NCBI RefSeq assembly: GCF_000327485.1
Contig: NC_019943.1
Span: 1,860,001-1,924,000, forward strand
Source: Methanoregula formicica SMSP
GTDB lineage: Archaea > Halobacteriota > Methanomicrobia > Methanomicrobiales > Methanospirillaceae
Reading direction: 5' to 3'
Length of the DNA stretch: 64,000 nucleotides
Shown: in pieces, positions 1 through 64,000 of the stretch
Layout of the letters: every line of letters begins with the position of its first letter
Position numbering within the stretch: position 1 is the first letter of the stretch
Notes under the pieces: generated by a model
Told to the model about the DNA's origin: nothing
Database searches by the model: none
Seen by the model: the letters and a program-made list of their open reading frames with translations, nothing else
Position numbers and translations under genes: made by a program

Positions 1-1
1 C

Positions 2-1318
2 GGCCTGGTCTCCCTGCTGCGCCGGATTTTGTCGGAGTCCGGTGTTTACACGGTCTATGCAGCGCTCCCGGCCGGCGAACAGATCCTTGCCAACATCGAG
101 AAACTGGTTGCCATGGCCCGGGCCAGAGAGGAGGCCGGGAATTATTCGCTTGCCGACTTCACGACGGATCTCCGGCTCGCGATGGAGGATGACGAACGGG
201 AAGGCGAGGCCCATCTCGATGCCCTTGCCGAGAATGCTGTCAACATCATGACCGTGCATGCGGCAAAGGGGCTGGAGTTCCCCATTGTCTTCGTGCCGGA
301 CATGGGCATGAGCTTCCCGAACACTACTTCGCCGATCCTGATCGGCGACAACCCGCTGATGGTGGGCGTGAAGGTCCCGAATCCCCGGGAGAATTTCGAG
401 ATGACCGAGAGTCCGGTCTTCCTTGCATTGCGCGAGCAGCAGAAGCAGAAGGAGCGGGCCGAACGGAAGCGTCTGCTGTACGTTGCCCTCACCCGGGCCC
501 GCGACCATCTCATCATGAGCGGGACCATGCCGGAGGATTCCGGGTTGTCGTACGATCTTTCCCGGTCCCGGATCGAATGGATCTTCACGGCGTTTGGCGT
601 GACCGGGGATGCCATCGCGACCGGCGGGCTTGATCTCGAACTGCCGGACGGGACCGGATCGATCAGGTTATCGATCGTCTCCGATTCCGATTCGATCCCG
701 GCCGAAATCGGGCGGGTGGAACCGGAACTGATTATTGTGCCGAAGGAATGTGCGGGGATGTGCGGGAGCTGGCAGCCACCGGAGTACAAGGTAGGGAAGC
801 GACGGATCCGGCCGGTGTCGGTTTCCGAACTGGAGAAGGCAGAAACAAAAATCCCGGAACCTCATGAAAAAGTCGCATCAAAGTACCTGCCGGGGGTCGA
901 AGGCGCAAAGAAGGGAACGATCATCCACGAAGTGCTCCGGGGCCGGGATGCTGCGACGGTTTTGCGCGAGTATGGCGAGTACTCGGAGGAGCATGTCCGG
1001 CAGTGTGAGGAGATCCTGTCGGCGTTTCTCAATTCTGATTTGATGAAGCGGGTGAAGCGGTCGTATTGCGAGGTGCCGTTTGTTGTGACGGTTGATGGCG
1101 GGCCGGTTACCGGGAAGATCGACCGGTTGTGTGAGATGGAGGATGGATCGTGGGTTGTGATCGATTATAAGTCAGAAACATCTGCCGATTATGCAGCGGT
1201 TGCGGAGGGGTATGCTTTTTCGATTGCGGTTTATGTGGAGGCTGCCTGTCAGATCATACGAGGAACGGTAACGGCGGTAGTACATTTTACGGAGTTGGGG
1301 ATGTTTTGGAAGAGGTAA
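2..1318 (+). CDS. UvrD/AddA-type helicase-nuclease, C-terminal part
   Basis: Open from the window edge (frame 2), so the 5' part is missing. The remaining part holds superfamily 1 helicase motif V (TVHAAKGLEFPIVFVPD), motif VI (RKRLLYVALTRARDHLIMSG), and then a RecB/AddA-like PD-(D/E)XK nuclease: GTIIHE, GKIDRL, VVIDYKSE, and a degenerate QxxxY region (SIAVY). Such proteins unwind and resect DNA ends in double-strand break repair and can degrade foreign DNA. The TTG at 29 is only the first possible start inside the fragment, not a real start. The end at 1318 is close to the usual AddA C-terminus. Downstream lies the convergent AT-rich SIR2-HerA pair. An AddB partner may lie outside the window. 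Function is confident; the exact subfamily is not. Confidence 0.9.
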   Translation, partial: GLVSLLRRILSESGVYTVYAALPAGEQILANIEKLVAMARAREEAGNYSLADFTTDLRLAMEDDEREGEAHLDALAENAVNIMTVHAAKGLEFPIVFVPDMGMSFPNTTSPILIGDNPLMVGVKVPNPRENFEMTESPVFLALREQQKQKERAERKRLLYVALTRARDHLIMSGTMPEDSGLSYDLSRSRIEWIFTAFGVTGDAIATGGLDLELPDGTGSIRLSIVSDSDSIPAEIGRVEPELIIVPKECAGMCGSWQPPEYKVGKRRIRPVSVSELEKAETKIPEPHEKVASKYLPGVEGAKKGTIIHEVLRGRDAATVLREYGEYSEEHVRQCEEILSAFLNSDLMKRVKRSYCEVPFVVTVDGGPVTGKIDRLCEMEDGSWVVIDYKSETSADYAAVAEGYAFSIAVYVEAACQIIRGTVTAVVHFTELGMFWKR

Positions 1319-1379
1319 AGTTTAGGGGACGTGTAAAATTTTAAAACACTCTTCAATTTATTTAGAAAATGAGATGAAT

Positions 1380-3503
1380 TTAGGGTTTCTTAGTCTGTGA
1401 AGATTGAGTGGGTGGGTGGATATCCCCCTCACTTGATTTTTGCCATTCTTGGGCGATAATATCCCAAGAAACATTACGTTTTTCTTTATGTGTCCATACA
1501 TTCCAGAAGGATGGGTCTGATGACTTCGGGCGGCATTTTTCTTCCAGTTCATTAATTTCGACAAGAATTGGGATCGGTGCTGCATATCCAAGAAGGATTC
1601 CTTTTCGAGTAGGTAAAATTGGAAGTTCTCGTAATAAGTTCCCTAAATTATCTGGAACGAATTTACTGACAAGGTCTTGATCTTTGTCATTCACGATTCT
1701 GTGAAGTAAAAATGTATTGCACTGAGATAAAACTGTAGAAGATAATTCAGCAGGTCTTTGTGAACACAGAAGTAATCCTAGGCCAAATTTTCTACCTTCC
1801 CGCGCAATCCGTTCAAATGTTTTACGACACATACTATCTGTGGAATATTCATTTTCGGAAAACGGAACTTGTCGAATAAAAACATGTGCCTCATCTAAAA
1901 CCATAATTGTCGGTAATGTGTCACCAATCATTCTTCGGTAACGTTGGAGGGCTTCAAAAATAATTCTAGATATTACTGCCACAACTAAATGAATTACATC
2001 AGATGGAACAAGCGATAAATCGATGATTACAATTTCTCCATTTTCTGCATTACTTCCGCCAATATAGTCTTCTAACCAGTTCTGTAAGTTATCTCCTTTT
2101 TCGAAGCCAATAATCGAGGCCATTCGATTATCTGAGAGCATTGTTCGAATACGCATTATCAAAAAATCAAGATACTGTTCCGCTTTTCGTTCTTGAGAAA
2201 TGCGTTCGATATAATTCGGCAAATCTTGAACATTGTAAGGAATTGGAGAATCTTCATCTGGGCCAAGAGGTATAATCTCCCATCCTATCGATAACAAAAA
2301 GCTGTTAATTGCTTTTATTGATAATTCAAGGTCTTCTTCACTGAACGGAAAATATTCACGGACTATATTTCCACCACGTCCTTGATACTCGTGACTAAAT
2401 CGTTTCTTTTCAATTTGATCTAGTTCTCCCAACAAAATTTTAATTGGTTCATTGTGAATAGCAAGGCAGGTGTGAGATTGTTTTTCCAAGTCTTCACATG
2501 TACTTAAAAGAAGAGTTCCAAAATTATTTTTTCCGGGAAATTCTTTAACCGACAATATACCTGATGCTAAAATCCCCTCAATTTTTTTTAATAAACTTGA
2601 ATAATTTATACCTAAGTGACGTGTTTTTAACTGAAGCTGTGATCCACATTTCAATTCTCGTAGCGCTTGTCTTAAAAATGGTCTTTGAGCTTTCGCACTC
2701 GCTTCTGATATCGAATCCCATTCAAAACTATTCCATAACCATGCGGGAACACGTAACTGTTTAAAATCATCTTTTTCTTCATCAATTTGGACTCTAAATT
2801 TTCTGACTTTGGAGAAATCATCAAAGGCATCTTTATATTCCCCATTTGGATCGAGAATAATGAAACGGGCGTTAATTTTTCCATCTGATATCTTTTCCTG
2901 GGCATGTTTTATTGACCATCGAATAATTCCACAAACAGAGGATGATTTCCCACTTCCAGTATTGCCTAATACCGCTAAATGACGCCCAAATAACTTATTG
3001 GGATTTACAAAAACCGGAGCATTCGCCGCTGCTGGAGCTATTCCAATTTGAAAACATGATTCATCATCTTTATTCTCAACAATCGCTTGGAGTTGTTCTT
3101 TCGTTGGGAGAATGACAATATCCCCAACAGAGGGATAATTAAACACTCCACGTTCGATGGAATATTTCCCTTTCTGAAATCGAAGTTCCCCCAAGGGGGA
3201 GATGGACATTATCCGTTGCGGAAAAGGCAGATCTATTAGATCGAAATCTTTGAATCCCTGTCTCTTCGGGTATTGTGCATTTTCAATACCGATCCAAGAT
3301 ATAACTCCTATTAACGCACCTGATTCATTCGGGATTAAGACATAACCATTAATTTTAGGAAAAAGAGTAGGAGTTCCGGTATTTATCGCCGTACTGTGCG
3401 GGGCATCATGATCGAGCGTCACCCTCCATTCTCTTGGTGAAACAGATTGGACTGTTCCTATTGAGAGATTTCGGAGTGAATCGAAAGAACATTCGTCATT
3501 CAT
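1380..3503 (-). CDS. herA: HerA-family ATPase of a SIR2-HerA defence pair
   Basis: 707 residues. An N-terminal HAS-barrel-like region (about 15-150) is followed by a HerA/FtsK-type P-loop ATPase: Walker A GNTGSGKSS at about 180-188, Walker B VLDEAH at 535-540, then a REGRKFGLGLLLCSQRPAEL-type region typical of HerA/DUF87 proteins. HerA forms hexameric DNA translocases. Its start codon overlaps the stop of the SIR2-like gene upstream (ATGA overlap at 3500-3503), so the two are translationally coupled. This pairing is the known SIR2-HerA (Nezha) anti-phage architecture, in which HerA organises or activates the SIR2 NADase. The gene is clearly more AT-rich than the flanking DNA, pointing to transfer. 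Function by family; activity here is inferred. Confidence 0.88.
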   Translation of the reverse strand: MNDECSFDSLRNLSIGTVQSVSPREWRVTLDHDAPHSTAINTGTPTLFPKINGYVLIPNESGALIGVISWIGIENAQYPKRQGFKDFDLIDLPFPQRIMSISPLGELRFQKGKYSIERGVFNYPSVGDIVILPTKEQLQAIVENKDDESCFQIGIAPAAANAPVFVNPNKLFGRHLAVLGNTGSGKSSSVCGIIRWSIKHAQEKISDGKINARFIILDPNGEYKDAFDDFSKVRKFRVQIDEEKDDFKQLRVPAWLWNSFEWDSISEASAKAQRPFLRQALRELKCGSQLQLKTRHLGINYSSLLKKIEGILASGILSVKEFPGKNNFGTLLLSTCEDLEKQSHTCLAIHNEPIKILLGELDQIEKKRFSHEYQGRGGNIVREYFPFSEEDLELSIKAINSFLLSIGWEIIPLGPDEDSPIPYNVQDLPNYIERISQERKAEQYLDFLIMRIRTMLSDNRMASIIGFEKGDNLQNWLEDYIGGSNAENGEIVIIDLSLVPSDVIHLVVAVISRIIFEALQRYRRMIGDTLPTIMVLDEAHVFIRQVPFSENEYSTDSMCRKTFERIAREGRKFGLGLLLCSQRPAELSSTVLSQCNTFLLHRIVNDKDQDLVSKFVPDNLGNLLRELPILPTRKGILLGYAAPIPILVEINELEEKCRPKSSDPSFWNVWTHKEKRNVSWDIIAQEWQKSSEGDIHPPTQSSQTKKP

Positions 3504-4759
3504 TCCACTCTCTCCGTTTGTGGCATATCTCTACTTTGTTGATGGATTCCTCTTCGTTCCATCAACCTTTGTTGTCTTTCCGTAATACGGTCAATTGCTG
3601 CTTTGGGCAGGTAATTATCAACTAACTTCTCTAAATCTGCTAATTGAGAACCAATTAACAAAGTGAACTGTGCTGGATTCGACTTTTCAAAGAATTTTTT
3701 AATTCTTCCTTGAGCACTATCAAATGAAACGATCACAATATGAGTTGACGGGATCGTCAGCATATCTTCAAGAATCCGATTAATATGTGAATCGCCGAAT
3801 CCGTATCCATATGTCACAATTGTTGAGTTTGGCCTACAGACCGCTGATGAAAAATCACGGAATAACTCAGAGTACGGATAATATGTTGTGTCAATGCCTT
3901 TCGCCGAATTTGGATATATTACAATTTTTTCCTTCAACGATTCTTCGGAATATTCTTTTGTCCCGAATGCGACCGGATCTCTTACAATTTTTCTTTCTGA
4001 GAATCTCCAATCGATAGATCCATGGATTTTTGTTAATCTAGCAACTCCTTCAACATATCGGGGCTCTCCACGGATTCCTGGGGGATTGTAATGACAATCA
4101 AGTTCGATTTTAGTGCTACGGAATACTGGTGAAATTTTTCCGATAAAACGGTCGAGAATAATTATCCCTGCTAGATCACACCCATATTCGATAAATCGAT
4201 CATAATTTGTAGTGAAGATATTGAGACGGTCGCGTGTAGCAGTTCTGCTCGCGAAACTGATCAAAAACGATTTTAAGTACATTAAGGCTTTTTCACGATC
4301 TTCTTCAGATTTATTCATAAAATCATGTTCAGTTTTCAATATCCCTTTCACAAAATTCTTGATGATCTCATCAGTTTCGTTTTCTAGTTTTTTTACATCT
4401 TTATGTTTGAGAATTTTCAATCCTTGAAGTAATTCTAGAGCGGAGCGTAAATCATCCTCAAAATTTGGCTCACCTCGTTCCAATGCCGTTGCTTGTGATT
4501 TTGACCAGGTATCAATCTCTGTATTAAAAATCGTAAAGGGGATTCTGTTCATTGAAGGAGGATTCGATTTGGCAATCCTTGTGGTTGCGATTGATAATCC
4601 CGTCCCTACTAATAACGACAGATGTTCACTTTGAAAAATTGCAGAAAGCCAAGGTTCAATTTTTCTTCGTAACTCATCTTCCATTCCACTTTCAATTTTT
4701 GTGAATTCGCGATTTAAATAAAGAAAATTTTGTTCCGCCCAGTCGACTTCTGTTCCCAT
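3500..4759 (-). CDS. SIR2-like NADase of a SIR2-HerA defence pair
   Basis: 419 residues with the SIR2_2-type Rossmann fold found in defence effectors: glycine motif GTGLS at 52-56, TNYD at 184-187 (catalytic Asn), KIHGSIDW with the candidate catalytic His at 246, and YGYGFGDSHIN at 317-327. In known SIR2-HerA systems this subunit depletes NAD+ after infection. First gene of a two-gene operon with herA (4-bp overlap). A CTCGC-N5-GCGAG inverted repeat sits 5 bp before the ATG, within an AT-rich promoter region. AT-rich composition and a PIN-gene remnant directly upstream suggest the pair arrived as an insertion. Confident about the family and pairing; effector function is by analogy. Confidence 0.88.
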   Translation of the reverse strand: MGTEVDWAEQNFLYLNREFTKIESGMEDELRRKIEPWLSAIFQSEHLSLLVGTGLSIATTRIAKSNPPSMNRIPFTIFNTEIDTWSKSQATALERGEPNFEDDLRSALELLQGLKILKHKDVKKLENETDEIIKNFVKGILKTEHDFMNKSEEDREKALMYLKSFLISFASRTATRDRLNIFTTNYDRFIEYGCDLAGIIILDRFIGKISPVFRSTKIELDCHYNPPGIRGEPRYVEGVARLTKIHGSIDWRFSERKIVRDPVAFGTKEYSEESLKEKIVIYPNSAKGIDTTYYPYSELFRDFSSAVCRPNSTIVTYGYGFGDSHINRILEDMLTIPSTHIVIVSFDSAQGRIKKFFEKSNPAQFTLLIGSQLADLEKLVDNYLPKAAIDRITERQQRLMERRGIHQQSRDMPQTERVE

Positions 4760-4764
4760 GTAAT

Positions 4765-4779
4765 CTCGCCAGATGCGAG
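4765..4779. promoter_or_regulatory. inverted repeat before the SIR2 gene
   Basis: CTCGC-CAGAT-GCGAG, 5 bp upstream of the SIR2 ATG, next to an AT-rich stretch (4781-4798) able to hold a TATA box for the operon. It could be an operator or a short hairpin near the 5' end of the mRNA. No regulator is encoded next to it. Confidence 0.4.
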
Positions 4780-4890
4780 TATTATTTTTTTAATATTTAC
4801 GTGATTTCATTTCTTCTTGTATTTTTTATTCAATTGGTTTCATATCATTTTAAGACTTAATCTCAAAAATCTCTACAAATATACATTTTT

Positions 4891-5035
4891 AATGCTATCC
4901 TCGAAAAGACGCACATACAGGTCCATCTATCCGATGCCGTTATCGCAGCCTCGGCTTTATCGCTCGACGCAACTCTCGTTATCCGGAACGAGCGCGATTT
5001 TAACCATGTACCGGGTCTGCTGATTTCAACCCGTT
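4891..5035 (+). pseudogene. PIN-domain (VapC-like) C-terminal remnant
   Basis: Frame 1 translates to a typical PIN-domain C-terminal segment: VHLSDAVIAASALSLDATLV, then IRNERDFNHVPGLL, matching the VapC pattern D-A-x-I-A-A and T/I-R-N-x-x-D-F. There is no start codon and the first half of the domain is absent. The reading frame stays open into the exonuclease gene, which I take as chance. The remnant begins exactly where the AT-rich upstream region of the SIR2-HerA operon ends, so the defence pair probably replaced or disrupted a toxin-antitoxin locus here. Confidence 0.6.
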
Positions 5036-5145
5036 TCATACAATATCCAGATCTTTTTTTACCACTACTCCCCGTTAATTATCGGCTCGTAGCAATCCCC
5101 TCCGAACCACCAATCCCAAATACCAGCCATACAAAAACGGATCTG

Positions 5146-5723
5146 ATGCTCCTCTTCTTCGACACTGAAACCACCGGCCTCCCGAAAAACTTCGAGATCG
5201 ATCCGGTAAAGAAATGGCCACGGGTTGTCCAGCTGGCCTGGTCATTATACGACACCGAAGGCACCCGGCAAAGCCAGAACAGTTTCATCATCTACCCGAC
5301 GGACTTTTCCATCCCCATGGACGCTGCCCGGATCCATGGCATCACGACCGAACGGGCCCGGGCCGAGGGCACGTCACTCTACAAAGTCCTCCCGCAGTTC
5401 AATGCCGATGTCATGAAAGCGACTAGGATCATCGCCCATAACCTGGATTATGACCTGCCGATCGTTGGTACCGAGTTCACGCGATGCAAAATGGAGACCG
5501 GCCTGCTGAAGAAGGAACCGTGCTGCACGATGAAACCCCGGGAGATTGTGGAGTTCTGCAAACTGCCGGCAAAGTCGGGCCGGGGATACAAGTGGCCGAC
5601 CTTAAACGAGCTGCACATACAGTTGTTCGGCGAGGGATTTACTGACAGCCCAATGCCGGGGCTGATGTCGAGGCATGTGCACGGTGTTATTTCGCATTGA
5701 AGAAACAGGGAATAATCCAATAA
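5146..5723 (+). pseudogene. DnaQ-like 3'-5' exonuclease, frameshifted
   Basis: The N-terminal part is a good DEDDh exonuclease: ExoI FFDTETTGLP, the ARIHGIT segment, ExoII IIAHNLDYD, and GRGYKWPTLNELH. The annotated frame then runs out at 5700 with a meaningless tail. From 5646 the adjacent frame continues the family pattern (GADVEACARCYFALKKQG) to a stop at 5723, so a one-base deletion lies near 5643-5655, probably in a CCC run. Even after restoring the frame, the ExoIII motif reads PNAGAD where H-D-A-x-x-D is expected, so the catalytic His is lost. Probably inactive. It belongs to the DNA-processing island with the nucleases on both sides. Confidence 0.75.
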
Positions 5724-5787
5724 TCAGATTCGAAGAGTGATCACTTCCCTTCTTTTTTTAATAGTCAGAACTCACCAGCGACCTAAC

Positions 5788-6612
5788 TTAGATCTCCCTG
5801 TCCCCGCTGATCATACGGATCGTGGAATCCTGCGAAAGCAGTGTCATCTGGTGGATGGCAATACGATTGAGTTTTTCCAGCCGGTCCGGTTGCGGAAGAT
5901 TATCACCAATGAAATGGGCGTTGAGGTTCTCAAGGTTTGAGAGGCAGACCAGCTGGGAAATATCTGCATAATCCCGGATATTGCCGTTCTTCTTCGGATT
6001 GTTCTCCCGCCATTCCTTGGCGCTCATGCCGAACAGGGCCATGTTGAGGACATCGGCTTCCGACGCATAAATGGCATTGATCTGCGGTTTGGTCAGTTCG
6101 GGCGGGATAAGGTTTTCGCGCACAGCATCTGTGTGGATCCGGTAATTGATCTTCGCAAGGTTACGCCGGATGTCCCAGCCGAGTTGTTTTCGTTCATCCT
6201 CCTTGAGGCGCTGGAATTCCTTGATGAGATACAGTTTGAATTCAACGGAGATCCATGAAGCAAACTCGAACGCGATATCCTTGTGGGCGAACGTTCCGCC
6301 GTATCTTCCGGATTTCGAGACGATCCCCCGGGCGCGGGTCTTCTCGATCCACTGACGGGGCGTAAGGGTAAAACTGTTGAGGCCGGCCAGTTTTCTAAAC
6401 CCGTCGAATTCGACGGGATTAAAATCCGGATTATTCAGTTGCTCCCAGATGCCGAGAAACTCGATCGTATTGCGGTTCCGGATCCAGCTGCGAATTAAAT
6501 CATCCATAGCGTCCGGGTTTTTATATCGTGCAATATCGGTAATACAGATATAATCCTCATTATTCCGGGAGATTACAGCAACATCCCGGTCCAGTACAGT
6601 AATCGTTGCCAT
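5788..6612 (-). CDS. KilA-N domain protein
   Basis: 274 residues from the ATG at 6612; a TTG 15 bp upstream is possible but the ATG fits the family and has GGGGAT upstream. N-terminal KilA-N domain: ITDIARYKNPDAMDDLI, then RSWIRNRNTIEFLGIWEQ, a proline/phenylalanine segment, and SKSGRYGGTFAHKDIAFEFA with ASWIS at about 120-150. KilA-N is a DNA-binding domain common in phages and in host genes derived from them. The C-terminal half (KPQINAIYASEADVLNMALF, SAKEWRENNPKKNGNIRDYA) is the part found in many bacterial and archaeal KilA-N proteins. Role in the cell unknown. It sits alone between the exonuclease remnant and a nuclease gene. Confidence 0.85.
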   Translation of the reverse strand: MATITVLDRDVAVISRNNEDYICITDIARYKNPDAMDDLIRSWIRNRNTIEFLGIWEQLNNPDFNPVEFDGFRKLAGLNSFTLTPRQWIEKTRARGIVSKSGRYGGTFAHKDIAFEFASWISVEFKLYLIKEFQRLKEDERKQLGWDIRRNLAKINYRIHTDAVRENLIPPELTKPQINAIYASEADVLNMALFGMSAKEWRENNPKKNGNIRDYADISQLVCLSNLENLNAHFIGDNLPQPDRLEKLNRIAIHQMTLLSQDSTIRMISGDREI

Positions 6613-6737
6613 CGTTTCAATCCCCAAAAATCCGACGACGACAAGCCGGATTCAATATAATCCTGCATTTATAATGCAGATAAAGAAAAGGAGAGGAGTG
6701 TGAAAGTGAGATAAGGCTCACGGTATTGATCGTATGA

Positions 6738-7595
6738 TCATCCGGTTACAGATTCCGGACAAACTTCCGCAAATTTACAACTCATGCATTCCCGTGCAGA
6801 AGGACTTGCCGGGAAATCCCCGTACTCGTATGACGCATTCATCGCCGCAAACTCCCCCTGGATCAATACTTCCTTGTCCTGCAACTCTTCCGGGTAGAAC
6901 GAGTACGGCTTAACGGCGCCGGTCTTCAGGAAAACCAGCTCGGTCGCAATCTCATCGGTACTTTTCATGTAATGATTGCGTGCCCAGAGAACATACGCAG
7001 CCATCTGGAGTTCCGACTCGTACTCGTCATCGTCCCGCCCCGTCTTCCAGTCCGTGAGGACAAGCGTCCCGTCCGCCATCTTCCCAATAAAGTCCACCTT
7101 GACCGTCACGCCCACATTGCTGGTGGTGAAATGATCGAACTCCTCGTGGCGCAGGCATTCCCGTTTCGCATACTCCGACCATTTGCCAAAGAATGTATGC
7201 AGGCAGGTGATTCCATTTGTTTCCATGGAAGCGAAGAACGAAGCAGGATTTTTTTCCCCGTTGTGGTACTCGGTGAAGGTCTCGCCACCGATATTTTTGA
7301 ACGCTGTAACTTTTTTCACAAACGCGTTCATCGCCTCTTCCGGTTCCATCGGCCGCTCTTCGCAATGGAGCTGGATCTGCTGGTCGATGATATCGTGGAT
7401 GAGCTGGCCCTGGACAACAAACTTTGATGTGAAATTCTTGAGCCACCGGATTTTTTCCGGGGGAACGACCGGACTCGTCTTCACGTAAGGGGCAATGTAT
7501 TCAAAATAATATTGGCGCTGGCAACGGTTCCAGACCCGGTGTCTGGTGAAGGACCAGGAATTTATTTTATGAAAAAATGGATCCAGCTCTGCCAT
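6738..7595 (-). CDS. Cas4/RecB-like PD-(D/E)XK nuclease
   Basis: 285 residues. The N-terminus has the CxxxYYF-type motif (VWNRCQRQYYFEYI), then GQLIHDIID (motif H), KVDFIGKMADGTLVLTDWKT (motifs D and DWK), and a QxxxY-type helix (ESELQMAAYVLW). One early Cys plus three C-terminal Cys (ECMSCKFAEVCPE) match the layout of iron-sulfur nucleases such as Cas4 and AddB. No cas1/cas2 or repeats are nearby, so a CRISPR role is unlikely; a repair or defence nuclease is more probable. It is monocistronic; the stop lies about 125 bp from the KilA-N start. Confidence 0.85.
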   Translation of the reverse strand: MAELDPFFHKINSWSFTRHRVWNRCQRQYYFEYIAPYVKTSPVVPPEKIRWLKNFTSKFVVQGQLIHDIIDQQIQLHCEERPMEPEEAMNAFVKKVTAFKNIGGETFTEYHNGEKNPASFFASMETNGITCLHTFFGKWSEYAKRECLRHEEFDHFTTSNVGVTVKVDFIGKMADGTLVLTDWKTGRDDDEYESELQMAAYVLWARNHYMKSTDEIATELVFLKTGAVKPYSFYPEELQDKEVLIQGEFAAMNASYEYGDFPASPSARECMSCKFAEVCPESVTG

Positions 7596-8019
7596 ACTCT
7601 TTAGTGGGATACCGTTGTGAAAATACTTCGCCTTTCTTCCGAGTTATCAACATCCTGCATTCGTATGGTTCCAGGTAGTACGTCTGTCGAACATCCCCTT
7701 TATCAGGCACTCTTTCCGAGAACAACCTCCCAAAAACCAATCTCCCCGAAAATCGCTCCTTTTTCGAATCGGAGCCTATTTTGAAAAACCGACTTTTGGA
7801 GGATCGCACTTTTTTGCGAATTACAGTACAGTGTTTTAAAAAGACGCCATTTACACGATTATTTCCCCCATCCGGACGCACATTTGCCCTGAAAAAATGT
7901 CAATATAGGACCTCCCGGTTGGCCGATCTCTGTTTTTTCTGGGCATGGGTACGTGAAATGAACCAGAAAGGGATATGATTCCTCGAAAAATAACTTACGA
8001 GATCCATCAGCGGATACGC
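7596..8019. other. intergenic, no gene seen
   Basis: 424 bp between the nuclease start and the end of the surface-protein gene. Several short frames are open, but none has a recognisable product, start signal or coding pattern. AT-rich stretches at about 7775-7865 may hold the promoter of the nuclease gene. Nothing else seen. Confidence 0.5.
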
Positions 8020-9438
8020 TCACTCCCTCCTTTTCCTCATCAGCACGATCATCCCGATCACAACGAGTGCAAAGCCGGGTATGAGAAGAGAGACCGGCGC
8101 AGGAGTCGTTTCCCCCTGTTGTGTTGTCGGAATAACCGGAGACAGGGTCACCGGCTGAACATGTTCACCCGCATGGATTACCGGCCCCAGATCCGCAAAG
8201 AAGAGCTGGGATTTCCCTGAATACCCGGCATCCTCTACTTTCGGGTAGGTCCGGATCAGGAGCCCCTCGTCATTGAACCGGATGATGTCGATCTCCAATG
8301 TCTTGTTGTTCAATAATTCACCAAGCCCGGCATCAAACAGTTTGTCCAGTTCGCCGTTGAACGAAAGTTCTGTTTTCGTCCCGGTCGGGATATGGTACAG
8401 GGTCCGGCCATAGATTACGTAATCGCCATCTACTGCATAGAGATAATCACTGAAAGCCCCATCAGTTTCGGCTAATACTACATTCTTCAGGGTCCTGAGA
8501 TCGGTAAGATAGAGGACACTATGATACGCGGGAGTCCTTATGCCGGTGGTTTTTTTCCATACAAAATAATCCTCCGAGAAACAGTCCGGGTCAAATCCCA
8601 CAATCCCCCCGGAAGATCCGATATTAGTCCCGGAGGGGATGCTGATCTGTGTAACTGAAAGGTTGCCGGGGGATCCGGCCAGGGTGAACAGGGCCAGGCC
8701 GTCGCCCGGATGACGCCGGATAACTTCATACGAACTCCCCCAGCCGATGCTGTAGGTTGCCGTGACAATAGTATTGCCGCCAAATCCGCTCGGATCGTCT
8801 ATATCGGAGAGATTATCGATCTTCGTGATATCGCCACGATCCGGGGAATAGACCAGTAACTCAGCACCCGATACTTTCGTCTTCATGACGTCCAGGGGCT
8901 TCTGATAATTCGTTGCATCGAGGAACAGGATGCGGTTATTGTCAGCAATAAGGCTGAGGATATCATGGTGAGAGAATGGTGTAATCAGGGTATTGTTCTT
9001 GCCGTCAAAAACATACAATCCGCCCTCCGATCCGCGGAGTGCCCGTACCTTGTTTTTATGGAACACATAATACACTTTTCCCTCTGTGATATCGAGGGTT
9101 TGTATCTTTGTATGATAATTTGACACGGGAGGGATCTCCAGTGTCCTTGTCTCTTTGGTCCTGCTGTCCCAGGTATAAATCGTCTGGCCCTTGTGATAGG
9201 CAACTACGCCATTGCTCAGGCCAAAGTGGGACTCCTTCAGCCCAGTAAAATCCCGGGGGGTGACGCTGTTTTCATCGATAAACGTATAATTGACCATAAC
9301 CCGGTCTTCTGCGGCCGCAGAGACAGGCAGTGCCAGGAGCAGGATAACGATCACGGCAACGAAAAAAAATGATACAGATAATTTTGTGGAATTCTGATGC
9401 CGGTGTTCGGACCAGGGGATATTATTCCGGACAATCAT
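8020..9438 (-). CDS. secreted surface protein with C-terminal membrane anchor, beta-propeller-like
   Basis: About 472 residues from the ATG at 9438 (a GTG lies 9 bp upstream). A hydrophobic signal segment (SVSFFFVAVIVILLLALPVSA) follows a basic N-terminus. The body has repeated segments of the kind seen in irregular beta-propellers (GVVAYHKGQTIYTWD, EGKVYYVFHKNK, NNRILFLDA, GDYVIYGRTLYH). A Thr/Pro-rich linker precedes a C-terminal transmembrane helix and the basic tail MRKRRE, a typical archaeal surface anchor. It is transcribed divergently from the module at 9795-12375, and a half of the inverted repeat at 9472-9529 faces it, so it may share control with that module. Ligand and partner unknown. 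Confidence 0.7.
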   Translation of the reverse strand: MIVRNNIPWSEHRHQNSTKLSVSFFFVAVIVILLLALPVSAAAEDRVMVNYTFIDENSVTPRDFTGLKESHFGLSNGVVAYHKGQTIYTWDSRTKETRTLEIPPVSNYHTKIQTLDITEGKVYYVFHKNKVRALRGSEGGLYVFDGKNNTLITPFSHHDILSLIADNNRILFLDATNYQKPLDVMKTKVSGAELLVYSPDRGDITKIDNLSDIDDPSGFGGNTIVTATYSIGWGSSYEVIRRHPGDGLALFTLAGSPGNLSVTQISIPSGTNIGSSGGIVGFDPDCFSEDYFVWKKTTGIRTPAYHSVLYLTDLRTLKNVVLAETDGAFSDYLYAVDGDYVIYGRTLYHIPTGTKTELSFNGELDKLFDAGLGELLNNKTLEIDIIRFNDEGLLIRTYPKVEDAGYSGKSQLFFADLGPVIHAGEHVQPVTLSPVIPTTQQGETTPAPVSLLIPGFALVVIGMIVLMRKRRE

Positions 9439-9471
9439 ATTGATCACATGTCTGGACGTTATTTAGCGTTT

Positions 9472-9529
9472 ATTCCGAATGTGTCTACATACGCACATAT
9501 CCAAAAAAATGTGTAGACACTTTCGGAAT
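9472..9529. promoter_or_regulatory. divergent operator-like inverted repeat, motif A
   Basis: Two arms face outward. The right arm (9509-9529) reads ATGTGTAGACACTTTCGGAAT; the left arm (9472-9490), read on the minus strand, is ATGTAGACACATTCGGAAT, one mismatch in 18 aligned bases. The right arm is followed by an AT-rich TATA-like stretch (9534-9550). A third copy, GCGTAGACGCTTTCGGAA, lies at 10698-10715, directly before a TATA-like CGTATATAGA. The position just upstream of TATA suggests an activator or repressor site for the gene pairs on both sides; the regulator at 11512-12375 is the natural candidate. Confidence 0.65.
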
Positions 9530-9794
9530 AATGATTATTTTATATTATTTCTTATTAAACAACGTGGACCCTCAACGCGGGCACGAGCGATGATTTGTCG
9601 TGCAGACCCCGAACGAAAGTATCCTGGTACCAGTCTCTGGATTAATCTCCCCGGTGAGCCGGTTCACAGGGAATCGACAGAAGAACACGCATGGTGAAAC
9701 AGACCATGAATGGTTTTCCTCTCACGGGAATGCGGGACGCGATGAGCGATCGCCCCATGTTCACGGAAGAGCGGAAAACAGGAAGGAATGCTCT

Positions 9795-10589
9795 ATGACA
9801 CATACCAACAAGATAAAGCTCGTGGTAATTGCCGGCCTCCTGCTCCTGGTTTTGGCAGGGTCCGGCATTGCCAGCGCCTATTCCATCTCGGCACACGCTG
9901 ATGAGAAGCAGCTTGAGATGATCAAGGAGATGTACGGAACGAAACTGACCTACGGGGAATTCTGGGGGAAAGTATTTCCTGATCAGCTTGCAGAAATGAA
10001 GAAGAATCTTCCCGAAGAGCAGTATATGGAATTCTCCAACATGGTTGTTTATTGGGGAGATGACCACCCCGAACTTCCTTATGGGGCATCTGTCTGGGAC
10101 GAGAGGGGCCCGGTGAACCTCAGAGAGATAAGCTCCGAAGAGAAGCAGAAATTCGGACTCGAAGACCTGAAGACCGATCCGAGCGGTTATGTAATACAGG
10201 GTTCGGATTCTGAGAAGACAGCCATGCTGGACAAGCTCTGTACCCTGATAACTCAACGCACAGCGAAGGCCCCCATGGCCGTGATGGTATTGTCCGCCAA
10301 TGCTCTCTGGAGATCCGGTTCTTCGATCACCCATGGGGGGAAAGGATCCGTTGGTGGAGGAGGATACGAGTCAACATTATTGTTAAGGACCGAGTTGTAT
10401 GGCGACGGAGGCATGGTTGATTATAACCAGCAATACTGGGGAAGTGACGGAGATAACTGGCATACCATTGGAAGTCAATATAACAATCCCCAGAATGGTG
10501 TATTGTACCAGTCCAAACTCAAAGGCGAGTCAACAAACCCGACCACAAGCGGATACACATGGTCGACGGGACAATTGTGGCCATTTTGA
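9795..10589 (+). CDS. secreted protein of regulator module A
   Basis: 264 residues from the ATG at 9795, which has GGAAGG upstream and begins a clear signal peptide (KLVVIAGLLLLVLAGSGIAS). The N-terminal domain of the mature protein (EMIKEMYGTKLTYGEFWG, then VVYWGDDHPELPYGASVWDE and GPVNL) is shared with the next gene (VYWGSDNPSLPYGADIWEE, GPLNL), so the two arose by duplication. The C-terminal part is different: Gly/Tyr/Trp-rich, with SVGGGGYESTLLLRTELYGD and a terminal GQLWPF. No catalytic motif recognised. Its promoter lies after the motif A inverted repeat. Likely exported; function unknown. Confidence 0.75.
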   Translation: MTHTNKIKLVVIAGLLLLVLAGSGIASAYSISAHADEKQLEMIKEMYGTKLTYGEFWGKVFPDQLAEMKKNLPEEQYMEFSNMVVYWGDDHPELPYGASVWDERGPVNLREISSEEKQKFGLEDLKTDPSGYVIQGSDSEKTAMLDKLCTLITQRTAKAPMAVMVLSANALWRSGSSITHGGKGSVGGGGYESTLLLRTELYGDGGMVDYNQQYWGSDGDNWHTIGSQYNNPQNGVLYQSKLKGESTNPTTSGYTWSTGQLWPF

Positions 10590-10697
10590 TCCAGCCCCGG
10601 GAGATCATGAGCTCCTGAAACAACCCCCCCATTTTTTCTTTTCTCTGCACTTCCGGCAATAACCGGTCAAATCAGATATTACATCTGGTAATGCTAA

Positions 10698-10715
10698 GCG
10701 TAGACGCTTTCGGAA
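10698..10715 (+). promoter_or_regulatory. operator-like motif A, third copy
   Basis: GCGTAGACGCTTTCGGAA, matching the arms at 9472-9529 in GTAGACRC and TTCGGAA. It is followed after about 5 bp by CGTATATAGA, a good TATA box, and about 85 bp later by the TTG start of the secreted-protein gene at 10799. The element-TATA spacing resembles that of the right arm at 9509-9529. Confidence 0.6.
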
Positions 10716-10798
10716 CAAAACGTATATAGAACAACATGAATATGGTTTTTATTACTCCATCAATTTAATAAAATACAACAACGCAGGGAGTCTTCTCA

Positions 10799-11512
10799 TT
10801 GAAGGTAATATATCGTCAGGCTGCAAGAGTGTTTCTCTTCCTGTTAGCGATCAGCATCATGATCTCCGGTGCTGCCGCTGCCGGAGAAAAAAACGATCCG
10901 TCCCGCGATAAACAGTTAGACTTGATCCAACAACTGCACGGAACGAACATGACTGAGGGGGAATTCATGGCGATCGTGTATCCCGAAGAGCTTGAGACCC
11001 TGCGGCTTCAGTTGTCGAAAGAAGATTTCGATGTATTCAGCAACCAGATTGTCTACTGGGGTAGCGATAATCCGTCATTACCCTACGGCGCGGATATCTG
11101 GGAAGAAAGCGGCCCCCTTAACCTGAGTGCATTGAACAGGACCGAACGGGAGCGGTACGGTATCCAAAACGCCATTATCGGGGGGAACGGGTACAGGATA
11201 ATGGAGTACCTGAAATGGCACGTCAGGGAAGGGGAGCCGGTGTCATTTCACAGGAACGTGCCCGAAGGTATCAGGAATATCACCTGCGACCTGAACTGGA
11301 TCGATACGGAAAGTTCGTTGAAAATCATGATATTTGGTCCCGACGGCATGATGGGACCGTATTACGATTCCTCCGATGGAACAGAAGATGGCAGGATTTT
11401 TCTTCGGATTTTCCGGAATGGGGGTCTTACCGGTGGGGACTGGTATGCAGTCACGGAAGCAGAACACACCGCGTACGGGAAACCCCAGGCATTCAGGTTA
11501 TTGTTTTATTGA
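10799..11512 (+). CDS. secreted protein with PPC-like C-terminal domain, module A
   Basis: 237 residues, TTG start with GGGAG 8 bp upstream, and a signal peptide (VFLFLLAISIMISGAAAA). The N-terminal half is paralogous to the protein at 9795-10589. The C-terminal half (about 150-237) carries GPYYDSSDGTEDGRIFLRI and GGLTGGDWYAV, the same pattern as in the protein at 37363-37818 (GPYYDPADGVIDGRIYLMV, GGLPSGTW). The pattern recalls pre-peptidase C-terminal (PPC) beta-sandwich domains; that comparison is inference. The stop overlaps the ATG of the membrane regulator (TGATG), so the two are translationally coupled and probably act in the same sensing or secretion process. Confidence 0.75.
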   Translation: MKVIYRQAARVFLFLLAISIMISGAAAAGEKNDPSRDKQLDLIQQLHGTNMTEGEFMAIVYPEELETLRLQLSKEDFDVFSNQIVYWGSDNPSLPYGADIWEESGPLNLSALNRTERERYGIQNAIIGGNGYRIMEYLKWHVREGEPVSFHRNVPEGIRNITCDLNWIDTESSLKIMIFGPDGMMGPYYDSSDGTEDGRIFLRIFRNGGLTGGDWYAVTEAEHTAYGKPQAFRLLFY

Positions 11513-12375
11513 TGGGGGTGAAGAATCTGGCAGGAAATACAAGGACTCTCGCGTTCCTGGTGCTGGCATTTGTCCTGGTACTCCCGGTCATGGCGATCGA
11601 GACCGGGGGTTATGAAGTCCGCCCGGCATATAGCCTTTCACCGGACGATACTTCCCGGGATTTCATTCCCGCATCCTCCACCAGTCCATTCGCCGGTGAA
11701 CCCGAACCTCAACCGATAGCATATTCGGATCTCCCTCTTGCAGTTCTCTTGGTCCTGGCAATTGCCGGGACCTGCACCCTCCAGGCATACCTGCTCAGAC
11801 TATTTGTGCCGGGCAACCTGCCGTTGATCTCCGGACTCGTAAAATTACATCGAAAAGAACTCCTTGTCAATGCATCGAGAAATTTGATATATCGTACAAT
11901 CCGGGAAAATCCTGGGATTAATCCATCAGAGATCGAAAGGATGACAAACCTGACCAACAAGAATGTCGCCTATCACCTCAACAAACTCCTGGATTACCAT
12001 CTCATCGTTGATGTGAAATCCGCCAATGGCAAAGGATATTTCCGGAACTCCTCAACAGATTCGTCCAGCGAGAGAATGTTGCGCCTGCATTCAAAAAATC
12101 CGACCGAACGGATGATTATCGCAATTCTCTCATCTAACCCCGGAATTTCAAGAAAGGAGATTGGCAGTATCGCAGGTATTTCCGGGCCTTCCGTAAGCTG
12201 GCACATATCGAGACTTGAGAAAGACAACATTGTTGAAAAAATCCGTGAGGGAACCATCGTTCATCATTATATCAAAGAGGGTTTCAAAGGCTTGTCTGAG
12301 ACTTTGACGGGTATTCAGCAAACGGGATCGGTTTACGAAGAATCCCTCAGGAGCTCTTTGAACCCCGTCGAATAG
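11512..12375 (+). CDS. membrane-bound double winged-helix regulator, module A
   Basis: 287 residues from the ATG at 11512, which overlaps the previous stop. Residues about 8-25 form a first hydrophobic segment (LAFLVLAFVLVLPVMA); a short extracytoplasmic stretch starting GGYEVRP follows; a second membrane helix lies near 75-100. The cytoplasmic part has two winged helix-turn-helix domains: IYRTIRENPGINPSEIERMT and NKNVAYHLNKLLDY, then ISRKEIGSIAGISGPSVSWH and ISRLEKDNIVEKI. This is a one-component membrane regulator. Paralogues lie at 37854-38663 and, broken, at 49868-50660, each next to a PPC-like secreted protein. It probably binds motif A, but binding is inferred from adjacency only. Confidence 0.82.
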   Translation: MGVKNLAGNTRTLAFLVLAFVLVLPVMAIETGGYEVRPAYSLSPDDTSRDFIPASSTSPFAGEPEPQPIAYSDLPLAVLLVLAIAGTCTLQAYLLRLFVPGNLPLISGLVKLHRKELLVNASRNLIYRTIRENPGINPSEIERMTNLTNKNVAYHLNKLLDYHLIVDVKSANGKGYFRNSSTDSSSERMLRLHSKNPTERMIIAILSSNPGISRKEIGSIAGISGPSVSWHISRLEKDNIVEKIREGTIVHHYIKEGFKGLSETLTGIQQTGSVYEESLRSSLNPVE

Positions 12376-12464
12376 CGATTGAGGATTTTCCGACAATGGT
12401 CCATGGCGAAAGGGACAACGACTCCCGGTACCGGCTAACAGCTTATAACCGGAGGGGTCCCCGT

Positions 12465-12520
12465 CCCCCCCATCTCACAGCCCAAGCGATCCCAAGATCC
12501 GCCGCTGTAACTGTGCCATA
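12465..12520. repeat. intergenic repeat shared with 22093-22150
   Basis: The stretch starting CCCCCCATCTCACAGCCC and ending GCTGTAACTGTGCCATA resembles 22093-22150 (CCCCCCACCTCTTGCCC ... GCTGTAACTGTGCCGTA). The last 15 bases are nearly identical and the C-rich start is alike; the middle is diverged. It may be an old dispersed element; no function is apparent. Confidence 0.35.
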
Positions 12521-12615
12521 GGGGGTTGGATCTCAACCTACGGCGGGAATGGGTACGCAAAGTTATTCACGTTCCCCGCTGCTTCAGTTATAAATACCGC
12601 CCGGAATCCAATACC

Positions 12616-13026
12616 ATGACCGATGAGAACATGGTGATCGCCCGTAAATGGAGAAAACAGGCGATACACGATCTGGATATGGCCGAAAAGAATGTCGGTA
12701 TCGGAGGATATGATGTCGCTGCCTTCCTCTCGCATCAGGCTGTGGAAAAACTCCTGAAAGGACTGATCGCGTACTCCGGCCGCCCTGTCCAGAAAACCCA
12801 TTTCATCGATGAACTGGGCTGGTCACTCGGTTTTCCGGACGAGATCCTCGGATATCTCATGGATTTGTCCGGCGATTATCAGTTCTCGCGATACCCGGAT
12901 ATCAGCGACGATATCCCGTACGAACAGTATACCTAAGCAATTGCACGCCAGCGCGTCGAGACCGCACGGGAAGTCTTCGGCCATGTTGCCGACAGTATCA
13001 GGGAAATTTTCGGAGGGAGCTGCTGA
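12616..13026 (+). pseudogene. HEPN-domain protein with internal stop
   Basis: From the ATG at 12616 (TATA-like TTATAAATACC about 25 bp upstream, suggesting a leaderless transcript) the frame gives a typical HEPN protein: KWRKQAIHDLDMAEKNVG, YDVAAFLSHQAVEKLLKGLI, and a C-terminal segment DISDDIPYEQYT. A TAA at 12934-12936 interrupts it. The same frame continues directly with AIARQRVETAREVFGHVADS to a TGA at 13026, which is exactly the expected last HEPN helix, so this is a nonsense change (for example GAA to TAA), not the native end. The catalytic R-x4-6-H motif of toxic HEPNs is not obvious. The partner MNT gene follows 1 bp later. Confidence 0.75.
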
Positions 13027-13027
13027 T

Positions 13028-13351
13028 ATGACCAGTGATCGCGTCCTTGATTTGTTTTATACTGAAGCGGTACCGGTCATTCGGAGGGTTTTCTTTCCGG
13101 AAAAAGTCCTTGTCTTCGGTTCCCGGGTGAAAGGGACGGCGCTTGAGAATTCCGATATCGATGTGATCATCATCGCAGATTTCTTCCGCGATATCCCATT
13201 CGTTAACCGTGCTGCCCTCGTGATGAAATCCGTCCCGTTCAACCGACACGTGGATTATCTCTGTTACACGCCGGATGAGTTTGAGCGGACAAAGGACCGG
13301 TCCCTCATCTTAAGGGATGCCGCTGCATATGCAGTGAATGTAACCGGATAG
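13028..13351 (+). CDS. MNT-type nucleotidyltransferase (antitoxin-like)
   Basis: 107 residues. Minimal nucleotidyltransferase domain with the GSx10DxD signature: VFGSRVKGTALENSDIDVII at about 37-56, the two Asp being metal ligands, plus a later Asp in HVDYLCYT. MNT proteins pair with HEPN proteins as type VII toxin-antitoxin systems, where the MNT subunit adenylylates the HEPN toxin. The start lies 1 bp after the full-length HEPN frame (13026). Because that HEPN is interrupted, the antitoxin now appears intact beside a broken partner. Confidence 0.85.
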   Translation: MTSDRVLDLFYTEAVPVIRRVFFPEKVLVFGSRVKGTALENSDIDVIIIADFFRDIPFVNRAALVMKSVPFNRHVDYLCYTPDEFERTKDRSLILRDAAAYAVNVTG

Positions 13352-13859
13352 GCATTGGGGAACGAAGTTGTAGCCAGACAGGAGCATTTTTGGCTGCAAA
13401 ATCCGGAAAACTTCCGTGATCCGGATTATTGTTAAAAGATTCCAGCAACCGAATTCGGATCATAATTATTAACTCAGTGCGTGCACAATCCGCTCACCAT
13501 ACACTGCCCGCTCACCTGATCATTACATCGCGAATATTAGAGCGGCTGGCAACGGGAGTCTCTACCCGCATCAGGAGCCGGTAATGTGACCAGATCAATC
13601 CGCTACACACGGTGTAGCCAATTCTGGTACGGCATGTAGCCGGATTCTCCCCTCTCCACATGCCTGCCCGGCCAAGGGGGTACCTACCCCTTCCATTGTC
13701 CCAGCGCTAAAATGCCGGCACCCTCCCCCCACTCGCTCTAAGGGAGGGGGGTCCTTGAGTGTCCATCTTTCGCCCGATTCCTCCTGTAGTCCGGTTATAC
13801 CCCAGATTCTTCCTCTACGCTTCAAAAAACACTGGTGAAAAAGGAGTATTCAGATGGAA
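13352..13859. other. intergenic, no gene seen
   Basis: 508 bp between the convergent MNT gene and the membrane coiled-coil protein. It contains C-rich and G-rich patches (13671-13750) but no convincing frame, RNA gene or repeat that I can recognise. Confidence 0.5.
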
Positions 13860-14864
13860 CTACATCTCGACAAAAGTTCCTTCAAAATGTGAGGGTGATT
13901 CATCAATACACGCTTTTAGGGCTGAACAAAAATCTGGATCATCGATTTTTCTGTGTCCCCAGATTAAGAGGGATTCTGCACTCTGAATTTTTTCTTGAAA
14001 AAAATCTACATTAGTGCTTCCGCCCGTATAATCAACAAGATAAATCCAGATCAACAGAAAATACATTTTTGACCCAAGAGGGCTTCCACCTTTTTCGAAC
14101 CATATTTTATAAAATTTTTCAACGCCGCTGATTATCTCTTCTTTTACATTGAACACATTGAGTATTGTCCTGAATATCGGCATTGTACTTGTATTACTGC
14201 TCTCAATTCCAAAATACGAAAGCTTACAGCATGTACTGCCCATCTGGAATGCAAAACTGGTTGCAATACCAAATTTTTTTTCAAGACGTGATTCAAAAAT
14301 CTTCGAATTCTGAAAACTGTTTTCTGGGATATAGAGATCATCTATCTCCAATTTTTTAGCGTGAAACAACCATTGCGTTTTCGTGTCAGGATCCATTATG
14401 TGCCCAAAACCAACACATAAGGCATGGATATATTGCTGATAGATCGGTTCTTTCACCATGTGAACATCATCGTGCATTATGCTTAGATCTTTTCTCGTCT
14501 TTTCGAGGTCTGCATTTGCCTTGTCAAGGGATTGCTGCAGCTGGACCTGCCGTGCCCGCTCTTCATTCACCTCTTTTTCGTGCAGCTCCCTCTCTCTCAT
14601 TACTTCCAGTTCATGTTCTTCCTTGTCCCTCGCCTTGATAACCTCTTCAAGGACCATGGTGATCCCAAGCATGAACAGGCCGCCGCCAATGGCTTCACGA
14701 TAGGGTATCGTTTCCGGGAAAAACAGGATAAGGGCCCCGATAACCGCAATGATGATCTCCCCGGCAATGATGTACCATTCGATGTGTTTTCGTGCGATTG
14801 CCCAGATGCTGTCCTTCTTTTTATGAGAAATACTGGTCAGTGACTGTACGGGTTCGTTGCTCAT
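13860..14864 (-). CDS. membrane protein with coiled coil and cytoplasmic domain, unknown
   Basis: 334 residues. Two close membrane segments (about 30-50, WYIIAGEIIIAVIGALILFF, and 58-78) are followed by a long charged coiled coil (about 80-135: KARDKEEHELEVMRERELHE and on). The C-terminal domain (about 145-334) is soluble, with no recognised motif. The C-terminal half is AT-rich compared with its neighbours. It is divergent from the kinase gene at 15008, with about 140 bp between the starts. The arrangement of membrane pair, coiled coil and soluble domain is common in sensor or scaffold proteins, but I cannot assign a function. Confidence 0.65.
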   Translation of the reverse strand: MSNEPVQSLTSISHKKKDSIWAIARKHIEWYIIAGEIIIAVIGALILFFPETIPYREAIGGGLFMLGITMVLEEVIKARDKEEHELEVMRERELHEKEVNEERARQVQLQQSLDKANADLEKTRKDLSIMHDDVHMVKEPIYQQYIHALCVGFGHIMDPDTKTQWLFHAKKLEIDDLYIPENSFQNSKIFESRLEKKFGIATSFAFQMGSTCCKLSYFGIESSNTSTMPIFRTILNVFNVKEEIISGVEKFYKIWFEKGGSPLGSKMYFLLIWIYLVDYTGGSTNVDFFQEKIQSAESLLIWGHRKIDDPDFCSALKACIDESPSHFEGTFVEM

Positions 14865-15007
14865 TGCATCAAGTCCTGGTATTTTTCATTCTGGTTTTTA
14901 TTCCCGATAAAGGAATTGCCCGAACCTGTTACGGTACTATCATTTTTTCAATATTCATGGCGAATCGAAAATACAGGTGCGGAATCATATCGTAACCTCC
15001 AGATACC

Positions 15008-16765
15008 ATGCCCCCTAACGACACTCCGTTCAGATCTGGCGACCCCATTGCAAAAGGATACACGGTCATCGATATCCTTGGCAGGGGTTCCGTGGGAACC
15101 GTATATCTGGCAGAGGATTTCTCGAAAAAATTTATTGTTGCGATAAAAGCCCTCAACCCCGGCCTTATCAGTTCAGAAAAAGCCCGGGAGCTGTTCCTGC
15201 GGGAGGCCAGGATCTGGTTATCCATTGAATCCCATCCAAACATCGTCCACCCCTTCGGCATTGTCAGGGATGGTGATAATCTCTTCATCATCATGGAATA
15301 CATCGCCCCGAAAATGCGTGGTGAGAGCAGTCTTGCAGGGTATCTCAGTACAACGAGGAAACTGCCCGTGTGCCGTATCCTCACGTGGACAAACCAGTTT
15401 TGTGAAGGGATGAAACACGCGTACCGCGAAGGAATCAGGGCCCACCGCGATATCAAACCCCAGAATATTATGATCACCCGGAACGGGTTTCTTAAGATTA
15501 CCGATTTCGGTATCGCATCGGTTCATCCCAATCCCATGCCCGAGGAGGACTCTGAAAATCCCATCCCCTCGTGTGTCCGCAATCATGATGCCCTGACCTC
15601 CGCAGTTGGCACCTATCTCTATATGTCCCCGGAACATTACCGGAATCCCGACCTGTGCGATGAACAAAGCGACATCTACAGTTTCGGGATCGTCCTTTAC
15701 CAGATGGTATCCGGAGGGTCGCTGCCGTTCCTTGCTACGCTGCCCTCTGACAGGTCCCGTGAGGAACGAGACCGGTTTATTTCAGACATGAAGAGGCTTC
15801 ATGGTGAAGCCCTGCCCCCGATGACGGGCTCTCCCCTCGACAACATCATCCAGACCTGTCTTGCCAAGGATCCAAGTGAGCGATATGGATCTTTTGAAGA
15901 TCTTCAGAAGGATCTGAACGACCAGATCATCATTCATAATTGTCCCCCGCCGGAAACGGATGAACCGTGGACGGTCCAGCGGCCGGAAAAAGACTTTGTC
16001 CGGGGCCTTATCTACTTCCGGCATTCCCGTTTTGAGGAAGCCGTTTCAGCATTTGATGAAGCGGAGGAAGCCGGTTATTATTCGCCGGAGCTTGTCGCAG
16101 CAAAAGCGGATTGTCTTGCAAGCCTGGGACTGGTGGACAAAGCCCTCTGGTATTACAAAAACAAACTTCACGAAAGAGACCAGGACCCCCGCCTCCTCTA
16201 TGGCAGGGGGATGCTGCTGGCAAAACTGGGAAGGCATGATGAAGCGCTGAAAAGCCTCGTGCCCGGCATGGCCAATCTCTATACGGACCCCGAATTTAGA
16301 GAAATGTACTGGGAAGCCTTCGTGCAAATGGCTGAGGATCCCGTTGTCCGCCCGGTCTATGCACACCTGCTTGATACGCCATTTGAAGAGATACTGAAAA
16401 CATTCTTCCCTTCTGTCCTTCCTGATCGGGATTCATCCGGTGGACGGCGGACTGGTGAAAGACCGAAAGGGATGTCGTTGGATACGGGCAGCCCCGATCT
16501 CCCGGAAGGATCAGCGGCATGGGATCACTATGCATCGATGCAGCGGGGAGAAAACGATGGAATCCCTGAATCTGCCCTGACTCCCAATCCCCCCCAATCT
16601 TCACTGGAAACTCCGGATACGAAGCGTTCCTCCTCATCTGTCATTGACAGGATATACAAAAAAACCATGAGATATCTCCGGCCATACCGGCATTTCCCTC
16701 CCCCTGATGACTCAAAAGCAATCTCTCGTTCCCGGCTCTTCAGGCGGAACCGTGGACATAAGTGA
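15008..16765 (+). CDS. Ser/Thr protein kinase with TPR domain
   Basis: 585 residues. Bacterial-type (Hanks) kinase domain at about 16-310: glycine loop GRGSVGTVY (25-33), Lys 47 in VAIKAL, HRDIKPQN (146-153), DFG (166-168), GTYLYMSPE and DIYSFGIVLYQM. After it come TPR-like repeats at about 335-460 (GLIYFRHSRFEEAVSAFDEA, DKALWYYKNKLHERDQDPRL, LLAKLGRHDEALKSL), then a long low-complexity tail. No membrane helix, so it is cytoplasmic. All core catalytic residues seem present. The gene precedes a ClpA-type unfoldase by about 50 bp on the same strand, so both may be co-transcribed and the kinase may control the unfoldase or its substrates. Confidence 0.9.
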   Translation: MPPNDTPFRSGDPIAKGYTVIDILGRGSVGTVYLAEDFSKKFIVAIKALNPGLISSEKARELFLREARIWLSIESHPNIVHPFGIVRDGDNLFIIMEYIAPKMRGESSLAGYLSTTRKLPVCRILTWTNQFCEGMKHAYREGIRAHRDIKPQNIMITRNGFLKITDFGIASVHPNPMPEEDSENPIPSCVRNHDALTSAVGTYLYMSPEHYRNPDLCDEQSDIYSFGIVLYQMVSGGSLPFLATLPSDRSREERDRFISDMKRLHGEALPPMTGSPLDNIIQTCLAKDPSERYGSFEDLQKDLNDQIIIHNCPPPETDEPWTVQRPEKDFVRGLIYFRHSRFEEAVSAFDEAEEAGYYSPELVAAKADCLASLGLVDKALWYYKNKLHERDQDPRLLYGRGMLLAKLGRHDEALKSLVPGMANLYTDPEFREMYWEAFVQMAEDPVVRPVYAHLLDTPFEEILKTFFPSVLPDRDSSGGRRTGERPKGMSLDTGSPDLPEGSAAWDHYASMQRGENDGIPESALTPNPPQSSLETPDTKRSSSSVIDRIYKKTMRYLRPYRHFPPPDDSKAISRSRLFRRNRGHK

Positions 16766-16813
16766 TGGAGAAAACCCCAATCTATTAATGGATTTTTTTC
16801 CAATGGTGATATC

Positions 16814-19207
16814 ATGAAAGAACTCTCCGGGGGAGCAACAGTTGTCGATATTACGGCGTTTGACAGAGCACAAAAAAGGGGCATGACAGTACCTTCACCG
16901 GAGCTTCTGCTTGCTACGATACTCTCCCTTGAAGATATCCCCCATCTCCCTTTCTATAAAGAGGTCAATGCTGAACTTTTTGCCATGGAACGGGCATTCC
17001 AGGAGGCTGACCTAATCCTCCAGATTTTTCGTGATTCACTCCTGCAATTTATGGAACGGGAAGAACAAAAAAAAACAGAGAGCGAAGATGATACCGTCCA
17101 GAAGAACGATCCCCGCTTCAAGGCGATTCTTGAATCGGCCGACGAGCTCGCCACGGGAAAGAAGATCACGTGTCTCGACCTTATGGCGGCAATCTTCCTG
17201 GACCCGACCCCGCTCATAAAAGACGTTGTTGAGTTCTACCATTATTCACCGTTTGATCTTGCTTCTTTCTGCCGGCTGTACAAGGTCGGCCCGCCAATGG
17301 AAAAACGGCAGTATCCCACAAAAACCGAAGAACCCGTTGACGATGAGAAATTCTTCAATGAATACCAGCCGAAGCAGGGTTCAACCAGAATACTGGAGCG
17401 GTATGGCAGGGACCTGACAGCGCTGGCTGCTGCAAAAAAACTGGATCCGCTCATCGGCAGGCGGGATATTCTCCTCCAGGTGATCCAGACCCTGGGCAGG
17501 GAAAACAAGAATAATCCCATCCTTGTCGGGGAACCGGGGGTCGGGAAGACGGCGATTGTTGAAGGTCTTGCAATCCGGGTTGCAGATGGCAAAGATCCTC
17601 AGGTTCTTGCCGGAAAACGGATCTTCCAGGTAAATATCTCTTCCCTTCTGGCCGGGTGCGTATACCGGGGGCAGTTCGAACAAAAACTCGAAAAACTGAT
17701 AGAAGAGGCACGATTAAATCCGGGTGTTATTTTGTTTTTCGATGAACTCCACACCATGATTGGTGCGGGAAGGGCTGAAGGAGTCATGCTCGATGCAGCT
17801 AACATTCTCAAGCCGGCACTCTCCAGGGGAGACATCCGGATTATCGGTGCAACCACATTCACCGAATATAACCAGTACGTCGAGTCGGACGAAGCATTCT
17901 CCCGGAGGTTTGAAAAGATCCTTGTTCCCGAGCCCGGCAGGGAAGATACCATCGGGATCCTCAGGGGACTCCGGGCAAATCTTGAGAAACACCATGGCAT
18001 TCCCATCAGCGACGCAGCGCTCCAGGCTGCTGTGGATATGTCGGAACAATTCGACAAGAACCACCAGCTCCCGGACAAGGCAATCGACCTCATCGACAAA
18101 GCGGCTGTCAGAGTACGAGTACCTGTACTAAGCGGGAGTACTTCCGGCACGGGCCCGGTAACGGGGGAGACGATAGCGGAAGTCCTGGCGGAAAAGACCG
18201 GTATCCCCCTCTCCCTGATCACCGGTTTTTCCAGAGGGCAACAGCACGAGAAGATCCTTGACCTTGAAAAATTCCTCAAGGCCCGGGTAGTTGGCCAGGA
18301 TGCCGCCGTGGAGACGCTATGCCGGAGACTGAAGATTGCCTATGCCGGTCTCCTTCCCCGGGAACGGCCGGTGGGCGTCTTCCTCTTTATGGGCCCAAGT
18401 GGCGTCGGAAAAACAGAAATGGCGAAAGCCGTTGCCGAGTATTTATTTGACAGTGACGCTTCCTTTATCCGGTTTGACATGTCCGAGTTCATGGAAAAAG
18501 AGAGCATTGCGAGGCTTATCGGGGCGCCACCCGGATATATAGGAACCGAGGCCGGAGGGGTGCTCGTAGATGCTCTCCGGAACCATCCCTTCTGCGTTGT
18601 CCTGTTAGACGAGATTGAAAAAGCCCACCCACAGGTCTTGGATCTCTTTCTCCAGCTCTTTGGCGAAGGCCATATTACAGATTCACGGAGACAAACCGCA
18701 GATGCGACCAATGCCATTATCATTATGACATCCAATATCCAGGTCAATCCGCTTCTTCTCCTGTCGGGATCCATGACAACACCACACTCTAATAGGGATG
18801 AGAGTTCTCAAGGATCGACTCCTTCCGACAAACGCAGGACACCAGATGCCCCGTCCTTCTTCCGGACAGAATTTTTAAACCGGATTGATGAGATCATCGT
18901 CTTCAACGATCTCAATAAAAAAGATCTATCGAGAATTCTTGAGCAGGTCCTGAATGAGCTGGTTACGCGGGTGACAAAAAAACAGAATGTCCGGCTTGTG
19001 ATTGACGACGAGGTTTTCCGTTTTCTTCTGGTCACCGGGTACAGCGAAGAGTTTGGTGTGCGGGAGCTGCAGCGGATAGCCGAACGATATATTCTTGCAC
19101 CACTCAGCGACATGATCCTCACGGGAAGGATCCAGGATGCTCCCGTCTGGGAAGTCAGGTATACGAACGGTCAGATCGTTATTGTTCCTGGCGCGGATTC
19201 AAATTAG
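16814..19207 (+). CDS. ClpA/ClpC-type AAA+ unfoldase
   Basis: 797 residues. An N-terminal Clp-N-like region (about 10-150) precedes two AAA+ modules: Walker A GEPGVGKT (239-246) with Walker B ILFFDELH (306-313), and GPSGVGKT (527-534) with VVLLDEIEKAHP. GAPPGYIGTEAGG, the pore loop region of module two, is present. The coiled-coil middle domain of ClpB is absent, so it is ClpA/ClpC-like rather than a disaggregase. I do not see an obvious ClpP-binding loop, and no clpP is nearby, so it may remodel proteins without degrading them. Co-directional with the kinase gene, about 50 bp downstream. Such unfoldases are uncommon in archaea; a bacterial origin is likely. Confidence 0.88.
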   Translation: MKELSGGATVVDITAFDRAQKRGMTVPSPELLLATILSLEDIPHLPFYKEVNAELFAMERAFQEADLILQIFRDSLLQFMEREEQKKTESEDDTVQKNDPRFKAILESADELATGKKITCLDLMAAIFLDPTPLIKDVVEFYHYSPFDLASFCRLYKVGPPMEKRQYPTKTEEPVDDEKFFNEYQPKQGSTRILERYGRDLTALAAAKKLDPLIGRRDILLQVIQTLGRENKNNPILVGEPGVGKTAIVEGLAIRVADGKDPQVLAGKRIFQVNISSLLAGCVYRGQFEQKLEKLIEEARLNPGVILFFDELHTMIGAGRAEGVMLDAANILKPALSRGDIRIIGATTFTEYNQYVESDEAFSRRFEKILVPEPGREDTIGILRGLRANLEKHHGIPISDAALQAAVDMSEQFDKNHQLPDKAIDLIDKAAVRVRVPVLSGSTSGTGPVTGETIAEVLAEKTGIPLSLITGFSRGQQHEKILDLEKFLKARVVGQDAAVETLCRRLKIAYAGLLPRERPVGVFLFMGPSGVGKTEMAKAVAEYLFDSDASFIRFDMSEFMEKESIARLIGAPPGYIGTEAGGVLVDALRNHPFCVVLLDEIEKAHPQVLDLFLQLFGEGHITDSRRQTADATNAIIIMTSNIQVNPLLLLSGSMTTPHSNRDESSQGSTPSDKRRTPDAPSFFRTEFLNRIDEIIVFNDLNKKDLSRILEQVLNELVTRVTKKQNVRLVIDDEVFRFLLVTGYSEEFGVRELQRIAERYILAPLSDMILTGRIQDAPVWEVRYTNGQIVIVPGADSN

Positions 19208-19989
19208 CGAAAATTATTTACCTCTAATTTCGTTGCAGAACATTCGTTGAATAATACCCGGTATCAGCCTGCAAGGAAAAACACGGCACGGGAATATTCC
19301 CACCCGTCAAGGCCGTCTCCAACCCGCGGGTTTCTTCGTAAAGCCTTTGAATAATGTGTACTAGATTCGAGCCTCAATTCCTCCCCATTCCCCAATCCGG
19401 CCCAGCAAATCCCCCCGTTCCGACTTCCCCTCACAGAGCCATTCCTTCAAGCGATCCCAGCCTTTCCCGTGCTGGAACCCGTCTGAGGGCAAAATCGGCC
19501 GCTGGAAAGCGCCTAAAGAGACATGTTTTCAAGCGAGAATCAAACCGTATTCAGCAAATAGCGCACAGTATAACCTCTTCCCAAAAATAAGGACATGCAA
19601 AATCGCGAATAAGACATGTAAAACCTGCCGGATGGAAGAATCCGGGGCCGTAGCGGGCCCGGATTAAACACCCCCACGGAGAATCCACCGGACGACCTTG
19701 TCCCCGACACCCCCCTAGATTACCCTGCCCCCCTTCGCAATCCTTCGCGCTAATTGTCCCATATTGTCCCGTGCTCCGGAGTCATTCCACCGTCGTAAAA
19801 TAGACCGAAATCTCAGGAAAATTCGCGAAACGGTCACGCTTTTTAGCGAAACTATCACAAATTTTCTGATTTTGAGGGGAAACGGAGCCCGTTTCGGGCC
19901 CGGATTCCTCCCTCCGTCGTACCCTGTAGGAACACCTATTAGGAACGAGGTACCTCATTGATAGTATCCCGGTCAGGGAATAATCGCAT
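19208..19989. other. 782-bp intergenic region with a dispersed repeat
   Basis: No convincing gene. It contains a 57-bp segment (19657-19713) that recurs with one mismatch at 22556-22612, and two direct ATTGTCCC copies near 19756-19770. Much of the rest is C-rich on the plus strand. Confidence 0.5.
19657..19713. repeat. 57-bp dispersed repeat, copy 1
   Basis: Starts GCCCGGATTAAACACCCCCA and ends CGACACCCC. Identical to 22556-22612 except for one C/T. Copy 2 abuts the stop codon of the CoiA-like gene. Origin unknown; it may be part of a mobile or decayed segment. Confidence 0.7.
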
Positions 19990-20193
19990 TCATGTTTTTT
20001 TATTGAGATGTTGCTCGATTTTTTCGAGATTCAGGCGGATCGATGACAAAGTCTCGATCAGATAATCGGCGATCAGGAACAGGATAAAAAATGCAATAAT
20101 GCTACAGGTCATCACCCACTGAAATGAGATTGCCCCGTAGATTACGAGGATTCCGCAGACGATCGTGAAAATGATCAAGTGATTTTTCTTCAT
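19990..20193 (-). CDS. small two-helix membrane protein
   Basis: 67 residues from the ATG at 20193 (MKKNHLIIF). Two membrane helices (IIFTIVCGILVIYGAISF and CSIIAFFILFLIADYLI) are followed by an amphipathic, charged C-terminus (SSIRLNLEKIEQHLNKK). The gene upstream (20294-20509) has the same layout, so these are probably duplicated. Both lie downstream of the cassette gene 20561-21469 on the same strand and are probably in its operon. Function unknown; tiny membrane proteins next to a secreted protein could be immunity or export factors, but that is speculation. Confidence 0.6.
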   Translation of the reverse strand: MKKNHLIIFTIVCGILVIYGAISFQWVMTCSIIAFFILFLIADYLIETLSSIRLNLEKIEQHLNKKT

Positions 20194-20293
20194 AGTGTTA
20201 GATCCCGTTTTGCAATCTATTCTTCTCAACATCCAGTGAATTCAATCGAATCCTGATTTTCAGAATCGATTGCCGGATGGACTCAAGGTTGAC

Positions 20294-20509
20294 CTAATCT
20301 TTTACTGAGGGGGCTTGCAGATTCTTCATCGCTTCAAGATACCGGTCCTGCCGAATATCAAGCCACTCCTTTACAGAGTCAAGAGTATTATCGGTAAATA
20401 TCATGAGTGTGATCACCGCCCACAAGATCCAGTAGTTGGTCATCATACTATAGAATGTGATTAGCACAAATGCTAGAAGCGAGAGATACTTTTTAGCCTG
20501 TCTATCCAT
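20294..20509 (-). CDS. small two-helix membrane protein
   Basis: 71 residues. Two membrane helices (YLSLLAFVLITFYSMM and YWILWAVITLMIFTD) and an amphipathic tail (SVKEWLDIRQDRYLEAMKNL). Same architecture as the next gene (19990-20193). It starts 51 bp after the end of the secreted-protein gene 20561-21469, so the three genes form a plausible operon driven from the cassette promoter at 21470-21688. No known family recognised. Confidence 0.6.
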   Translation of the reverse strand: MDRQAKKYLSLLAFVLITFYSMMTNYWILWAVITLMIFTDNTLDSVKEWLDIRQDRYLEAMKNLQAPSVKD

Positions 20510-20560
20510 AATACATTCTCCTGAAGAATATTTGCAAAATTATTATAAAAAATATTTGGA

Positions 20561-21469
20561 TTATCCTGTGCATCCATCACCGTTTCCAGACATCCAGGTA
20601 CTTTGGCTTCCACCCTGCCATGGATTTAGATTCATCCATGCATTTTCGCCAACCCAATTATCCATCTGAGCCCTTGCAAATGCCGCTCCTGTTTTAAGAT
20701 GAGCATTTACCTGTCCGGCAGTTGACCCCGTGCCTGAACCAGCATGAGTAAACGAACACATCGTGTAGGGGAAACTCACATAATACGATGATTGATCAAT
20801 GATTGAAGAAATGCTGATACCATAATCCACATAGAATTTTCCCGTTACTGTGAGACTGGCCCTGATTTCCCCAAAATAATTTTTATACTCATCAGTTCGT
20901 GTTTTAGTAACCTGATAAATTGTCTTGACCGCCGATGAAGATTCAGGAGACGCGATTGAGATAGAATACAGTTGTGTAAGAATATTTGTAGTAACTGAGT
21001 CCCCAAGTGTTTTTTGCTGGAGCGATGCCGGTTTTGCAGGCCCGGATTCTTTCATTTCTCCTAACAATTTGGGAACAATTTTCGTTGTTTTTACCTTATT
21101 TCCATCGTAAGAAAGGGCAAGAACAGAATCACCGCTATCAATGAGAAGAACCTGAGATGATCCAAAATCGTATAATCCTATCACCGATTTTGCTTCATTC
21201 GTAACTTTTCCGATTGCCATTATTCTCTCGACAATCTCCTTCGATTCATCATACCGCTTCAGTGGAATCGAATTTTTCTCGATTTCCGGTCTTTGTAATC
21301 CCATTTTATCAAACAGGTTGATATCACCATTTGAAACAGGATTGATTAGATCCAGATATGTATTTCCTGCAGCGTCAGGATTACCATCTCCCGCACTCAC
21401 CATCGGTACCATCGCCATCGCCGCCAGTAAAAGTGCAAGCAGGACGACCCATGTTTTAGGAATGTTCAT
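20561..21469 (-). CDS. secreted protein of cassette operon 1, unknown fold
   Basis: 302 residues. The signal peptide (MNIPKTWVVLLALLLAAMAM, cleavage near VSA) is almost the same as that of 35566-36882, also at DNA level. The mature part has a propeptide-like N-terminal half with a beta-hairpin pattern (SVIGLYDFGSSQVLLIDSGD, VLALSYDGNKVK) and a C-terminal half rich in Ser/Tyr/Thr ending in a Gly/Trp-rich tail (LNPWQGGSQSTWMSGNGDGC). No catalytic motif recognised. Expressed from a copy of the common promoter and leader; followed by two tiny membrane proteins. It is the only cassette operon with such partners instead of a propeller or lipoprotein. Confidence 0.72.
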   Translation of the reverse strand: MNIPKTWVVLLALLLAAMAMVPMVSAGDGNPDAAGNTYLDLINPVSNGDINLFDKMGLQRPEIEKNSIPLKRYDESKEIVERIMAIGKVTNEAKSVIGLYDFGSSQVLLIDSGDSVLALSYDGNKVKTTKIVPKLLGEMKESGPAKPASLQQKTLGDSVTTNILTQLYSISIASPESSSAVKTIYQVTKTRTDEYKNYFGEIRASLTVTGKFYVDYGISISSIIDQSSYYVSFPYTMCSFTHAGSGTGSTAGQVNAHLKTGAAFARAQMDNWVGENAWMNLNPWQGGSQSTWMSGNGDGCTG

Positions 21470-21688
21470 TTTTCATCAACTCCATTTTCTTATGCTCCAC
21501 TTGCCGGCACTGAAGATTGTCTTCAGAGAATCAGAAGCCACTCTTCACGTACCGTCGGATAGATCCGGGTCCGGCCACACTTCGATCCAAGGCGGGCCCG
21601 TCCTCAGGTTCCGGGACAACCCCCGGCTGTCCACGGGTTCAAATTATATTTTATTATAAATACGATTTGTCGGCCAAAACTTAACACG
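21470..21688 (-). promoter_or_regulatory. shared promoter-operator-leader cassette, copy L1
   Basis: Operator-like TTTGTCGGCCAAAACTTAACACG at 21666-21688 (plus strand), TATA region 21640-21663 (TTATTATAAATA), then a leader to the ATG at 21469. Compared with the other copies, the first hairpin is GGACAGCC-GGG-GGTTGTCC and the GAAG/CTTC hairpin has only four pairs with a longer loop. The operator is identical to the right arm of the inverted repeat at 37301-37323. An extra duplicated block continues upstream to about 21790. Confidence 0.8.
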
Positions 21689-22174
21689 TTCGGACACATG
21701 CATACAGGAAATGAGGTTTCTTATCCGCTGCAATGAAAGAATCTGAAAAAATACAACCCGGAGAGAGAAAGGATGTGATACCATGGTTTCTCCCCGGATC
21801 TGTGGATATTGAAACAATAACCGTCATTCCGATACTCGCATTTTTTCACGGATTACAGTACACAGATTTGAAAATACGTTCCATACGCGGACATTCAGAC
21901 AATCCGGCCCCATTTTTGCCCTTAAAAACGTTAAAATATTGCCTTTCTGTTGGATGATCGCCTATTTTGTCGAACCGGGGGAAGTCCGGAGCAAACCATG
22001 GGGGGTTTTGGCCGACCCCTGGGTGCGAATCTCGGTCGATACACGTTCGTTCTCTATCGATAAACTCGATCGGGAAAAGGTAGATTTCCCACATCCCCCC
22101 ACCTCTTGCCCGATCCCTTCCGCAATCGGCTGCTGTAACTGTGCCGTACCCGCCTGTTTTTCTCCGGTGTCCGA

Positions 22175-22219
22175 CAGGTCTTAAGACCTGGAGGAGAAGA
22201 AGATTCCAAGGGAATCTTC
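22175..22219. repeat. pair of hairpins before the tandem repeats
   Basis: CAGGTCTTAAGACCTG (22175-22190) is a perfect palindrome; GAAGATTCC-aag-GGAATCTTC (22199-22219) is a perfect 9-bp hairpin. The second has a counterpart at 63158-63178 (GAAGAATCC-gaa-GGATTCTTC) in which one base pair is inverted, so pairing is kept. Confidence 0.6.
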
Positions 22220-22300
22220 GACAGGAAAGTGAGGGGAAACGGGGGGTTAATGGCTGCTTTTTCGCGAAATGTCGAACGTTTTCAAACGTGAGACACGAGA

Positions 22301-22508
22301 AGACGAAGTCTTCGAGATTCGAGAGGTTATCAAACCTCGAGACGGAGAAGACGAAGTCTTCGAGATTCGAGAGGTTATCAAACCTCGAGACGGAGAAGAC
22401 GAAGTCTTCGAGATTCGAGAGGTTATCAAACCTCGAGACGGAGAAGACGAAGTCTTCGAGATTCGAGAGGTTATCAAACCTCGAGACGGAGAAGACGAAG
22501 TCTTCGAG
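22301..22508. repeat. 48-bp tandem repeats, four units plus a partial fifth
   Basis: Units start at 22301, 22349, 22397, 22445 and 22493 and look identical. Each holds the palindrome CGAAGTCTTCG and the hairpin GAGGTT-atca-AACCTC. As 48 is divisible by three, several frames are open across the array on both strands (16-residue repeats such as DEVFEIREVIKPRDGE), but none has a convincing start or known product. There are no spacers, so it is not a CRISPR array. Identity between units suggests recent expansion. Confidence 0.85.
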
Positions 22509-22555
22509 TCCTGGTTGCCGGGAATGGAAAAGAGGGGAATCCGGCCCCCATACGT

Positions 22556-22612
22556 GCCCGGATTAAACACCCCCACGGAGAATCCACCGGACGACCTTGT
22601 CCTCGACACCCC
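22556..22612. repeat. 57-bp dispersed repeat, copy 2
   Basis: Same as 19657-19713 with one mismatch. It ends exactly at the stop codon of the CoiA-like gene on the minus strand, so it may include that gene's transcription end, or a duplication end point. Confidence 0.7.
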
Positions 22613-23755
22613 TCACTTCCCCCGTGCCGCTATCTCCCGGTCAAGGTTGTTAAGGGCCTCATCAAACGAATGTTCCCATTGCGAGAATTTCCGGACACAC
22701 TCATCCAGTTTTTTGATCTTCGCTTCCGATTCAAGCCGGAAAACCGGGTATGATGTACTATGCCCCGTGAGTTTTTTCCAGGAGAACAGACCATAACTTT
22801 CAGACATAATCGTTTCATATTCCCGCTTGAACCAGTCGGTTTCAAAAGAAATTTCCCGGAATTTTTGTTGCACGACACTATCGTTCCTCAACCGGTCCGT
22901 TCCAGCGATTTTCCGGTAATACTTCCTGACCTTTTCCTGATAGGTTTCATCACGGATAATCTTCTGATAAAAATCCCGTAACCGGAGCAGCGCAGGAGAG
23001 GCCTGGGATCTCAATGCATGCTTCCGTTGAAAGATCGCGGCGCTTTCCAAGAGATAGTTCCGGTAGTTTCCTTTCAGGACTTCCCGCACCCAGACTGCAA
23101 GCGGAATTTCCGGATTATTGGTGGAAAAGAGCGTCTGCTTTTTTGCACGGAGCCCGACCGTCCGGATATTCTTGGCAATGAAAAGGTGGTTCTCGGTCCC
23201 GGTGAAAAAGAATGAGCGATCGATATACGGGATTCGCTCCTTGTGCCGGTCATCATCAGGGTAAATGTGGCTGTCATACCAGGATTCGAATTCTTTTGCC
23301 CGGTCAAGGTAGTTGTCTAAAAGCCAGTACGACTCAATTCCTTCATCCTGGTATTTCATATCGCGGGATAGCAGGTCTGATGAGGGGATGGGACTCAACT
23401 GGATTTCAAAAACGATCTTCCTTCCATCCTTCTGTGCAAAAACATCACAAATCCATGTACGATCTGCTGAAGGGAATTCTACCGAGGTCTCCCATTGCCC
23501 GGCCTGACAAATCCTGTAGATGAGATATTTGATCTCCAGGTGTTCTTTTGATTCGTTGTCATGGGGACATCCGGTATCAGCCGCATGGTAAAAATGCTGA
23601 GTTCCTTTTGTTGTCCGTAAATGCCCCGGGGCACCACAACAGCACATCCTGACCGGGAGCCCGTTTTTATGCCGGGCCTTCAGCTCTGCCCATTCGACTT
23701 TTGAGAGATCTGGCCCGATTATTGTTTCCCCGTCAATAATCGCTTTCAAGGGCAT
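22613..23755 (-). CDS. CoiA-like nuclease-domain protein
   Basis: 380 residues. The N-terminal part has the CoiA pattern: a zinc-binding-like region with CCCGAPGHLRTTKGTQHFYH and later C, then ESKEHLEIKYLIYRI and a PD-(D/E)XK-type core ICDVFAQKDGRKIVFEIQLS (Asp and E-x-Q as catalytic residues) at about 100-130. CoiA proteins are linked to DNA uptake and recombination in bacteria; the archaeal role is unknown. The C-terminal half is helical and charged. It stands alone, with the tandem repeats downstream and a lipoprotein gene divergent upstream. Confidence 0.8.
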   Translation of the reverse strand: MPLKAIIDGETIIGPDLSKVEWAELKARHKNGLPVRMCCCGAPGHLRTTKGTQHFYHAADTGCPHDNESKEHLEIKYLIYRICQAGQWETSVEFPSADRTWICDVFAQKDGRKIVFEIQLSPIPSSDLLSRDMKYQDEGIESYWLLDNYLDRAKEFESWYDSHIYPDDDRHKERIPYIDRSFFFTGTENHLFIAKNIRTVGLRAKKQTLFSTNNPEIPLAVWVREVLKGNYRNYLLESAAIFQRKHALRSQASPALLRLRDFYQKIIRDETYQEKVRKYYRKIAGTDRLRNDSVVQQKFREISFETDWFKREYETIMSESYGLFSWKKLTGHSTSYPVFRLESEAKIKKLDECVRKFSQWEHSFDEALNNLDREIAARGK

Positions 23756-23944
23756 ATGATCCAGATTTGTTTTCCACCCTATAACGATATTTTTCCCGGT
23801 TCTCTCCCTTTCGTGAGCCGGGAATACGCTCCTCTCCTTTACGAGAAAAACCCTGACGGGAAATATATCCAGGTCATTTTTTCACCCGTAAAAACAACCG
23901 GAACCATGCATACCTTCATCGTTTCGGGCGGGCATTAATATCCC

Positions 23945-24562
23945 ATGACAAACGATTACCTCAAAACCGTAATACTGTTCTTGGCTGTCTTTTTCCTTCT
24001 CGCTGTCGCCGGGTGCACATCCCCGGCCCCGTCATCTCCGGTACCGGCATCATCTCCGGTTCCCACCCCCGGCCTTTCAACGGTTTCACCGGCAGAAATG
24101 GCTTTGCAGCCGGCGGATCTTCCGGGGAATTTCACCCTGCTGGCAAAAGGCGAAAGGAATATTTCTGATATGCGTTCCTGGGCAGTCGAACACGGCTGGA
24201 AACGCGGGTATTTTACCGGCTATATGAAAACCGGAGGGAATGTGTCAGAGGGACCTTTCTTTGAACAGGTCATCTCTGTGTACTCTACTGAAAATATCAC
24301 GCTCATCGTCGAGGATACGATAAACACCTGGAAATCCATGCCGGCTGAAGACAGCAATGTTACTGTTGAAGAGATTTCCCTCCCAACCATCGGGGATTAC
24401 AGCCGTTCGACGAAAGCCTCCGACCGGAGCGATAATACCCGGATGTACGTGATTGCCTTTGTGAAAGACGACGTGTACGAGCAGTTCCAGACAGACGGGA
24501 ACGAAACAGATTTCGAGATACTCCGGCAGATGGCGGTTACTGCAGCTGCAAAGATCCGGTAA
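23945..24562 (+). CDS. lipoprotein, unknown
   Basis: 205 residues with a signal peptide and lipobox (LLAVAGC), then a Pro/Ser/Thr-rich linker (SPAPSSPVPASSPVPTPG) that probably spans the surface layer. The folded domain (about 55-205) starts MALQPADLPGNFTLLAKGER and is typical of small methanogen surface lipoproteins; several N-x-S/T sequons are present. Monocistronic. A T-rich run directly after the stop (24563-24578) may serve as terminator. No enzymatic motif seen. Confidence 0.7.
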   Translation: MTNDYLKTVILFLAVFFLLAVAGCTSPAPSSPVPASSPVPTPGLSTVSPAEMALQPADLPGNFTLLAKGERNISDMRSWAVEHGWKRGYFTGYMKTGGNVSEGPFFEQVISVYSTENITLIVEDTINTWKSMPAEDSNVTVEEISLPTIGDYSRSTKASDRSDNTRMYVIAFVKDDVYEQFQTDGNETDFEILRQMAVTAAAKIR

Positions 24563-24580
24563 TTTTTCTTTTTTTCCCGA
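24563..24580 (+). terminator. T-rich run after the lipoprotein gene
   Basis: The stop codon is followed immediately by TTTTTCTTTTTTTCCC, fitting the T-tract terminators known in euryarchaea. No stem-loop needed or seen. Confidence 0.4.
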
Positions 24581-25317
24581 CCGTGACCAGGGTGACGGCG
24601 GATGTTCATTGAACGTTGTTTACGGGTATGCAAAAAATGCATGAGTTTTTTCCCGCTCAGGTTCCGACAGCCCTTGCCCGGTCCCTCCCTCACCAGGTGA
24701 ACGCACAGCGGGGCCTCCTCGCGGAATAACGCACACTCGATCGTTGCACAGGGAAGGAGCGCCGGGCATTCAAACGGGTCCTGTTGTCGTTCTTCAGAGG
24801 ATAGGTGAATCCCGCACCAGAGGAATTGCATAATCCCGGTTCTGAGGTGATTGAGATAATACAGGAAAGGCAGGGGGAGGGTGAAACTGTTATTGGGCCG
24901 GAAGTATTGGAACGTTCATTACTGGAAATAATATTTCATATGAGGGGATTTTCCTTCCAGAGATTTTATTTCACGCGGAAATCCGTTGTAACATACTTAA
25001 CTTTTCACAAGTCTGGTCATGATCGCGATCAAAAATTTTCAAACGGAATCGAAACCGGAAAGATTTTTTTCAAATCCAATCGCAACCGGGATCGAAACAC
25101 TGAAAAATATCCGGGGAAATTTACTCTGACTTCGTCGTGCGATGCAAATATTTGCAGGAAAAATTTCCGCAAAAAATATTCGGCGCGTTCGCGATCGCAT
25201 TGAAAACTTTTTCAACGCGATCGTGATCGCAGTTGAAAAAAGTTAAACGGATTTGAAAAATGAGTGCGCAATCCTATCACCCTTAGGGAATAGACCAGTT
25301 CGGGTAATAGCCCGGAG
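24581..25317. other. intergenic, AT-rich with palindromes
   Basis: No gene I can support. The part from 24900 to 25260 is AT-rich with many short palindromes: GATCGCGATC (25021-25030), GCAAATATTTGC (25144-25155), TTGAAAACTTTTTCAA (25200-25215), and repeated GATCGC with (A)GTTGAAAA near 25190-25240. Such clusters occur at origins and regulatory regions, but no Cdc6/Orc gene is near. Confidence 0.4.
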
Positions 25318-25830
25318 TCAGATCCGTCCGGGAAGAACTTCCCGCTGGATGAAGATCACTTCCCCGCTCTTTTCATCCACAAGGAAATCCCAGTTACTCC
25401 CCTGATGAAGAACGCGTAGTGCCAGGGCACAAGCCGATCCGCCACTGTCTTTCGGGGTCGGGTGACACTGCAGGAGCACCCCCTCGATCATCCCGCCATC
25501 GAGAAGAATGGCACGGACACGTTCATCAGCTATGGCCGTTTGTGCAACGACATTCTTCCGGTTTTCATCCACCGGATCGGAGGGATCCTGTATACCGATG
25601 TAGGCAATCTCCGAGTAATTCACGACGAGGTCTGGAATCATCCTGGTCACCACAACAGCAGATACCGAAGATTGTACAGGCTCTGCCGGGGTTCCGGTAA
25701 CTGAAGTAGCATTCACCGACACGATATTGACTGGAGTACCCTGAGGGTACGAACATCCGGAGATAATTACCAGGAGAATCACCAGTATTCCAGCAACAGG
25801 AAAGACAGAGGGAGAGTTTGTGTCTGCCAT
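25318..25830 (-). CDS. lipoprotein, unknown, in cassette operon 2
   Basis: 170 residues from the ATG at 25830. Signal peptide and lipobox (ILLVIISGC), a short Thr/Ser linker, then a folded part with LVVNYSEIAYIGIQDPSDPV, AIADERVRAILLDGGMIEGV and a C-terminal DFLVDEKSGEVIFIQRE hairpin. The next protein upstream in the operon has the related stretch VAHIAVQDPCIQKLLREGGF, so the two are probably distant paralogues. Third gene after the glutamic-peptidase-like gene; spacing of 38 bp supports one transcript. Possible PepSY-like or inhibitor fold, not shown. Confidence 0.65.
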   Translation of the reverse strand: MADTNSPSVFPVAGILVILLVIISGCSYPQGTPVNIVSVNATSVTGTPAEPVQSSVSAVVVTRMIPDLVVNYSEIAYIGIQDPSDPVDENRKNVVAQTAIADERVRAILLDGGMIEGVLLQCHPTPKDSGGSACALALRVLHQGSNWDFLVDEKSGEVIFIQREVLPGRI

Positions 25831-25868
25831 CAATTAACTATCCCATGTTTTCATAAATCTCACACTCT

Positions 25869-26447
25869 TCAACACACATCCATGCACTGGTCCCTCGTGC
25901 AGGTATACCCACCCGCCCAGCCTTCCGTAGTGAACGGATCAAAATCCGGTTTGTCATATTGTGCCACATACCGGTACTCGACCATCAGTGAACTGACGTG
26001 CCCCTCTGATTCGTTCACGAATGCTGAAATCCTCCGTTCAGTTGGGTGATCCGGAACATACAGGATGAGTCGTGGAGCCGGTTCTCCATGGAAGGGAATG
26101 TAATAATCAACACCAAGGATGAACCCGCCCTCACGGAGGAGTTTTTGGATACAGGGATCCTGCACGGCAATGTGGGCAACCGTGGAAGAATTTCCAGAAA
26201 ATGAACTATTTGCGATCACCGGTGCAAGTTCCGGCGAGATCCTGTCTGGAATGTCTGCATATCCATGTGTGCTAAGTTGATTATAGGGAATTATCCGGAT
26301 AGATGCATTGGAATAGACAGGGACAGAAAAAATACTGCTGCTATCAGCCTGCGAAGTTGTGGCAATGGGAGATGATTGTACAGATGGACTAATGCAGGCA
26401 GCAGCGAGACAGACTAAAAAGAGAAAGAAAGGTATGATAAACCTCAT
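25869..26447 (-). CDS. lipoprotein, unknown, in cassette operon 2
   Basis: 192 residues from the ATG at 26447 (a GTG 12 bp upstream is possible). Lipobox LVCLAAACI. Mature domain has VAHIAVQDPCIQKLLREGGF and LGVDYYIPFHGEPAPRLILY, with a Cys-rich end (YTCTRDQCMDVC). Similar in parts to the next lipoprotein (25318-25830). It starts 23 bp after the stop of the peptidase-like gene, so it is probably co-transcribed from the L2 cassette. Function unknown; a small lipoprotein beside a secreted peptidase could be an inhibitor or chaperone. Confidence 0.65.
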   Translation of the reverse strand: MRFIIPFFLFLVCLAAACISPSVQSSPIATTSQADSSSIFSVPVYSNASIRIIPYNQLSTHGYADIPDRISPELAPVIANSSFSGNSSTVAHIAVQDPCIQKLLREGGFILGVDYYIPFHGEPAPRLILYVPDHPTERRISAFVNESEGHVSSLMVEYRYVAQYDKPDFDPFTTEGWAGGYTCTRDQCMDVC

Positions 26448-26469
26448 GCAGGAATACACCGGTCCTTAA

Positions 26470-27693
26470 TCAGTTGGGGGTCCATAACTTCACGGTTGAT
26501 GGATTCTGTTCAACAACTGCGCTCAAACCGGAGAAATGTGAGCTTGCTACCGGATCCACATACCCTGATAGAGAGACCGATGCTGCTGATCCCCCTGATT
26601 TCCGATAATTCATGTTATAAAACCTGACATCTCCTGGAAGATCATTGTTGCTGTCTACGCCTAAACCTGTTGCTTCAAGTACTACCTGTGCATTCAGTCC
26701 GCTTGTTGATGACAGTTCGGTTACGAAGATCGAGGATTCAGGATCGCTGTTCCTCCTGATGGAAACCCACCAGCCCGGATACCCGTTGACGGTACTGTAA
26801 TACAAGCTGCCTTTCATGACGTCATTCGTCTGGACACCGGTTATCCTGCGGCCGTAGTAACTGTCAGAAGATCCATCATAATACCAGGGTGCTGCAGTCC
26901 AGGCATAGTTGTTGGAATTGACGTTCCATTCAAGGACCGGTTGTAGGATAAAACCATTTCCTGAAGGCTGAATACTGTTGAAGATCGCGATTTTTTCCCC
27001 CATGTTGTTTGTCAGCGGGGTTCCTGGTGTTGCCCAGTAGGCTTCGAAACGCGTCAGTTCCGGGATGTAGTTATCTTCAGCATATTCAAACCAGCCTGAA
27101 CAACGTCCTGCGGGATTGCACCCGACAGTGTCTCGTGCCGCTGCAAGGGAGACGCTGCTTTTTGGCCTGTCCGAAGCACCGGAATGATCGATGACTGTCA
27201 GGACAAGGTTGTTGCCCTTATCAAAGGTGTACGTAATATTAGGTTCTTCCGGATCAGTAAGTATCATGGAGCCGGAAGGTACTTCATGGACATAGGTTGC
27301 GGGGAGATCCTTTCCCGAAGTCCGGACCTTTGTTGTTTTCTCATCAACCGCAGAGAAGAGTTGCCGTCCTGTTGAATCAAATACTGTTGTTACACCATTA
27401 TCAGCATGATAAATGATCGACCCATAGGGAATTTCCGAATCGATTAGCTCAAACGATTCACGCGCTTGTTTTTCATACAAGGAAGACACTTCAGGATCAA
27501 GAAAAAGTTCTTTCGTCACGATTACTTTTGTCTGATTATCGTCAAATTGCAATTCAGGTAACTGGATATTCCGGATATCAGGTGCTGGATTTGTTGAGGA
27601 TGTCTCATCCACAGCAGCATTCACTACTGTTACCATTGCCATCGCCGCCACCAGCAGTGCCAGCAGCAGGATGTTGAATTTTCCAAGTTGCAT
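26470..27693 (-). CDS. secreted glutamic-peptidase-like protein, cassette operon 2
   Basis: 407 residues; signal peptide MQLGKFNILLLALLVAAMAM. A propeptide-like region (about 30-165, IPYGSIIYHADNGVTTVFDS) precedes a domain at about 195-370 that follows the eqolisin (peptidase G1) pattern: a strand ending in FEAYWATPGTP, then IQPSGNGFILQPVLEWNV, where the family has W-x-G-x-x-G...I-L-Q-x-G, and later LNAQVVLEATG, near where the family has A-E-W-I-V-E. The Gln of LQ and the Glu of VLEA are candidates for the catalytic pair. Paralogue of 35566-36882. The family call is inference from motif order; fold and activity need checking. Confidence 0.6.
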   Translation of the reverse strand: MQLGKFNILLLALLVAAMAMVTVVNAAVDETSSTNPAPDIRNIQLPELQFDDNQTKVIVTKELFLDPEVSSLYEKQARESFELIDSEIPYGSIIYHADNGVTTVFDSTGRQLFSAVDEKTTKVRTSGKDLPATYVHEVPSGSMILTDPEEPNITYTFDKGNNLVLTVIDHSGASDRPKSSVSLAAARDTVGCNPAGRCSGWFEYAEDNYIPELTRFEAYWATPGTPLTNNMGEKIAIFNSIQPSGNGFILQPVLEWNVNSNNYAWTAAPWYYDGSSDSYYGRRITGVQTNDVMKGSLYYSTVNGYPGWWVSIRRNSDPESSIFVTELSSTSGLNAQVVLEATGLGVDSNNDLPGDVRFYNMNYRKSGGSAASVSLSGYVDPVASSHFSGLSAVVEQNPSTVKLWTPN

Positions 27694-27920
27694 TTTTTTA
27701 TCACGTCCTTAGATTTTTTCCAGAGCCTCCGCTCACCGGCATGAGAAAAATCTTCAAAGAATCAGAAGATCCTCTTCACGTTTCTTAAAGCAGAGTCTAG
27801 GTCCAGCCGCACTTCGATCCGGGGCGGGCCTGTCCTCTGGTTCTGGGACAATCTCCGGTTGTCCACGGGTTCAAATTATATTTTATTATAAATATGATTT
27901 GTCGGTCAAAACTTAACACG
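27694..27920 (-). promoter_or_regulatory. shared promoter-operator-leader cassette, copy L2
   Basis: Operator TTTGTCGGTCAAAACTTAACACG at 27898-27920, TATA region 27876-27894, leader to the ATG at 27693. The most diverged leader copy, yet hairpins hold: GGACAA/TTGTCC replaces the G.U pair of the others by A-U, and GAAGA-gga-TCTTC keeps its stem with a new loop. The upstream duplicated block of L1/L4/L5 is missing. Confidence 0.8.
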
Positions 27921-28046
27921 TTCCTGCGAATGGTAGCGATGGCAGAGATATTTCCTCAACAGTACCAAGATCTCATGAGAGATTCAGTAACTCTTCAGCA
28001 AGTTCAACCTCACCTTAAATCCCGTCTAACACTTTACCCGTCATTA

Positions 28047-28769
28047 TCACATCAGGAGCGGACCTGCAGAATGTATCCGGTCGAAGGTAAAAGTATGCCC
28101 GATGAGGTCTCTGATAAGATCTAATTGGGGTGATAGCGCATACGGTTCTTCAATCCCGTAATATACAATATAGTACTCGTTGCCTGTACTGGTTTGCACC
28201 CCGCCGTTTTGTTCCCTGGTCCCGGGGATTTCTATCGTATAAAACAATCCCGAAGTATTGCTGCTCTCATACCCGGTTGTTACAAGGTGTTCTGGTAGCG
28301 GTATGGCTGAGGGGCCGATGGGAGTAAGGTTGTATTGATCTGTTGAAACAAATCCGGAATAATTCAGAGAGACACGTGTAACCGTTCCTGAAGTAGTGAG
28401 ATACGCATTAAGCTTTTTTTTCGATGACAGAAAGGCACTCTCTTTCGTGAAATACCAGACTGCGATCATATATCGGTCACCGGTTTTTTCCCGGGTATAG
28501 TTCTCGTACCGGGCATATGGTGAGAGGGGGGGAAACTGTTGTGCTGGTCCATCATATTCGCCGGAAAGGACGAAACGCTCCGATTGGGCCTGATTCATTC
28601 CGGGTTCCGCAATGGCCCATACAATAGTATTGTGTGGGAGGTACCACCCCGTTCGAATCGTGGGGGGTGTCGGATCGGTCTTGAGACCTTCGAATAGTCC
28701 CACAGCGATTATTATACTGACAACGATGATTGCGAAAAAAAGAAGAAGGTATTGTTTGTGAGATGTCAT
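28047..28769 (-). CDS. membrane-anchored surface protein, cassette operon 3
   Basis: 240 residues with an N-terminal membrane helix (YLLLFFAIIVVSIIIAVGLF) after a short cytoplasmic start, and a large outside domain with many Tyr and N-x-S/T sites (ENYTREKTGDRYMIAVWYFT, NEYYIVYYGIEEPYALSPQL). No lipobox and no known motif. It follows the propeller gene 28885-30198 by about 115 bp on the same strand and is probably the last gene of the L3 operon. Between its stop and the L2 operator there is about 125 bp without a gene. Confidence 0.65.
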   Translation of the reverse strand: MTSHKQYLLLFFAIIVVSIIIAVGLFEGLKTDPTPPTIRTGWYLPHNTIVWAIAEPGMNQAQSERFVLSGEYDGPAQQFPPLSPYARYENYTREKTGDRYMIAVWYFTKESAFLSSKKKLNAYLTTSGTVTRVSLNYSGFVSTDQYNLTPIGPSAIPLPEHLVTTGYESSNTSGLFYTIEIPGTREQNGGVQTSTGNEYYIVYYGIEEPYALSPQLDLIRDLIGHTFTFDRIHSAGPLLM

Positions 28770-28884
28770 CGTTTCCCTCCGAGAGAATTATGTGGGCCGG
28801 GAATAATCCGCAACCGCTCCCAGCGAATTCAGAGCAGAATCAGCAAAACAAAACCGAACATGAGACACAATTTCTTCTGTTTCA

Positions 28885-30198
28885 TCATGTCCTGCCCTTC
28901 CGTTTTCCAGAGACCATGAATGTGACAATCCCCATCAGGACAGTAATACAGAAAACGCCGGTAAAACCGGGCAGGGTGGGGGTTGTTGGCATTAGGGGCA
29001 AATCTGTTGTATTGTTACCGGCCGATACATTGTTTTCAGATAACGTCCGATCAGGTTTGCCTTCACGGACCGGAAAAAATAACAACCGATCGGAGAGTGC
29101 GGCAACAGAGGTTCCATCACGGGATACCATGACCGGGCAAACGGTCTGATTGAGCCGGTACTCTTTCAGGAGATTTCCGCTTCCATCGAAAACAACGATT
29201 CCGGTCGCGGTCCCTGCAGCGATCGTCTCCCCGTTCTCCGAGAGGGAAACACTGTAGACAGGGGCGGACACCGAATAGTTCCAGAGTTGTTCACCATGAT
29301 GGTCAAGCAGCTGGATCTTATCCTCACTACCGGCCAGGACATACCTCCCATTGGTGGTGAGCGACAATACCCTCCCGATATCGGAAAATAACGAATGCTC
29401 CCACCGGACCCTGCCATCGGTACTGAAAGAGAACGTATTTTGGGCGGGATAGCCGGAAACAATCAGGTCCTGTCCGTCCGGAGAGATGCCGGGATTATTG
29501 ATACCCCGCACCTGACGCTTCCAGATCAACCGGCCATCTTTTGCGAGATAATACGCATCATTTGTATACTGCCCTTCCACATTTCCCCCGGTTGCCAGCA
29601 GATAATTTCCGTCAGGAGATACCGCAATATCAGTAATGGGGGAATCTGACTTGTATTTCCAGCGGAGTGCCCCGGAACGATCAAGGCATATCAGTGACCG
29701 GGTATGATAACCAACGAAAGTATCCTCACCGTTACCGGATATCGCAATAGTGCCCGGGGGTTCATTGGTCGAATAATTCCAGAGCAGGTTTCCCTGCCGG
29801 TCGAACAGGATCACCCGGTTCGATGTAGTGTTCGTCACAACTCCCCGGCAACACCCGGGGACCATCACGGAAATTCCGATACGCGAACTATCCGGGGATA
29901 TCGTGATCCCGGATATCCATGGTGACCACCCTCCCGCACTCCTTTCGGGAACGTATGACCACATCAGGGACCCGTTTGTCGAAACGACAAAAAGTTCAGT
30001 CTTATCGGGATTGCTGGATACCAGAAACCGGTTATCCGGAGATATTGCGATTCGTCCCACGATTCCCGGATGCAGTCCGGCATCAGGAAAGTCCATGGTC
30101 CAGAGAGGATCGACCGCCTCGCAACAGGCTGGAATCGTGAGAAAAATGAGTCCCATCAGGAACAATATCCTCATGGCTGACCGTGGGTCCAATCTCAT
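28885..30198 (-). CDS. surface beta-propeller protein (PQQ-like repeats)
   Basis: 437 residues from the ATG at 30198, which leaves 19 bp after the previous stop; longer frames would overlap that gene. Signal peptide (ILFLMGLIFLTIPACCEA). Six or seven repeats of the PQQ/WD type, e.g. IAISPDNRFLVSSNPDKTEL, LFVVSTNGSLMWSY, ICLDRSGALRWKYKSDSPIT, IAVSPDGNYLLATGG, LLDHHGEQLWNYSVSAPVYS. A C-terminal helix and GKRKGRT tail anchor it in the membrane. Second gene of the L3 operon, after the truncated S1-like protein. Same architecture as 31317-32684. Likely a binding or scaffolding protein at the cell surface; ligand unknown. Confidence 0.8.
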   Translation of the reverse strand: MRLDPRSAMRILFLMGLIFLTIPACCEAVDPLWTMDFPDAGLHPGIVGRIAISPDNRFLVSSNPDKTELFVVSTNGSLMWSYVPERSAGGWSPWISGITISPDSSRIGISVMVPGCCRGVVTNTTSNRVILFDRQGNLLWNYSTNEPPGTIAISGNGEDTFVGYHTRSLICLDRSGALRWKYKSDSPITDIAVSPDGNYLLATGGNVEGQYTNDAYYLAKDGRLIWKRQVRGINNPGISPDGQDLIVSGYPAQNTFSFSTDGRVRWEHSLFSDIGRVLSLTTNGRYVLAGSEDKIQLLDHHGEQLWNYSVSAPVYSVSLSENGETIAAGTATGIVVFDGSGNLLKEYRLNQTVCPVMVSRDGTSVAALSDRLLFFPVREGKPDRTLSENNVSAGNNTTDLPLMPTTPTLPGFTGVFCITVLMGIVTFMVSGKRKGRT

Positions 30199-30217
30199 GC
30201 CATCAATCCACAGAAAT

Positions 30218-30778
30218 TTATGCTTCGCGACGCATGAAAATGTTTGCACTATTCCTTCCACGGAAATCCGTTGTGCCCCACCCATTAGTAGAGGATAATT
30301 CAATTCCTCCAACGACAGGCCTGATCTTGTCGAACCTTGACTCAACTTTCATCAGACCGATAGACAGAAATTTACAAGGAATGTCTTTAATCCCATTTCT
30401 CTCCCCATTTTTCTTAATTACTTCATAAATTTCTTTTATCAAGGTGGGATCCACTTTCATGTCTTTATTGATCTGGACAACCATTGTCCCATACATGTCA
30501 TAACCATGACCGATAACGGGTCCATTTGGATAATAATATTTATCAAGATCCTTATCAGCATCAGCAGTTACTTTTTGGAGCTGATCGACCCACGTATCCG
30601 GAACCGAATTTGTTACAGCGATATTCTTTTGCATATCACCAGACAAATTTCCGAAAGATGAGATGAGAATATTTTTGTAATATACGTCGTCTCCATTTGT
30701 GGCACTCACAAACAGTATCATCGCCATCGCTGCTACCAGCAGCGCCAGCAGCAGGATGTTGAATTTTCCAAGTAGCAT
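30218..30778 (-). CDS. secreted S1-like peptidase, apparently truncated, cassette operon 3
   Basis: 186 residues; signal peptide MLLGKFNILLLALLVAAMAM. The mature part looks like the propeptide of a chymotrypsin-type (S1) peptidase and reaches IRPVVGGIELSSTNGWGTTD, which resembles the start of such a domain (RPxxGGIxxxxxxGxxTxGF), but then ends after RGRNSANIFMRREA. The catalytic His, Asp and Ser regions are missing, and the next gene begins 19 bp later, so the peptidase domain seems deleted and replaced by the propeller gene. Alternatively it is a real small secreted protein sharing only the propeptide. Expressed from cassette copy L3. Confidence 0.55.
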   Translation of the reverse strand: MLLGKFNILLLALLVAAMAMILFVSATNGDDVYYKNILISSFGNLSGDMQKNIAVTNSVPDTWVDQLQKVTADADKDLDKYYYPNGPVIGHGYDMYGTMVVQINKDMKVDPTLIKEIYEVIKKNGERNGIKDIPCKFLSIGLMKVESRFDKIRPVVGGIELSSTNGWGTTDFRGRNSANIFMRREA

Positions 30779-31004
30779 TTTTTTTCACCTCCTTAGATTT
30801 TTTCCAGAGGCTCCGTTCACCGGCATGAGAAAAATCTTCAAAGAATCAGAAGAACATCTTCACGTGCCTTCAGGCAGGATCCGGGTCCAGCCGCACTTCG
30901 ATCCGGGGCGGGCCCGTTCTCTGGTTCTGGGACAACCTCCGGCTGTCCACGGGTTCAAATTATATTTTGTTATAAATACGATTTGTCGGTCAAAACTTAA
31001 CACG
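30779..31004 (-). promoter_or_regulatory. shared promoter-operator-leader cassette, copy L3
   Basis: Operator TTTGTCGGTCAAAACTTAACACG at 30982-31004, TATA region 30961-30978 with one T-to-G change against other copies, leader to the ATG at 30778. Hairpins GGACAGCC-GGA-GGTTGTCC and GAAGA-tgt-TCTTC intact. Upstream similarity stops about 12 bp beyond the operator. Confidence 0.8.
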
Positions 31005-31316
31005 TCCGGACACATGCCGGTAAATATCTGTCATAAATTCTCGCCGGAAATACTGGGTTTCCATTACACCCACCTCCCGTCCGATCCCTCCCGCGAACCG
31101 ATCAACCAGACCTTGCTCAAAATTGTTTCATTAAGGTCTGCTGAAAACAACCGGGTCTTCAGTCACATGAAGTAGCATCCTGTCTGTCCCCGATAAGATA
31201 TTTACATCCAATCCGGACAGCGCAGGTTGTTGGTTTGATTTGAGACGCCGACACCTCGTCCCCTCCTCCTGTACTTTTCTGTTAAGCAATCCTCTCGTGT
31301 AATCCTGCGTCACTCA
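31005..31316. other. intergenic, no gene seen
   Basis: 312 bp between the L3 operator and the end of the propeller gene 31317-32684. Only spurious short frames. A C-rich stretch (31064-31090) slightly resembles the repeats at 12465 and 22093. Confidence 0.45.
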
Positions 31317-32684
31317 TTACCCCCGTTTTCGAGAGTGCCTGCATACCGCCAGAGAAATCCCTGTGGCCACCACAACAACGGTTATCATCAGGGGGCTTTG
31401 ACGGGTAGGTGTTGGCTGGGCTGGCTGCCCGGGAGATACCGTTACGCCAAAGGATTGTTCAGGGCCGGATTCTGACAGGTTGACTTCCGCTGGTTTTTCC
31501 CGAGTGATCCGGTACAGGGAATTCCCGGTCCGTACACCAATAGTTTTCCCGTTGTCTGATAGGGCAACATCCTGTACCGGCCCATCTGCGCTGCATTCAG
31601 AAAGCCTGGCACCGTTTTCATCAAGGATACTGACAATTCCTCCCGATGATCCGGCTACAAGAACATGCCCGTTTCCTGAGGCATGCAGGGAGGAATAATA
31701 CGTGTTCTCTATCCTGACATCAGGAGAGTTATTCCATACAGGTTGCCCTTTCCGGTCCAGACAGATAACTGTGGGAAGTGCACGAGTATTTTCCGAAGGC
31801 CCTTCTCCTGCGGTAACCGCGATATATACTGAGTTCCCGTCAGGTGACAAGACAACACTTCTGGACCCGACAGGTAACTGACGGGTAAAGAGGCGGGCCC
31901 CGTCCCATGTGTAGAGTGCCAGTATATTTTTATTGAGGGTCACAACAGCAACTGATGAACCGGATCGATCCATGGCCACGGCATTCCCTCCATGAGTCGT
32001 CACGCTCCAGAGAAGATGACCGGTATTGTCAAGGAAGAAGAGGTCTGCTTCCGGCAATACCTCGGCCCGAGAATATGCGCTGGCACCCGCAACAATATAT
32101 TTTCCATCATCGGACTGGGCGATACTCCCCACCGGAACCGGGGTCCGGTAATTCCATACCATTGTCCCATTACCGTCAGTCAGTGTAACATTGCCCCCGG
32201 TTCCCGGCCATACGACCATTCCGGCAGTCAGGATCGTACTTCCGTTCCCGGTTACAGCCAGATCCAGAACATGATCGGGGAGATCCTTTTTCCAGAGGAG
32301 TGTCCCGTTCCCGTCAAGGAGCACCAATTCACGGTCCCAGGATGCAGCAGCGATCCGTTCACCACCGGAGGTGATTTTGATCTGTCGCAGATCCCCGCCC
32401 GGGGTGGAATTCCACGCTACCCGGCCGTCCTCTGTCACGAGGAATATCCGGTTACCGGATATGCTGGCAAGGTGCGAGCTATTGGCGGACATTGCAAGGA
32501 ACGAATTCGCAGACACATCACTCTCTCCTGTGTCTATCCTCCCCCCACACTCGGGCAGAATAGCAAGGACAGGGGTTGTCAGGCATGCAAGTAAAAGGAT
32601 TGCGAGAAGAGAGATGCCTGTGCCGGCCCGGCACCGGACCATTCCGGAACAGCAGGAGAGCCGAACTCTTTTGGATCCTTTCAT
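31317..32684 (-). CDS. surface beta-propeller protein (PQQ-like repeats), cassette operon 4
   Basis: 455 residues. Signal peptide (GISLLAILLLACLTTPVLA); repeats of the PQQ/WD type (ASISGNRIFLVTEDGRVAWN, LVLLDGNGTLLWKKDLPDHV, LTDGNGTMVWNYRTPVPVGS, LFFLDNTGHLLWSVTTHGGN, VICLDRKGQPVWN); a Pro/Thr linker (PGQPAQPTPTRQSP) and a C-terminal helix with a basic end (CRHSRKRG). Starts 36 bp after the C39-like peptidase gene and so belongs to the L4 operon. Architecture matches 28885-30198. Function as surface ligand-binding protein is inferred. Confidence 0.8.
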   Translation of the reverse strand: MKGSKRVRLSCCSGMVRCRAGTGISLLAILLLACLTTPVLAILPECGGRIDTGESDVSANSFLAMSANSSHLASISGNRIFLVTEDGRVAWNSTPGGDLRQIKITSGGERIAAASWDRELVLLDGNGTLLWKKDLPDHVLDLAVTGNGSTILTAGMVVWPGTGGNVTLTDGNGTMVWNYRTPVPVGSIAQSDDGKYIVAGASAYSRAEVLPEADLFFLDNTGHLLWSVTTHGGNAVAMDRSGSSVAVVTLNKNILALYTWDGARLFTRQLPVGSRSVVLSPDGNSVYIAVTAGEGPSENTRALPTVICLDRKGQPVWNNSPDVRIENTYYSSLHASGNGHVLVAGSSGGIVSILDENGARLSECSADGPVQDVALSDNGKTIGVRTGNSLYRITREKPAEVNLSESGPEQSFGVTVSPGQPAQPTPTRQSPLMITVVVVATGISLAVCRHSRKRG

Positions 32685-32720
32685 TCAGATGCACTCCATG
32701 GAAAAATGAGAGGGGTGGGG

Positions 32721-33911
32721 TCAACTCTTGACAAAGATTGACGACACATAAGGACTTGAGCCACCATACCACCTCTCCCAGCTGAGGGCTCCCGAGTTAA
32801 CCGGCCATGGATCGTAAAGGTAGAAATAAATATTCCCGGAGGAGGTGTCACGTGAATATCCCGCACAGGCCCGGGCATGGTAGTTGGTTGACTGCCCCGG
32901 CTTGATCCCAATGTTGATCACGACGGGCCGGTTACCATCGATCTCGGATTTGATCAGGTCATACAAGTTAGATGGGGATCCGATACGGATGAAAGACCCT
33001 GACTTGCCAAGACCGCCCTGTGCCGGGGATTTTTTATAGTAACCATTGGTTATCTCAGTTTCAGTTGCGCCGTTGTCCGGATTGACTCCCGCAGTCTGGG
33101 CAATCTGTAACTGGGATTTAGATACCCCGTACCATGCTGAGATCATTTTTGCTGTGGCAAAGGCGCACCAGTTCGTCCCTTCCTGACCATACAGCGTGAA
33201 CCCGCTCAGAGTCTTGCTTACGGTTCCACGCGGTGAAACCGTCAGGGACTGCCTGGTGGCCTTCTGCTCTTGTGCCTCCCATGAAACTACACCGGATTTC
33301 ATTGAATCGAGAGAAATGGATTCATACATCGATCCTTGGCCGGATGCCGGTATAACTGAATAATCGTAGGCATCGATAATCAGCGTCGTTCCTGCACCGG
33401 ATTTTGCGGGTACGGTCACTCCAAGACCGACCTTCGGGTAAGCATAACAAACCAGCAGGGTGGTTGCTTTATCAGGAGAATATCCGGCATTTTTCAGTGC
33501 CTGCTCTGCTTTTTTATTCAGCTCATCCATAGCAATTGCCTGCGGCCCATTCCCGATAGAAATTAGGGGCGCGCCAAAAACCTTGCTGGCGGCGATTTTT
33601 ACTTCACCAACTTTTTTCTTTCCGTTCAGCAGTGGAAACGAATAATAGAGTTTCAGGCCATTGATATCGTAAACTGAAACAGGATCCGGACTAACAGATG
33701 CCCCGCTGAACTCTTCCCCGAGAAGTCCGTCTGAGACAAACTGTGCAAGTTCATATTGGGCAGAGCCATATGCTTCCTTTTCTGTGATATAATTATTCTG
33801 AATAATGGCAATCCGTTCAGAACTAATATCTCCGGCACTCACGATCGGTATCATCACCATTGCTGCCACCAGCAGTGCCAGCAGCAGGATGTTGAATTTT
33901 CCAAGTAGCAT
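32721..33911 (-). CDS. secreted C39-like cysteine peptidase, cassette operon 4
   Basis: 396 residues from the ATG at 33911 (AAGGA 10 bp upstream); the GTG 9 bp further up would leave no spacing. Signal peptide MLLGKFNILLLALLVAAMVM. A propeptide-like region (about 30-220) precedes a papain-like C39_2 domain: QEGTNWCAFATAKMISAWYG holds the catalytic Cys, TNYHARACAGY the His and FYLYDPWP the Asp. All three are in the family order, so it may be active. Such enzymes cut extracellular proteins or peptides. Followed by a surface propeller; driven by cassette copy L4. Confidence 0.78.
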   Translation of the reverse strand: MLLGKFNILLLALLVAAMVMIPIVSAGDISSERIAIIQNNYITEKEAYGSAQYELAQFVSDGLLGEEFSGASVSPDPVSVYDINGLKLYYSFPLLNGKKKVGEVKIAASKVFGAPLISIGNGPQAIAMDELNKKAEQALKNAGYSPDKATTLLVCYAYPKVGLGVTVPAKSGAGTTLIIDAYDYSVIPASGQGSMYESISLDSMKSGVVSWEAQEQKATRQSLTVSPRGTVSKTLSGFTLYGQEGTNWCAFATAKMISAWYGVSKSQLQIAQTAGVNPDNGATETEITNGYYKKSPAQGGLGKSGSFIRIGSPSNLYDLIKSEIDGNRPVVINIGIKPGQSTNYHARACAGYSRDTSSGNIYFYLYDPWPVNSGALSWERWYGGSSPYVSSIFVKS

Positions 33912-34137
33912 TTTTATCACGTCCTTAGATTTTTTCCAGAGGCTCCGCTCGCCGGCACAAAGAAAACTCCTCAGAGAATCAGAAGAACATCTTCACGTGC
34001 ATTCGGGCAGGATCCGGGTCCAGCCGCACTTCGATCCGGGACGGGCCCGTCCTCAGGTTCTGGGACAACCTCCGGCTGTCCACGGGTTCAAATTATATTT
34101 TATTATAAATACGATTTGTCGGTCAAAACTTAACACG
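33912..34137 (-). promoter_or_regulatory. shared promoter-operator-leader cassette, copy L4
   Basis: Operator TTTGTCGGTCAAAACTTAACACG at 34115-34137; TATA region 34091-34112; leader to the ATG at 33911. On the transcript: hairpin GGACAGCC-GGA-GGTTGTCC (34063-34081), palindrome GGACGGGCCCGTCC, hairpin GAAGA-tgt-TCTTC (33982-33994), and AAGGACGTGAT before the start. A duplicated block continues upstream to about 34240. Confidence 0.82.
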
Positions 34138-34313
34138 TTCGGACACATGCATACAGGAAATGAGGTTTCTTATCCGCTGCAATGAAAGAATCTGAAAAAT
34201 ACAACCCGGAGAGAGAAAGGATGTGATACCATGGTCTCTCCGGATTGGCGGACATCTGGATGATGGCCGCCCAGCCAAAGGTATAACCCTTTTCGAAAAT
34301 ACAGCTCCTGCTT

Positions 34314-35537
34314 TCATGCGTTACCGGAATAATGATTCCGCTTTTTAAGGCAATATCCTAAGGCAGCTCCGGTAAGAAGCAGAAGACCCCAGGAGATCGG
34401 ATCAATTCCGCTCTGAACAGTTGTTGCCAGCGCTACTGGCTGCATGGGGGAAATATTCCCAGACACGGTCGGAGTGGTTTCCATATCCCGAGCCAATCCC
34501 GGTAGTGGCATACTCCAGATGTCGCCAGCTATCCGGTAATTGTCCGTGCCACCAAGAATCCAGATCCCGTCCTTGAACACAACGACTCCCTGCAAAAAGC
34601 GTGGGCTGAACCCGGGGTCTTCATTCTCGAGCGTCCAGTTATTACCATCGGGCGAAGACCAGACTTCGCTGAATGCGTGGGGGGAAGCATATTTTGTATG
34701 TTTTGCCAGGGTTTCCCAGTTTCCCCCGCCGATAACCCAGATCTTCCGGTTCGCGGAAACTACTGGAGTAAATTCCTGGTATTTGAACGGAGCATCTGCT
34801 GTGACCAATGTCCAGTTTAATCCGTTTTTGGAAGACCACACATCTTTCGATCCACCTTCGCTGATATACGTATAATCCGTGACGGGATCCGTGTATGTAC
34901 TGTCTCCGGTACCTCCGACCAAATAGAGCCGGTCATTAAATACCACAATTCCCTTTCCATACCTCGGGCTGAATGACGTGCTGTTCGTGATCTCAGTCCA
35001 TGTTATCCCATCAGGAGACGACCAGACGTCGTTTTTCAGATTGTCAAATGTGCCTCCGCCGATAACCCAGAGCCGGTTGTCAAAATCTGCTACCCCCATA
35101 TCGCTGCGCGGACTGAACCCGGCATGCCCGGTTTCCAGCGTCCATGTTACCCCATCGGGAGATGACCAGACATCATTCGTTCCGGATCCTCCTATGACCC
35201 AGAGCCGTTCATGAAATACCAGTACACCATGACCGGAACGCGGGCTGAAAGCTGCGTGATCGGTCACCTTTTCCCATGATTGCCCATCGGGAGATGACCA
35301 GATGTCATTCATATCGCAGGTCGAATTACCGGAACAACCCCAGAAGTATCCATTGCGGGTATGACCGCCAATCACCCAGATGTGGTCGTGGAATACTGCC
35401 GTACCGAAATCATATCGTGGCCCGAATTCAGGGGATATGGCGACATTACTCCAGTTTCCCGTATGAGGTTCTTCTGCACCGACAATCCCGGTACTAAAAA
35501 TGAGCAACGAAATAATCAGAATATGGCGGGCGTTCAC
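34314..35537 (-). CDS. surface Kelch-type beta-propeller protein, cassette operon 5
   Basis: About 407 residues from the GTG at 35537, which has GGGAGG 7 bp upstream; the TTG at 35552 lies inside that ribosome site. Signal peptide (ILIISLLIFSTGIVGA). Six Kelch-like repeats with the pattern F-x-x-R-x-x-G...D-R-L-W-V-I-G-G...N-D-V-W-S-S-P-D-G-x-x-W (e.g. NDVWSSPDGVTWTLETGHAG). C-terminal membrane helix and KKRNHYSGNA tail. It follows the glutamic-peptidase-like gene by 28 bp and forms the L5 operon. It repeats the rule that a cassette-driven secreted protein is followed by an anchored propeller. Confidence 0.8.
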   Translation of the reverse strand: MNARHILIISLLIFSTGIVGAEEPHTGNWSNVAISPEFGPRYDFGTAVFHDHIWVIGGHTRNGYFWGCSGNSTCDMNDIWSSPDGQSWEKVTDHAAFSPRSGHGVLVFHERLWVIGGSGTNDVWSSPDGVTWTLETGHAGFSPRSDMGVADFDNRLWVIGGGTFDNLKNDVWSSPDGITWTEITNSTSFSPRYGKGIVVFNDRLYLVGGTGDSTYTDPVTDYTYISEGGSKDVWSSKNGLNWTLVTADAPFKYQEFTPVVSANRKIWVIGGGNWETLAKHTKYASPHAFSEVWSSPDGNNWTLENEDPGFSPRFLQGVVVFKDGIWILGGTDNYRIAGDIWSMPLPGLARDMETTPTVSGNISPMQPVALATTVQSGIDPISWGLLLLTGAALGYCLKKRNHYSGNA

Positions 35538-35565
35538 TGGTATTCCTCCCAAAAAAAGAAGGGGG

Positions 35566-36882
35566 TTAATTGTTGCCGGTATTCAGTGAAATCGATGCAG
35601 GCCATGATGAATTCGTTACCGATAAACCGTAAGCAGTCGGACTCCAGTTCGCCGTATTAACATATCCGGGCATAGATGCCGGTATCACAGAATTCCCATA
35701 TATATCATTGATAATAATATTAGTAAATGTTGTGTTTCCCGGCAGGTAACTGGAGTTGTAGGATTGCGGGTTTAAGGCAACGGTATTCCATCCCTCGAGT
35801 ACAGTATATGCTTGAAGATTGCGATAGGTCAGATCTGAAGACTGAGATGAATTCAGGAAGAGTGTCGAACTGATCCCCAATGTCAGGTCAGTAATCGCGC
35901 CACTCCAGATTGCTCCCGAGTGGTAAAGATTTCCCTGGATGAGATCTCCCGATTCAACCAGTTCTCCGGTCGAAGGGATTCCGTATCTCCGAGTTGAGTG
36001 AATCCCATTCCCGTTATTCTCCTTGGGAGAAATCCACCACGATGCGATGCTCCAGTTCGCTTCAGTGGGATAAGGATCACTTGCTTTGCTTCGTACATAC
36101 CATTCAAGAACCGGCTGAAGGAGGTAGGTCCCATTGGTGTCTTCTAGACCATTCCAGACAGTGCTTTGCGATCCATCGATAGAAATTCCCGGAGTGTAGG
36201 GAGAAACAAGGACAGGTTCTTTTGGGACATTCCACCGGGCAGAGAATTGTCCAACCGTTGAAATTCGCGCTGTTTCACCGTATTCAATCCATTGCGGTGA
36301 CAGTGTCTGGGGGCTGCAGGTCTGCAATGATGACGAAACGAATTCGTGTACCCCGCCGGATTTTCCAACTATCGATACTATCCGGTTATTATTGAAGAAC
36401 ACATGGGTAATATCGCCTTTGTCAACGATCAGGGATTGATCCGGGACTTCGAATACGAATGTTGCCGGCAATGCTCCGCCAACAATATTGATCAGTGGTG
36501 CAGTTGCATCGTCAACAGCAAAGAGTTGGATCCCGTCAGAATCAAATACCGTTGTTACCCCGTTGTTGGAATGCTCGACAATAGCACCAAATGGAAGATT
36601 TGTCACAATGGGGACTGCCGATTCAGTTACCCTCATGGCAACCTGCGAGCTCTGCGTACTATCGCTCATCCTGAATTCTCCATTGATTATTGCTTTCTTC
36701 TGGGTCTGGAGGTATTGTAACCGAGGTAATTGAGTATTACTCTGGTTGAGGGAAGCAGCGTTCAGTTCTGATATTTTTTCACTATCGGTAGCACTCAAAG
36801 CATTCGCACTCACCATCGGTACCATCGCCATCGCCGCCACCAGCAGTGCCAGCAGGACGACCCATGTTTTAGGTATGTTCAT
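35566..36882 (-). CDS. secreted glutamic-peptidase-like protein, cassette operon 5
   Basis: 438 residues; signal peptide MNIPKTWVVLLALLVAAMAM as in 20561-21469. Propeptide-like part (FGAIVEHSNNGVTTVFDSDG) as in the paralogue 26470-27693. The domain at about 205-400 matches the eqolisin (G1) order more clearly: VGQFSARWNVPKEP, VWNGLEDTNGTYLLQPVLEW (family W-x-G-x-x-G...L-Q), and NLQAYTVLEGWNTV (family A-E-W-I-V-E). The LQ Gln and VLEG Glu are candidate catalytic residues. Many N-x-S/T sequons. Leads the L5 operon, followed by the Kelch protein. Fold inferred from motif order only. Confidence 0.62.
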   Translation of the reverse strand: MNIPKTWVVLLALLVAAMAMVPMVSANALSATDSEKISELNAASLNQSNTQLPRLQYLQTQKKAIINGEFRMSDSTQSSQVAMRVTESAVPIVTNLPFGAIVEHSNNGVTTVFDSDGIQLFAVDDATAPLINIVGGALPATFVFEVPDQSLIVDKGDITHVFFNNNRIVSIVGKSGGVHEFVSSSLQTCSPQTLSPQWIEYGETARISTVGQFSARWNVPKEPVLVSPYTPGISIDGSQSTVWNGLEDTNGTYLLQPVLEWYVRSKASDPYPTEANWSIASWWISPKENNGNGIHSTRRYGIPSTGELVESGDLIQGNLYHSGAIWSGAITDLTLGISSTLFLNSSQSSDLTYRNLQAYTVLEGWNTVALNPQSYNSSYLPGNTTFTNIIINDIYGNSVIPASMPGYVNTANWSPTAYGLSVTNSSWPASISLNTGNN

Positions 36883-37105
36883 TTTTCTTCAACTCCATTT
36901 TTTCCAGAGGCTCCGCTCACCGGCACAAAGAAAACTCCTCAGAGAATCAGAAGACTATCTTCACGTGCATTCGGGCAGGATCCGGGTCCAGCCGCACTTC
37001 GATCCGGGGCGGGCCCGTCCTCAGGTTCTGGGACAACCTCCGGCTGTCCACGGGTTCAAATTATAGTTTATTATAAATACGATTTGTCGGTCAAAACTTA
37101 ACACG
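36883..37105 (-). promoter_or_regulatory. shared promoter-operator-leader cassette, copy L5
   Basis: Operator TTTGTCGGTCAAAACTTAACACG at 37083-37105; TATA region 37059-37079 (one T-to-G change); leader to the ATG at 36882. Hairpin 1 as in L4; second hairpin GAAGA-tag-TCTTC, a third loop variant on the same stem. Together with L1 it carries the MNIPKTWVV signal-peptide type. Confidence 0.8.
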
Positions 37106-37215
37106 TCCGGACACTTGCATACAGGAAACCCGGTTTCTTATCCACTGCAATGAAAAAACTGAAAAAATACAACCCGGAGAGAGAAAGGATGTGATACCAT
37201 GGTTTCTCCCCGGAT
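37106..37215. repeat. duplicated block upstream of cassette L5
   Basis: About 110 bp (CCGGACACTTGCATACAGG through CCATGGTTTCTCCCCGGATC) that recurs upstream of L1 (21689-21800) and L4 (34138-34243). It has no frame kept in all copies. It extends the copied unit in these three loci to about 390 bp including the signal peptide. Confidence 0.75.
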
Positions 37216-37268
37216 CGGCGGAAAAAACAACAACCGCCATTCCACATAACCTGTTTTTTTATAAACGA

Positions 37269-37323
37269 TTTGTCGGTCAAAACTTAATCTTTGGAAAAAA
37301 CGTGTTAAGTTTTGGCCGACAAA
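37269..37323. promoter_or_regulatory. operator-like inverted repeat, motif B, before module B
   Basis: Left arm TTTGTCGGTCAAAACTTAA (37269-37287); right arm (37301-37323) is the exact reverse complement of TTTGTCGGCCAAAACTTAACACG. The same element precedes the TATA box in all five cassettes. Here it occurs as two facing copies 13 bp apart. On the minus strand the left arm is followed by TTTATAAAAAAA, a TATA box at the cassette spacing; on the plus strand the right arm leads to the secreted-protein gene at 37363. It links the module B regulator with the cassettes. Confidence 0.75.
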
Positions 37324-37362
37324 AGGGATTATCCATCCCGCTTCATGCTACCCTGTGATACC

Positions 37363-37818
37363 ATGAAGGTTCACTGGCTGGCACTGTTGTTCATTGTTGG
37401 ATTGGCACTGTCCATTCCATCGGTATCGGCAAAGGTAATCGAAGAAAAGGACGGGTATACTGTCACTACTGTTGAAAATGCACCGTCACGGTTCGCCGAT
37501 GTTTTTGCATTAACATCGTATACCATTACCCAGGGCCAGACCCGCTGGCACACGACATCCGTTCCATCGGGTGCGACAAGGTTCTTTTCCAACCTGAACT
37601 GGGGGACTTCCGCAAACTCACTGGCGTTAACCCTCTATACACCGGATGCATCGGTACTCGGACCGTATTACGATCCTGCCGATGGAGTCATCGATGGTCG
37701 TATCTACCTGATGGTAACCCGTTCCGGTGGCCTTCCATCAGGAACCTGGTCATCGAAGGTGTACGGAAGCTCGGTAACCGGAACACAGACCTATTCGTAC
37801 TCTGCATCCGGGTATTGA
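37363..37818 (+). CDS. secreted PPC-like domain protein, module B
   Basis: 151 residues from the ATG at 37363 (ATGs further up would spoil the signal peptide WLALLFIVGLALSIPSVSA). The mature protein is a single beta-sandwich-like domain with TRWHTTSVPSGATRFFSNLN, LYTPDASVLGPYYDPADGVI, DGRIYLMVTRSGGLPSGTW and the end TGTQTYSYSASGY. The same domain forms the C-terminal half of 10799-11512 and, decayed, 50708-50975. Small exported protein without catalytic motif, next to the membrane regulator (35 bp gap). It may be the ligand, co-sensor or target of that regulator. Confidence 0.75.
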   Translation: MKVHWLALLFIVGLALSIPSVSAKVIEEKDGYTVTTVENAPSRFADVFALTSYTITQGQTRWHTTSVPSGATRFFSNLNWGTSANSLALTLYTPDASVLGPYYDPADGVIDGRIYLMVTRSGGLPSGTWSSKVYGSSVTGTQTYSYSASGY

Positions 37819-37853
37819 CCACAACCCTTTTTTCATAAGGGGGAGAAAAATTA

Positions 37854-38663
37854 TTGTCGATGAATACTTCACGATTCCTGGTATTTTTCATTCTTTTATC
37901 CATCTGCCCACTCATGGTTGGCCATGCCACCGCAGAGAATTTTGGCGGATATATCGTCTCGCCGGTTCCTTCAGGAATGGATCCGGGAACCCCATTTGCG
38001 ACAAAAGAGGTCAGTTTCTGGGAACTACCCCTCCAGGTTATTCTTCTGTCCCTCGCCCTGTCCGTTTCGCCGCTTCTTGAACTAGTAACTCAAGTGGTCC
38101 TGTTCACAAAATTCTACCTGTATCTGGGCTATCGGAAAGTTGCCAGAAAAAACCTTTTTTTTAACGATACCCGGGTACAGGTTTATCAGTGCATCCAGGA
38201 AAATCCCGGTATCTTTTTCAATGAGATCGTCCGGAAAACCGGTGTGAAACGAGGAACACTCCGCTACCATCTGATACTATTGCACACAAACAAAAAAATT
38301 TCCATCCTTGAGTCTGAAGGAAACGCACGATATTTTGAAAAATCCAAAAAATATTCCGGCCGGGAAATGATCGTTTTAAAATTCATCCAGAATACAACAG
38401 ACCGGCGGATCCTGCTGTTGCTCATGAATGATCCTGAGTTAAACCGGAAGGAGCTGGGAAACAGACTGGGGATTTCCGGATTAATGGTTACATGGTATAC
38501 GAAACGACTCAGTGACGCCGGTATAATATCTCTTGAAAAGTCTGGAAAAAATGCCAGGTATGAAATACCGCCGGAGGTACGGAATTATCTGGAAAAATAC
38601 CTGATCCAAAAGAGTGACATTATGCAAACAGGAATGGCCGACAACATTTCTCAATCCGCATGA
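37854..38663 (+). CDS. membrane-bound double winged-helix regulator, module B
   Basis: 269 residues. TTG start at 37854 has GGGGGAG 8 bp upstream; the ATG at 37860 is the alternative. Signal/membrane helix (FLVFFILLSICPLMVGHA), short outside part with FGGYIVSPVPSGMDPGTPF, second hydrophobic region (about 55-90), then two winged helices: VYQCIQENPGIFFNEIVRKT and GVKRGTLRYHLILLH, then NRKELGNRLGISGLMVTWYT and KRLSDAGIISLEKSGKNARY. Paralogue of 11512-12375 and of the broken 49868-50660. Located behind the motif B inverted repeat, so it is the best candidate to bind motif B and control the five cassettes; this is inference. Confidence 0.82.
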   Translation: MSMNTSRFLVFFILLSICPLMVGHATAENFGGYIVSPVPSGMDPGTPFATKEVSFWELPLQVILLSLALSVSPLLELVTQVVLFTKFYLYLGYRKVARKNLFFNDTRVQVYQCIQENPGIFFNEIVRKTGVKRGTLRYHLILLHTNKKISILESEGNARYFEKSKKYSGREMIVLKFIQNTTDRRILLLLMNDPELNRKELGNRLGISGLMVTWYTKRLSDAGIISLEKSGKNARYEIPPEVRNYLEKYLIQKSDIMQTGMADNISQSA

Positions 38664-39072
38664 TGCTATAATTCCATATACCGCTAACCACATCTGCCGA
38701 TATCTGATATTCCCTGAAAAAGCCGATCGAAAAATATCCTCTTGGGCACTCACCACAATACTTTGTCTTCCGGAAGCTCGAATGCTGGAATTATGAGATA
38801 TGAGCAGACCGCAGGGCTTAGTGTATTCCCCCTGATTTTGGAAATAGGAACAATAGAATAATCCGATTACCGAGCCGGATGGAGAGAACTACCGCATACG
38901 ATTCACCCTGCCTGCTCACCATAGTGGCAATTTATATTAATCGAAGGTAATGATCCTCATTGTATACGGGATCTGCGATTAAGGGCTTTCGTCATATCGC
39001 CACCATTCACTTCGGGAAATTCATTGCACGGTGCCGCCCCCAAGAGCAGAAAAGACAGACCAGGAGAGATGT
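38664..39072. other. intergenic, promoter of the fusion gene
   Basis: 409 bp. A TATA-like CAATTTATATTAATCG lies at about 38929-38944, and AGGAGAG stands 6 bp before the ATG at 39073, so transcription with a leader of about 100 nt is plausible. No gene or repeat seen otherwise. Confidence 0.45.
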
Positions 39073-41436
39073 ATGGCTGATGTATCGCGTATTGCTCTGA
39101 TAAGTATCATTCTTGCATTTTGTGCAATTATCGGGATCCAGATCATTGGGAGTGTCACTATCGCTGATCATTCCCGGGAGATCCTGGATCAGATTGGATC
39201 GCTTCCGCAGGACCAGCTTGCCAGTGAAAAAACAAAACAGGAGGTTGTTGCCCTCAAAATAGAATCTGAGACAAAAGCCCTCTTCTGGACCAGCCTTCTT
39301 GGAAGCGTAGGAACATTTTTGGCAGTGCTTGCGGCATTGATCGGGCTCTGGCAGGGGCTGCGGGATTACTGGTCGAACCGGGAGAAAGAACGGCTTGACC
39401 GGGCAGCAACCGATCTGAATGCGATGTGGGAAGGACTCGCAAATACCGATTCCCGGGTGAGAGCTGGTGCGGTTGTGGGCCTGCAGCACTTTTTTACTCC
39501 GGATAAACTCGACTACCATTCCCGCATTTTATCCGCACTGGCAGTGACAGCCCGCCTTGAAAAGGATCCTGTTATCGAAAATGTCCTCACAACAACGATC
39601 CAGCAGGGGATGCGTCAGGTACCATGGGAGATCCTCCATCAGATCTCGTGGCAGGGTGTGCGGTTGAAAGGGATCAACCTTTCAAAAACCCCGTTATGTA
39701 AATGCGATTTCCGGGATGCTTACCTGGAAAACGCCAATTTCCAGGAATGCGATCTCTCTGACACTGTATTCACTGCCGCCAACCTGAAAGGTGCCAGGCT
39801 CGACAACTGCCGCCTTTCTCATACAAACCTCGAATATGCCGATCTTGCCGGCGCAAGCCTGGCGGGAGCCGCGCTCCCCGGATGCAACCTGAACAATGCG
39901 CAGGTACTGAATCTCGACCTCGAAAAGACAGATCTTCGCGGGGCTGTATTGGATCCGGATGAATTTCCCTGGAGACTGACAAAGAACTGGCGCCATGCGG
40001 CCCTGCCTGAGGGCATCAGGGAGCACCTGGTAACACAGTACGGTGGCGATGTGCGCGGAAAAAAAGTACTGATGATGATCTGGGAATTTCCGCCCTTTGC
40101 TATCGGGGGGGCCTGGACTGCCGCATACCATATCATCAGGAACCTGCGGAGACAGGGTGCGGATCTCGTAGTGATGGTGCCATGGAAACGGTCGGACCTT
40201 AACCTGGACCTTTTCGGGAATGAGGTCGAGCTGGTCACCCTGGAGATCGTTCCACCCGCGATCGATGGCGCAGCACACGATCGTACATCACCACAACCGT
40301 ACCTCTCCTATGGTTCACCCTACAGCAGGTTCCCGGAACACTATGCCTATTCCCCCTACGAATCATACTCCCAAAGGCAAAGGTATTCGGCGTATGGACA
40401 ATTCTCACCATACACGGGATCAGACCGGACAACTGGCCGGCATACTTCGCAACCCGGCAGGGAAATCCCTGTCTTGAGAGAAGGGCCAATAAGTGGTCTG
40501 GTAAGACAGTTCCAGCGTGGTGCCTTACACTACCTTCGCCAAAACCCGGCACAATTCGATAGTATTTATGCTGCGGACTGGCTCACGTTCTGGGCAGCGG
40601 AAGAGGTGTCCAGAAGATCAGGGAAACCCTGGATCGCTCACTTCCATTCAACGGAGTTTGACCGCCGTCCCGATGACCCGGATGAGGTTATTGTCGCCAT
40701 CGAACAACGCGGCGCCCGGTCTGCGGACAGGATCCTGACTCCCAGCCACAGTACTGCGACAACAATCAGCAAGCACTATAAAATACCGGATCCAAAAACA
40801 GCACCGGATTCAAAAATAACCGTTGTGCCAAACCTGGTATCTGAGGAGATCATTCCCGTCCCGGAGTTTGGATCCTACGAGACCAAGCGGGTACTTTTTA
40901 TTGGAAGACTTACCCGTCAGAAGGGCCCGGATCTCTTTGTAGAGACATGCGGGGAACTGAGCCGGCTTTTGCCATCTGCGCACTTCGCCATACACGGTTC
41001 AGGTGAAGAAAAGCGAGCTGTCATGGATCTGGCAAACCACCATGGTATCGACATTGCGTTTTCAGAATTCACTGAATGGGAATCACGGGGTGGAGCATTT
41101 GGTACTGCTTCAGCCGTGCTTGTCACATCCCGTTCCGAACCGTTCGGCATGGTGATCCTGGAGGCTATGGAACGGGGTGTTCCTGTACTGTACCCGAAAT
41201 ATGCCGGAGCTGCAGAAGTGTTAAAATCCGGTATCACGATCAACCCGGAAGATCCACGGGGCACCGCAAAAGAGCTCAGATGCCTCCTGACAGACAGGGA
41301 CCATTGGAGCGAGGTCGTGAAGTCCCAGAGCGATGAAATCAGGAATTACTATTCCCGTAACTATGCAGATAGACTAATGGACATTTTCCAGACTATGCCG
41401 GTGAGCGCAAATCCTGCGGATCATTCTACCTCCTGA
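39073..41436 (+). CDS. membrane-pentapeptide repeat-glycosyltransferase fusion
   Basis: 787 residues from the ATG at 39073 (AGGAG 6 bp upstream). Domain order: two membrane helices (about 8-28 and 72-95); a helical linker; pentapeptide repeats (about 205-300: CDFRDAYLENANFQECDLSD, ANLKGARLDNCRLSHTNLEY, ADLAGASLAGAALPGCNLNN); then a GT-B glycosyltransferase of the GT4/GT5 type with an N-terminal VLMMIWEFPPFAIGGAWTAA (about 330), an unusual Tyr/Pro-rich insert (SYGSPYSRFPEHYAYSPYES), AHFHSTEFDRR, RVLFIGRLTRQKGPDLF, and the E-x7-E motif EPFGMVILE. It would transfer sugar at the membrane. The combination is uncommon; no frameshift or join is visible. Confidence 0.85.
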   Translation: MADVSRIALISIILAFCAIIGIQIIGSVTIADHSREILDQIGSLPQDQLASEKTKQEVVALKIESETKALFWTSLLGSVGTFLAVLAALIGLWQGLRDYWSNREKERLDRAATDLNAMWEGLANTDSRVRAGAVVGLQHFFTPDKLDYHSRILSALAVTARLEKDPVIENVLTTTIQQGMRQVPWEILHQISWQGVRLKGINLSKTPLCKCDFRDAYLENANFQECDLSDTVFTAANLKGARLDNCRLSHTNLEYADLAGASLAGAALPGCNLNNAQVLNLDLEKTDLRGAVLDPDEFPWRLTKNWRHAALPEGIREHLVTQYGGDVRGKKVLMMIWEFPPFAIGGAWTAAYHIIRNLRRQGADLVVMVPWKRSDLNLDLFGNEVELVTLEIVPPAIDGAAHDRTSPQPYLSYGSPYSRFPEHYAYSPYESYSQRQRYSAYGQFSPYTGSDRTTGRHTSQPGREIPVLREGPISGLVRQFQRGALHYLRQNPAQFDSIYAADWLTFWAAEEVSRRSGKPWIAHFHSTEFDRRPDDPDEVIVAIEQRGARSADRILTPSHSTATTISKHYKIPDPKTAPDSKITVVPNLVSEEIIPVPEFGSYETKRVLFIGRLTRQKGPDLFVETCGELSRLLPSAHFAIHGSGEEKRAVMDLANHHGIDIAFSEFTEWESRGGAFGTASAVLVTSRSEPFGMVILEAMERGVPVLYPKYAGAAEVLKSGITINPEDPRGTAKELRCLLTDRDHWSEVVKSQSDEIRNYYSRNYADRLMDIFQTMPVSANPADHSTS

Positions 41437-41643
41437 TGGTTTTGTGTATCTCAGAAAAACCATTTTTCCCATGCCATTGCCGTTTACCAAATCCCGGGCA
41501 CGGATATCATCCTCTCCCGTCAGTTCCCCACCCTTAATAAGCAATCACAGCCGTCCCATTCTTCGCCTTCTTTTTTGATGGTTCAGGAAAGCAGCTCTTC
41601 TCTCCTCACCATCTTTTCCCATAATTTCCACCCGATTCTTGCA
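41437..41643. other. intergenic, no gene seen
   Basis: 207 bp between the fusion gene and the metallophosphoesterase remnant. No supported feature. Confidence 0.4.
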
Positions 41644-41994
41644 TCACTCATTTTTCTCCAGGGATTTTGCCCGGATCTCTTTAGCGGTATCCATAATTTT
41701 CTCAACCGGGAAATGTCGTATGCACCGGATCTCACGGGTATCCACTCATTGCATCAATGCAACGCCGGTTTTATCGATATAGACAAAACTATCGGTATCA
41801 CACCCCTCCTTCACCCACATTCCGTCATTGATCAACAGGGCGGGTTCGCGCTGTTTCCGTGTATCCGTTTGGTCTTTGTTCTTCTCGTTCAGGTAATAAT
41901 CCGCAATAGGGGTATGGCCAAATACAAGCACTTCGGCGTTGTAGTTATATACGTCCGCTTTTTTGGCCCTCCTCCAAATTTTCACGGGCCCCAT
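41644..41994 (-). pseudogene. metallophosphoesterase C-terminal remnant with internal stop
   Basis: The frame from 41994 reads VYNYNAEVLVFGHTPIADYY and EPALLINDGMWVKEGCDTDS, i.e. the final GH(T)x motif and C-terminal strands of calcineurin-like phosphoesterases (the His after GHT is a Pro here). It stops with TGA at 41746-41748, but the same frame continues with VDTREIRCIRHFPVEKIMDT and AKEIRAKSLEKNE to a TGA at 41644. The internal stop looks like a TGG-to-TGA change. The N-terminal catalytic part is missing; an in-frame stop lies just upstream. A dead gene. Confidence 0.65.
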
Positions 41995-42075
41995 GTGGAA
42001 AAATCAACCGGAATGAAACCCAGGAAAAACGAATCCCGCAGTTACCACGACGATCGTTTCAGAGGAAAGAGGAGT

Positions 42076-42669
42076 TCAGGACCGGCTCTCCCCGTTACGC
42101 TCTGCCCATTCGCGGCCGTACACCAGGTTGTTGCGGAGCGCTGCATCGACGACCAGCCAGAAAAATGCCGGCCCGACAACCATCGCCCAGAAGAGGTTGT
42201 TGCCGAGGTAACTGAGGACCTTGGCGAGGAACGGCCGGTCAAAGAAGACGGTGCCGCACGCGGCAAGGAGCACCATGCAGGAGCAGACCACGATAAGGCT
42301 TGTGGCAAGGAAACAGGCGATGGTATGATAATCCCTGCGGATCGCCTGCCCCCGCATCAGCTGGTGAAAGAAGCGGTAGGAGAGATAGGGGATGAGGACA
42401 TTGACGAGAAAGCCGAAAATACTCATCGCGGACCACGAGCCACCAAAGAAATCCCCGGCAATGTTTCCGATCCCAAGGCCCCAGGCTGCCGCCGGGCCAA
42501 AGAGGATCCCGAGGGTGACAAGCATGAACGCGGCAGGGCGCAGCGAAATGCCGAAGATATCGATGCCGGGGTAATTGAACGGGATGAGGACGAGGACGTA
42601 AAAGAGTGCGGTTGCGCCAATCCATATCCGCCCGTTCCGGTCGGTCCAGACACCTGCAAGCTCATGCAT
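42076..42669 (-). CDS. membrane protein, ECF-transporter S-component-like
   Basis: 197 residues with five or six membrane helices. The first half (IDIFGISLRPAAFMLVTLGI, LFGPAAAWGLGIGNIAGDFF, GGSWSAMSIFGFLVNVLIPY) has the pattern of QueT-type or related ECF transporter substrate-binding subunits, where the R-x-A start, G-P-x-x-G loop and N-x-x-G-D occur. No ECF ATPase or T subunit is adjacent, so it would depend on a shared module elsewhere. Substrate cannot be told from the sequence. Flanked by pseudogenes on both sides. Confidence 0.6.
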   Translation of the reverse strand: MHELAGVWTDRNGRIWIGATALFYVLVLIPFNYPGIDIFGISLRPAAFMLVTLGILFGPAAAWGLGIGNIAGDFFGGSWSAMSIFGFLVNVLIPYLSYRFFHQLMRGQAIRRDYHTIACFLATSLIVVCSCMVLLAACGTVFFDRPFLAKVLSYLGNNLFWAMVVGPAFFWLVVDAALRNNLVYGREWAERNGESRS

Positions 42670-42754
42670 TCTTCATATCTAGGATGAGCCCGAGTAAAAA
42701 CCCTGCGGGAGGATGGTTCCGGGACACCGGCCCGGTCCAGTTTCCTTGTGAAAA

Positions 42755-43945
42755 TCACCGGTGACCAGGATCCAGCAGGAGCCATTTCCAGAGCGGCATG
42801 CTAATTATCGGCCCGGATTTGGCCTCATAATCTTTTGTCAGGATCAGGAGCCGGTGTACCGGGTCCTTAAATTCCCTGGCAAATTCTCGCAGCCCTTCGT
42901 ATTCACTCTCCGGGACTATCTCGCTGTAGCAGACATTGATCGCGGTAAGGCGGTTATCTCCGGATTTGATGACAAAATCCACCTCCCTCTCGCCTTTCCA
43001 GTAGTAGGGAATATGACCGGACCGCAGGAGTTCGATGAAGACGAGGTTCTCGGCAAGCTTTCCTTCGTCTTTACTGAACCGGAAGGAGACGGCGTTGCGC
43101 AGGCCGTTGTCGATGCAGTAGACCTTCTTGTTCTGCCGTGCCTGTGCCGGAAGCGAGTACGAGAATGCCTGGACCTCGAAGAGGATCCGTGCCATACCGG
43201 CAAAGTGGATGTAATCCCGTACGGTATCGATGTCGATCCCGAGTAGTTCCCGGAGCCGGCGGTACGAGTACGGGGATGCAATGGTGGAAAAAAGGTACTG
43301 GAGGAGCCCGGCCAGAGCTTTCTGGTTCCGTACCACATTCATCCGGATGATATCGCGGTATACGATGCTGTCGTAATAGGCCCGGAGGTAATCCTGCTTC
43401 GTGCGCTCATCCTGCTGGAGCACGACAATGGGAAAACCGCCTTCCTTTAGGTACTGCTTCAGGTGTGTGGTGATCGTGTATTTCTGTGCTGCCCGTCCGG
43501 CAGCATCCTGTGGCGGGGTGACACCATGGAAACGGAGGTATTCGGAAAAATCGAGCGGGAAGACAGAGACAGTGAAGTACCGGCCCGAGAGCAGGGTGGA
43601 TACCTGCGAGTCCAGCAGGCAGGAGGAGGACCCGGAGATGATGATCCTGCAGGTTTTCTTGTCATAGAGGGATTTTACCTCCCGCTCCCAGTTCTCCACG
43701 GCTGAACTTCGTCAAAGACAAGCCAGATGAGGCCCGTTGTCGCAATCTCCCGGCGGTACGTGTCAACGGTTTCGAGCAGGGCACCCTTCCGGCTGGCAAT
43801 CTCCGGCTCATCGCAATTGACAAACAGGATATTTTTTGCCGGCACGGTACCTGAAGTAATGAGCATATTGATGGTCTGGTACAGGAGCGTGGTCTTGCCC
43901 GAACGCCGGACACCGGAAAGCACGACAGCGGGTACTGTGACATTG
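42755..43945 (-). pseudogene. DUF4143-type AAA ATPase, frameshifted and N-terminally truncated
   Basis: Part one (about 43705-43945) reads PAVVLSGVRRSGKTTLLYQT (Walker A) and TTGLIWLVFDEVQ (Walker B). The frame then changes within CAGCCGTGG (about 43700), and part two (to 42755) continues with ENWEREVKSLYDKKTCRIII, SGSSSCLLDS, SGRYFTVSVFPLDFSEYL and the DUF4143 domain with EREVDFVIKSGDNR, a PD-(D/E)XK-like core. One missing base restores D-E-V-Q-x-V-E-N-W. The first 30-40 residues expected before Walker A are absent: the sequence changes near 43950 into a solute-binding-protein fragment on the other strand. Inactive. Confidence 0.75.
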
Positions 43946-43959
43946 TCATGTGCGCCGTC

Positions 43960-44268
43960 ATGGTGAACCAGGACCGCATCGGGCAGCTGAAGTTCACGGA
44001 CCCCTATGTTGCCATCCACCTTGCGTTCGTTGTCCCGGACGGAAAAAAGAATGAGTTTGCGGATCGGGAGAGCGTACAGAAGATGGACGGGCTCAGGGTG
44101 GCGGTCTTCAATAATACGGGGCTCGTCGATGTTGCCCGCACGCGGCTCCCCTGTGCAACGATCGTCCCCATTGACTCGCAGGAGGAGTTCTTCGAGCAGG
44201 GCAAGATCCCCGGCACGGAAGAGCCCCGCTGGTCGGTTGCAAGGAACGTGCTGCACTGGGTGAACTGA
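43960..44268 (+). pseudogene. family 3 solute-binding protein fragment
   Basis: Reads KFTDPYVAIHLAFVVPDGKK, MDGLRVAVFNNTGLVDVART and VPIDSQEEFFEQGKI, the middle of a periplasmic-binding-protein-like II domain (F-x-x-P-Y, then G-x-x-V-A-V). Signal peptide, first lobe and C-terminal parts are missing, and the end (VARNVLHWVN) does not match the family. It meets the broken ATPase gene head-on near 43950, which points to a deletion or rearrangement joining two genes. Confidence 0.5.
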
Positions 44269-44383
44269 ACAGGTCTGGCGGGGGACTCCGGGTTCCGTCC
44301 TTCCCCTGATAAAACCGTGATTCTTGCAGCTGCATGCGGGATAATAAAAAAATAAATCCGAACAGGGCAAACGGGGAGATTGT

Positions 44384-45223
44384 ATGACACAACGGGGACG
44401 ACTGGAGGGAAAAGTCTGCATCGTGACCGGATCGACATCGGGCATCGGCAGGGGCATAGCGGAGCTGTTCGCACAGGAAGGGGCAGGCGTGGTCATCGCT
44501 GCCCGTCGGGCCGATGCCGGGTCCGAAGTCGTGAAAGCGATAACGGAGAAGGGTGGCACGGCCTCCTTCTTCCGGCTCGACGTGGCCGATGAGGTGTCCT
44601 GGAACGCGATCATCGACTATACCCTGAAGACCTATGCAAAACTCGACGTGCTCGTGAATAATGCCGGTATCGGGTTTTTAAAGCCGATCGTCGAGACAAC
44701 GATCCCCGAGTGGCGCAATGTCATGGCAACCAACGTGGAGAGCGTCTTTCTGGGCACAAAGGCTGCGGTCCCGGCCATGAAACGGAATGGCAGAGCCGGC
44801 GGCTCCATCATCAACATCTCCTCGAATATCGTGTATGTGCCCAGCGCCATGAACGCGGCATACTGCACGAGCAAAGGTGCGGTTGCATCGTTCTCGAAGG
44901 TGGCGGCCATCGAACTTGCCAGGGACGGCATCCGTGTCAACACGATCTTCCCCGGGTTTGTCCGGACCGCAATCCTCGACGTTGCCTTCAAAAAAGCGGA
45001 AGAGACCGGCAGGACAAAAGAAGAACTCCTTGCCATGTTCGGAGAATCCAATCTCGTGGGCCGCGTAGGTGAGCCCATTGACCTTGCGTACCCGGTCGTC
45101 TTCCTTGCATCGGATGAGTCTGCCTTTGTCACCGGCTCCGACTTTGTCATCGATGGCGGCGAAGTCTGGAAGCGCGGCGGGAGTACCGGCGATGCCCTCG
45201 CGGACGATGCACGGGCACCGTAA
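44384..45223 (+). CDS. short-chain dehydrogenase/reductase
   Basis: 279 residues of the classical SDR family: cofactor motif TGSTSGIG at about 16-23, NNAG at about 93-96, catalytic Ser in INISSN, and YCTSK (Y-x3-K) at about 160-164, followed by IRVNTIFPGFVRT. The position after the second strand is ARR, which fits NADP(H). The closing GSDFVIDGGEVWKR is usual for the family; the last 15 residues are an acidic tail of unknown use. Substrate unknown. An AT-rich stretch (44341-44360) may be its promoter. Not in an obvious operon. Confidence 0.9.
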   Translation: MTQRGRLEGKVCIVTGSTSGIGRGIAELFAQEGAGVVIAARRADAGSEVVKAITEKGGTASFFRLDVADEVSWNAIIDYTLKTYAKLDVLVNNAGIGFLKPIVETTIPEWRNVMATNVESVFLGTKAAVPAMKRNGRAGGSIINISSNIVYVPSAMNAAYCTSKGAVASFSKVAAIELARDGIRVNTIFPGFVRTAILDVAFKKAEETGRTKEELLAMFGESNLVGRVGEPIDLAYPVVFLASDESAFVTGSDFVIDGGEVWKRGGSTGDALADDARAP

Positions 45224-45253
45224 TCCTTAACGGATCACCCCCATCCCTGCCGC

Positions 45254-46030
45254 TCAGGCCTGCTTCCGCCGCCCAAACTTCAGGGCACCGCTCACCGGGC
45301 AGGCATCCGTGCACCGCCCGCACAGGTAGCACTCTGCCTTCCGGTCATCCCGTTTCGCCTCATCGACCAGGCAGGCACGCTCGCAGTTTCCACACTCGAT
45401 GCATGCGCCGGTCCTCTGCAGGGCAAGGAAACTTGCGCTGCCGGCAAGAGCAAGGAGGACCCCGTACGGGCAGACCAGCCGGCAGAATGGCCGGTAGAAA
45501 AATACCGACACGAGGAGCATGGCAAGGAAGACAAGGCTCCCCGTTGTCAGGGCAAGGCCAAAGAAATCCCGGATCCCGAAGTAATCCAGCAGTGCGGACG
45601 AGAAGACGAACGCGAGGATGAGGAAGATAAGAAAGACGACCGCGTGGACTGCCATGAACGTGTGCTTCTGACGTGGCTGGAATTTTTTCACCGGTACAAG
45701 CGAGGCCAGTTCCTGGAGGGCTCCCACAGGACAGAAGTACCCGCAGAAAAATCTCCCGGACACCAGCGTGAGGATGATGATGACGGTAAGCCCGATCGCT
45801 GCAACCATGAGGGAGACGCCAAGCGCCGATACGTCCCGCACCACGAGTTCCTGGAACTGGTGCGGTGCAACGGGCGCGAAGATGAAAAATCCCAGCGCAG
45901 CGGAGACCAGCAGGAGGAGGATGCCGGCCTTCTGTTTCCACCGTCCGGAATACCACAGGTACGTCAGGACAAGGATCAGGATGATGGCGTAGAAAAATCC
46001 GAAGGGTCTGATGAGGGAGTATCCGGGCAT
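45254..46030 (-). CDS. NapH/FixG-like membrane 4Fe-4S protein
   Basis: 258 residues. Five or six membrane helices with two cysteine sites in the membrane part (GRFFCGYFCPVGALQE and FCRLVCPYG), the hallmark of NapH/CcoG/NosR-type proteins, then a ferredoxin domain with two 4Fe-4S motifs (CIECGNCERAC and CYLCGRCTDACPV) on the cytoplasmic side. These proteins pass electrons across or along the membrane. No nap, nos or fix partner genes are near, so the electron donor and acceptor are unknown. It converges with the SDR gene, 30 bp apart. Confidence 0.88.
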   Translation of the reverse strand: MPGYSLIRPFGFFYAIILILVLTYLWYSGRWKQKAGILLLLVSAALGFFIFAPVAPHQFQELVVRDVSALGVSLMVAAIGLTVIIILTLVSGRFFCGYFCPVGALQELASLVPVKKFQPRQKHTFMAVHAVVFLIFLILAFVFSSALLDYFGIRDFFGLALTTGSLVFLAMLLVSVFFYRPFCRLVCPYGVLLALAGSASFLALQRTGACIECGNCERACLVDEAKRDDRKAECYLCGRCTDACPVSGALKFGRRKQA

Positions 46031-46072
46031 GAGCCATCATCGGCTCATGGGACGATAAACCTGTTCCCTTTT

Positions 46073-46435
46073 TCAGGCAGCGTTGTCCCGCTTCACTGCC
46101 CAGCTCGCGAGACCATCGGCAAGGATACCGTAGATGATCCCGAAGATGAGGAGCATCGCAGCGCCGAAATAATTGTGAGCGAAGAACGGGACGATGCAGA
46201 GCAGGAGGCTGAAGAGTGTGCCAAAGCCGGCGCCACGGAGGACGGGACGGATGGCGATCCCGTCGGCAAACCCGATGACAAGTCCCTGGAGGACGCGGGC
46301 ATAGAAGATCATCAGCATGAACCACGGCTCGGGCGTGATCCCCGGCGGCGCCATAAAAAGCAGGCTCCCGGCACACCATGCACCGGTCAGGATGCCGACA
46401 GCAGTCGTGATCGCGATCCGTTTCTTCTGCACCAT
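46073..46435 (-). CDS. small membrane protein, unknown
   Basis: 120 residues with four predicted helices (ITTAVGILTGAWCAGSLLFM, WFMLMIFYARVLQGLVIGFA, GTLFSLLLCIVPFFAHNYFG, AAMLLIFGIIYGILADGLAS). Start at the ATG 46435; a longer open frame upstream has no coding features. Lies 42 bp upstream of the NapH-like gene on the same strand and could be co-transcribed with it. No family recognised. Confidence 0.65.
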   Translation of the reverse strand: MVQKKRIAITTAVGILTGAWCAGSLLFMAPPGITPEPWFMLMIFYARVLQGLVIGFADGIAIRPVLRGAGFGTLFSLLLCIVPFFAHNYFGAAMLLIFGIIYGILADGLASWAVKRDNAA

Positions 46436-46518
46436 TGCAGATCGAGAAGATGCGGGAATCGGGGATAAGCGTTTCTTTGTTTTTCTCAGGAAAAAAAGAG
46501 GTTTTCTGCCGGATTCCC

Positions 46519-47679
46519 TCACTTCAAGTACCTGGTGATCGCACTGCGGATATCCGTCACTCCCGCCTGCGACGTCCCCCCCATGCCGTTCAGGTTCCAG
46601 GTGACGTACGTATCCTGTTCCGGCAGGTAGTACCAGAAGGTGAACGACCCGGGATAGCCCCCGGTATGGCCAATCACGGTGACATTGGCTGGTGGAATGA
46701 CAGCCTTCGCATAACCAAGACCATAGCCGGCCTTTTTGGACTGCGGCGTTGGCGTCTCCATCAGGGCAAGGGATTGCTTGCTGATCAACTTGCCGGTGCG
46801 GAGCGCCCGGTGGAAGCGGTTCAGGTCGGCGGCCGTGCTGACAATATCGCCTGCCCCGCGGTCGAACTGGATATAGCAATCGGTATAGTCAAGGAACGTC
46901 CCATCGCCTGCGGGCATCGTTGCCCGCATGTGCGGCCCGGGGATATGGTTGGTGTGCTGGAAGAAGGTCTCGTTGAGGCCGGCCGGGACAAGGATGTTCC
47001 GGGTGGCATAGTCCTCGTACGGGACACCGGCGGCCTTGTCAACGATGAGCGTGAGGAGGATATAGTTCACGTTCGAGTACGTGTAGTTCGTGCCCGGGGG
47101 ATAGAGCGGGCTGTCCTTGAGTCCCATGTCCAGGCCCGCCTGGTACGGGACCGGTGTGTCAGGGTCATTTACTTCCTGAAGGTTGATTGCCGTCTCGTTG
47201 TAATCGGCAATGCCGCTCGTATGATCGAGGAGCTGGCGGACAGTGATTGCATGGCCGTTCGGGATGCGGGCCACGAGACCGGGCTCCAGCCAGCGGTCGA
47301 TGGGGTCGTCAAGCGAGAGTTTTTTCTCTTCGGCAAGTTTCAACACCGCCACGCTCGTGAAGGTCTTCGATACGCTGGCGATCAAAAACCGCATGCCGGG
47401 CTGTGCCGGCTCACCGGTAATGGGTGATGCATTTCCGGCAGCGGAGTTCCATCTCCACTGGGGTGTCAGGACCTCGATCTGCATGCCGGGGATGCCGGCA
47501 TCCTGGATCGCATTCCCGCTAAGGTCCTGGAGCTGGGAACGGATGTAAGCCGGTGGGAGGTTCTGCCGGGCATCGGATGTTGCCGGTGAAGGCTGTTGCA
47601 GCTGAACGCATCCCGATGATACCAGGCAGAGTATCAGGATGAGTGCGGCCGGGAGGGAAAGATAGAGGGATCTCTGCAA
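46519..47679 (-). CDS. serine hydrolase lipoprotein, class C beta-lactamase/DD-peptidase family
   Basis: 386 residues. Lipoprotein signal (ILILCLVSSGC). S-x-x-K at 102-105 (SVSK), Y-S-N in NYTYSNVNY, and the HTGG equivalent of KTG near the C-terminus (VIGHTGGYPGSF): the complete active site of the beta-lactamase/DD-peptidase superfamily. As the organism has no murein, it probably hydrolyses esters, amides or D-amino-acid peptides outside the cell. A truncated copy of the cassette leader (47811-47870) lies about 130 bp upstream in the matching orientation, but without the usual operator, so present control is uncertain. Confidence 0.88.
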   Translation of the reverse strand: MQRSLYLSLPAALILILCLVSSGCVQLQQPSPATSDARQNLPPAYIRSQLQDLSGNAIQDAGIPGMQIEVLTPQWRWNSAAGNASPITGEPAQPGMRFLIASVSKTFTSVAVLKLAEEKKLSLDDPIDRWLEPGLVARIPNGHAITVRQLLDHTSGIADYNETAINLQEVNDPDTPVPYQAGLDMGLKDSPLYPPGTNYTYSNVNYILLTLIVDKAAGVPYEDYATRNILVPAGLNETFFQHTNHIPGPHMRATMPAGDGTFLDYTDCYIQFDRGAGDIVSTAADLNRFHRALRTGKLISKQSLALMETPTPQSKKAGYGLGYAKAVIPPANVTVIGHTGGYPGSFTFWYYLPEQDTYVTWNLNGMGGTSQAGVTDIRSAITRYLK

Positions 47680-47810
47680 AATTGTCCACCGGAAGATTAT
47701 CTGGATCCACCGCCATTAAAGGATTTTCGCATCAAAAAAGCCGGCATCCACAATCCCTGTTGCCCGGTTGCCACAAGGAAAACATTCATGGGATCAAAAA
47801 AGAGAGAGAT

Positions 47811-47870
47811 CACTTTGCCTTCGGGCAGGATCCGGGTCCAGCCGCACTTCGACCTGGGGCGGGCCCTCCT
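47811..47870 (-). repeat. truncated copy of the cassette leader (L6)
   Basis: TTCGGGCAGGATCCGGGTCC and AGCCGCACTTCGA, then GGGGCGGGCC, match the middle of leaders L1-L5, in the orientation that would serve the serine hydrolase gene downstream (46519-47679). The GGACAACC hairpin, TATA box and operator are replaced by unrelated sequence from about 47870 on. A remnant of a sixth cassette. Confidence 0.7.
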
Positions 47871-48037
47871 CTTCTTTTGCATCATCTAGGGACAGTGCAC
47901 CGCCAAAAGGGAGATATCTTTTGTATCCCCAGCGGCCGGCCACGCCAGCAATACGGACAGCGACCCATTGGGCGGGGGCCTGCACGATACCGAGGTTTAT
48001 ATTTCCCGTTGATCTACTCCCTACCGGGGCACTCTAC

Positions 48038-49810
48038 ATGACAACATGGCGATGCAGTGTTTGCGGGTACCTGTACGATGAAGCGGCCGGCATCCCGTCC
48101 GCGGGGATAGCAGCGGGGACACCGTTCTCCGGCCTTCCGGATGACTGGACCTGCCCGGTCTGCGGTGCGGCAAAAAGTGTCTTTTCTCTCGTGGCGGAGA
48201 CCGATATCCATGCCCGTGCAGAGAGCACGGTCTCCGACGTGATGGCGGCTGAGCTTGCCGCGTTCGGGGTCCGGTATGTCTTCGGGCTCCCGGGCACATC
48301 CTCGCTCGGCCTTGTTGAAGCAGTCCGCAAAAACCCGGACCTCACCTATATCGTGTTCCGGCACGAGGCGAACGCTGCCATGGCGGCATCGGCGTATGCG
48401 AAACTGACCGGACAGGTGGCCGCCTGCCTCACCATTGCCGGCCCGGGTGCAACGAATCTTGTCACCGGGCTCTATGATGCAAAGGAAGACCATGCGCCGG
48501 TCATCGCGCTGAACGGGCAGTCGGAAGTCCAGTACACCGGCCCCGGGGGTGTGCAGGAGATCGACCAGGACGCTTTCTTCCGGCCGGTCACGGTGTATAA
48601 CACCACGGTCGCCGACAAGAGCAGGGCCGTGCTGCTGTTGAGCCGGGCGTTAAAGTACGCTCTCGTGGAGCGGGGCGTATCGCAGGTGTCGGTACCAAAC
48701 AACATCCAGAAGCAGCCGCTCGATGCATCGTTCTGCTCCCGCGAGTCCTGCATCCCGGGATTTTCCATCATCCCCACGGAAGACGTGATCCGGCAGGCCG
48801 CAGACCGGATCAATGCGGCAGAGCGGCCGGTCATCCTTGCCGGCTGGGGGGCGTACCCTGCGGGGAGGGAGGTCAAAAAAATGGCAGAGAAAATCGGCGC
48901 CCCTGTCCTCACAACCTTCCGGGCAAAAGGTATCCTCCCCGAGGGCAGCGGCTGGGTGCTCGGGATCCTCGGGAATGTCGGGTCGCCGCTTGCCCGGAAG
49001 ACCGCGGAGGAAGCGGACCTCCTCATCACGCTGGGCGTTGGGTTCTCGAAGTTCACGAATGTGCCAGCGGACAAACCGATGGTCCAGGTCGATATCGATC
49101 CCACGAAACTGGGCAGGAACGACAAGACCCTCGCGGTCTATGCCAACTGCACGCATCTCCTGCCCCGCCTCCTGCCCCTTCTCCGGCAGCGGGAGACCCT
49201 CACCCGGAAAGAGGAGGTCTCCCGTATGCAGCGCGAGTGGGATCTCCAGCGTGACCGTGAGGCCGACAGCACCGCGGTGCCCATCCGCCCGCCGTATATC
49301 ATGAAGGTACTCTCGGGACTCATCCCCGACAATGCGGTCATCTCGCTCGACGTCGGGGAGAACCAGTGGTGGTTCGGCCGCAACTTCCGGATGAAGCAGC
49401 AGCGGTTCGTGATGTCGGGATACCTCGCAACCATGGGATTCGGGTTCCCGGGAGCACTCGCCGCAAAGCTCGCGTTTCCGGACCGCCCGGTCTTCTGCAT
49501 CACCGGCGACGGGGGCTTCTCGATGGCCATGGCGGATTTTGTCACCGCTGTCAAGTACAAGCTGCCCGTCGTAGTGATCATCCTGAACAACCGGCAGCTG
49601 GGCATGATCCAGGTCGAGCAGATGATGGAGCATTACCCGAACTTCGCAACCGACCTGCTCAACCCGGACTTTGCCCGGTACGCGGAGACCTGCGGGGGCA
49701 CCGGGATCCGGGTAAGCAAGCCGGAGGAACTCGCGCCGGCAGTTGAACGGGCGATGCGGCTTTCCGGCCCGGTCATTGTTGATGTCGAAACGGACGCAAA
49801 GCGATTCTGA
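48038..49810 (+). CDS. rubredoxin-TPP-dependent enzyme fusion (acetolactate synthase/PoxB-like)
   Basis: 590 residues from the ATG at 48038; an in-frame extension upstream has no coding pattern. Residues 1-50 form a rubredoxin with both CxxC knuckles (CSVCGYLYDE and WTCPVCGA). The rest is a complete thiamine-diphosphate enzyme: E in FRHEANAAMAASAYAKLTG, AGPGATNLVTGLYDA, a middle domain, and GDGGFSMAMADFVTAV...LNN for TPP-Mg binding. The family includes acetolactate synthase, pyruvate oxidase and sulfopyruvate decarboxylase; the joined rubredoxin suggests that electrons from decarboxylation go to, or come from, a one-electron carrier. Substrate unknown; no FAD motif is obvious. Confidence 0.85.
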   Translation: MTTWRCSVCGYLYDEAAGIPSAGIAAGTPFSGLPDDWTCPVCGAAKSVFSLVAETDIHARAESTVSDVMAAELAAFGVRYVFGLPGTSSLGLVEAVRKNPDLTYIVFRHEANAAMAASAYAKLTGQVAACLTIAGPGATNLVTGLYDAKEDHAPVIALNGQSEVQYTGPGGVQEIDQDAFFRPVTVYNTTVADKSRAVLLLSRALKYALVERGVSQVSVPNNIQKQPLDASFCSRESCIPGFSIIPTEDVIRQAADRINAAERPVILAGWGAYPAGREVKKMAEKIGAPVLTTFRAKGILPEGSGWVLGILGNVGSPLARKTAEEADLLITLGVGFSKFTNVPADKPMVQVDIDPTKLGRNDKTLAVYANCTHLLPRLLPLLRQRETLTRKEEVSRMQREWDLQRDREADSTAVPIRPPYIMKVLSGLIPDNAVISLDVGENQWWFGRNFRMKQQRFVMSGYLATMGFGFPGALAAKLAFPDRPVFCITGDGGFSMAMADFVTAVKYKLPVVVIILNNRQLGMIQVEQMMEHYPNFATDLLNPDFARYAETCGGTGIRVSKPEELAPAVERAMRLSGPVIVDVETDAKRF

Positions 49811-49867
49811 AAGGACCGGCTGGATTTCAATCGGGAAAGAAACAGGATCCCCCTCCTTCCCTCACGA

Positions 49868-50660
49868 TTAGGCAGGAGGATCCCGTACGGGATCGGCATC
49901 CTCCAGGTATTTCTCCAGGATGGGGAGAACGTCCGGGTTCAGCTCATACCGGGCATTCCTTCCGTCCTTCCGGACCTCAAGGATCCCGTCACCCGATAAC
50001 CGGTGCATGTGCCAGTTGATCCCGGCCCCTGAGATATGGAGCGCTGTCTCGAGCTCGTGGCGGGAGAGCCGGGGTTCTCCTTTACCATGAGAAGGAGCCT
50101 CCGTGTCGGATCAGTGCGGAGATACCTGATGACTTTCTGCTTTCTGCTCAATAGGGGGATATTTTTCCGAGTTCTCGTAATACCGGGTGTTCCGGGAAGT
50201 CTCAAGCACGGAGACCTTGTTCATCAGTTTGAGGACAGTAAGATGGTAGCGGAGAGAGTTCTCACGCACTCCGGTCTCCCGCGAGATCTCGGTAACATCC
50301 GCACCGGGGGACTCCCGGATATAGTGATAGATCACGCTCCTCGATGAATTCCCAAGTACGTTCTTCTTTTGCAGCTTCCGGTACCCCAGGTACAGGCCGA
50401 GCTTGACGATGATCAGGATCTTGAGGATCGTAAGGAGGTCAGGGAAGTTGTTGAGAGTAAAGAGCCGGAACTGATCTACCGGCGTTGCCGGCGCCGGTGG
50501 TTCCACCTTCACGGTATCTGCCGGCGTCCCCATCTCCGCGCCGGGCGGGAGAGGTTCGACAATGTAATCTCCCGGCAGGGCGTTTGCGGGAGAGACGATG
50601 AGCAAGGAGGCAGCCAAGCGCGAACAGAACGGCGTGCAGGCTGCCCCGGCAGAAAATCAT
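49868..50660 (-). pseudogene. membrane-bound winged-helix regulator, module C, three frameshifts
   Basis: Reading across frames gives a copy of the module A/B regulator: signal region from the ATG at 50660 (SLHAVLFALG), frame change near 50610-50620, LPGDYIVEPLPPGAEMGTPA, membrane helix, first winged helix (VIYHYIRESPGADVTEISRE, TGVRENSLRYHLTVLKLM), then a 7-bp tandem duplication TTTCTGC-TTTCTGC (50134-50147) shifts the frame, KVIRYLRTDPTRRLLLMVKE, a one-base loss near 50068-50074, and finally LSRHELETALHISGAGINWH, RLSGDGILEVRKDGRNARYE to TAA at 49868. Removing one 7-bp unit restores the frame exactly. Inactive but recent. Confidence 0.8.
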
Positions 50661-50707
50661 ATCCCGTTAATATACCACAATTCCGTTAAAATTCTTTTTA
50701 TTTACTC

Positions 50708-50975
50708 TCAACTGAGCGAGGTCTGGTACGAGTAGGTCTCAGTCCCGCTCACCCGGTGACCGTACACGGGAGAGCGTGCGGGAAGGGGGCATATACCTTT
50801 TATCACCGGGTACCTTTCGCTTTGCTGCTTCGGAGCGCAAATTACCGAGATCGTGCACCGGAGCGCATAAACCGGAAAGAGCTGGCATTCTCCCATGCTG
50901 CATGGCACTCCTGATGCAGTACATCCTGCCGACACTTCTTTTGGCGTGTGCCACCGAAAGCCATGAAAAGAGAGG
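50708..50975 (-). pseudogene. PPC-like secreted protein remnant, module C
   Basis: The end, PVYGHRVSGTETYSYQTSLS, matches the end of the module B protein (VYGSSVTGTQTYSYSASGY). Upstream, in a neighbouring frame, DLGNLRSEAAKRKVPGDKRY lies where the family has LGPYYDxxDGxxDGRIY, and FRWHT recalls TRWHT. No signal peptide remains and several frameshifts are needed. It stops 47 bp before the regulator copy, the same layout as module B (35 bp). Confidence 0.6.
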
Positions 50976-51081
50976 TCATCCGGTAATTCCCTGATCGGAC
51001 AACCGGGTCGGCCGGAAAACAACGGGGAATCCGGATATGCCCGGAACGAATTTAAGCGAGAAGGGGCGACAACTAGATCCT

Positions 51082-51513
51082 ATGACATTGACAAAAGCAC
51101 AGGAAGAGGAGATTATTGCAACCATTGAGCAGTACGCCACGGCATACCGGAAGAAGGACATCCGGGCGTTCTCAACGATCTTCTCGCCGGAGATCAGCGG
51201 GTTTGGCAGCGGGGCGGACGAGGTGATCCACAACCATGCAGACCTCATCCGCCAGATCCGCCGTGACGTGAGCCAGGCGGACGTCCACGCAGTCGCGTTC
51301 TCGGACCGGCAGATCATCGGCGATGGCAGGATTGCATGGGTAACGTCAAAGAGCACGATGACGTTTTCCGTTGGCGGATCAGCTAAGCAGACGCTTTCCG
51401 GAAGGTCGACGATGGTGCTGAAAAACACCGGGAGCCGGTGGGTTATTGCACAACTCCACTTCTCGCTGCCATTTGGCGGCCAGTCAACAGGCCAGTCATT
51501 TCCCGGCGCGTAA
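51082..51513 (+). CDS. SnoaL/DUF4440-like NTF2-fold protein
   Basis: 143 residues from the ATG at 51082; a TATA-like AATTTAAGC about 25-30 bp upstream favours a leaderless start here over the ATG at 51037. NTF2-like cone fold pattern: IIATIEQYATAYRKKDIRAF, FSPEISGFGSGADEVIHNHA, VAFSDRQIIGDGRIAWVTSK, SGRSTMVLKNTGSRWVIAQL and HFSLPF. Members act as small ketosteroid-isomerase-like enzymes or ligand-binding proteins; the catalytic residues are not clear here. Not linked to the neighbouring genes. Confidence 0.8.
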   Translation: MTLTKAQEEEIIATIEQYATAYRKKDIRAFSTIFSPEISGFGSGADEVIHNHADLIRQIRRDVSQADVHAVAFSDRQIIGDGRIAWVTSKSTMTFSVGGSAKQTLSGRSTMVLKNTGSRWVIAQLHFSLPFGGQSTGQSFPGA

Positions 51514-51558
51514 GGTGCCGGAAGACCAGTCGTCTTTTTTCCCGTTGTAAAACCGGGG

Positions 51559-52374
51559 TCAGCTCCCTGTTTTTCCCTGTACTAGTTTTTCGGCACGGCG
51601 GACCCATGCAAGGCCCGGCCGGCAGAGGACAATGACAACGGTACACGCGATCAGTCCAATGGCCCCGATCTCCCAGCCTGCTGATGAGGGTGGCAGGAGG
51701 AGGATACGGAAGATACTCCGCCAGTCAAAGACAAAGAATGCGGCAAGAAAGAGGATGGCATACCGGACCGGCTGGGAATCGCCGGCAATGATCACATTTG
51801 CCCGGGGGAGAATCCGGAAGAAAAGACATCTCAGGAAGATAAGGATGAGGAGTGTCCCCGGGAAGAACAGCACCCAGGGCGAGAGCCCGAGCCCGTGGTT
51901 GATGTTCCCGATGTCGCCATTACCGGCAAACGCCCGTAACGGCATGTACGCGATAAGCTCCATCAGGTTCACGATAATGAACCAGAAGAAAAGATGGAAC
52001 GACCATTTGTTGTTCGCCAGTGCCGGGGAGAGGAGGAGGTACATCCCTGCGGTTACGACAACGGCATGGAAAAGAAGCGGCATGACCGCGATGATCGCCG
52101 CATTAGTACCAAGCCCGGCGGTATAGAGTGCGGAATACGAGACGCCTTCATCCCAGCCGTCAAGGGTCAGCGGGTTTCCCCAGACGATCGCGAGCGGATC
52201 CTGCATCCTCCCCAGGAGAAAAGCGGTCGTGCTGTGGATATGCTCGTGGATGACAACGATCACAGACTGGAAGAAAAAATACGTTGCCGCTGCAATCATG
52301 GCATAGACGATGCCTTCGCGGAGCCCACGCTGCCCGTACACAGATACCGTCACCAGCGGAGACACAATAATCAT
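51559..52374 (-). CDS. membrane zinc metallopeptidase-like protein
   Basis: 271 residues from the ATG at 52374; the longer frame upstream would overlap the kinase gene on the other strand. Six or seven membrane helices. An H-E-x-x-H motif sits at the end of an early helix (VIVVIHEHIHSTTAFLLG), the zinc site of intramembrane or M50/M48-like peptidases; a third ligand could be in HGLGLS or GNPLTLDGWDEG. Divergent from the histidine kinase gene with 80 bp between the starts. Possibly a site-2-type protease in signalling, but without a close family match this is inference. Confidence 0.62.
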   Translation of the reverse strand: MIIVSPLVTVSVYGQRGLREGIVYAMIAAATYFFFQSVIVVIHEHIHSTTAFLLGRMQDPLAIVWGNPLTLDGWDEGVSYSALYTAGLGTNAAIIAVMPLLFHAVVVTAGMYLLLSPALANNKWSFHLFFWFIIVNLMELIAYMPLRAFAGNGDIGNINHGLGLSPWVLFFPGTLLILIFLRCLFFRILPRANVIIAGDSQPVRYAILFLAAFFVFDWRSIFRILLLPPSSAGWEIGAIGLIACTVVIVLCRPGLAWVRRAEKLVQGKTGS

Positions 52375-52454
52375 TGTGGTTTTATCCCGCAGGCATTCAT
52401 CAGGCCCGCAAAAAGACAAAGTAGTACACCTGCATACATCACTATCGCAATTCC

Positions 52455-53963
52455 ATGGAACCAAAGTCCATCCTCATTGTCGAAGACGAGGCTGTTTCGG
52501 CGCTTGACCTCTCGAAGATCCTTAATAATCTCGGGTACCTGGTGGCGGCTATTGTCTCTACGGGTGAAAAGGCAATTGCGGCCGTAGACGCACAGCAACC
52601 GGATCTCATCCTGATGGACATCCACCTGGCAGGCAAGATGACCGGTATTGAGGCAGCAGTGAAGATCCTCCGGAACCATGCCATACCGATCATCTATCTT
52701 ACGGCGCACTCGGAGCCGGACATTGTCCGGGAGGCAACGATCACCCGGCCCTACGGGTATATCATCAAACCGTTCACGGAACGCGAGCTCCAGACCGTAA
52801 TCGAGATTGCCCTCTATAAAGCGGAACTGGACCGGGAGTACCGGAAGGAATATGCCCGTCTCGAAGACCGTACCCGGCAGCAGACAAAGAATTTGCAGCA
52901 GGCACATGACGCACTCCTTGCAAGCGAGCGGAAATACCTCGAGTTCATCTCCCTCCTTCCGGAGATCGTTTTTGAATGCGATCTTGCCGGGAACCTGACC
53001 CTCGTGAACGAGAACAGCCTGCAGTTCTTCGGATATACAAAGGAAGACCTGAAACGCGGGCTCAACCTTTTCGACCATATCGTTCCGGAGGACCGGGACC
53101 GGGTCAGGCAGGGCATCGGGAGGATAGCCGGCGGCGGTAAAACAGCCGGGAGCGAGTATACCGGTATGCTGCGCGACGGCACACGGTTCCCGCTCCTTGT
53201 ATACACGACACGGGTAATCGAGAATGGACGCTGCACGGGGATCCGGGGGATCCTTGTCGACATCTCCGAACAGAAAAAGGCCGGGCAGGCAATGCAGCAG
53301 GTAATCGAAAAACTGGGGATCCTCAACAGTATCACCCGGCACGATATCCTCAACAAACTGACATCCCTCTCCGCCTTTCTTGACCTGATCGGCGAGGGCC
53401 AGTCCGGCCCGGAGAAAAAAGCCTATGTTGCGCAGTGCACCGCGATCATTGCAACCATCAACCGCCAGGTCGAGTTCATGCGCGATTACCAGGAGATCGG
53501 TATCAGATTGCCGGTCTGGCAGGATCCGGCAGCCATCATCCGTCATGTGGCAGAGGTGAATTATGCCCCGGACCTCACGATACGGGTCCCGGATCCGGGC
53601 TGGGAGGTCTTCACCGACCCGCTCTTCGAGAAGGTGATCGATACATTCATCGACAATGCCATCCGGCACGGGGAACACGTAACGACCATGACGTTCTCTG
53701 TCCGGGAAGTGGGGAGCGAACTTCACATCACCTGCGAGGATGACGGTGCCGGCATCCCTGCCGGAGACAAGGAGTATATTTTCGAGAAGGGTTTTGGCAA
53801 AAATACCGGCCTTGGCCTCTTCCTTGCCCGGGAGATCCTTGATATCACCGGCATCACCATCCGTGAGACCGGAGCATACCGGAACGGTGCACGGTTCGAG
53901 ATTATTGTGCCAAAAGAGTCGTACCGGAAGGGATCTTTGCCATCCTCCCGTTCCGTTACCTGA
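52455..53963 (+). CDS. hybrid response regulator-PAS-histidine kinase
   Basis: 502 residues. REC domain (4-120: ILIVEDEAVSALDL, phospho-acceptor Asp in LILMDIHLAG, Lys in IIKPF), coiled linker, PAS domain (about 155-275: YLEFISLLPEIVFECDLAGN, TRFPLLVYTTRVIENGR), then a kinase core with NSITRHDILNKLTSLSAFLD (His box of the methanogen type), N box FIDNAIRH, G1 DDGAGIPAGDKEYIFEKGFG and G2 TGLGLFLAREI. Cytoplasmic; no membrane helix. REC-first sensor kinases are common in Methanomicrobiales and act in phosphorelays whose partners are not encoded nearby. Confidence 0.9.
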   Translation: MEPKSILIVEDEAVSALDLSKILNNLGYLVAAIVSTGEKAIAAVDAQQPDLILMDIHLAGKMTGIEAAVKILRNHAIPIIYLTAHSEPDIVREATITRPYGYIIKPFTERELQTVIEIALYKAELDREYRKEYARLEDRTRQQTKNLQQAHDALLASERKYLEFISLLPEIVFECDLAGNLTLVNENSLQFFGYTKEDLKRGLNLFDHIVPEDRDRVRQGIGRIAGGGKTAGSEYTGMLRDGTRFPLLVYTTRVIENGRCTGIRGILVDISEQKKAGQAMQQVIEKLGILNSITRHDILNKLTSLSAFLDLIGEGQSGPEKKAYVAQCTAIIATINRQVEFMRDYQEIGIRLPVWQDPAAIIRHVAEVNYAPDLTIRVPDPGWEVFTDPLFEKVIDTFIDNAIRHGEHVTTMTFSVREVGSELHITCEDDGAGIPAGDKEYIFEKGFGKNTGLGLFLAREILDITGITIRETGAYRNGARFEIIVPKESYRKGSLPSSRSVT

Positions 53964-54082
53964 GCCGGCTACCCCCACACAACACGGGATTGCAGGTTTT
54001 CCTGCCTTTTTCCGTTCCGTTCATTTTCACGCCCCGTGCCTCACCTATATCTCCCGCGTGGCAGACACAGAGAGGAGAATCC

Positions 54083-54550
54083 ATGCCCGTGTCAGAAATC
54101 CTCATCGCAGTTGCTGCATTCTTCTCCGGCATCGTGGTTGCGTACCTTTTCTTTCGTGCCCGGGTAGTCATATTCAAAGAGCGGGCAAGAAACGACCTCG
54201 ATCGCTGGAAGCAGGAATGCACAGAGGCAATCCGGAAGGACTCCGTTAACCGGTCACGGTCAACGCTAAAGGGAAAGATCGCGGAACAGATGGCACCGTT
54301 TCTTCCCGGGTTCCCCTACTCTGCTGCGGACGCCCGCTTCATCGGGAGCCCGGTCGATTTCATTGTCTTTGACGGGTACTCAACAGCAAAAGACGGAGAT
54401 TTTGGGGAGGTCAGCATTGTGCTGGTCGAGGTGAAACAGGGGAAAGGGAAACTGACCCGCGGGGAGTCGCTGGTCCGGAGGGCTGTCGAGGGGGGCAGGG
54501 TCAGCTGGAAGACAGTAACGATACAAAACGAGGATGCCGGGCCTGACTAA
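54083..54550 (+). CDS. Holliday-junction-resolvase-like nuclease with membrane anchor (COG4741 type)
   Basis: 155 residues from the ATG at 54083 (AGAGGAGA upstream). One N-terminal membrane helix (ILIAVAAFFSGIVVAYLFF), a charged helix (ARNDLDRWKQECTEAIRKDS), then an endonuclease-like core: LKGKIAEQMAPFLP (Glu), SPVDFIVFDG (Asp) and IVLVEVKQGKGKLTRGE (E-x-K), the order of Hjc-like PD-(D/E)XK enzymes. Members are described as predicted secreted or membrane nucleases distantly related to archaeal resolvases. Role unknown; a part in DNA uptake or defence is conceivable. Confidence 0.8.
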   Translation: MPVSEILIAVAAFFSGIVVAYLFFRARVVIFKERARNDLDRWKQECTEAIRKDSVNRSRSTLKGKIAEQMAPFLPGFPYSAADARFIGSPVDFIVFDGYSTAKDGDFGEVSIVLVEVKQGKGKLTRGESLVRRAVEGGRVSWKTVTIQNEDAGPD

Positions 54551-54617
54551 AAAAACCGTGAGGGGAGAGGCTGGGTGATCACCGGAAAAACCGGGGAGAT
54601 GGGCCCCTCATTCCGGC

Positions 54618-54806
54618 TTATACCGGAGTCATGATGTTCAGGCGTGTCCTGCAATGACGGCAGGAGGCGACCCGGGACTTCTTGAAATGATCGCGGGGCG
54701 AGTTGTTGACGATGATGCTTTCGGCTGCACATGCGGGGCAGGTGAACCGGATAACATAGCCGGTGCGGGTGCCCCGTATTTCGGGATACAGTTTCTGGAT
54801 TGCCAT
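54618..54806 (-). CDS. small zinc-ribbon protein
   Basis: 62 residues from the ATG at 54806. Two knuckles, FTCPACAAES and ASCRHCRTRL, with about 25 residues between them and an N-terminal strand part (QKLYPEIRGTRTGYVIRFTC). Probably binds one zinc; nucleic-acid or protein binding is usual for such ribbons. Converges with the nuclease gene upstream. No specific family recognised. Confidence 0.6.
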   Translation of the reverse strand: MAIQKLYPEIRGTRTGYVIRFTCPACAAESIIVNNSPRDHFKKSRVASCRHCRTRLNIMTPV

Positions 54807-55226
54807 AGTCTTGAGGTAACAAAGATGAGTATTCTCTCCGGTTCCCAAATGTCAGGGATACCCGGAACGGTTATCAGAAAAGGTCTTGCGGAGTACAGAG
54901 CGGGCAGGGGATCTCTTTTAGTCCTGCACGGATCGCGGGTGTCAAAACCGATAATGACTGTATAATATTGGGTGTTCAAGGTAAATACAATGATGGGCGG
55001 AATCCTGAGAGCGGGTCCTGAATACATAGATTCAACAGCTCAACCGCCATTGAGACCTGTATCACATGGTTGACGGTTTAACGGCATTTTCCAGAGACTC
55101 CCGCATTTTTCCAGCGATGGATACGATATCCAAGGGTATCCTGAGGTCTTTTTTCTCCTGCCGGCCGGAGAAACCATTCCCCGGGCGGAAGGTGCAGGCA
55201 GGCCGGCACCTGCCGGGTCGTGTGCC
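54807..55226. other. intergenic, no gene seen
   Basis: 420 bp. A GC-rich hairpin-like stretch GCAGGCAGGCCGGCACCTGC lies at about 55194-55213, just before the small ORF at 55227. No other supported feature. Confidence 0.4.
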
Positions 55227-55388
55227 ATGACATCCCTGTGGAACCGGCTGCTCGGCAGATCGGAGATCCTGCGTTCCCGTCCCTGGGACCTGACCGAGAT
55301 CGTCCCCCTTTCTGAACGACTGTGGTTCCGGCTGCTTCTCATCGCGCTGGGCATACTTCTGCTTGCCGCGGTATTCGTGATGCTATGA
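55227..55388 (+). CDS. 53-residue single-helix membrane protein
   Basis: ATG at 55227 to TGA at 55388. Charged N-terminus (RLLGRSEILRSRPWDLTEIV), then one strong membrane helix at the C-terminus (LWFRLLLIALGILLLAAVFV). The codon usage fits the GC-rich background. No clear ribosome site. Could be a tail-anchored regulatory peptide; evidence is limited to composition and the helix. Confidence 0.45.
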   Translation: MTSLWNRLLGRSEILRSRPWDLTEIVPLSERLWFRLLLIALGILLLAAVFVML

Positions 55389-55479
55389 GGGGAAACGTAA
55401 ACCCGGCAGCCGGAATAATGCAGGTTGCCCAAATACCGGATCAGTTAAGGTAACAGCAGGTCTGATTAAAAAAAAGGGA

Positions 55480-55725
55480 TTATCGCCGCACACAGAAGAA
55501 CCCGCCACGGAGGTGGTTCTTTATGTAGATCTCGCAGGCCTGGCAGAAGCACCCCATCATCTTCATGGATGTTGCCGAAGAGGGGCCGCGGGCACAGAAG
55601 AGCTCGGTGGGCTGGTGCTTGTCCAGGCAGTGGTGCTTGGCATTCGGGCACCGCGTACAGTAGTTCCGGCAGATCTTCCGGTTCTCTTCGGTATCTTCGA
55701 TGACAGGTTTGCTGGATTCAAACAT
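55480..55725 (-). CDS. DUF2769-like cysteine-rich protein, copy 1
   Basis: 81 residues with the spacing ICRNYCTRCP, ELFCARG, MGCFCQACEIY and FFCVRR, at least nine Cys. It matches DUF2769 proteins, which are frequent in methanogens and probably hold a metal centre. A paralogue lies at 59370-59615 (MKYCGSCPSYRQN, WLFCSRG, GCFCPACELF, HFCERH). Monocistronic. Function unknown; a redox or iron-sulfur role is plausible. Confidence 0.75.
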   Translation of the reverse strand: MFESSKPVIEDTEENRKICRNYCTRCPNAKHHCLDKHQPTELFCARGPSSATSMKMMGCFCQACEIYIKNHLRGGFFCVRR

Positions 55726-55878
55726 GATGGAAAAGGTGGGAATTTATGGATAATAGATCTTTTTATTTTTCCCTCCCGTCATCCGGCATGAGGGGAGGGT
55801 ATCAGTCCTCACCTGGGGCGATGGGTACGGGGCTTATTCTCCCTGGAGCGATCCGGCGTCGTGCAGAAGGAAACACCT

Positions 55879-56319
55879 ATGTGCCATTCCCGTGAAGTAA
55901 CCCGGCAGGGTGAAATGATCACGGTTGCACTCAGCAGCGAGGTTAAGGAGTCCCTTGAAGGGACAAAGATTGTCTTTTTTGCAACGGCGTCAAAGAGCGG
56001 GATCCCCAACGCGGTGCCGGTGGGGGCGTTCAAGCTCCTTGACGAGGCAACGCTCCTCATCTCCGACCAGTTCTTTAACAAGACCTTAGCGAACATGAAA
56101 GAAAACCCGAACGTGGCGGTCACCTGGTGGGGGGACAAGGGAGGATTCCAGGTGAAAGGGACCGTGACCATCCACACGGACGACAAGGTCTTTTCAGACG
56201 ACGTTGACTGAATGAAGGAGCTCCGTCCCCAGCTGAAGCCCAAGTCCGCTGTTGTCCTGAAGGTGACCGGGGTCTACAGCATCAGGCCCGGGGCGGATAC
56301 CGGCAAAAAGATCCTCTGA
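55879..56319 (+). pseudogene. pyridoxamine-5'-phosphate-oxidase-like FMN protein with internal stop
   Basis: The frame from the ATG at 55879 gives a split-barrel flavoprotein: IVFFATASKSGIPNAVPVGA, LLISDQFFNKTLANMKENPN, VAVTWWGDKGGFQVKGTV. A TGA at 56209-56211 stands where the family has Trp (DDVD-stop-MKELRPQLKPKSAVV); the same frame goes on through VLKVTGVYSIRPGADTGKKI to TGA 56317-56319. A single TGG-to-TGA change explains this. The missing C-terminal strand and helix complete the dimer in this family, so the product is probably not functional, unless the stop is read through. Confidence 0.75.
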
Positions 56320-56382
56320 TCCTTTTTTCCTGTCCTTTGGCAGGTAGGGTGGAGATCCTGTCCCGGATCACCAGTTTTATTA

Positions 56383-56401
56383 TTAGGCACACCCTAACTA
56401 A
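56383..56401. promoter_or_regulatory. MarR operator-like palindrome before the MarR gene
   Basis: TTAGG-N8-AACTAA (outer palindrome TTAG-N11-CTAA), 13 bp before the ATG at 56415. The same pattern with identical spacing occurs at 56856-56874 before lon, so the regulator probably controls its own gene and lon. Confidence 0.65.
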
Positions 56402-56414
56402 TTTCGATCGGAGC

Positions 56415-56834
56415 ATGGACGAGACAGAGGAGCAGCTGTACAATGCATTAGGCGGGCTGCTGAAGATCAAGAACGAATGTTCCTGCTCTGTCTTCTCCGA
56501 ATGCGGCCTCTCCGATATGACCGTAAAGCAGATCGCGTACCTGAAAGTGATCAATGAACAGGGCGAGGTCACGTTCAGCAGGCTTGCCGAGCTCACCGGG
56601 ACATCAAAGCCCACGGTGACCGAGATGATCAACCGCTGCGTCCGGATGGACTGCGTGTACCGCGAGCCGTGTCCCGATGACCGCCGGATCCAGTATATCC
56701 GGCTCACGGACAAGGGCCGTATGATCGCCCGGGCCGAACAGGCGGCCCTTGAACGGGTTGCTGAACGGATGCTGGATGCGCTCGATGAACAGGAACGGGA
56801 CCTGCTGGTCAGGATCCTGCGGAAGGTCCGGTAA
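56415..56834 (+). CDS. MarR-family regulator
   Basis: 139 residues from the ATG at 56415 (GGAGC upstream). Winged helix in the middle: LSDMTVKQIAYLKVINEQGE, VTFSRLAELTGTSKPTVTEM (recognition helix), then a wing with YREPCPDDRRIQYIRLTDKG, and dimerisation helices at both ends. A small Cys cluster (ECSCSVFSECGL) in the first part could bind metal or sense redox state. Forms an operon-like pair with lon, which starts about 55 bp downstream behind a second copy of the operator. Confidence 0.88.
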   Translation: MDETEEQLYNALGGLLKIKNECSCSVFSECGLSDMTVKQIAYLKVINEQGEVTFSRLAELTGTSKPTVTEMINRCVRMDCVYREPCPDDRRIQYIRLTDKGRMIARAEQAALERVAERMLDALDEQERDLLVRILRKVR

Positions 56835-56855
56835 TTTTTTTCGCCGGGAGAAAAG

Positions 56856-56874
56856 TTAGGTAAATTCGAACTAA
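56856..56874. promoter_or_regulatory. MarR operator-like palindrome before lon
   Basis: TTAGG-TAAATTCG-AACTAA, same half-sites and 8-bp spacer as 56383-56401. It ends directly at an ATG (56875) and 15 bp before the preferred lon start at 56890. Confidence 0.65.
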
Positions 56875-56889
56875 ATGATTGAGGAGACA

Positions 56890-59274
56890 ATGCAAACCAC
56901 AACAAAAGACACACCCGGAGAGACGCTGGTCATCCCGCTCTTCGAGCTGGTCGTCTACCCCCAGACACAGACAAAATTCGGGGTGGACAGGACAACCGGA
57001 GACCTGATCCTGAAAGCAGAAGGAACAACCGGAGCCGCCCACGCGGTGGCGCTCACCGTCAGGAGCGGAGTCAGGGCATCCGAACTGACTGCCGGGTCCC
57101 TGTACCGGACCGGAAACCTGCTGGAGGTGGTGCACGTAGAGCCATCCGACGACGGTTATATCATCTGCGCAGAAGTCGTCGAGAGAGTGACCGCTCTTGC
57201 GATAATGGAGCGGGAGGGGCGGTTCTATACCACCTACCGGTCACTGCCGGACGAACAGGACATCGAGAAAGAGTTGCAGGAACGGATCCTTGCCGACATC
57301 AAGCTCACCATCCACGAGACGAGCAGCCGGTTCTCGGGCTCCGAGCACTTCACGCGCCCCATCGACAGCATGGACTCGATCGACCAGGTGCTGGGCTTCG
57401 TCATGCCCTTCCTCCCGGTCAGCGTTGAGGAGAAGCAGGCGCTTCTCGAGATCTCGTCGGTCCGGCAGCGGTACATCACGTTCCTCGAACTCCTCATCCG
57501 GACCCGGGACACGATCGCGATCCGGATGGAGATGGCAAAGAAAGTCTCCGACCGGGTTGGCAAATCCAACCGGGAGGCCATGCTCCGCGAGCAGATGCGG
57601 GTAATCCGGGAGGAACTGGGCGAAGAGGACGGCCCGGCGGCAGACAGCGGGTACCGCGAGCGCATCGGGCAGTCGACAATGCCGGAGGACGTAAAAAAGA
57701 AGGCACTTTCAGAGCTGCGAAAACTCGAGACGGGCGGGCCGCAGAACCATGAGAGTTCCGTGATCCGGAACTGGCTCGATCTGCTGCTCGACCTGCCCTG
57801 GACAACGGAAGAAAAGAAGAGCATTGACATCAAAGAGGCACGAAAGGTTTTGGAGAGCCACCACAACGGCCTCGCGAAGGTGAAGGAGCGGATCATCCAG
57901 CACCTCGCGGTCATGAAACTCAAAAAGGAGAAGCAGGGATCCATCCTCCTCTTCTCCGGCCCGCCCGGGACCGGCAAGACGAGCCTCGGGAAGAGTATTG
58001 CCGAGGCGCTGGGCCGGAAGTACGTCCGGATCAGCCTTGGTGGCGTGCGGGACGAGGCCGAGATCCGGGGCCACCGCCGTACCTATGTCGGTGCCCTGCC
58101 GGGCAGGATCATCCAGGGTATCCGGAAAGCCGGGACCCAAAACCCGGTATTCGTGCTGGACGAGATCGACAAGCTGGCCTCGTCCTACGCGGGCGACCCG
58201 GCAAGCGCACTCCTCGAAGTCCTTGACCCCGAGCAGAACAGCACCTTCTCGGATCACTACCTCGAAGTCCCGTACGACCTCTCGGACGTGCTCTTCATTG
58301 CAACGGCCAACACGCTTGCAACCATCCCGGCACCGCTCCTCGACCGTATGGAACAGATCCCCATCTCGGGATACACCAAGAACGAGAAGTTCGCCATAGC
58401 AAAAGACCATCTCATCCCGGCAGTCCTCGCCGAGCACGGCCTCGATGCCGACACCCTCCGGTTCGATGATGAGGCCACAAAGATGATCATCGACAAGTAT
58501 ACCCGGGAGGCAGGTGTCCGCTGGCTCAGGAAACAGCTGGCGAAAGCCGCACGGTACGTCTCCGAGAAGATCGTTGAAGGGGAGACAGAAAAGCCTTTTA
58601 CGATAACGGTGGAGAACCTGGGCACGGTCCTTGGCAGGGAACTGATCCGCCAGGAGGTAATCCGGAAAGAACCGGTCCCGGGCGTTGTCACCGGGCTTGC
58701 CTGGACGCCGGTCGGGGGCGAGATCCTCTTTATCGAAGAGACGTTCATGCCGGGCACCGGCAAGCTCACCCTCACCGGCCAGCTCGGGGACGTCATGAAG
58801 GAGTCGGCGACCATCTCGCTCTCCCTGATCCGGTCCCGGCTTGCAGGGCAGCAGACCGGCTTTGACTTCATGACAAGCGACATCCACATCCACGTGCCCT
58901 CCGGTGCAACACCCAAGGACGGCCCGTCAGCAGGGGTCACGCTGTTTACCGCGCTCGCGTCGCTCATCACCGGGAAGACGGCGGATCCGGAACTTGCCAT
59001 GACCGGGGAGATCACGCTTTCCGGATCGGTCCTGCCGGTGGGCGGGATCAAGGAGAAGGTGCTCGCAGCCCACCGGGCAGGGATAAAAAAAGTGATCCTC
59101 CCGCGGGAGAATCTCCGCGACCTTGAAGACGTGCCGGAAGACGTGCGCGCAGACCTCGCGTTCGTGCCGGTGGAGTCGGTCGAAGACGTGCTCCGGGAGG
59201 CGCTCGGGATCACCCTCTCCCGTACTCTGGGCCGGCATCCCGCAAACAGTGCAGTCCCGGTCCAGGACCTCTGA
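56890..59274 (+). CDS. lon: Lon protease, bacterial LonA type
   Basis: About 794 residues; ATG at 56890 preferred (GAGGAG upstream), the ATG at 56875 overlaps the operator. N-terminal LON substrate-binding domain (VIPLFELVVYPQTQTKFGVD, ILADIKLTIHETSSRF), AAA+ module with Walker A GPPGTGKTSLGKS, Walker B VFVLDEIDKLA, sensor region IATANTLATIPAPLLDRME, and the serine-lysine protease domain with the Ser in PKDGPSAGV and the Lys in PVGGIKEKVLAAH. Archaea normally have the membrane-bound LonB; this soluble form with a LON domain and no membrane helix is bacterial LonA and was probably acquired. Degrades damaged proteins; control by the adjacent MarR regulator is suggested by the operators. Confidence 0.93.
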   Translation: MQTTTKDTPGETLVIPLFELVVYPQTQTKFGVDRTTGDLILKAEGTTGAAHAVALTVRSGVRASELTAGSLYRTGNLLEVVHVEPSDDGYIICAEVVERVTALAIMEREGRFYTTYRSLPDEQDIEKELQERILADIKLTIHETSSRFSGSEHFTRPIDSMDSIDQVLGFVMPFLPVSVEEKQALLEISSVRQRYITFLELLIRTRDTIAIRMEMAKKVSDRVGKSNREAMLREQMRVIREELGEEDGPAADSGYRERIGQSTMPEDVKKKALSELRKLETGGPQNHESSVIRNWLDLLLDLPWTTEEKKSIDIKEARKVLESHHNGLAKVKERIIQHLAVMKLKKEKQGSILLFSGPPGTGKTSLGKSIAEALGRKYVRISLGGVRDEAEIRGHRRTYVGALPGRIIQGIRKAGTQNPVFVLDEIDKLASSYAGDPASALLEVLDPEQNSTFSDHYLEVPYDLSDVLFIATANTLATIPAPLLDRMEQIPISGYTKNEKFAIAKDHLIPAVLAEHGLDADTLRFDDEATKMIIDKYTREAGVRWLRKQLAKAARYVSEKIVEGETEKPFTITVENLGTVLGRELIRQEVIRKEPVPGVVTGLAWTPVGGEILFIEETFMPGTGKLTLTGQLGDVMKESATISLSLIRSRLAGQQTGFDFMTSDIHIHVPSGATPKDGPSAGVTLFTALASLITGKTADPELAMTGEITLSGSVLPVGGIKEKVLAAHRAGIKKVILPRENLRDLEDVPEDVRADLAFVPVESVEDVLREALGITLSRTLGRHPANSAVPVQDL

Positions 59275-59369
59275 TAGTGTTCCTGCCCTTTTTTCTTCGC
59301 GGGAGCCCAGTCACTCCTGCGGGGGCGCTCTCCCCCACCTCCCGCGTGAACCGTCCCTCCCGAAAGCCG

Positions 59370-59615
59370 TCAGTGCCGTTCGCAAAAATGCCCGATGACA
59401 AGACTGTGCCGGGCAAAGAGCTCACAGGCCGGGCAGAAGCAGCCGGCTTCTTTCATCCGGGGTGCAGCCGACGTCCCCCGGGAACAGAAGAGCCAGCCGG
59501 GCTCGTACCGGCTGAGGGCGTTCTGCCGGTAGCTCGGGCAGGAACCGCAGTACTTCATGCAGGTCTGCACGTTTGCATCAGAATCCTCCACCTTTGTGGT
59601 GTCAGGTTTCATCAT
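59370..59615 (-). CDS. DUF2769-like cysteine-rich protein, copy 2
   Basis: 81 residues with CMKYCGSCP, WLFCSRG, GCFCPACELF and HFCERH, the same order as 55480-55725. Two ATGs stand in tandem at the start (59613 and 59610). It lies convergent with lon. Probably a small metal-binding protein; function unknown. Identity to copy 1 is moderate, so the duplication is old. Confidence 0.75.
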   Translation of the reverse strand: MMKPDTTKVEDSDANVQTCMKYCGSCPSYRQNALSRYEPGWLFCSRGTSAAPRMKEAGCFCPACELFARHSLVIGHFCERH

Positions 59616-59694
59616 ACAGGATGGATAGTCTGATCCGGAATAAGAGCTTTCTCCTACCGGTTTCCGGAAAATGCAACCTGCGGCACCCGCCGGA

Positions 59695-61107
59695 TCATGC
59701 CGGCTTCTTTGCCCGCATCAGCGAAGCGCCGATCCCGATGATGCAGAGGACGGTGAAGAGGACAAAGGCATACCGGAGGCTGGTGAGGAACTGCGGGTAG
59801 AACTCCGGCGTGATCTCCACGCGCCCGAGAACGAGCGCAAAGATCATCATCGCAATCCCCATCGAGAGCATCTGCCCGATGACCCGCATGGTGCCGTTCA
59901 TGCCGGACGCAACGCCATACTGCCGTTTTTCGACCGCGCTCATGATGGCGTTGATGTTCGGGGACGAGAAGAGGCCCAGGCCGGCGCCGAAGATGACGAG
60001 GCAGATGATGATATACGAGAGGGGCGTTGACGCGGACAGGAAACTGAGCAGGAAGAGACCGATGGCACCCAGCCCCATGCCGGCCGATGCAACGATCTGC
60101 GGGTCGATCCGGTCGGAGAGCCGGCCGGCAACAGGCGAGAAAAGCGCCATGACCGCCGGCTGGATGATCAGGACCAGGCCGGCATATTCCGGGGAGAATC
60201 CCTTTGTGTACTGGAGATCGAGGCTTAAGAGGAAGGTCACGGCATAGGTTGCGCTGTAATTGATCAGGGCGGCGAGATTCGAGAACGTGAAAACGCGGTT
60301 TGTCGTGAAGAGGTGCATGTCAAGGACGGGGGAGGGGGTTCGCGTCTCGTACCAGACAAAGACCATACCGATGACAAGGCCGGCAGGAATAAGGAGAAGG
60401 CCTGCCATGCCCGGCACTTCCGAGAACCCGTACATCAGGGCAATGAGGGCGAGCGCGTACAGCACTGACCCGGTGAAATCAAAGGACTCCCCCGCGCACT
60501 CCGCCCATTCGCCGTCAAGTTTGGTGACAATGAGGAGACAGGCCATGATCCCGAGGGGGATGTTGACAAAGAAGATGCTCCGCCAGCCAAAGTAATCGGT
60601 GAGCAGGCCACCGAGAAGCGGCCCGGCCATGAGACCAACAAAGACCGCCGTCACATAGATCCCCAGTGCCTTCCCGCGCTCCCCGGTGGGAAAGACCGAG
60701 GTGAGGATGGCGATGCTGGTGCCATAGATAAGGGCGCCGCCGAACCCCTGGAGGGTCCGGGCCAGGACGAGGAGAGTCGTGGTGGGAACCATTGTTACGA
60801 GGAATGAAGATATGGTGAAGATTCCGATGCCGTACAAAAAAACCCGTTTCCTGCCATAGATGTCGGCAATCCTGCCGAACGGGACGAGAAAGACCGCCGC
60901 AGCAAGGAGGTACGCAGTCGAGATCCACGAGAGGGAGACTGCATCCATGTGGAACTCCGCGCTGATGGACGGGAGCGCGATGTTTACCGCAGAACCGTCA
61001 AAGGGGGTGATAAACCCGGCAAGCAGCGCTATGAAAAGCACGGTATAGCGCAGGGAGGGGGTCAGGGAGATTTTCAGGGATGGATCCAAAGAATGCAACC
61101 GGATCAC
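59695..61107 (-). CDS. MFS multidrug exporter, DHA2 (14-helix) type
   Basis: 470 residues, GTG start at 61107 overlapping the stop of the upstream small gene (GTGA). Helix 1 has FITPFDGSAVNIALPSIS, the D-x-x-x-V-N-x-A-L-P motif of the DHA2/EmrB family; loop 2-3 has GRIADIYGRKRVF (motif A); helix 5 has motif C-like GLMAGPLLGGLLTDYFGWRS. Fourteen helices are likely. Exports drugs or other hydrophobic compounds in exchange for protons. No regulator gene adjacent except the coupled Cys-rich protein. Confidence 0.9.
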   Translation of the reverse strand: MIRLHSLDPSLKISLTPSLRYTVLFIALLAGFITPFDGSAVNIALPSISAEFHMDAVSLSWISTAYLLAAAVFLVPFGRIADIYGRKRVFLYGIGIFTISSFLVTMVPTTTLLVLARTLQGFGGALIYGTSIAILTSVFPTGERGKALGIYVTAVFVGLMAGPLLGGLLTDYFGWRSIFFVNIPLGIMACLLIVTKLDGEWAECAGESFDFTGSVLYALALIALMYGFSEVPGMAGLLLIPAGLVIGMVFVWYETRTPSPVLDMHLFTTNRVFTFSNLAALINYSATYAVTFLLSLDLQYTKGFSPEYAGLVLIIQPAVMALFSPVAGRLSDRIDPQIVASAGMGLGAIGLFLLSFLSASTPLSYIIICLVIFGAGLGLFSSPNINAIMSAVEKRQYGVASGMNGTMRVIGQMLSMGIAMMIFALVLGRVEITPEFYPQFLTSLRYAFVLFTVLCIIGIGASLMRAKKPA

Positions 61108-61307
61108 CCGCTCCCGTGACCGGGCACGTCTTTTGAGGGGGAAAACCGTTCAAGGTAACATTCTCCCGATGACAGTTTCGTGCCGGGCGCAAGATCCAGG
61201 AGAAGGGAAGATGCGTGATCGCTGCAGACATAGGCAGCACAGCAGCCAAAGGACTCAAAGCCGATCGCGTCCTTCCTGCACCGTGCACACTTCTTTTCCC
61301 CGGTCAT
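61104..61307 (-). CDS. small cysteine-rich zinc-finger-like protein
   Basis: 67 residues from the ATG at 61307 (a longer open frame has no support). KKCARCRKDAIGFESFGCCA and AYVCSDH give a Cys/His pattern able to bind one or two metals. Its stop overlaps the start of the MFS exporter gene, so the two are translationally coupled. It could sense a metal or control the exporter, but nothing more can be read from the sequence. Confidence 0.55.
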   Translation of the reverse strand: MTGEKKCARCRKDAIGFESFGCCAAYVCSDHASSLLLDLAPGTKLSSGECYLERFSPSKDVPGHGSG

Positions 61308-61456
61308 GATTACACTCTGGTTTTGCGTGTCTGATACATGAGTCTTTGTGGTCTTTTGCACGGCCAGCTCCCTCCGCTCATGAGCTGACAGCGGAAACTG
61401 CGAAATAATCCGCACTCATCGCCACATATATTTTCCCCACAGATAAAACCGGATCT

Positions 61457-62779
61457 ATGGAAAAAGAATTCCTCCCCGCAGGGATCCTCGTGATCCTCAT
61501 CATTGCCGCCCTTCTCGCGGCCGGCTGCACCGGCCCGATCGTTTCCCCTGCCCCGTCCCCCGGGGAGACCGCAGTTGTCACTCCTTCACCATCACCCGGC
61601 GCGACCACAACGTCAGGGGATGCCAGCTCGGTTGCCGAAGCAAACAACCGGTTTGCTTATGATCTCTACCCGGCCCTTGCAGCAATACCGGACAATGCCA
61701 ACAGGAACCTCTTCTGTTCCCCCTTCTCCATCTCAACCGCACTGGCGATAGCCGGTGAAGGGGCGAACGGGAAAACCGCTGATGAGATCCTTTCTGTCCT
61801 CCATCTCCCAAAAGATTCTGCCACCCGCCGCACCGGGTTTGCCGGGCTGAATGCCAGGATCAACAATGCCAGTGCCGACTACACGCTCCGGACCGCCAAT
61901 GCGCTCTGGGCGGAGAAGACCTATGAGTTCCTCCCGTCATTTACCGAAACTGCCCGCCAGTACTATTCTGCAAATACCACAAACCTGGACTTTGCAGCAG
62001 CACCGGAGGAATCCCGGTCAGCCATCAACCAGTGGGTTCTGGAGAAGACCGAGAAGAAGATCCGCGACCTCCTGCCGCAGGGAAGCATTAATTCCCTGAC
62101 CCGTCTCGTCATCACCAACGCGATCTACTTCAAGGGAACCTGGGCCCGGCAGTTCGATGCGAATCTCACGCGGGATGCGGGTTTTACAACATCCACCGGA
62201 CAGATCACAAAAGTCAGGATGATGCAGGATAGTGGGGAAGACGCGAAATACTGGTATGCGGAGACCGCCGATCTCCAGTACATCGAACTCATGTATTCCC
62301 AGAAGACAGAGAGATCACTGTCCATGGTCGTCCTGTTGCCGAAAGGAAATGACCTCCGCCTGGCAGAAGCAGCCCTTTCTGAAAGCAACCTCTCGGCACT
62401 CAAAGAGAGCGCACAGCACCGGACGGTGGAGGTGTACTTCCCGAAGTTCCGGATGGAGACAGGATACGAGCTGGCAAAACCCCTGTCTGCCATGGGGATG
62501 CCCACGGCGTTCATCCCGGGATCTGCGGATTTCTCCGGCATGGACGGGACGCACGAGCTTTTCATCAGCAATGTCTTCCACAAGGCGTACATTGACGTGA
62601 ACGAAGAAGGCACCGAGGCTGCAGCGGCAACCGCGGTTGTCATGCAACTCCGGGGGGCGCCTTCCGGTGGCAAAACGCCGGTCTTCCGGGCCGACCACCC
62701 GTTCATCTTCCTCATCCGGAACAACGGGAGCGGGGAAATCCTCTTCCTCGGCCGGGTGTCGGACCCGGCTGCCGGATAA
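61457..62779 (+). CDS. serpin lipoprotein
   Basis: 440 residues. Lipoprotein signal (ILIIAALLAAGC), Pro/Ser/Thr linker (SPAPSPGETAVVTPSPSPG), then a complete serpin domain (about 65-438): NLFCSPFSISTALAIAGEGA, LVITNAIYFKGTWARQFDA, VYFPKFRMETGYELAKPL, and the hinge and reactive loop VNEEGTEAAAATAVV. Counting from the hinge as in antitrypsin puts Arg at P1 (MQLR-GAP), which predicts trypsin-like targets; the loop is longer than usual, so P1 is uncertain. It is anchored outside the cell, where the cassette-driven peptidases would act. Possible protection of the surface against own or foreign proteases. Confidence 0.92.
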   Translation: MEKEFLPAGILVILIIAALLAAGCTGPIVSPAPSPGETAVVTPSPSPGATTTSGDASSVAEANNRFAYDLYPALAAIPDNANRNLFCSPFSISTALAIAGEGANGKTADEILSVLHLPKDSATRRTGFAGLNARINNASADYTLRTANALWAEKTYEFLPSFTETARQYYSANTTNLDFAAAPEESRSAINQWVLEKTEKKIRDLLPQGSINSLTRLVITNAIYFKGTWARQFDANLTRDAGFTTSTGQITKVRMMQDSGEDAKYWYAETADLQYIELMYSQKTERSLSMVVLLPKGNDLRLAEAALSESNLSALKESAQHRTVEVYFPKFRMETGYELAKPLSAMGMPTAFIPGSADFSGMDGTHELFISNVFHKAYIDVNEEGTEAAAATAVVMQLRGAPSGGKTPVFRADHPFIFLIRNNGSGEILFLGRVSDPAAG

Positions 62780-63339
62780 TTTTTTGCCATCGGATTGCAG
62801 GAATGGGGATTACCGCATATCGGTCTGAGGATCAGGACAGGGTTTCCGACATCCTTCCACAATCTTCTGCGGGTATGAAAATCCCCGGGATTTTCATCAG
62901 CGTTCTATGTTGCTTCGCATCATAGCGCGCTCTGGAGAAATCGTTCGTATCCCGCCCTCAGTGGGTGAAGGAAGGGGATCCCCTCTCTCGCTCGAAGAGT
63001 GCTGATGCACTCTTCTCGACCTCCTTTTGGTCGATTCCCAGAGGGGGGCGCCCAAGAGGACAAGCGCCCCTGACTCCCCTTTCGAACAAGACTCTTCCAT
63101 AGATTCCTGTACACATCATGCTCCACGGTCCGAACCGTCGTCAGACTGCGAGGATGAGAAGAATCCGAAGGATTCTTCACGGGGCGAGGGGCGACAGAGC
63201 CCGAACGCCCGTGGCTCCATCACTATCCGACACAATCCCTCGCAGGATTTCTAGAGAGCACATTTTTAAAAACACAGATCAACACTCTTAATACGGTCCA
63301 AAAAGATTCTTGAATCAGCACGCTGGAGGAACCGGTATC
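62780..63339. repeat. hairpin-rich intergenic region
   Basis: No gene. Several perfect hairpins follow each other: TGAAAATCC-cc-GGGATTTTCA (62876-62896, inner bases also palindromic), GAAGAGTGC-tgat-GCACTCTTC (62994-63015), CGACC-tcctttt-GGTCG (63017-63033), GAAGAATCC-gaa-GGATTCTTC (63158-63178), plus ACGGTcCGaACCGT (63125-63138). The third GAAGA-type hairpin corresponds to 22199-22219. The promoter of the STAS gene is probably within 63255-63310. Confidence 0.65.
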
Positions 63340-63684
63340 ATGGGTTTGTGTACGGTACGGGAACAGGGCAAAACACTCATCGTCTCCGTTCCTGAATCCG
63401 TGGACCATGTCGCGGCCCTGAACATGGAAAAAGAGTTCCGGGAGTTCGTGGCGCGCCAGCCGGATGCCCTTCTCTGTGACCTGTCCGCTACAAAGTACAT
63501 CTCCAGTTCCGCGCTGCGGATCTTTCTTGAGACAGCAAAGGCGGCAAAACGCGCCGGGATCCCGTTTGGCCTGTTCTCACCCACTACGTTTGTCAGCCAC
63601 ATCATCGACGTCTCCGGGTTCGCATCCATCTTTGGCATGTACGATACAGAAGAAACAGCGCTCCGTGCGGTATCCCGCAGGTAA
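63340..63684 (+). CDS. STAS-domain protein (anti-sigma-factor-antagonist-like)
   Basis: 114 residues from the ATG at 63340, with GGAGG 10 bp upstream. STAS fold: TVREQGKTLIVSVPESVDHV, LLCDLSATKYISSSALRIFL with the phospho-acceptor Ser region (S-S-S-A-L), then AAKRAGIPFGLFSPTTFVSH and IDVSGFASIFGMYDTEETAL. In bacteria such proteins regulate anti-sigma kinases; archaea have no sigma factors, so here it probably works in a phospho-switch with an unlinked kinase or transporter. Monocistronic. Confidence 0.9.
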   Translation: MGLCTVREQGKTLIVSVPESVDHVAALNMEKEFREFVARQPDALLCDLSATKYISSSALRIFLETAKAAKRAGIPFGLFSPTTFVSHIIDVSGFASIFGMYDTEETALRAVSRR

Positions 63685-63787
63685 GTCCCCGCATTCCCGG
63701 GCAGGCCAGGGGACCATTACCCCATGCAGGACTGGATTCGGGCATACTCCAAAAAGACATAAATAGCACCGTTCTCTACTACTGCCC

Positions 63788-64000
63788 ATGCGGGAAGAAA
63801 AAAGCAGAATCCGGCAGATCCTGCGGGAACGCAAGAGTGCCATGACCCCGGAGGAACGGCTGATCAGGAGCAGGGCAATCTGCGACCACCTGATGCCCCA
63901 TATCCGGGACACCGAGACCGTGATGGCCTACACGTCCAAGGAGATGGAGGTCAATACCGTCCCCATCATCCAGGGCCTTCTCGACCGGAACGTACCGGTG
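63788..64000 (+). CDS. 5-formyltetrahydrofolate cyclo-ligase family protein, N-terminal part
   Basis: 71 codons to the window edge. SRIRQILRERKSAMTPEERL, IRSRAICDHLMPHI and VMAYTSKEMEVNTVPIIQGL match the N-terminus of 5-formyl-THF cyclo-ligases (R-x-x-x-L-x-x-R, Y-x-S-x-x-x-E-V-x-T). A TATA-like ACATAAATAG about 25-30 bp before the ATG suggests a leaderless transcript. In methanogens the enzyme would act on folate or a tetrahydromethanopterin-related compound. Active site residues of the C-terminal half are outside the window. Confidence 0.85.
   Translation, partial: MREEKSRIRQILRERKSAMTPEERLIRSRAICDHLMPHIRDTETVMAYTSKEMEVNTVPIIQGLLDRNVPV

What the first reader, a model, noticed from the sequence alone, without database searches (positions are those of the whole stretch)
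20561..37105. One expression cassette copied in front of five unrelated secreted proteins
Copies L1-L5 share an operator-like element, TATA box, a leader of about 170-200 nt and the signal-peptide coding sequence at near-identical DNA level, while the mature proteins behind them differ: unknown (20561), glutamic-peptidase-like (26470 and 35566), S1-like (30218) and C39-like (32721). Similarity stops soon after the signal peptide. In L1, L4 and L5 the copied unit extends another 110 bp upstream. This looks like repeated transfer or gene conversion of a secretion-and-control cassette onto new cargo genes. I know of no described archaeal system of this kind.
Basis: partly seen in the sequence, partly recalled or inferred. 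Interest (0 to 1): 0.87.

Follow-up and report, generated by a model that had tools for sequence, protein, structure and literature searches.

The report
Shuffling secretion cassettes in a methanogen
A methane-producing archaeon carries arrays of secreted-enzyme genes that all begin with the same switch, folded RNA leader and export tag, and the enzymes behind that shared start have been swapped around by recombination, which looks like an archaeal way of trading secreted enzymes in and out of a controlled export slot.

Summary
The genome (2.82 Mb; a Methanoregula by its nearest named relatives) carries about 20 copies of a unit (operator, TATA, ~170-nt leader, signal peptide) at four main sites plus one small one. 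The mature proteins behind it fall into at least 14 unrelated families in the genomes read: glutamic-like, C39, S1 and metallo-peptidases, a phospholipase-C-like protein, unknowns.

The leader is a structured RNA with compensatory changes, absent from Rfam, found in 28 of 199 genomes of the order at E<=1e-6. Each operator class also lies, as an inverted pair, before a secreted-protein/membrane-wHTH gene pair, the likely regulator.

Orthologous cargo of the near-identical strain STB_131 is 97-100% identical while leader and signal-peptide start have been exchanged; gene blocks are permuted, and all 11 block junctions fall inside cassettes. The cassette tree rejects the cargo clade (AU p=5.5e-56). 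Single-contig genomes show the same.

Regulator-operator binding, and what the secreted enzymes do, are inferred. New variant of a known kind (polymorphic-effector-like shuffling).

The parts
21392..21684 (-). Cassette L1: operator 21665-21684, TATA, leader to 21470, signal peptide 21392-21469
20561..21391 (-). Cargo of L1, mature part, family M2, unknown function
   Evidence: no Pfam or NCBIfam hit
27616..27916 (-). Cassette L2: operator 27897-27916, leader, signal peptide 27616-27693
26470..27615 (-). Cargo of L2, glutamic-peptidase-like family M0
30701..31000 (-). Cassette L3: operator 30981-31000, leader, signal peptide 30701-30778
30218..30700 (-). Cargo of L3: truncated S1-like protein lacking the catalytic half (intact in STB_131)
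33834..34133 (-). Cassette L4: operator 34114-34133, leader, signal peptide 33834-33911
32721..33833 (-). Cargo of L4: C39-like peptidase, family M1
   Evidence: PF13529 E 9.6e-15
36799..37101 (-). Cassette L5: operator 37082-37101, leader, signal peptide to 36799
35566..36798 (-). Cargo of L5: glutamic-peptidase-like, family M0 (group with Kelch partner)
34314..35552 (-). Partner of L5: exported Kelch propeller with C-terminal membrane anchor (topology read from sequence); the same pairing in all 7 genes of this cargo group
31317..32684 (-). Partner of L4: PQQ/WD-type propeller with C-terminal anchor; follows 7 C39 genes in the genomes read
28885..30345 (-). Propeller gene downstream of L3
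37268..37324 (.). Inverted pair of class I operators (37268-37287 -, 37305-37324 +) in front of the regulator pair
37363..37818 (+). Small secreted beta protein MKVHWLALL..., putative sensor partner
37854..38663 (+). Membrane protein with two winged-helix domains (HTH_HVO_0163_N + HTH_24), putative regulator
37191..37201 (+). GTGATACCATG element about 163 nt upstream of the sensor start; also carried upstream of L1 (21775) and L4 (34223)
47767..47943 (-). Sixth, partial leader copy, upstream of a beta-lactamase-fold lipoprotein (46519-47679)

Best explanation
The repeated unit is the shared 5' end of a shuffling secretome. It consists of an operator next to a TATA box, a structured leader RNA and a Sec-type signal peptide. 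SHOWN: about 20 copies in this genome front unrelated secreted proteins; cargo and cassette have separate histories; blocks (cargo plus downstream partner genes) have been permuted, gained and lost between relatives with junctions inside the cassettes; the leader is a structured RNA under selection; each operator class also lies before a linked sensor/wHTH gene pair. INFERRED: recombination is ordinary homologous recombination or gene conversion between cassette repeats; the membrane-bound winged-helix protein, with its small secreted partner sensing something outside the cell, binds the operator immediately upstream of the TATA boxes of cargo genes and of its own operon, more likely activating than repressing; the leader adds post-transcriptional control of translation or stability; the cargo are exported hydrolases, probably zymogens, used against outside macromolecules or competitors; the membrane-anchored or lipoprotein partners bind, anchor or inhibit the matching cargo.
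For: (1) Orthologues in STB_131: mature DNA 97-100% identical, while the leader is 53-55% and the SP start 60% in L4, the SP start 65% in L5, and leader/SP 70-84% in A2 and A4. (2) Array map: sensor-L5-L4-L3-L2-L1 here; sensor-L4-M6-L3-M12-...-L5-L1 in STB_131; 5 of 5 junctions here and 6 of 6 there fall in cassettes, which are ~11% of the array. Module A3 is missing in STB_131 with the ends at the A3 and A4 cassettes, and the A modules sit at the D site, >1 Mb away in this genome. (3) Closed genome alone: B2 and B3 share 472 bp at 99.4% yet carry unrelated proteins. (4) Trees: cassette DNA rejects the cargo clade, AU p=5.5e-56; cargo rejects L2+L5 as a clade, p=8e-7. Nearest cassette carries another cargo family in 27 of 51 genes; nearest cargo lies in another genome in 42 of 46. 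(5) Single-contig genomes G081 and G137: 97-99% identity from -90 to +378 but 35% in the promoter. (6) Leader RNA: 96.1% of cells paired, 9 of 25 pairs with compensatory change in 26 sequences not used for the model, slid controls <=44% paired; on 84 sequences 141 double-change cells against 44.9 +/- 5.8 shuffled. (7) Operator classes match linked regulator pairs. (8) Cargo and partner travel together.
Against: STB_131 is a low-coverage MAG (5.4x in its title), and repeated cassettes are where assemblers misjoin: the STB array holds an 858-bp exact repeat, and two of its cassettes (L084_16235, L085_658) share 292 identical nt. The other STB cassettes share <=111 nt, and the replaced L4 cassette matches nothing else there above 0.77, so not all junctions can be simple misjoins; points 3-5 do not rely on the block order. 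No expression, binding or enzyme data exist. Most partners have no recognised family. The M0 model is poor (pLDDT 41). Cassette identity within an array could partly reflect recent tandem duplication.
Confidence: 0.74

Rival explanations
1. Plain tandem duplication of one ancestral secreted-protein gene, with strong selection holding promoter, leader and signal peptide constant while the mature part diverged beyond recognition (as in conotoxin precursors). No exchange is needed.
For: Genes lie in same-strand arrays and the 5' ends are conserved.
Against: Between strains the pattern is the reverse: the mature part is 97-100% identical and the 5' end is replaced. The cargo have different catalytic motifs and domains. 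Trees conflict. B2 and B3 are 99.4% identical up to the signal peptide and unrelated after it.
Confidence: 0.06
2. A site-specific or mobile cassette system (integron-like or transposon-like) in which a leader hairpin or another fixed site is the crossover point cut by a dedicated recombinase.
For: The leader has conserved hairpins; transposase-like genes lie in two of the arrays.
Against: Junctions are not at one site: they fall at the operator or upstream of it, in the leader and in the signal-peptide core. The leader keeps its base pairs through compensatory changes and stands in the transcribed strand before an ORF. No recombinase was recognised in the window array, although not every ORF there was tested.
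Confidence: 0.08
3. Ordinary shared regulation: one promoter and leader used by many genes, with ectopic recombination as a by-product of repeated DNA and no selected role for shuffling.
For: Homologous recombination between repeats needs no dedicated function; the same leader also stands before genes with other signal peptides (window 47767, L025 2884).
Against: The persistence of cargo turnover in many genomes, the matched partners and the several operator classes suggest selection on exchange, but none of this proves it.
Confidence: 0.3
4. Artefact of the STB_131 assembly: the shuffling is created by misjoined repeats.
For: Low-coverage MAG; 858-bp exact repeat and a 292-nt identical stretch between two cassettes.
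Against: Replaced cassettes in L4 and A4 are unlike any other in that genome. Closed or single-contig genomes give the same conclusion.
Confidence: 0.05

Closest known systems
Polymorphic toxin systems (Zhang et al. 2012, PMC3482391)
   Same: A conserved 5'/N-terminal export part joined to many unrelated effector parts, exchanged by recombination, with genes that follow each effector type.
   Different: Here the conserved part is promoter, leader RNA and signal peptide only, with no multidomain trafficking protein; the cargo seen are peptidases and lipase-like hydrolases rather than nucleases or deaminases; no known immunity family found; the exchange includes transcriptional control. The paper calls classical systems rare in archaea.
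VARTIG modules of Thermococcales (PMC8416519)
   Same: Hypervariable archaeal loci of exported proteins diversified by recombination, with changing downstream genes.
   Different: VARTIG is built on a large Ig-domain protein with a variable C-terminus; here there is no such protein, and the joint is the 5' expression unit. The VARTIG authors could not locate recombination sites; here junctions can be placed.
Glutamic peptidases (MEROPS G1, eqolisins; PMC3009609)
   Same: Family M0 has an invariant Gln and Glu and its fold search is led by scytalido- and aspergilloglutamic peptidase.
   Different: No Pfam hit at E<=0.1; the catalytic dyad is not verified.
ToxR/ToxS-type co-component transmembrane regulators (abstracts found)
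   Same: A membrane-anchored winged-helix DNA-binding protein next to an outside partner.
   Different: Two wHTH domains of archaeal HVO_0163_N/HTH_24 type; the partner is a small secreted beta protein; a resemblance in layout only, not tested.

Membership tests
Polymorphic toxin system | Variable effector part exchanged by recombination behind a constant export part | tested here: met
Polymorphic toxin system | Multidomain trafficking/processing protein as the constant part | tested here: not met
   Shared coding part is the ~26-residue signal peptide only
Polymorphic toxin system | Standalone toxin cassettes without the export part nearby | not tested
   Promoterless cargo copies were not searched for
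Polymorphic toxin system | Cognate immunity gene downstream | tested here: inconclusive
   Partners travel with cargo but match no immunity family
Polymorphic toxin system | Cargo is toxic to related cells | not testable with these tools
   Needs experiment
VARTIG | Large Ig-domain protein (arCOG07710) with variable C-terminus | tested here: not met
   No Ig-domain protein among the window cargo and partners by Pfam
Integron-like or site-specific cassette system | One fixed crossover site | tested here: not met
   Junctions at operator, leader and signal peptide
Integron-like or site-specific cassette system | Linked recombinase | tested here: inconclusive
   None recognised among the ORFs examined; not every ORF was tested
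Glutamic peptidase G1 | Eqolisin fold | tested here: inconclusive
   Foldseek top hit 2ifw E 6e-5, prob 1.00, from a pLDDT 41 model; no Pfam match
Glutamic peptidase G1 | Gln/Glu catalytic dyad | tested here: inconclusive
   Invariant Q251 and E340 in 12 homologues; not mapped on a structure
Peptidase C39-like | PF13529 match | tested here: met
   L4 E 9.6e-15; A1, B1, B4
S1 serine peptidase (L3) | His and GDSG motifs | tested here: not met
   Absent in the truncated window copy; present in STB_131
HVO_0163_N / HTH_24 winged-helix regulator | Both domains above curated cut-offs | tested here: met
   41.8 and 66.2 bits
Known Rfam RNA family | Leader matches a covariance model | tested here: not met
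   No leader match up to E=1

The most novel reading that the evidence does not exclude
A dedicated archaeal expression-slot system: a sensor-controlled promoter, structured leader RNA and signal peptide form a selected recombination joint through which Methanomicrobiales trade secreted hydrolase-partner modules and also switch them between regulons whose operators and wHTH regulators co-evolve. This would be an archaeal counterpart of polymorphic effector systems, built on the mRNA 5' end instead of a carrier protein.
Probability: 0.4. Interest if true: 0.88.

Novelty: new variant of a known kind. Interest (0 to 1): 0.77.

Why it matters
If right, it shows how an archaeon diversifies its secretome: not by mutating enzymes but by recombining whole enzyme-plus-partner modules behind a shared regulated export unit. 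It adds a structured 5' leader RNA that is in no Rfam family, a set of sensor/regulator pairs with matching operators, and a large store of uncharacterised secreted hydrolases in methanogens, whose interactions with neighbouring cells are poorly known. The inferences (binding, role of the leader, role of the partners) are directly testable.

Tried and rejected
Autorepression by an operator downstream of the regulator's TATA box was my first idea; comparison of cargo and regulator promoters shows the same order (operator, then TATA-like box) in both, so I dropped it. Conotoxin-like divergence was rejected by the strain comparison. My first automatic orthologue pairing used free end gaps and mispaired genes; pairs were then set by hand from the mature sequences. 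A first signal-peptide pattern missed most copies and was replaced. AlphaFold of the glutamic-like protein gave low confidence, so its fold hit is taken only as support. Fold search of the sensor gave no significant match (best E 0.03, subtilase C-terminal beta domains). PDB sequence search of M0 gave nothing convincing. PADLOC gave only generic wHTH hits for the regulator. Single-sequence folding of the L4 leader was not significant (z -0.9); the structure rests on covariation. Papers searched: no description of these arrays found.
Full report
WHAT WAS CHECKED. The window is G000:C1:1860001-1924000 of a single-contig genome of 2,820,858 bp. The nearest named records with the same loci are Methanoregula MAGs, one of them (STB_131) 99% identical at the regulator protein. 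The five copies L1-L5 align from the operator through TATA, leader and signal peptide and then diverge abruptly. The operator occurs 13 times in the genome with up to 3 mismatches against 0 for a reversed control.

THE REGULON IN THIS GENOME. The same unit occurs in further arrays at about 1.16, 1.51 and 2.31 Mb and at 0.10 Mb. Aligning 19 upstream regions shows a shared plan with two operator types: ACRTGTWAAGTTTTGACCGACAAATC in the window, A and D arrays, and ACGTGTAG...GACAGAAATC in B and C. Across other genomes further types appear, while the leader's first hairpin (GGACAGCCGG..GGTTGTCC) stays. Linked to the arrays are gene pairs: a small secreted protein (MKVHWLALL...) followed by a membrane protein with two winged-helix domains. 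In front of each pair lies an inverted pair of operators of the same type as in the neighbouring cassettes, judged by pattern match for types I, IV and V and by eye for II and the remaining loci. That is the main evidence that this protein reads the operator; binding itself is inferred.

THE LEADER IS A STRUCTURED RNA. RNAalifold on the 18 own leaders gives 24 pairs, 8 with compensatory change. A covariance model finds it in 48 of 199 genomes of the order at E<=0.01; counting best E<=1e-6, 28 genomes, 18 of them of the same genus, often several copies each (weaker hits may be chance). A separate MAFFT alignment of 26 sequences from other genomes folds de novo into hairpin 1, hairpin 2 and a long third stem, with 96.1% of cells paired, against at most 44% when the partner columns are slid. 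On 84 model-aligned sequences 19 of 24 pairs show changes on both sides, 141 cells against 44.9 +/- 5.8 in shuffles (this alignment leans towards the model). Rfam has no match.

THE CARGO. In eight genomes 51 signal-peptide genes fall into 14 mature-protein families. They include glutamic-peptidase-like proteins (fold hit to scytalidoglutamic peptidase from a weak model; invariant Gln and Glu), C39-like, S1-like with VTAGH and GDSGAP, HExxH-type proteins (HEALH in B3, HEIGH in M10) and a Zn-dependent phospholipase-C-like protein (E 0.001). Downstream genes go with cargo type, not with cassette: Kelch propellers with all 7 genes of one M0 group, PQQ-type propellers with 7 C39 genes, a toroid protein with all three M3 genes.

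CASSETTE AND CARGO ARE DECOUPLED. Between this genome and STB_131, mature DNA of orthologues is 97-100% identical (apart from the truncated L3), whereas the 5' end is exchanged in L4, L5, A2 and A4 and kept in L1, L3, B1 and D1; change-over lies in the signal-peptide core, nt ~40-78. Array blocks are permuted: here sensor, L5, L4, L3, L2, L1; there sensor, L4, a new M6 gene, L3, a phospholipase-like gene, then L5 and L1. All junctions (5 here, 6 there) fall in the cassettes or their upstream extension. The A3 module is absent there, with ends at the two flanking cassettes, and the A modules lie beside D1, which is about 1 Mb away in this genome. The extra upstream stretch of L1 and L4 carries an element otherwise found about 163 nt in front of the sensor gene, which suggests they were copied from the regulator-adjacent cassette.

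EVIDENCE THAT DOES NOT DEPEND ON THE MAG'S BLOCK ORDER. In the closed genome B2 and B3 share 472 bp at 99.4% and then encode unrelated proteins. The cassette tree of 15 M0 genes rejects the well-supported cargo clade (AU p=5.5e-56), and the cargo tree rejects L2+L5 (p=8e-7). The nearest cassette carries a different cargo family in 27 of 51 genes, while the nearest cargo is in another genome in 42 of 46. In the single-contig genomes G081 and G137 one gene is 97-99% identical from -90 to +378 but has an unrelated promoter of another operator type. So promoter, signal peptide and cargo can each be exchanged.

CAVEATS. STB_131 is a low-coverage MAG with an 858-bp exact repeat in the array, so single junctions there need long reads. 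Regulator action, direction of regulation, leader function, partner function and the purpose of the cargo are inferences. Operator classes were assigned by pattern and by eye.

PLACE AMONG KNOWN SYSTEMS. It works like a polymorphic effector system, in that a constant export part meets exchangeable effector-plus-partner modules, but fails the feature of a multidomain carrier protein, and immunity is unproven. VARTIG of Thermococcales is the closest archaeal idea but has different parts. I rate it a new variant of a known kind, with a real chance that the regulated-slot form deserves its own name.

Noticed in passing
window 22613-23755 (-): A CoiA-type nuclease gene (PF06054, E 4.8e-14) lies inside the array between L2 and L1.
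   Followed up: partly
window 22278-22508: Direct repeats with a spacing of about 96 bp, 96% identical over 136 bp, upstream of L1, open in frames on both strands; similar sequence is in the STB_131 array.
   Followed up: no
window 47767-47943 (-) and 46519-47679 (-): Partial leader-RNA match in front of a beta-lactamase-fold lipoprotein that lacks the cassette's signal peptide; a relative of the wHTH regulator (36% identical) lies at 49904-50629 (-).
   Followed up: partly
window 30218-30778 (-): L3 is a deletion derivative: STB_131 has a 345-aa S1-like protein plus a membrane-anchored relative of its N-terminal part; here the two appear fused by a deletion between the repeated stretches.
   Followed up: partly
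L022:9575-10510 and L024:3000-3935: The same 311-aa transposase-like ORF sits in two of the arrays, next to a truncated glutamic-like cargo fragment in L022.
   Followed up: no
window 15008-19207 (+): By reading, a Ser/Thr kinase with repeats followed by a ClpB-type AAA ATPase, directly beside the array.
   Followed up: no
window 37191-37201 and other class I regulator loci: GTGATACCATG inside a small inverted repeat, about 163 nt upstream of the sensor's own GTGATACCATG start; conserved position, function unknown.
   Followed up: partly
L022:7257-9050 (+): Partner of cargo M3 has an alpha/alpha-toroid domain (PF00432, E 1.9e-18).
   Followed up: no
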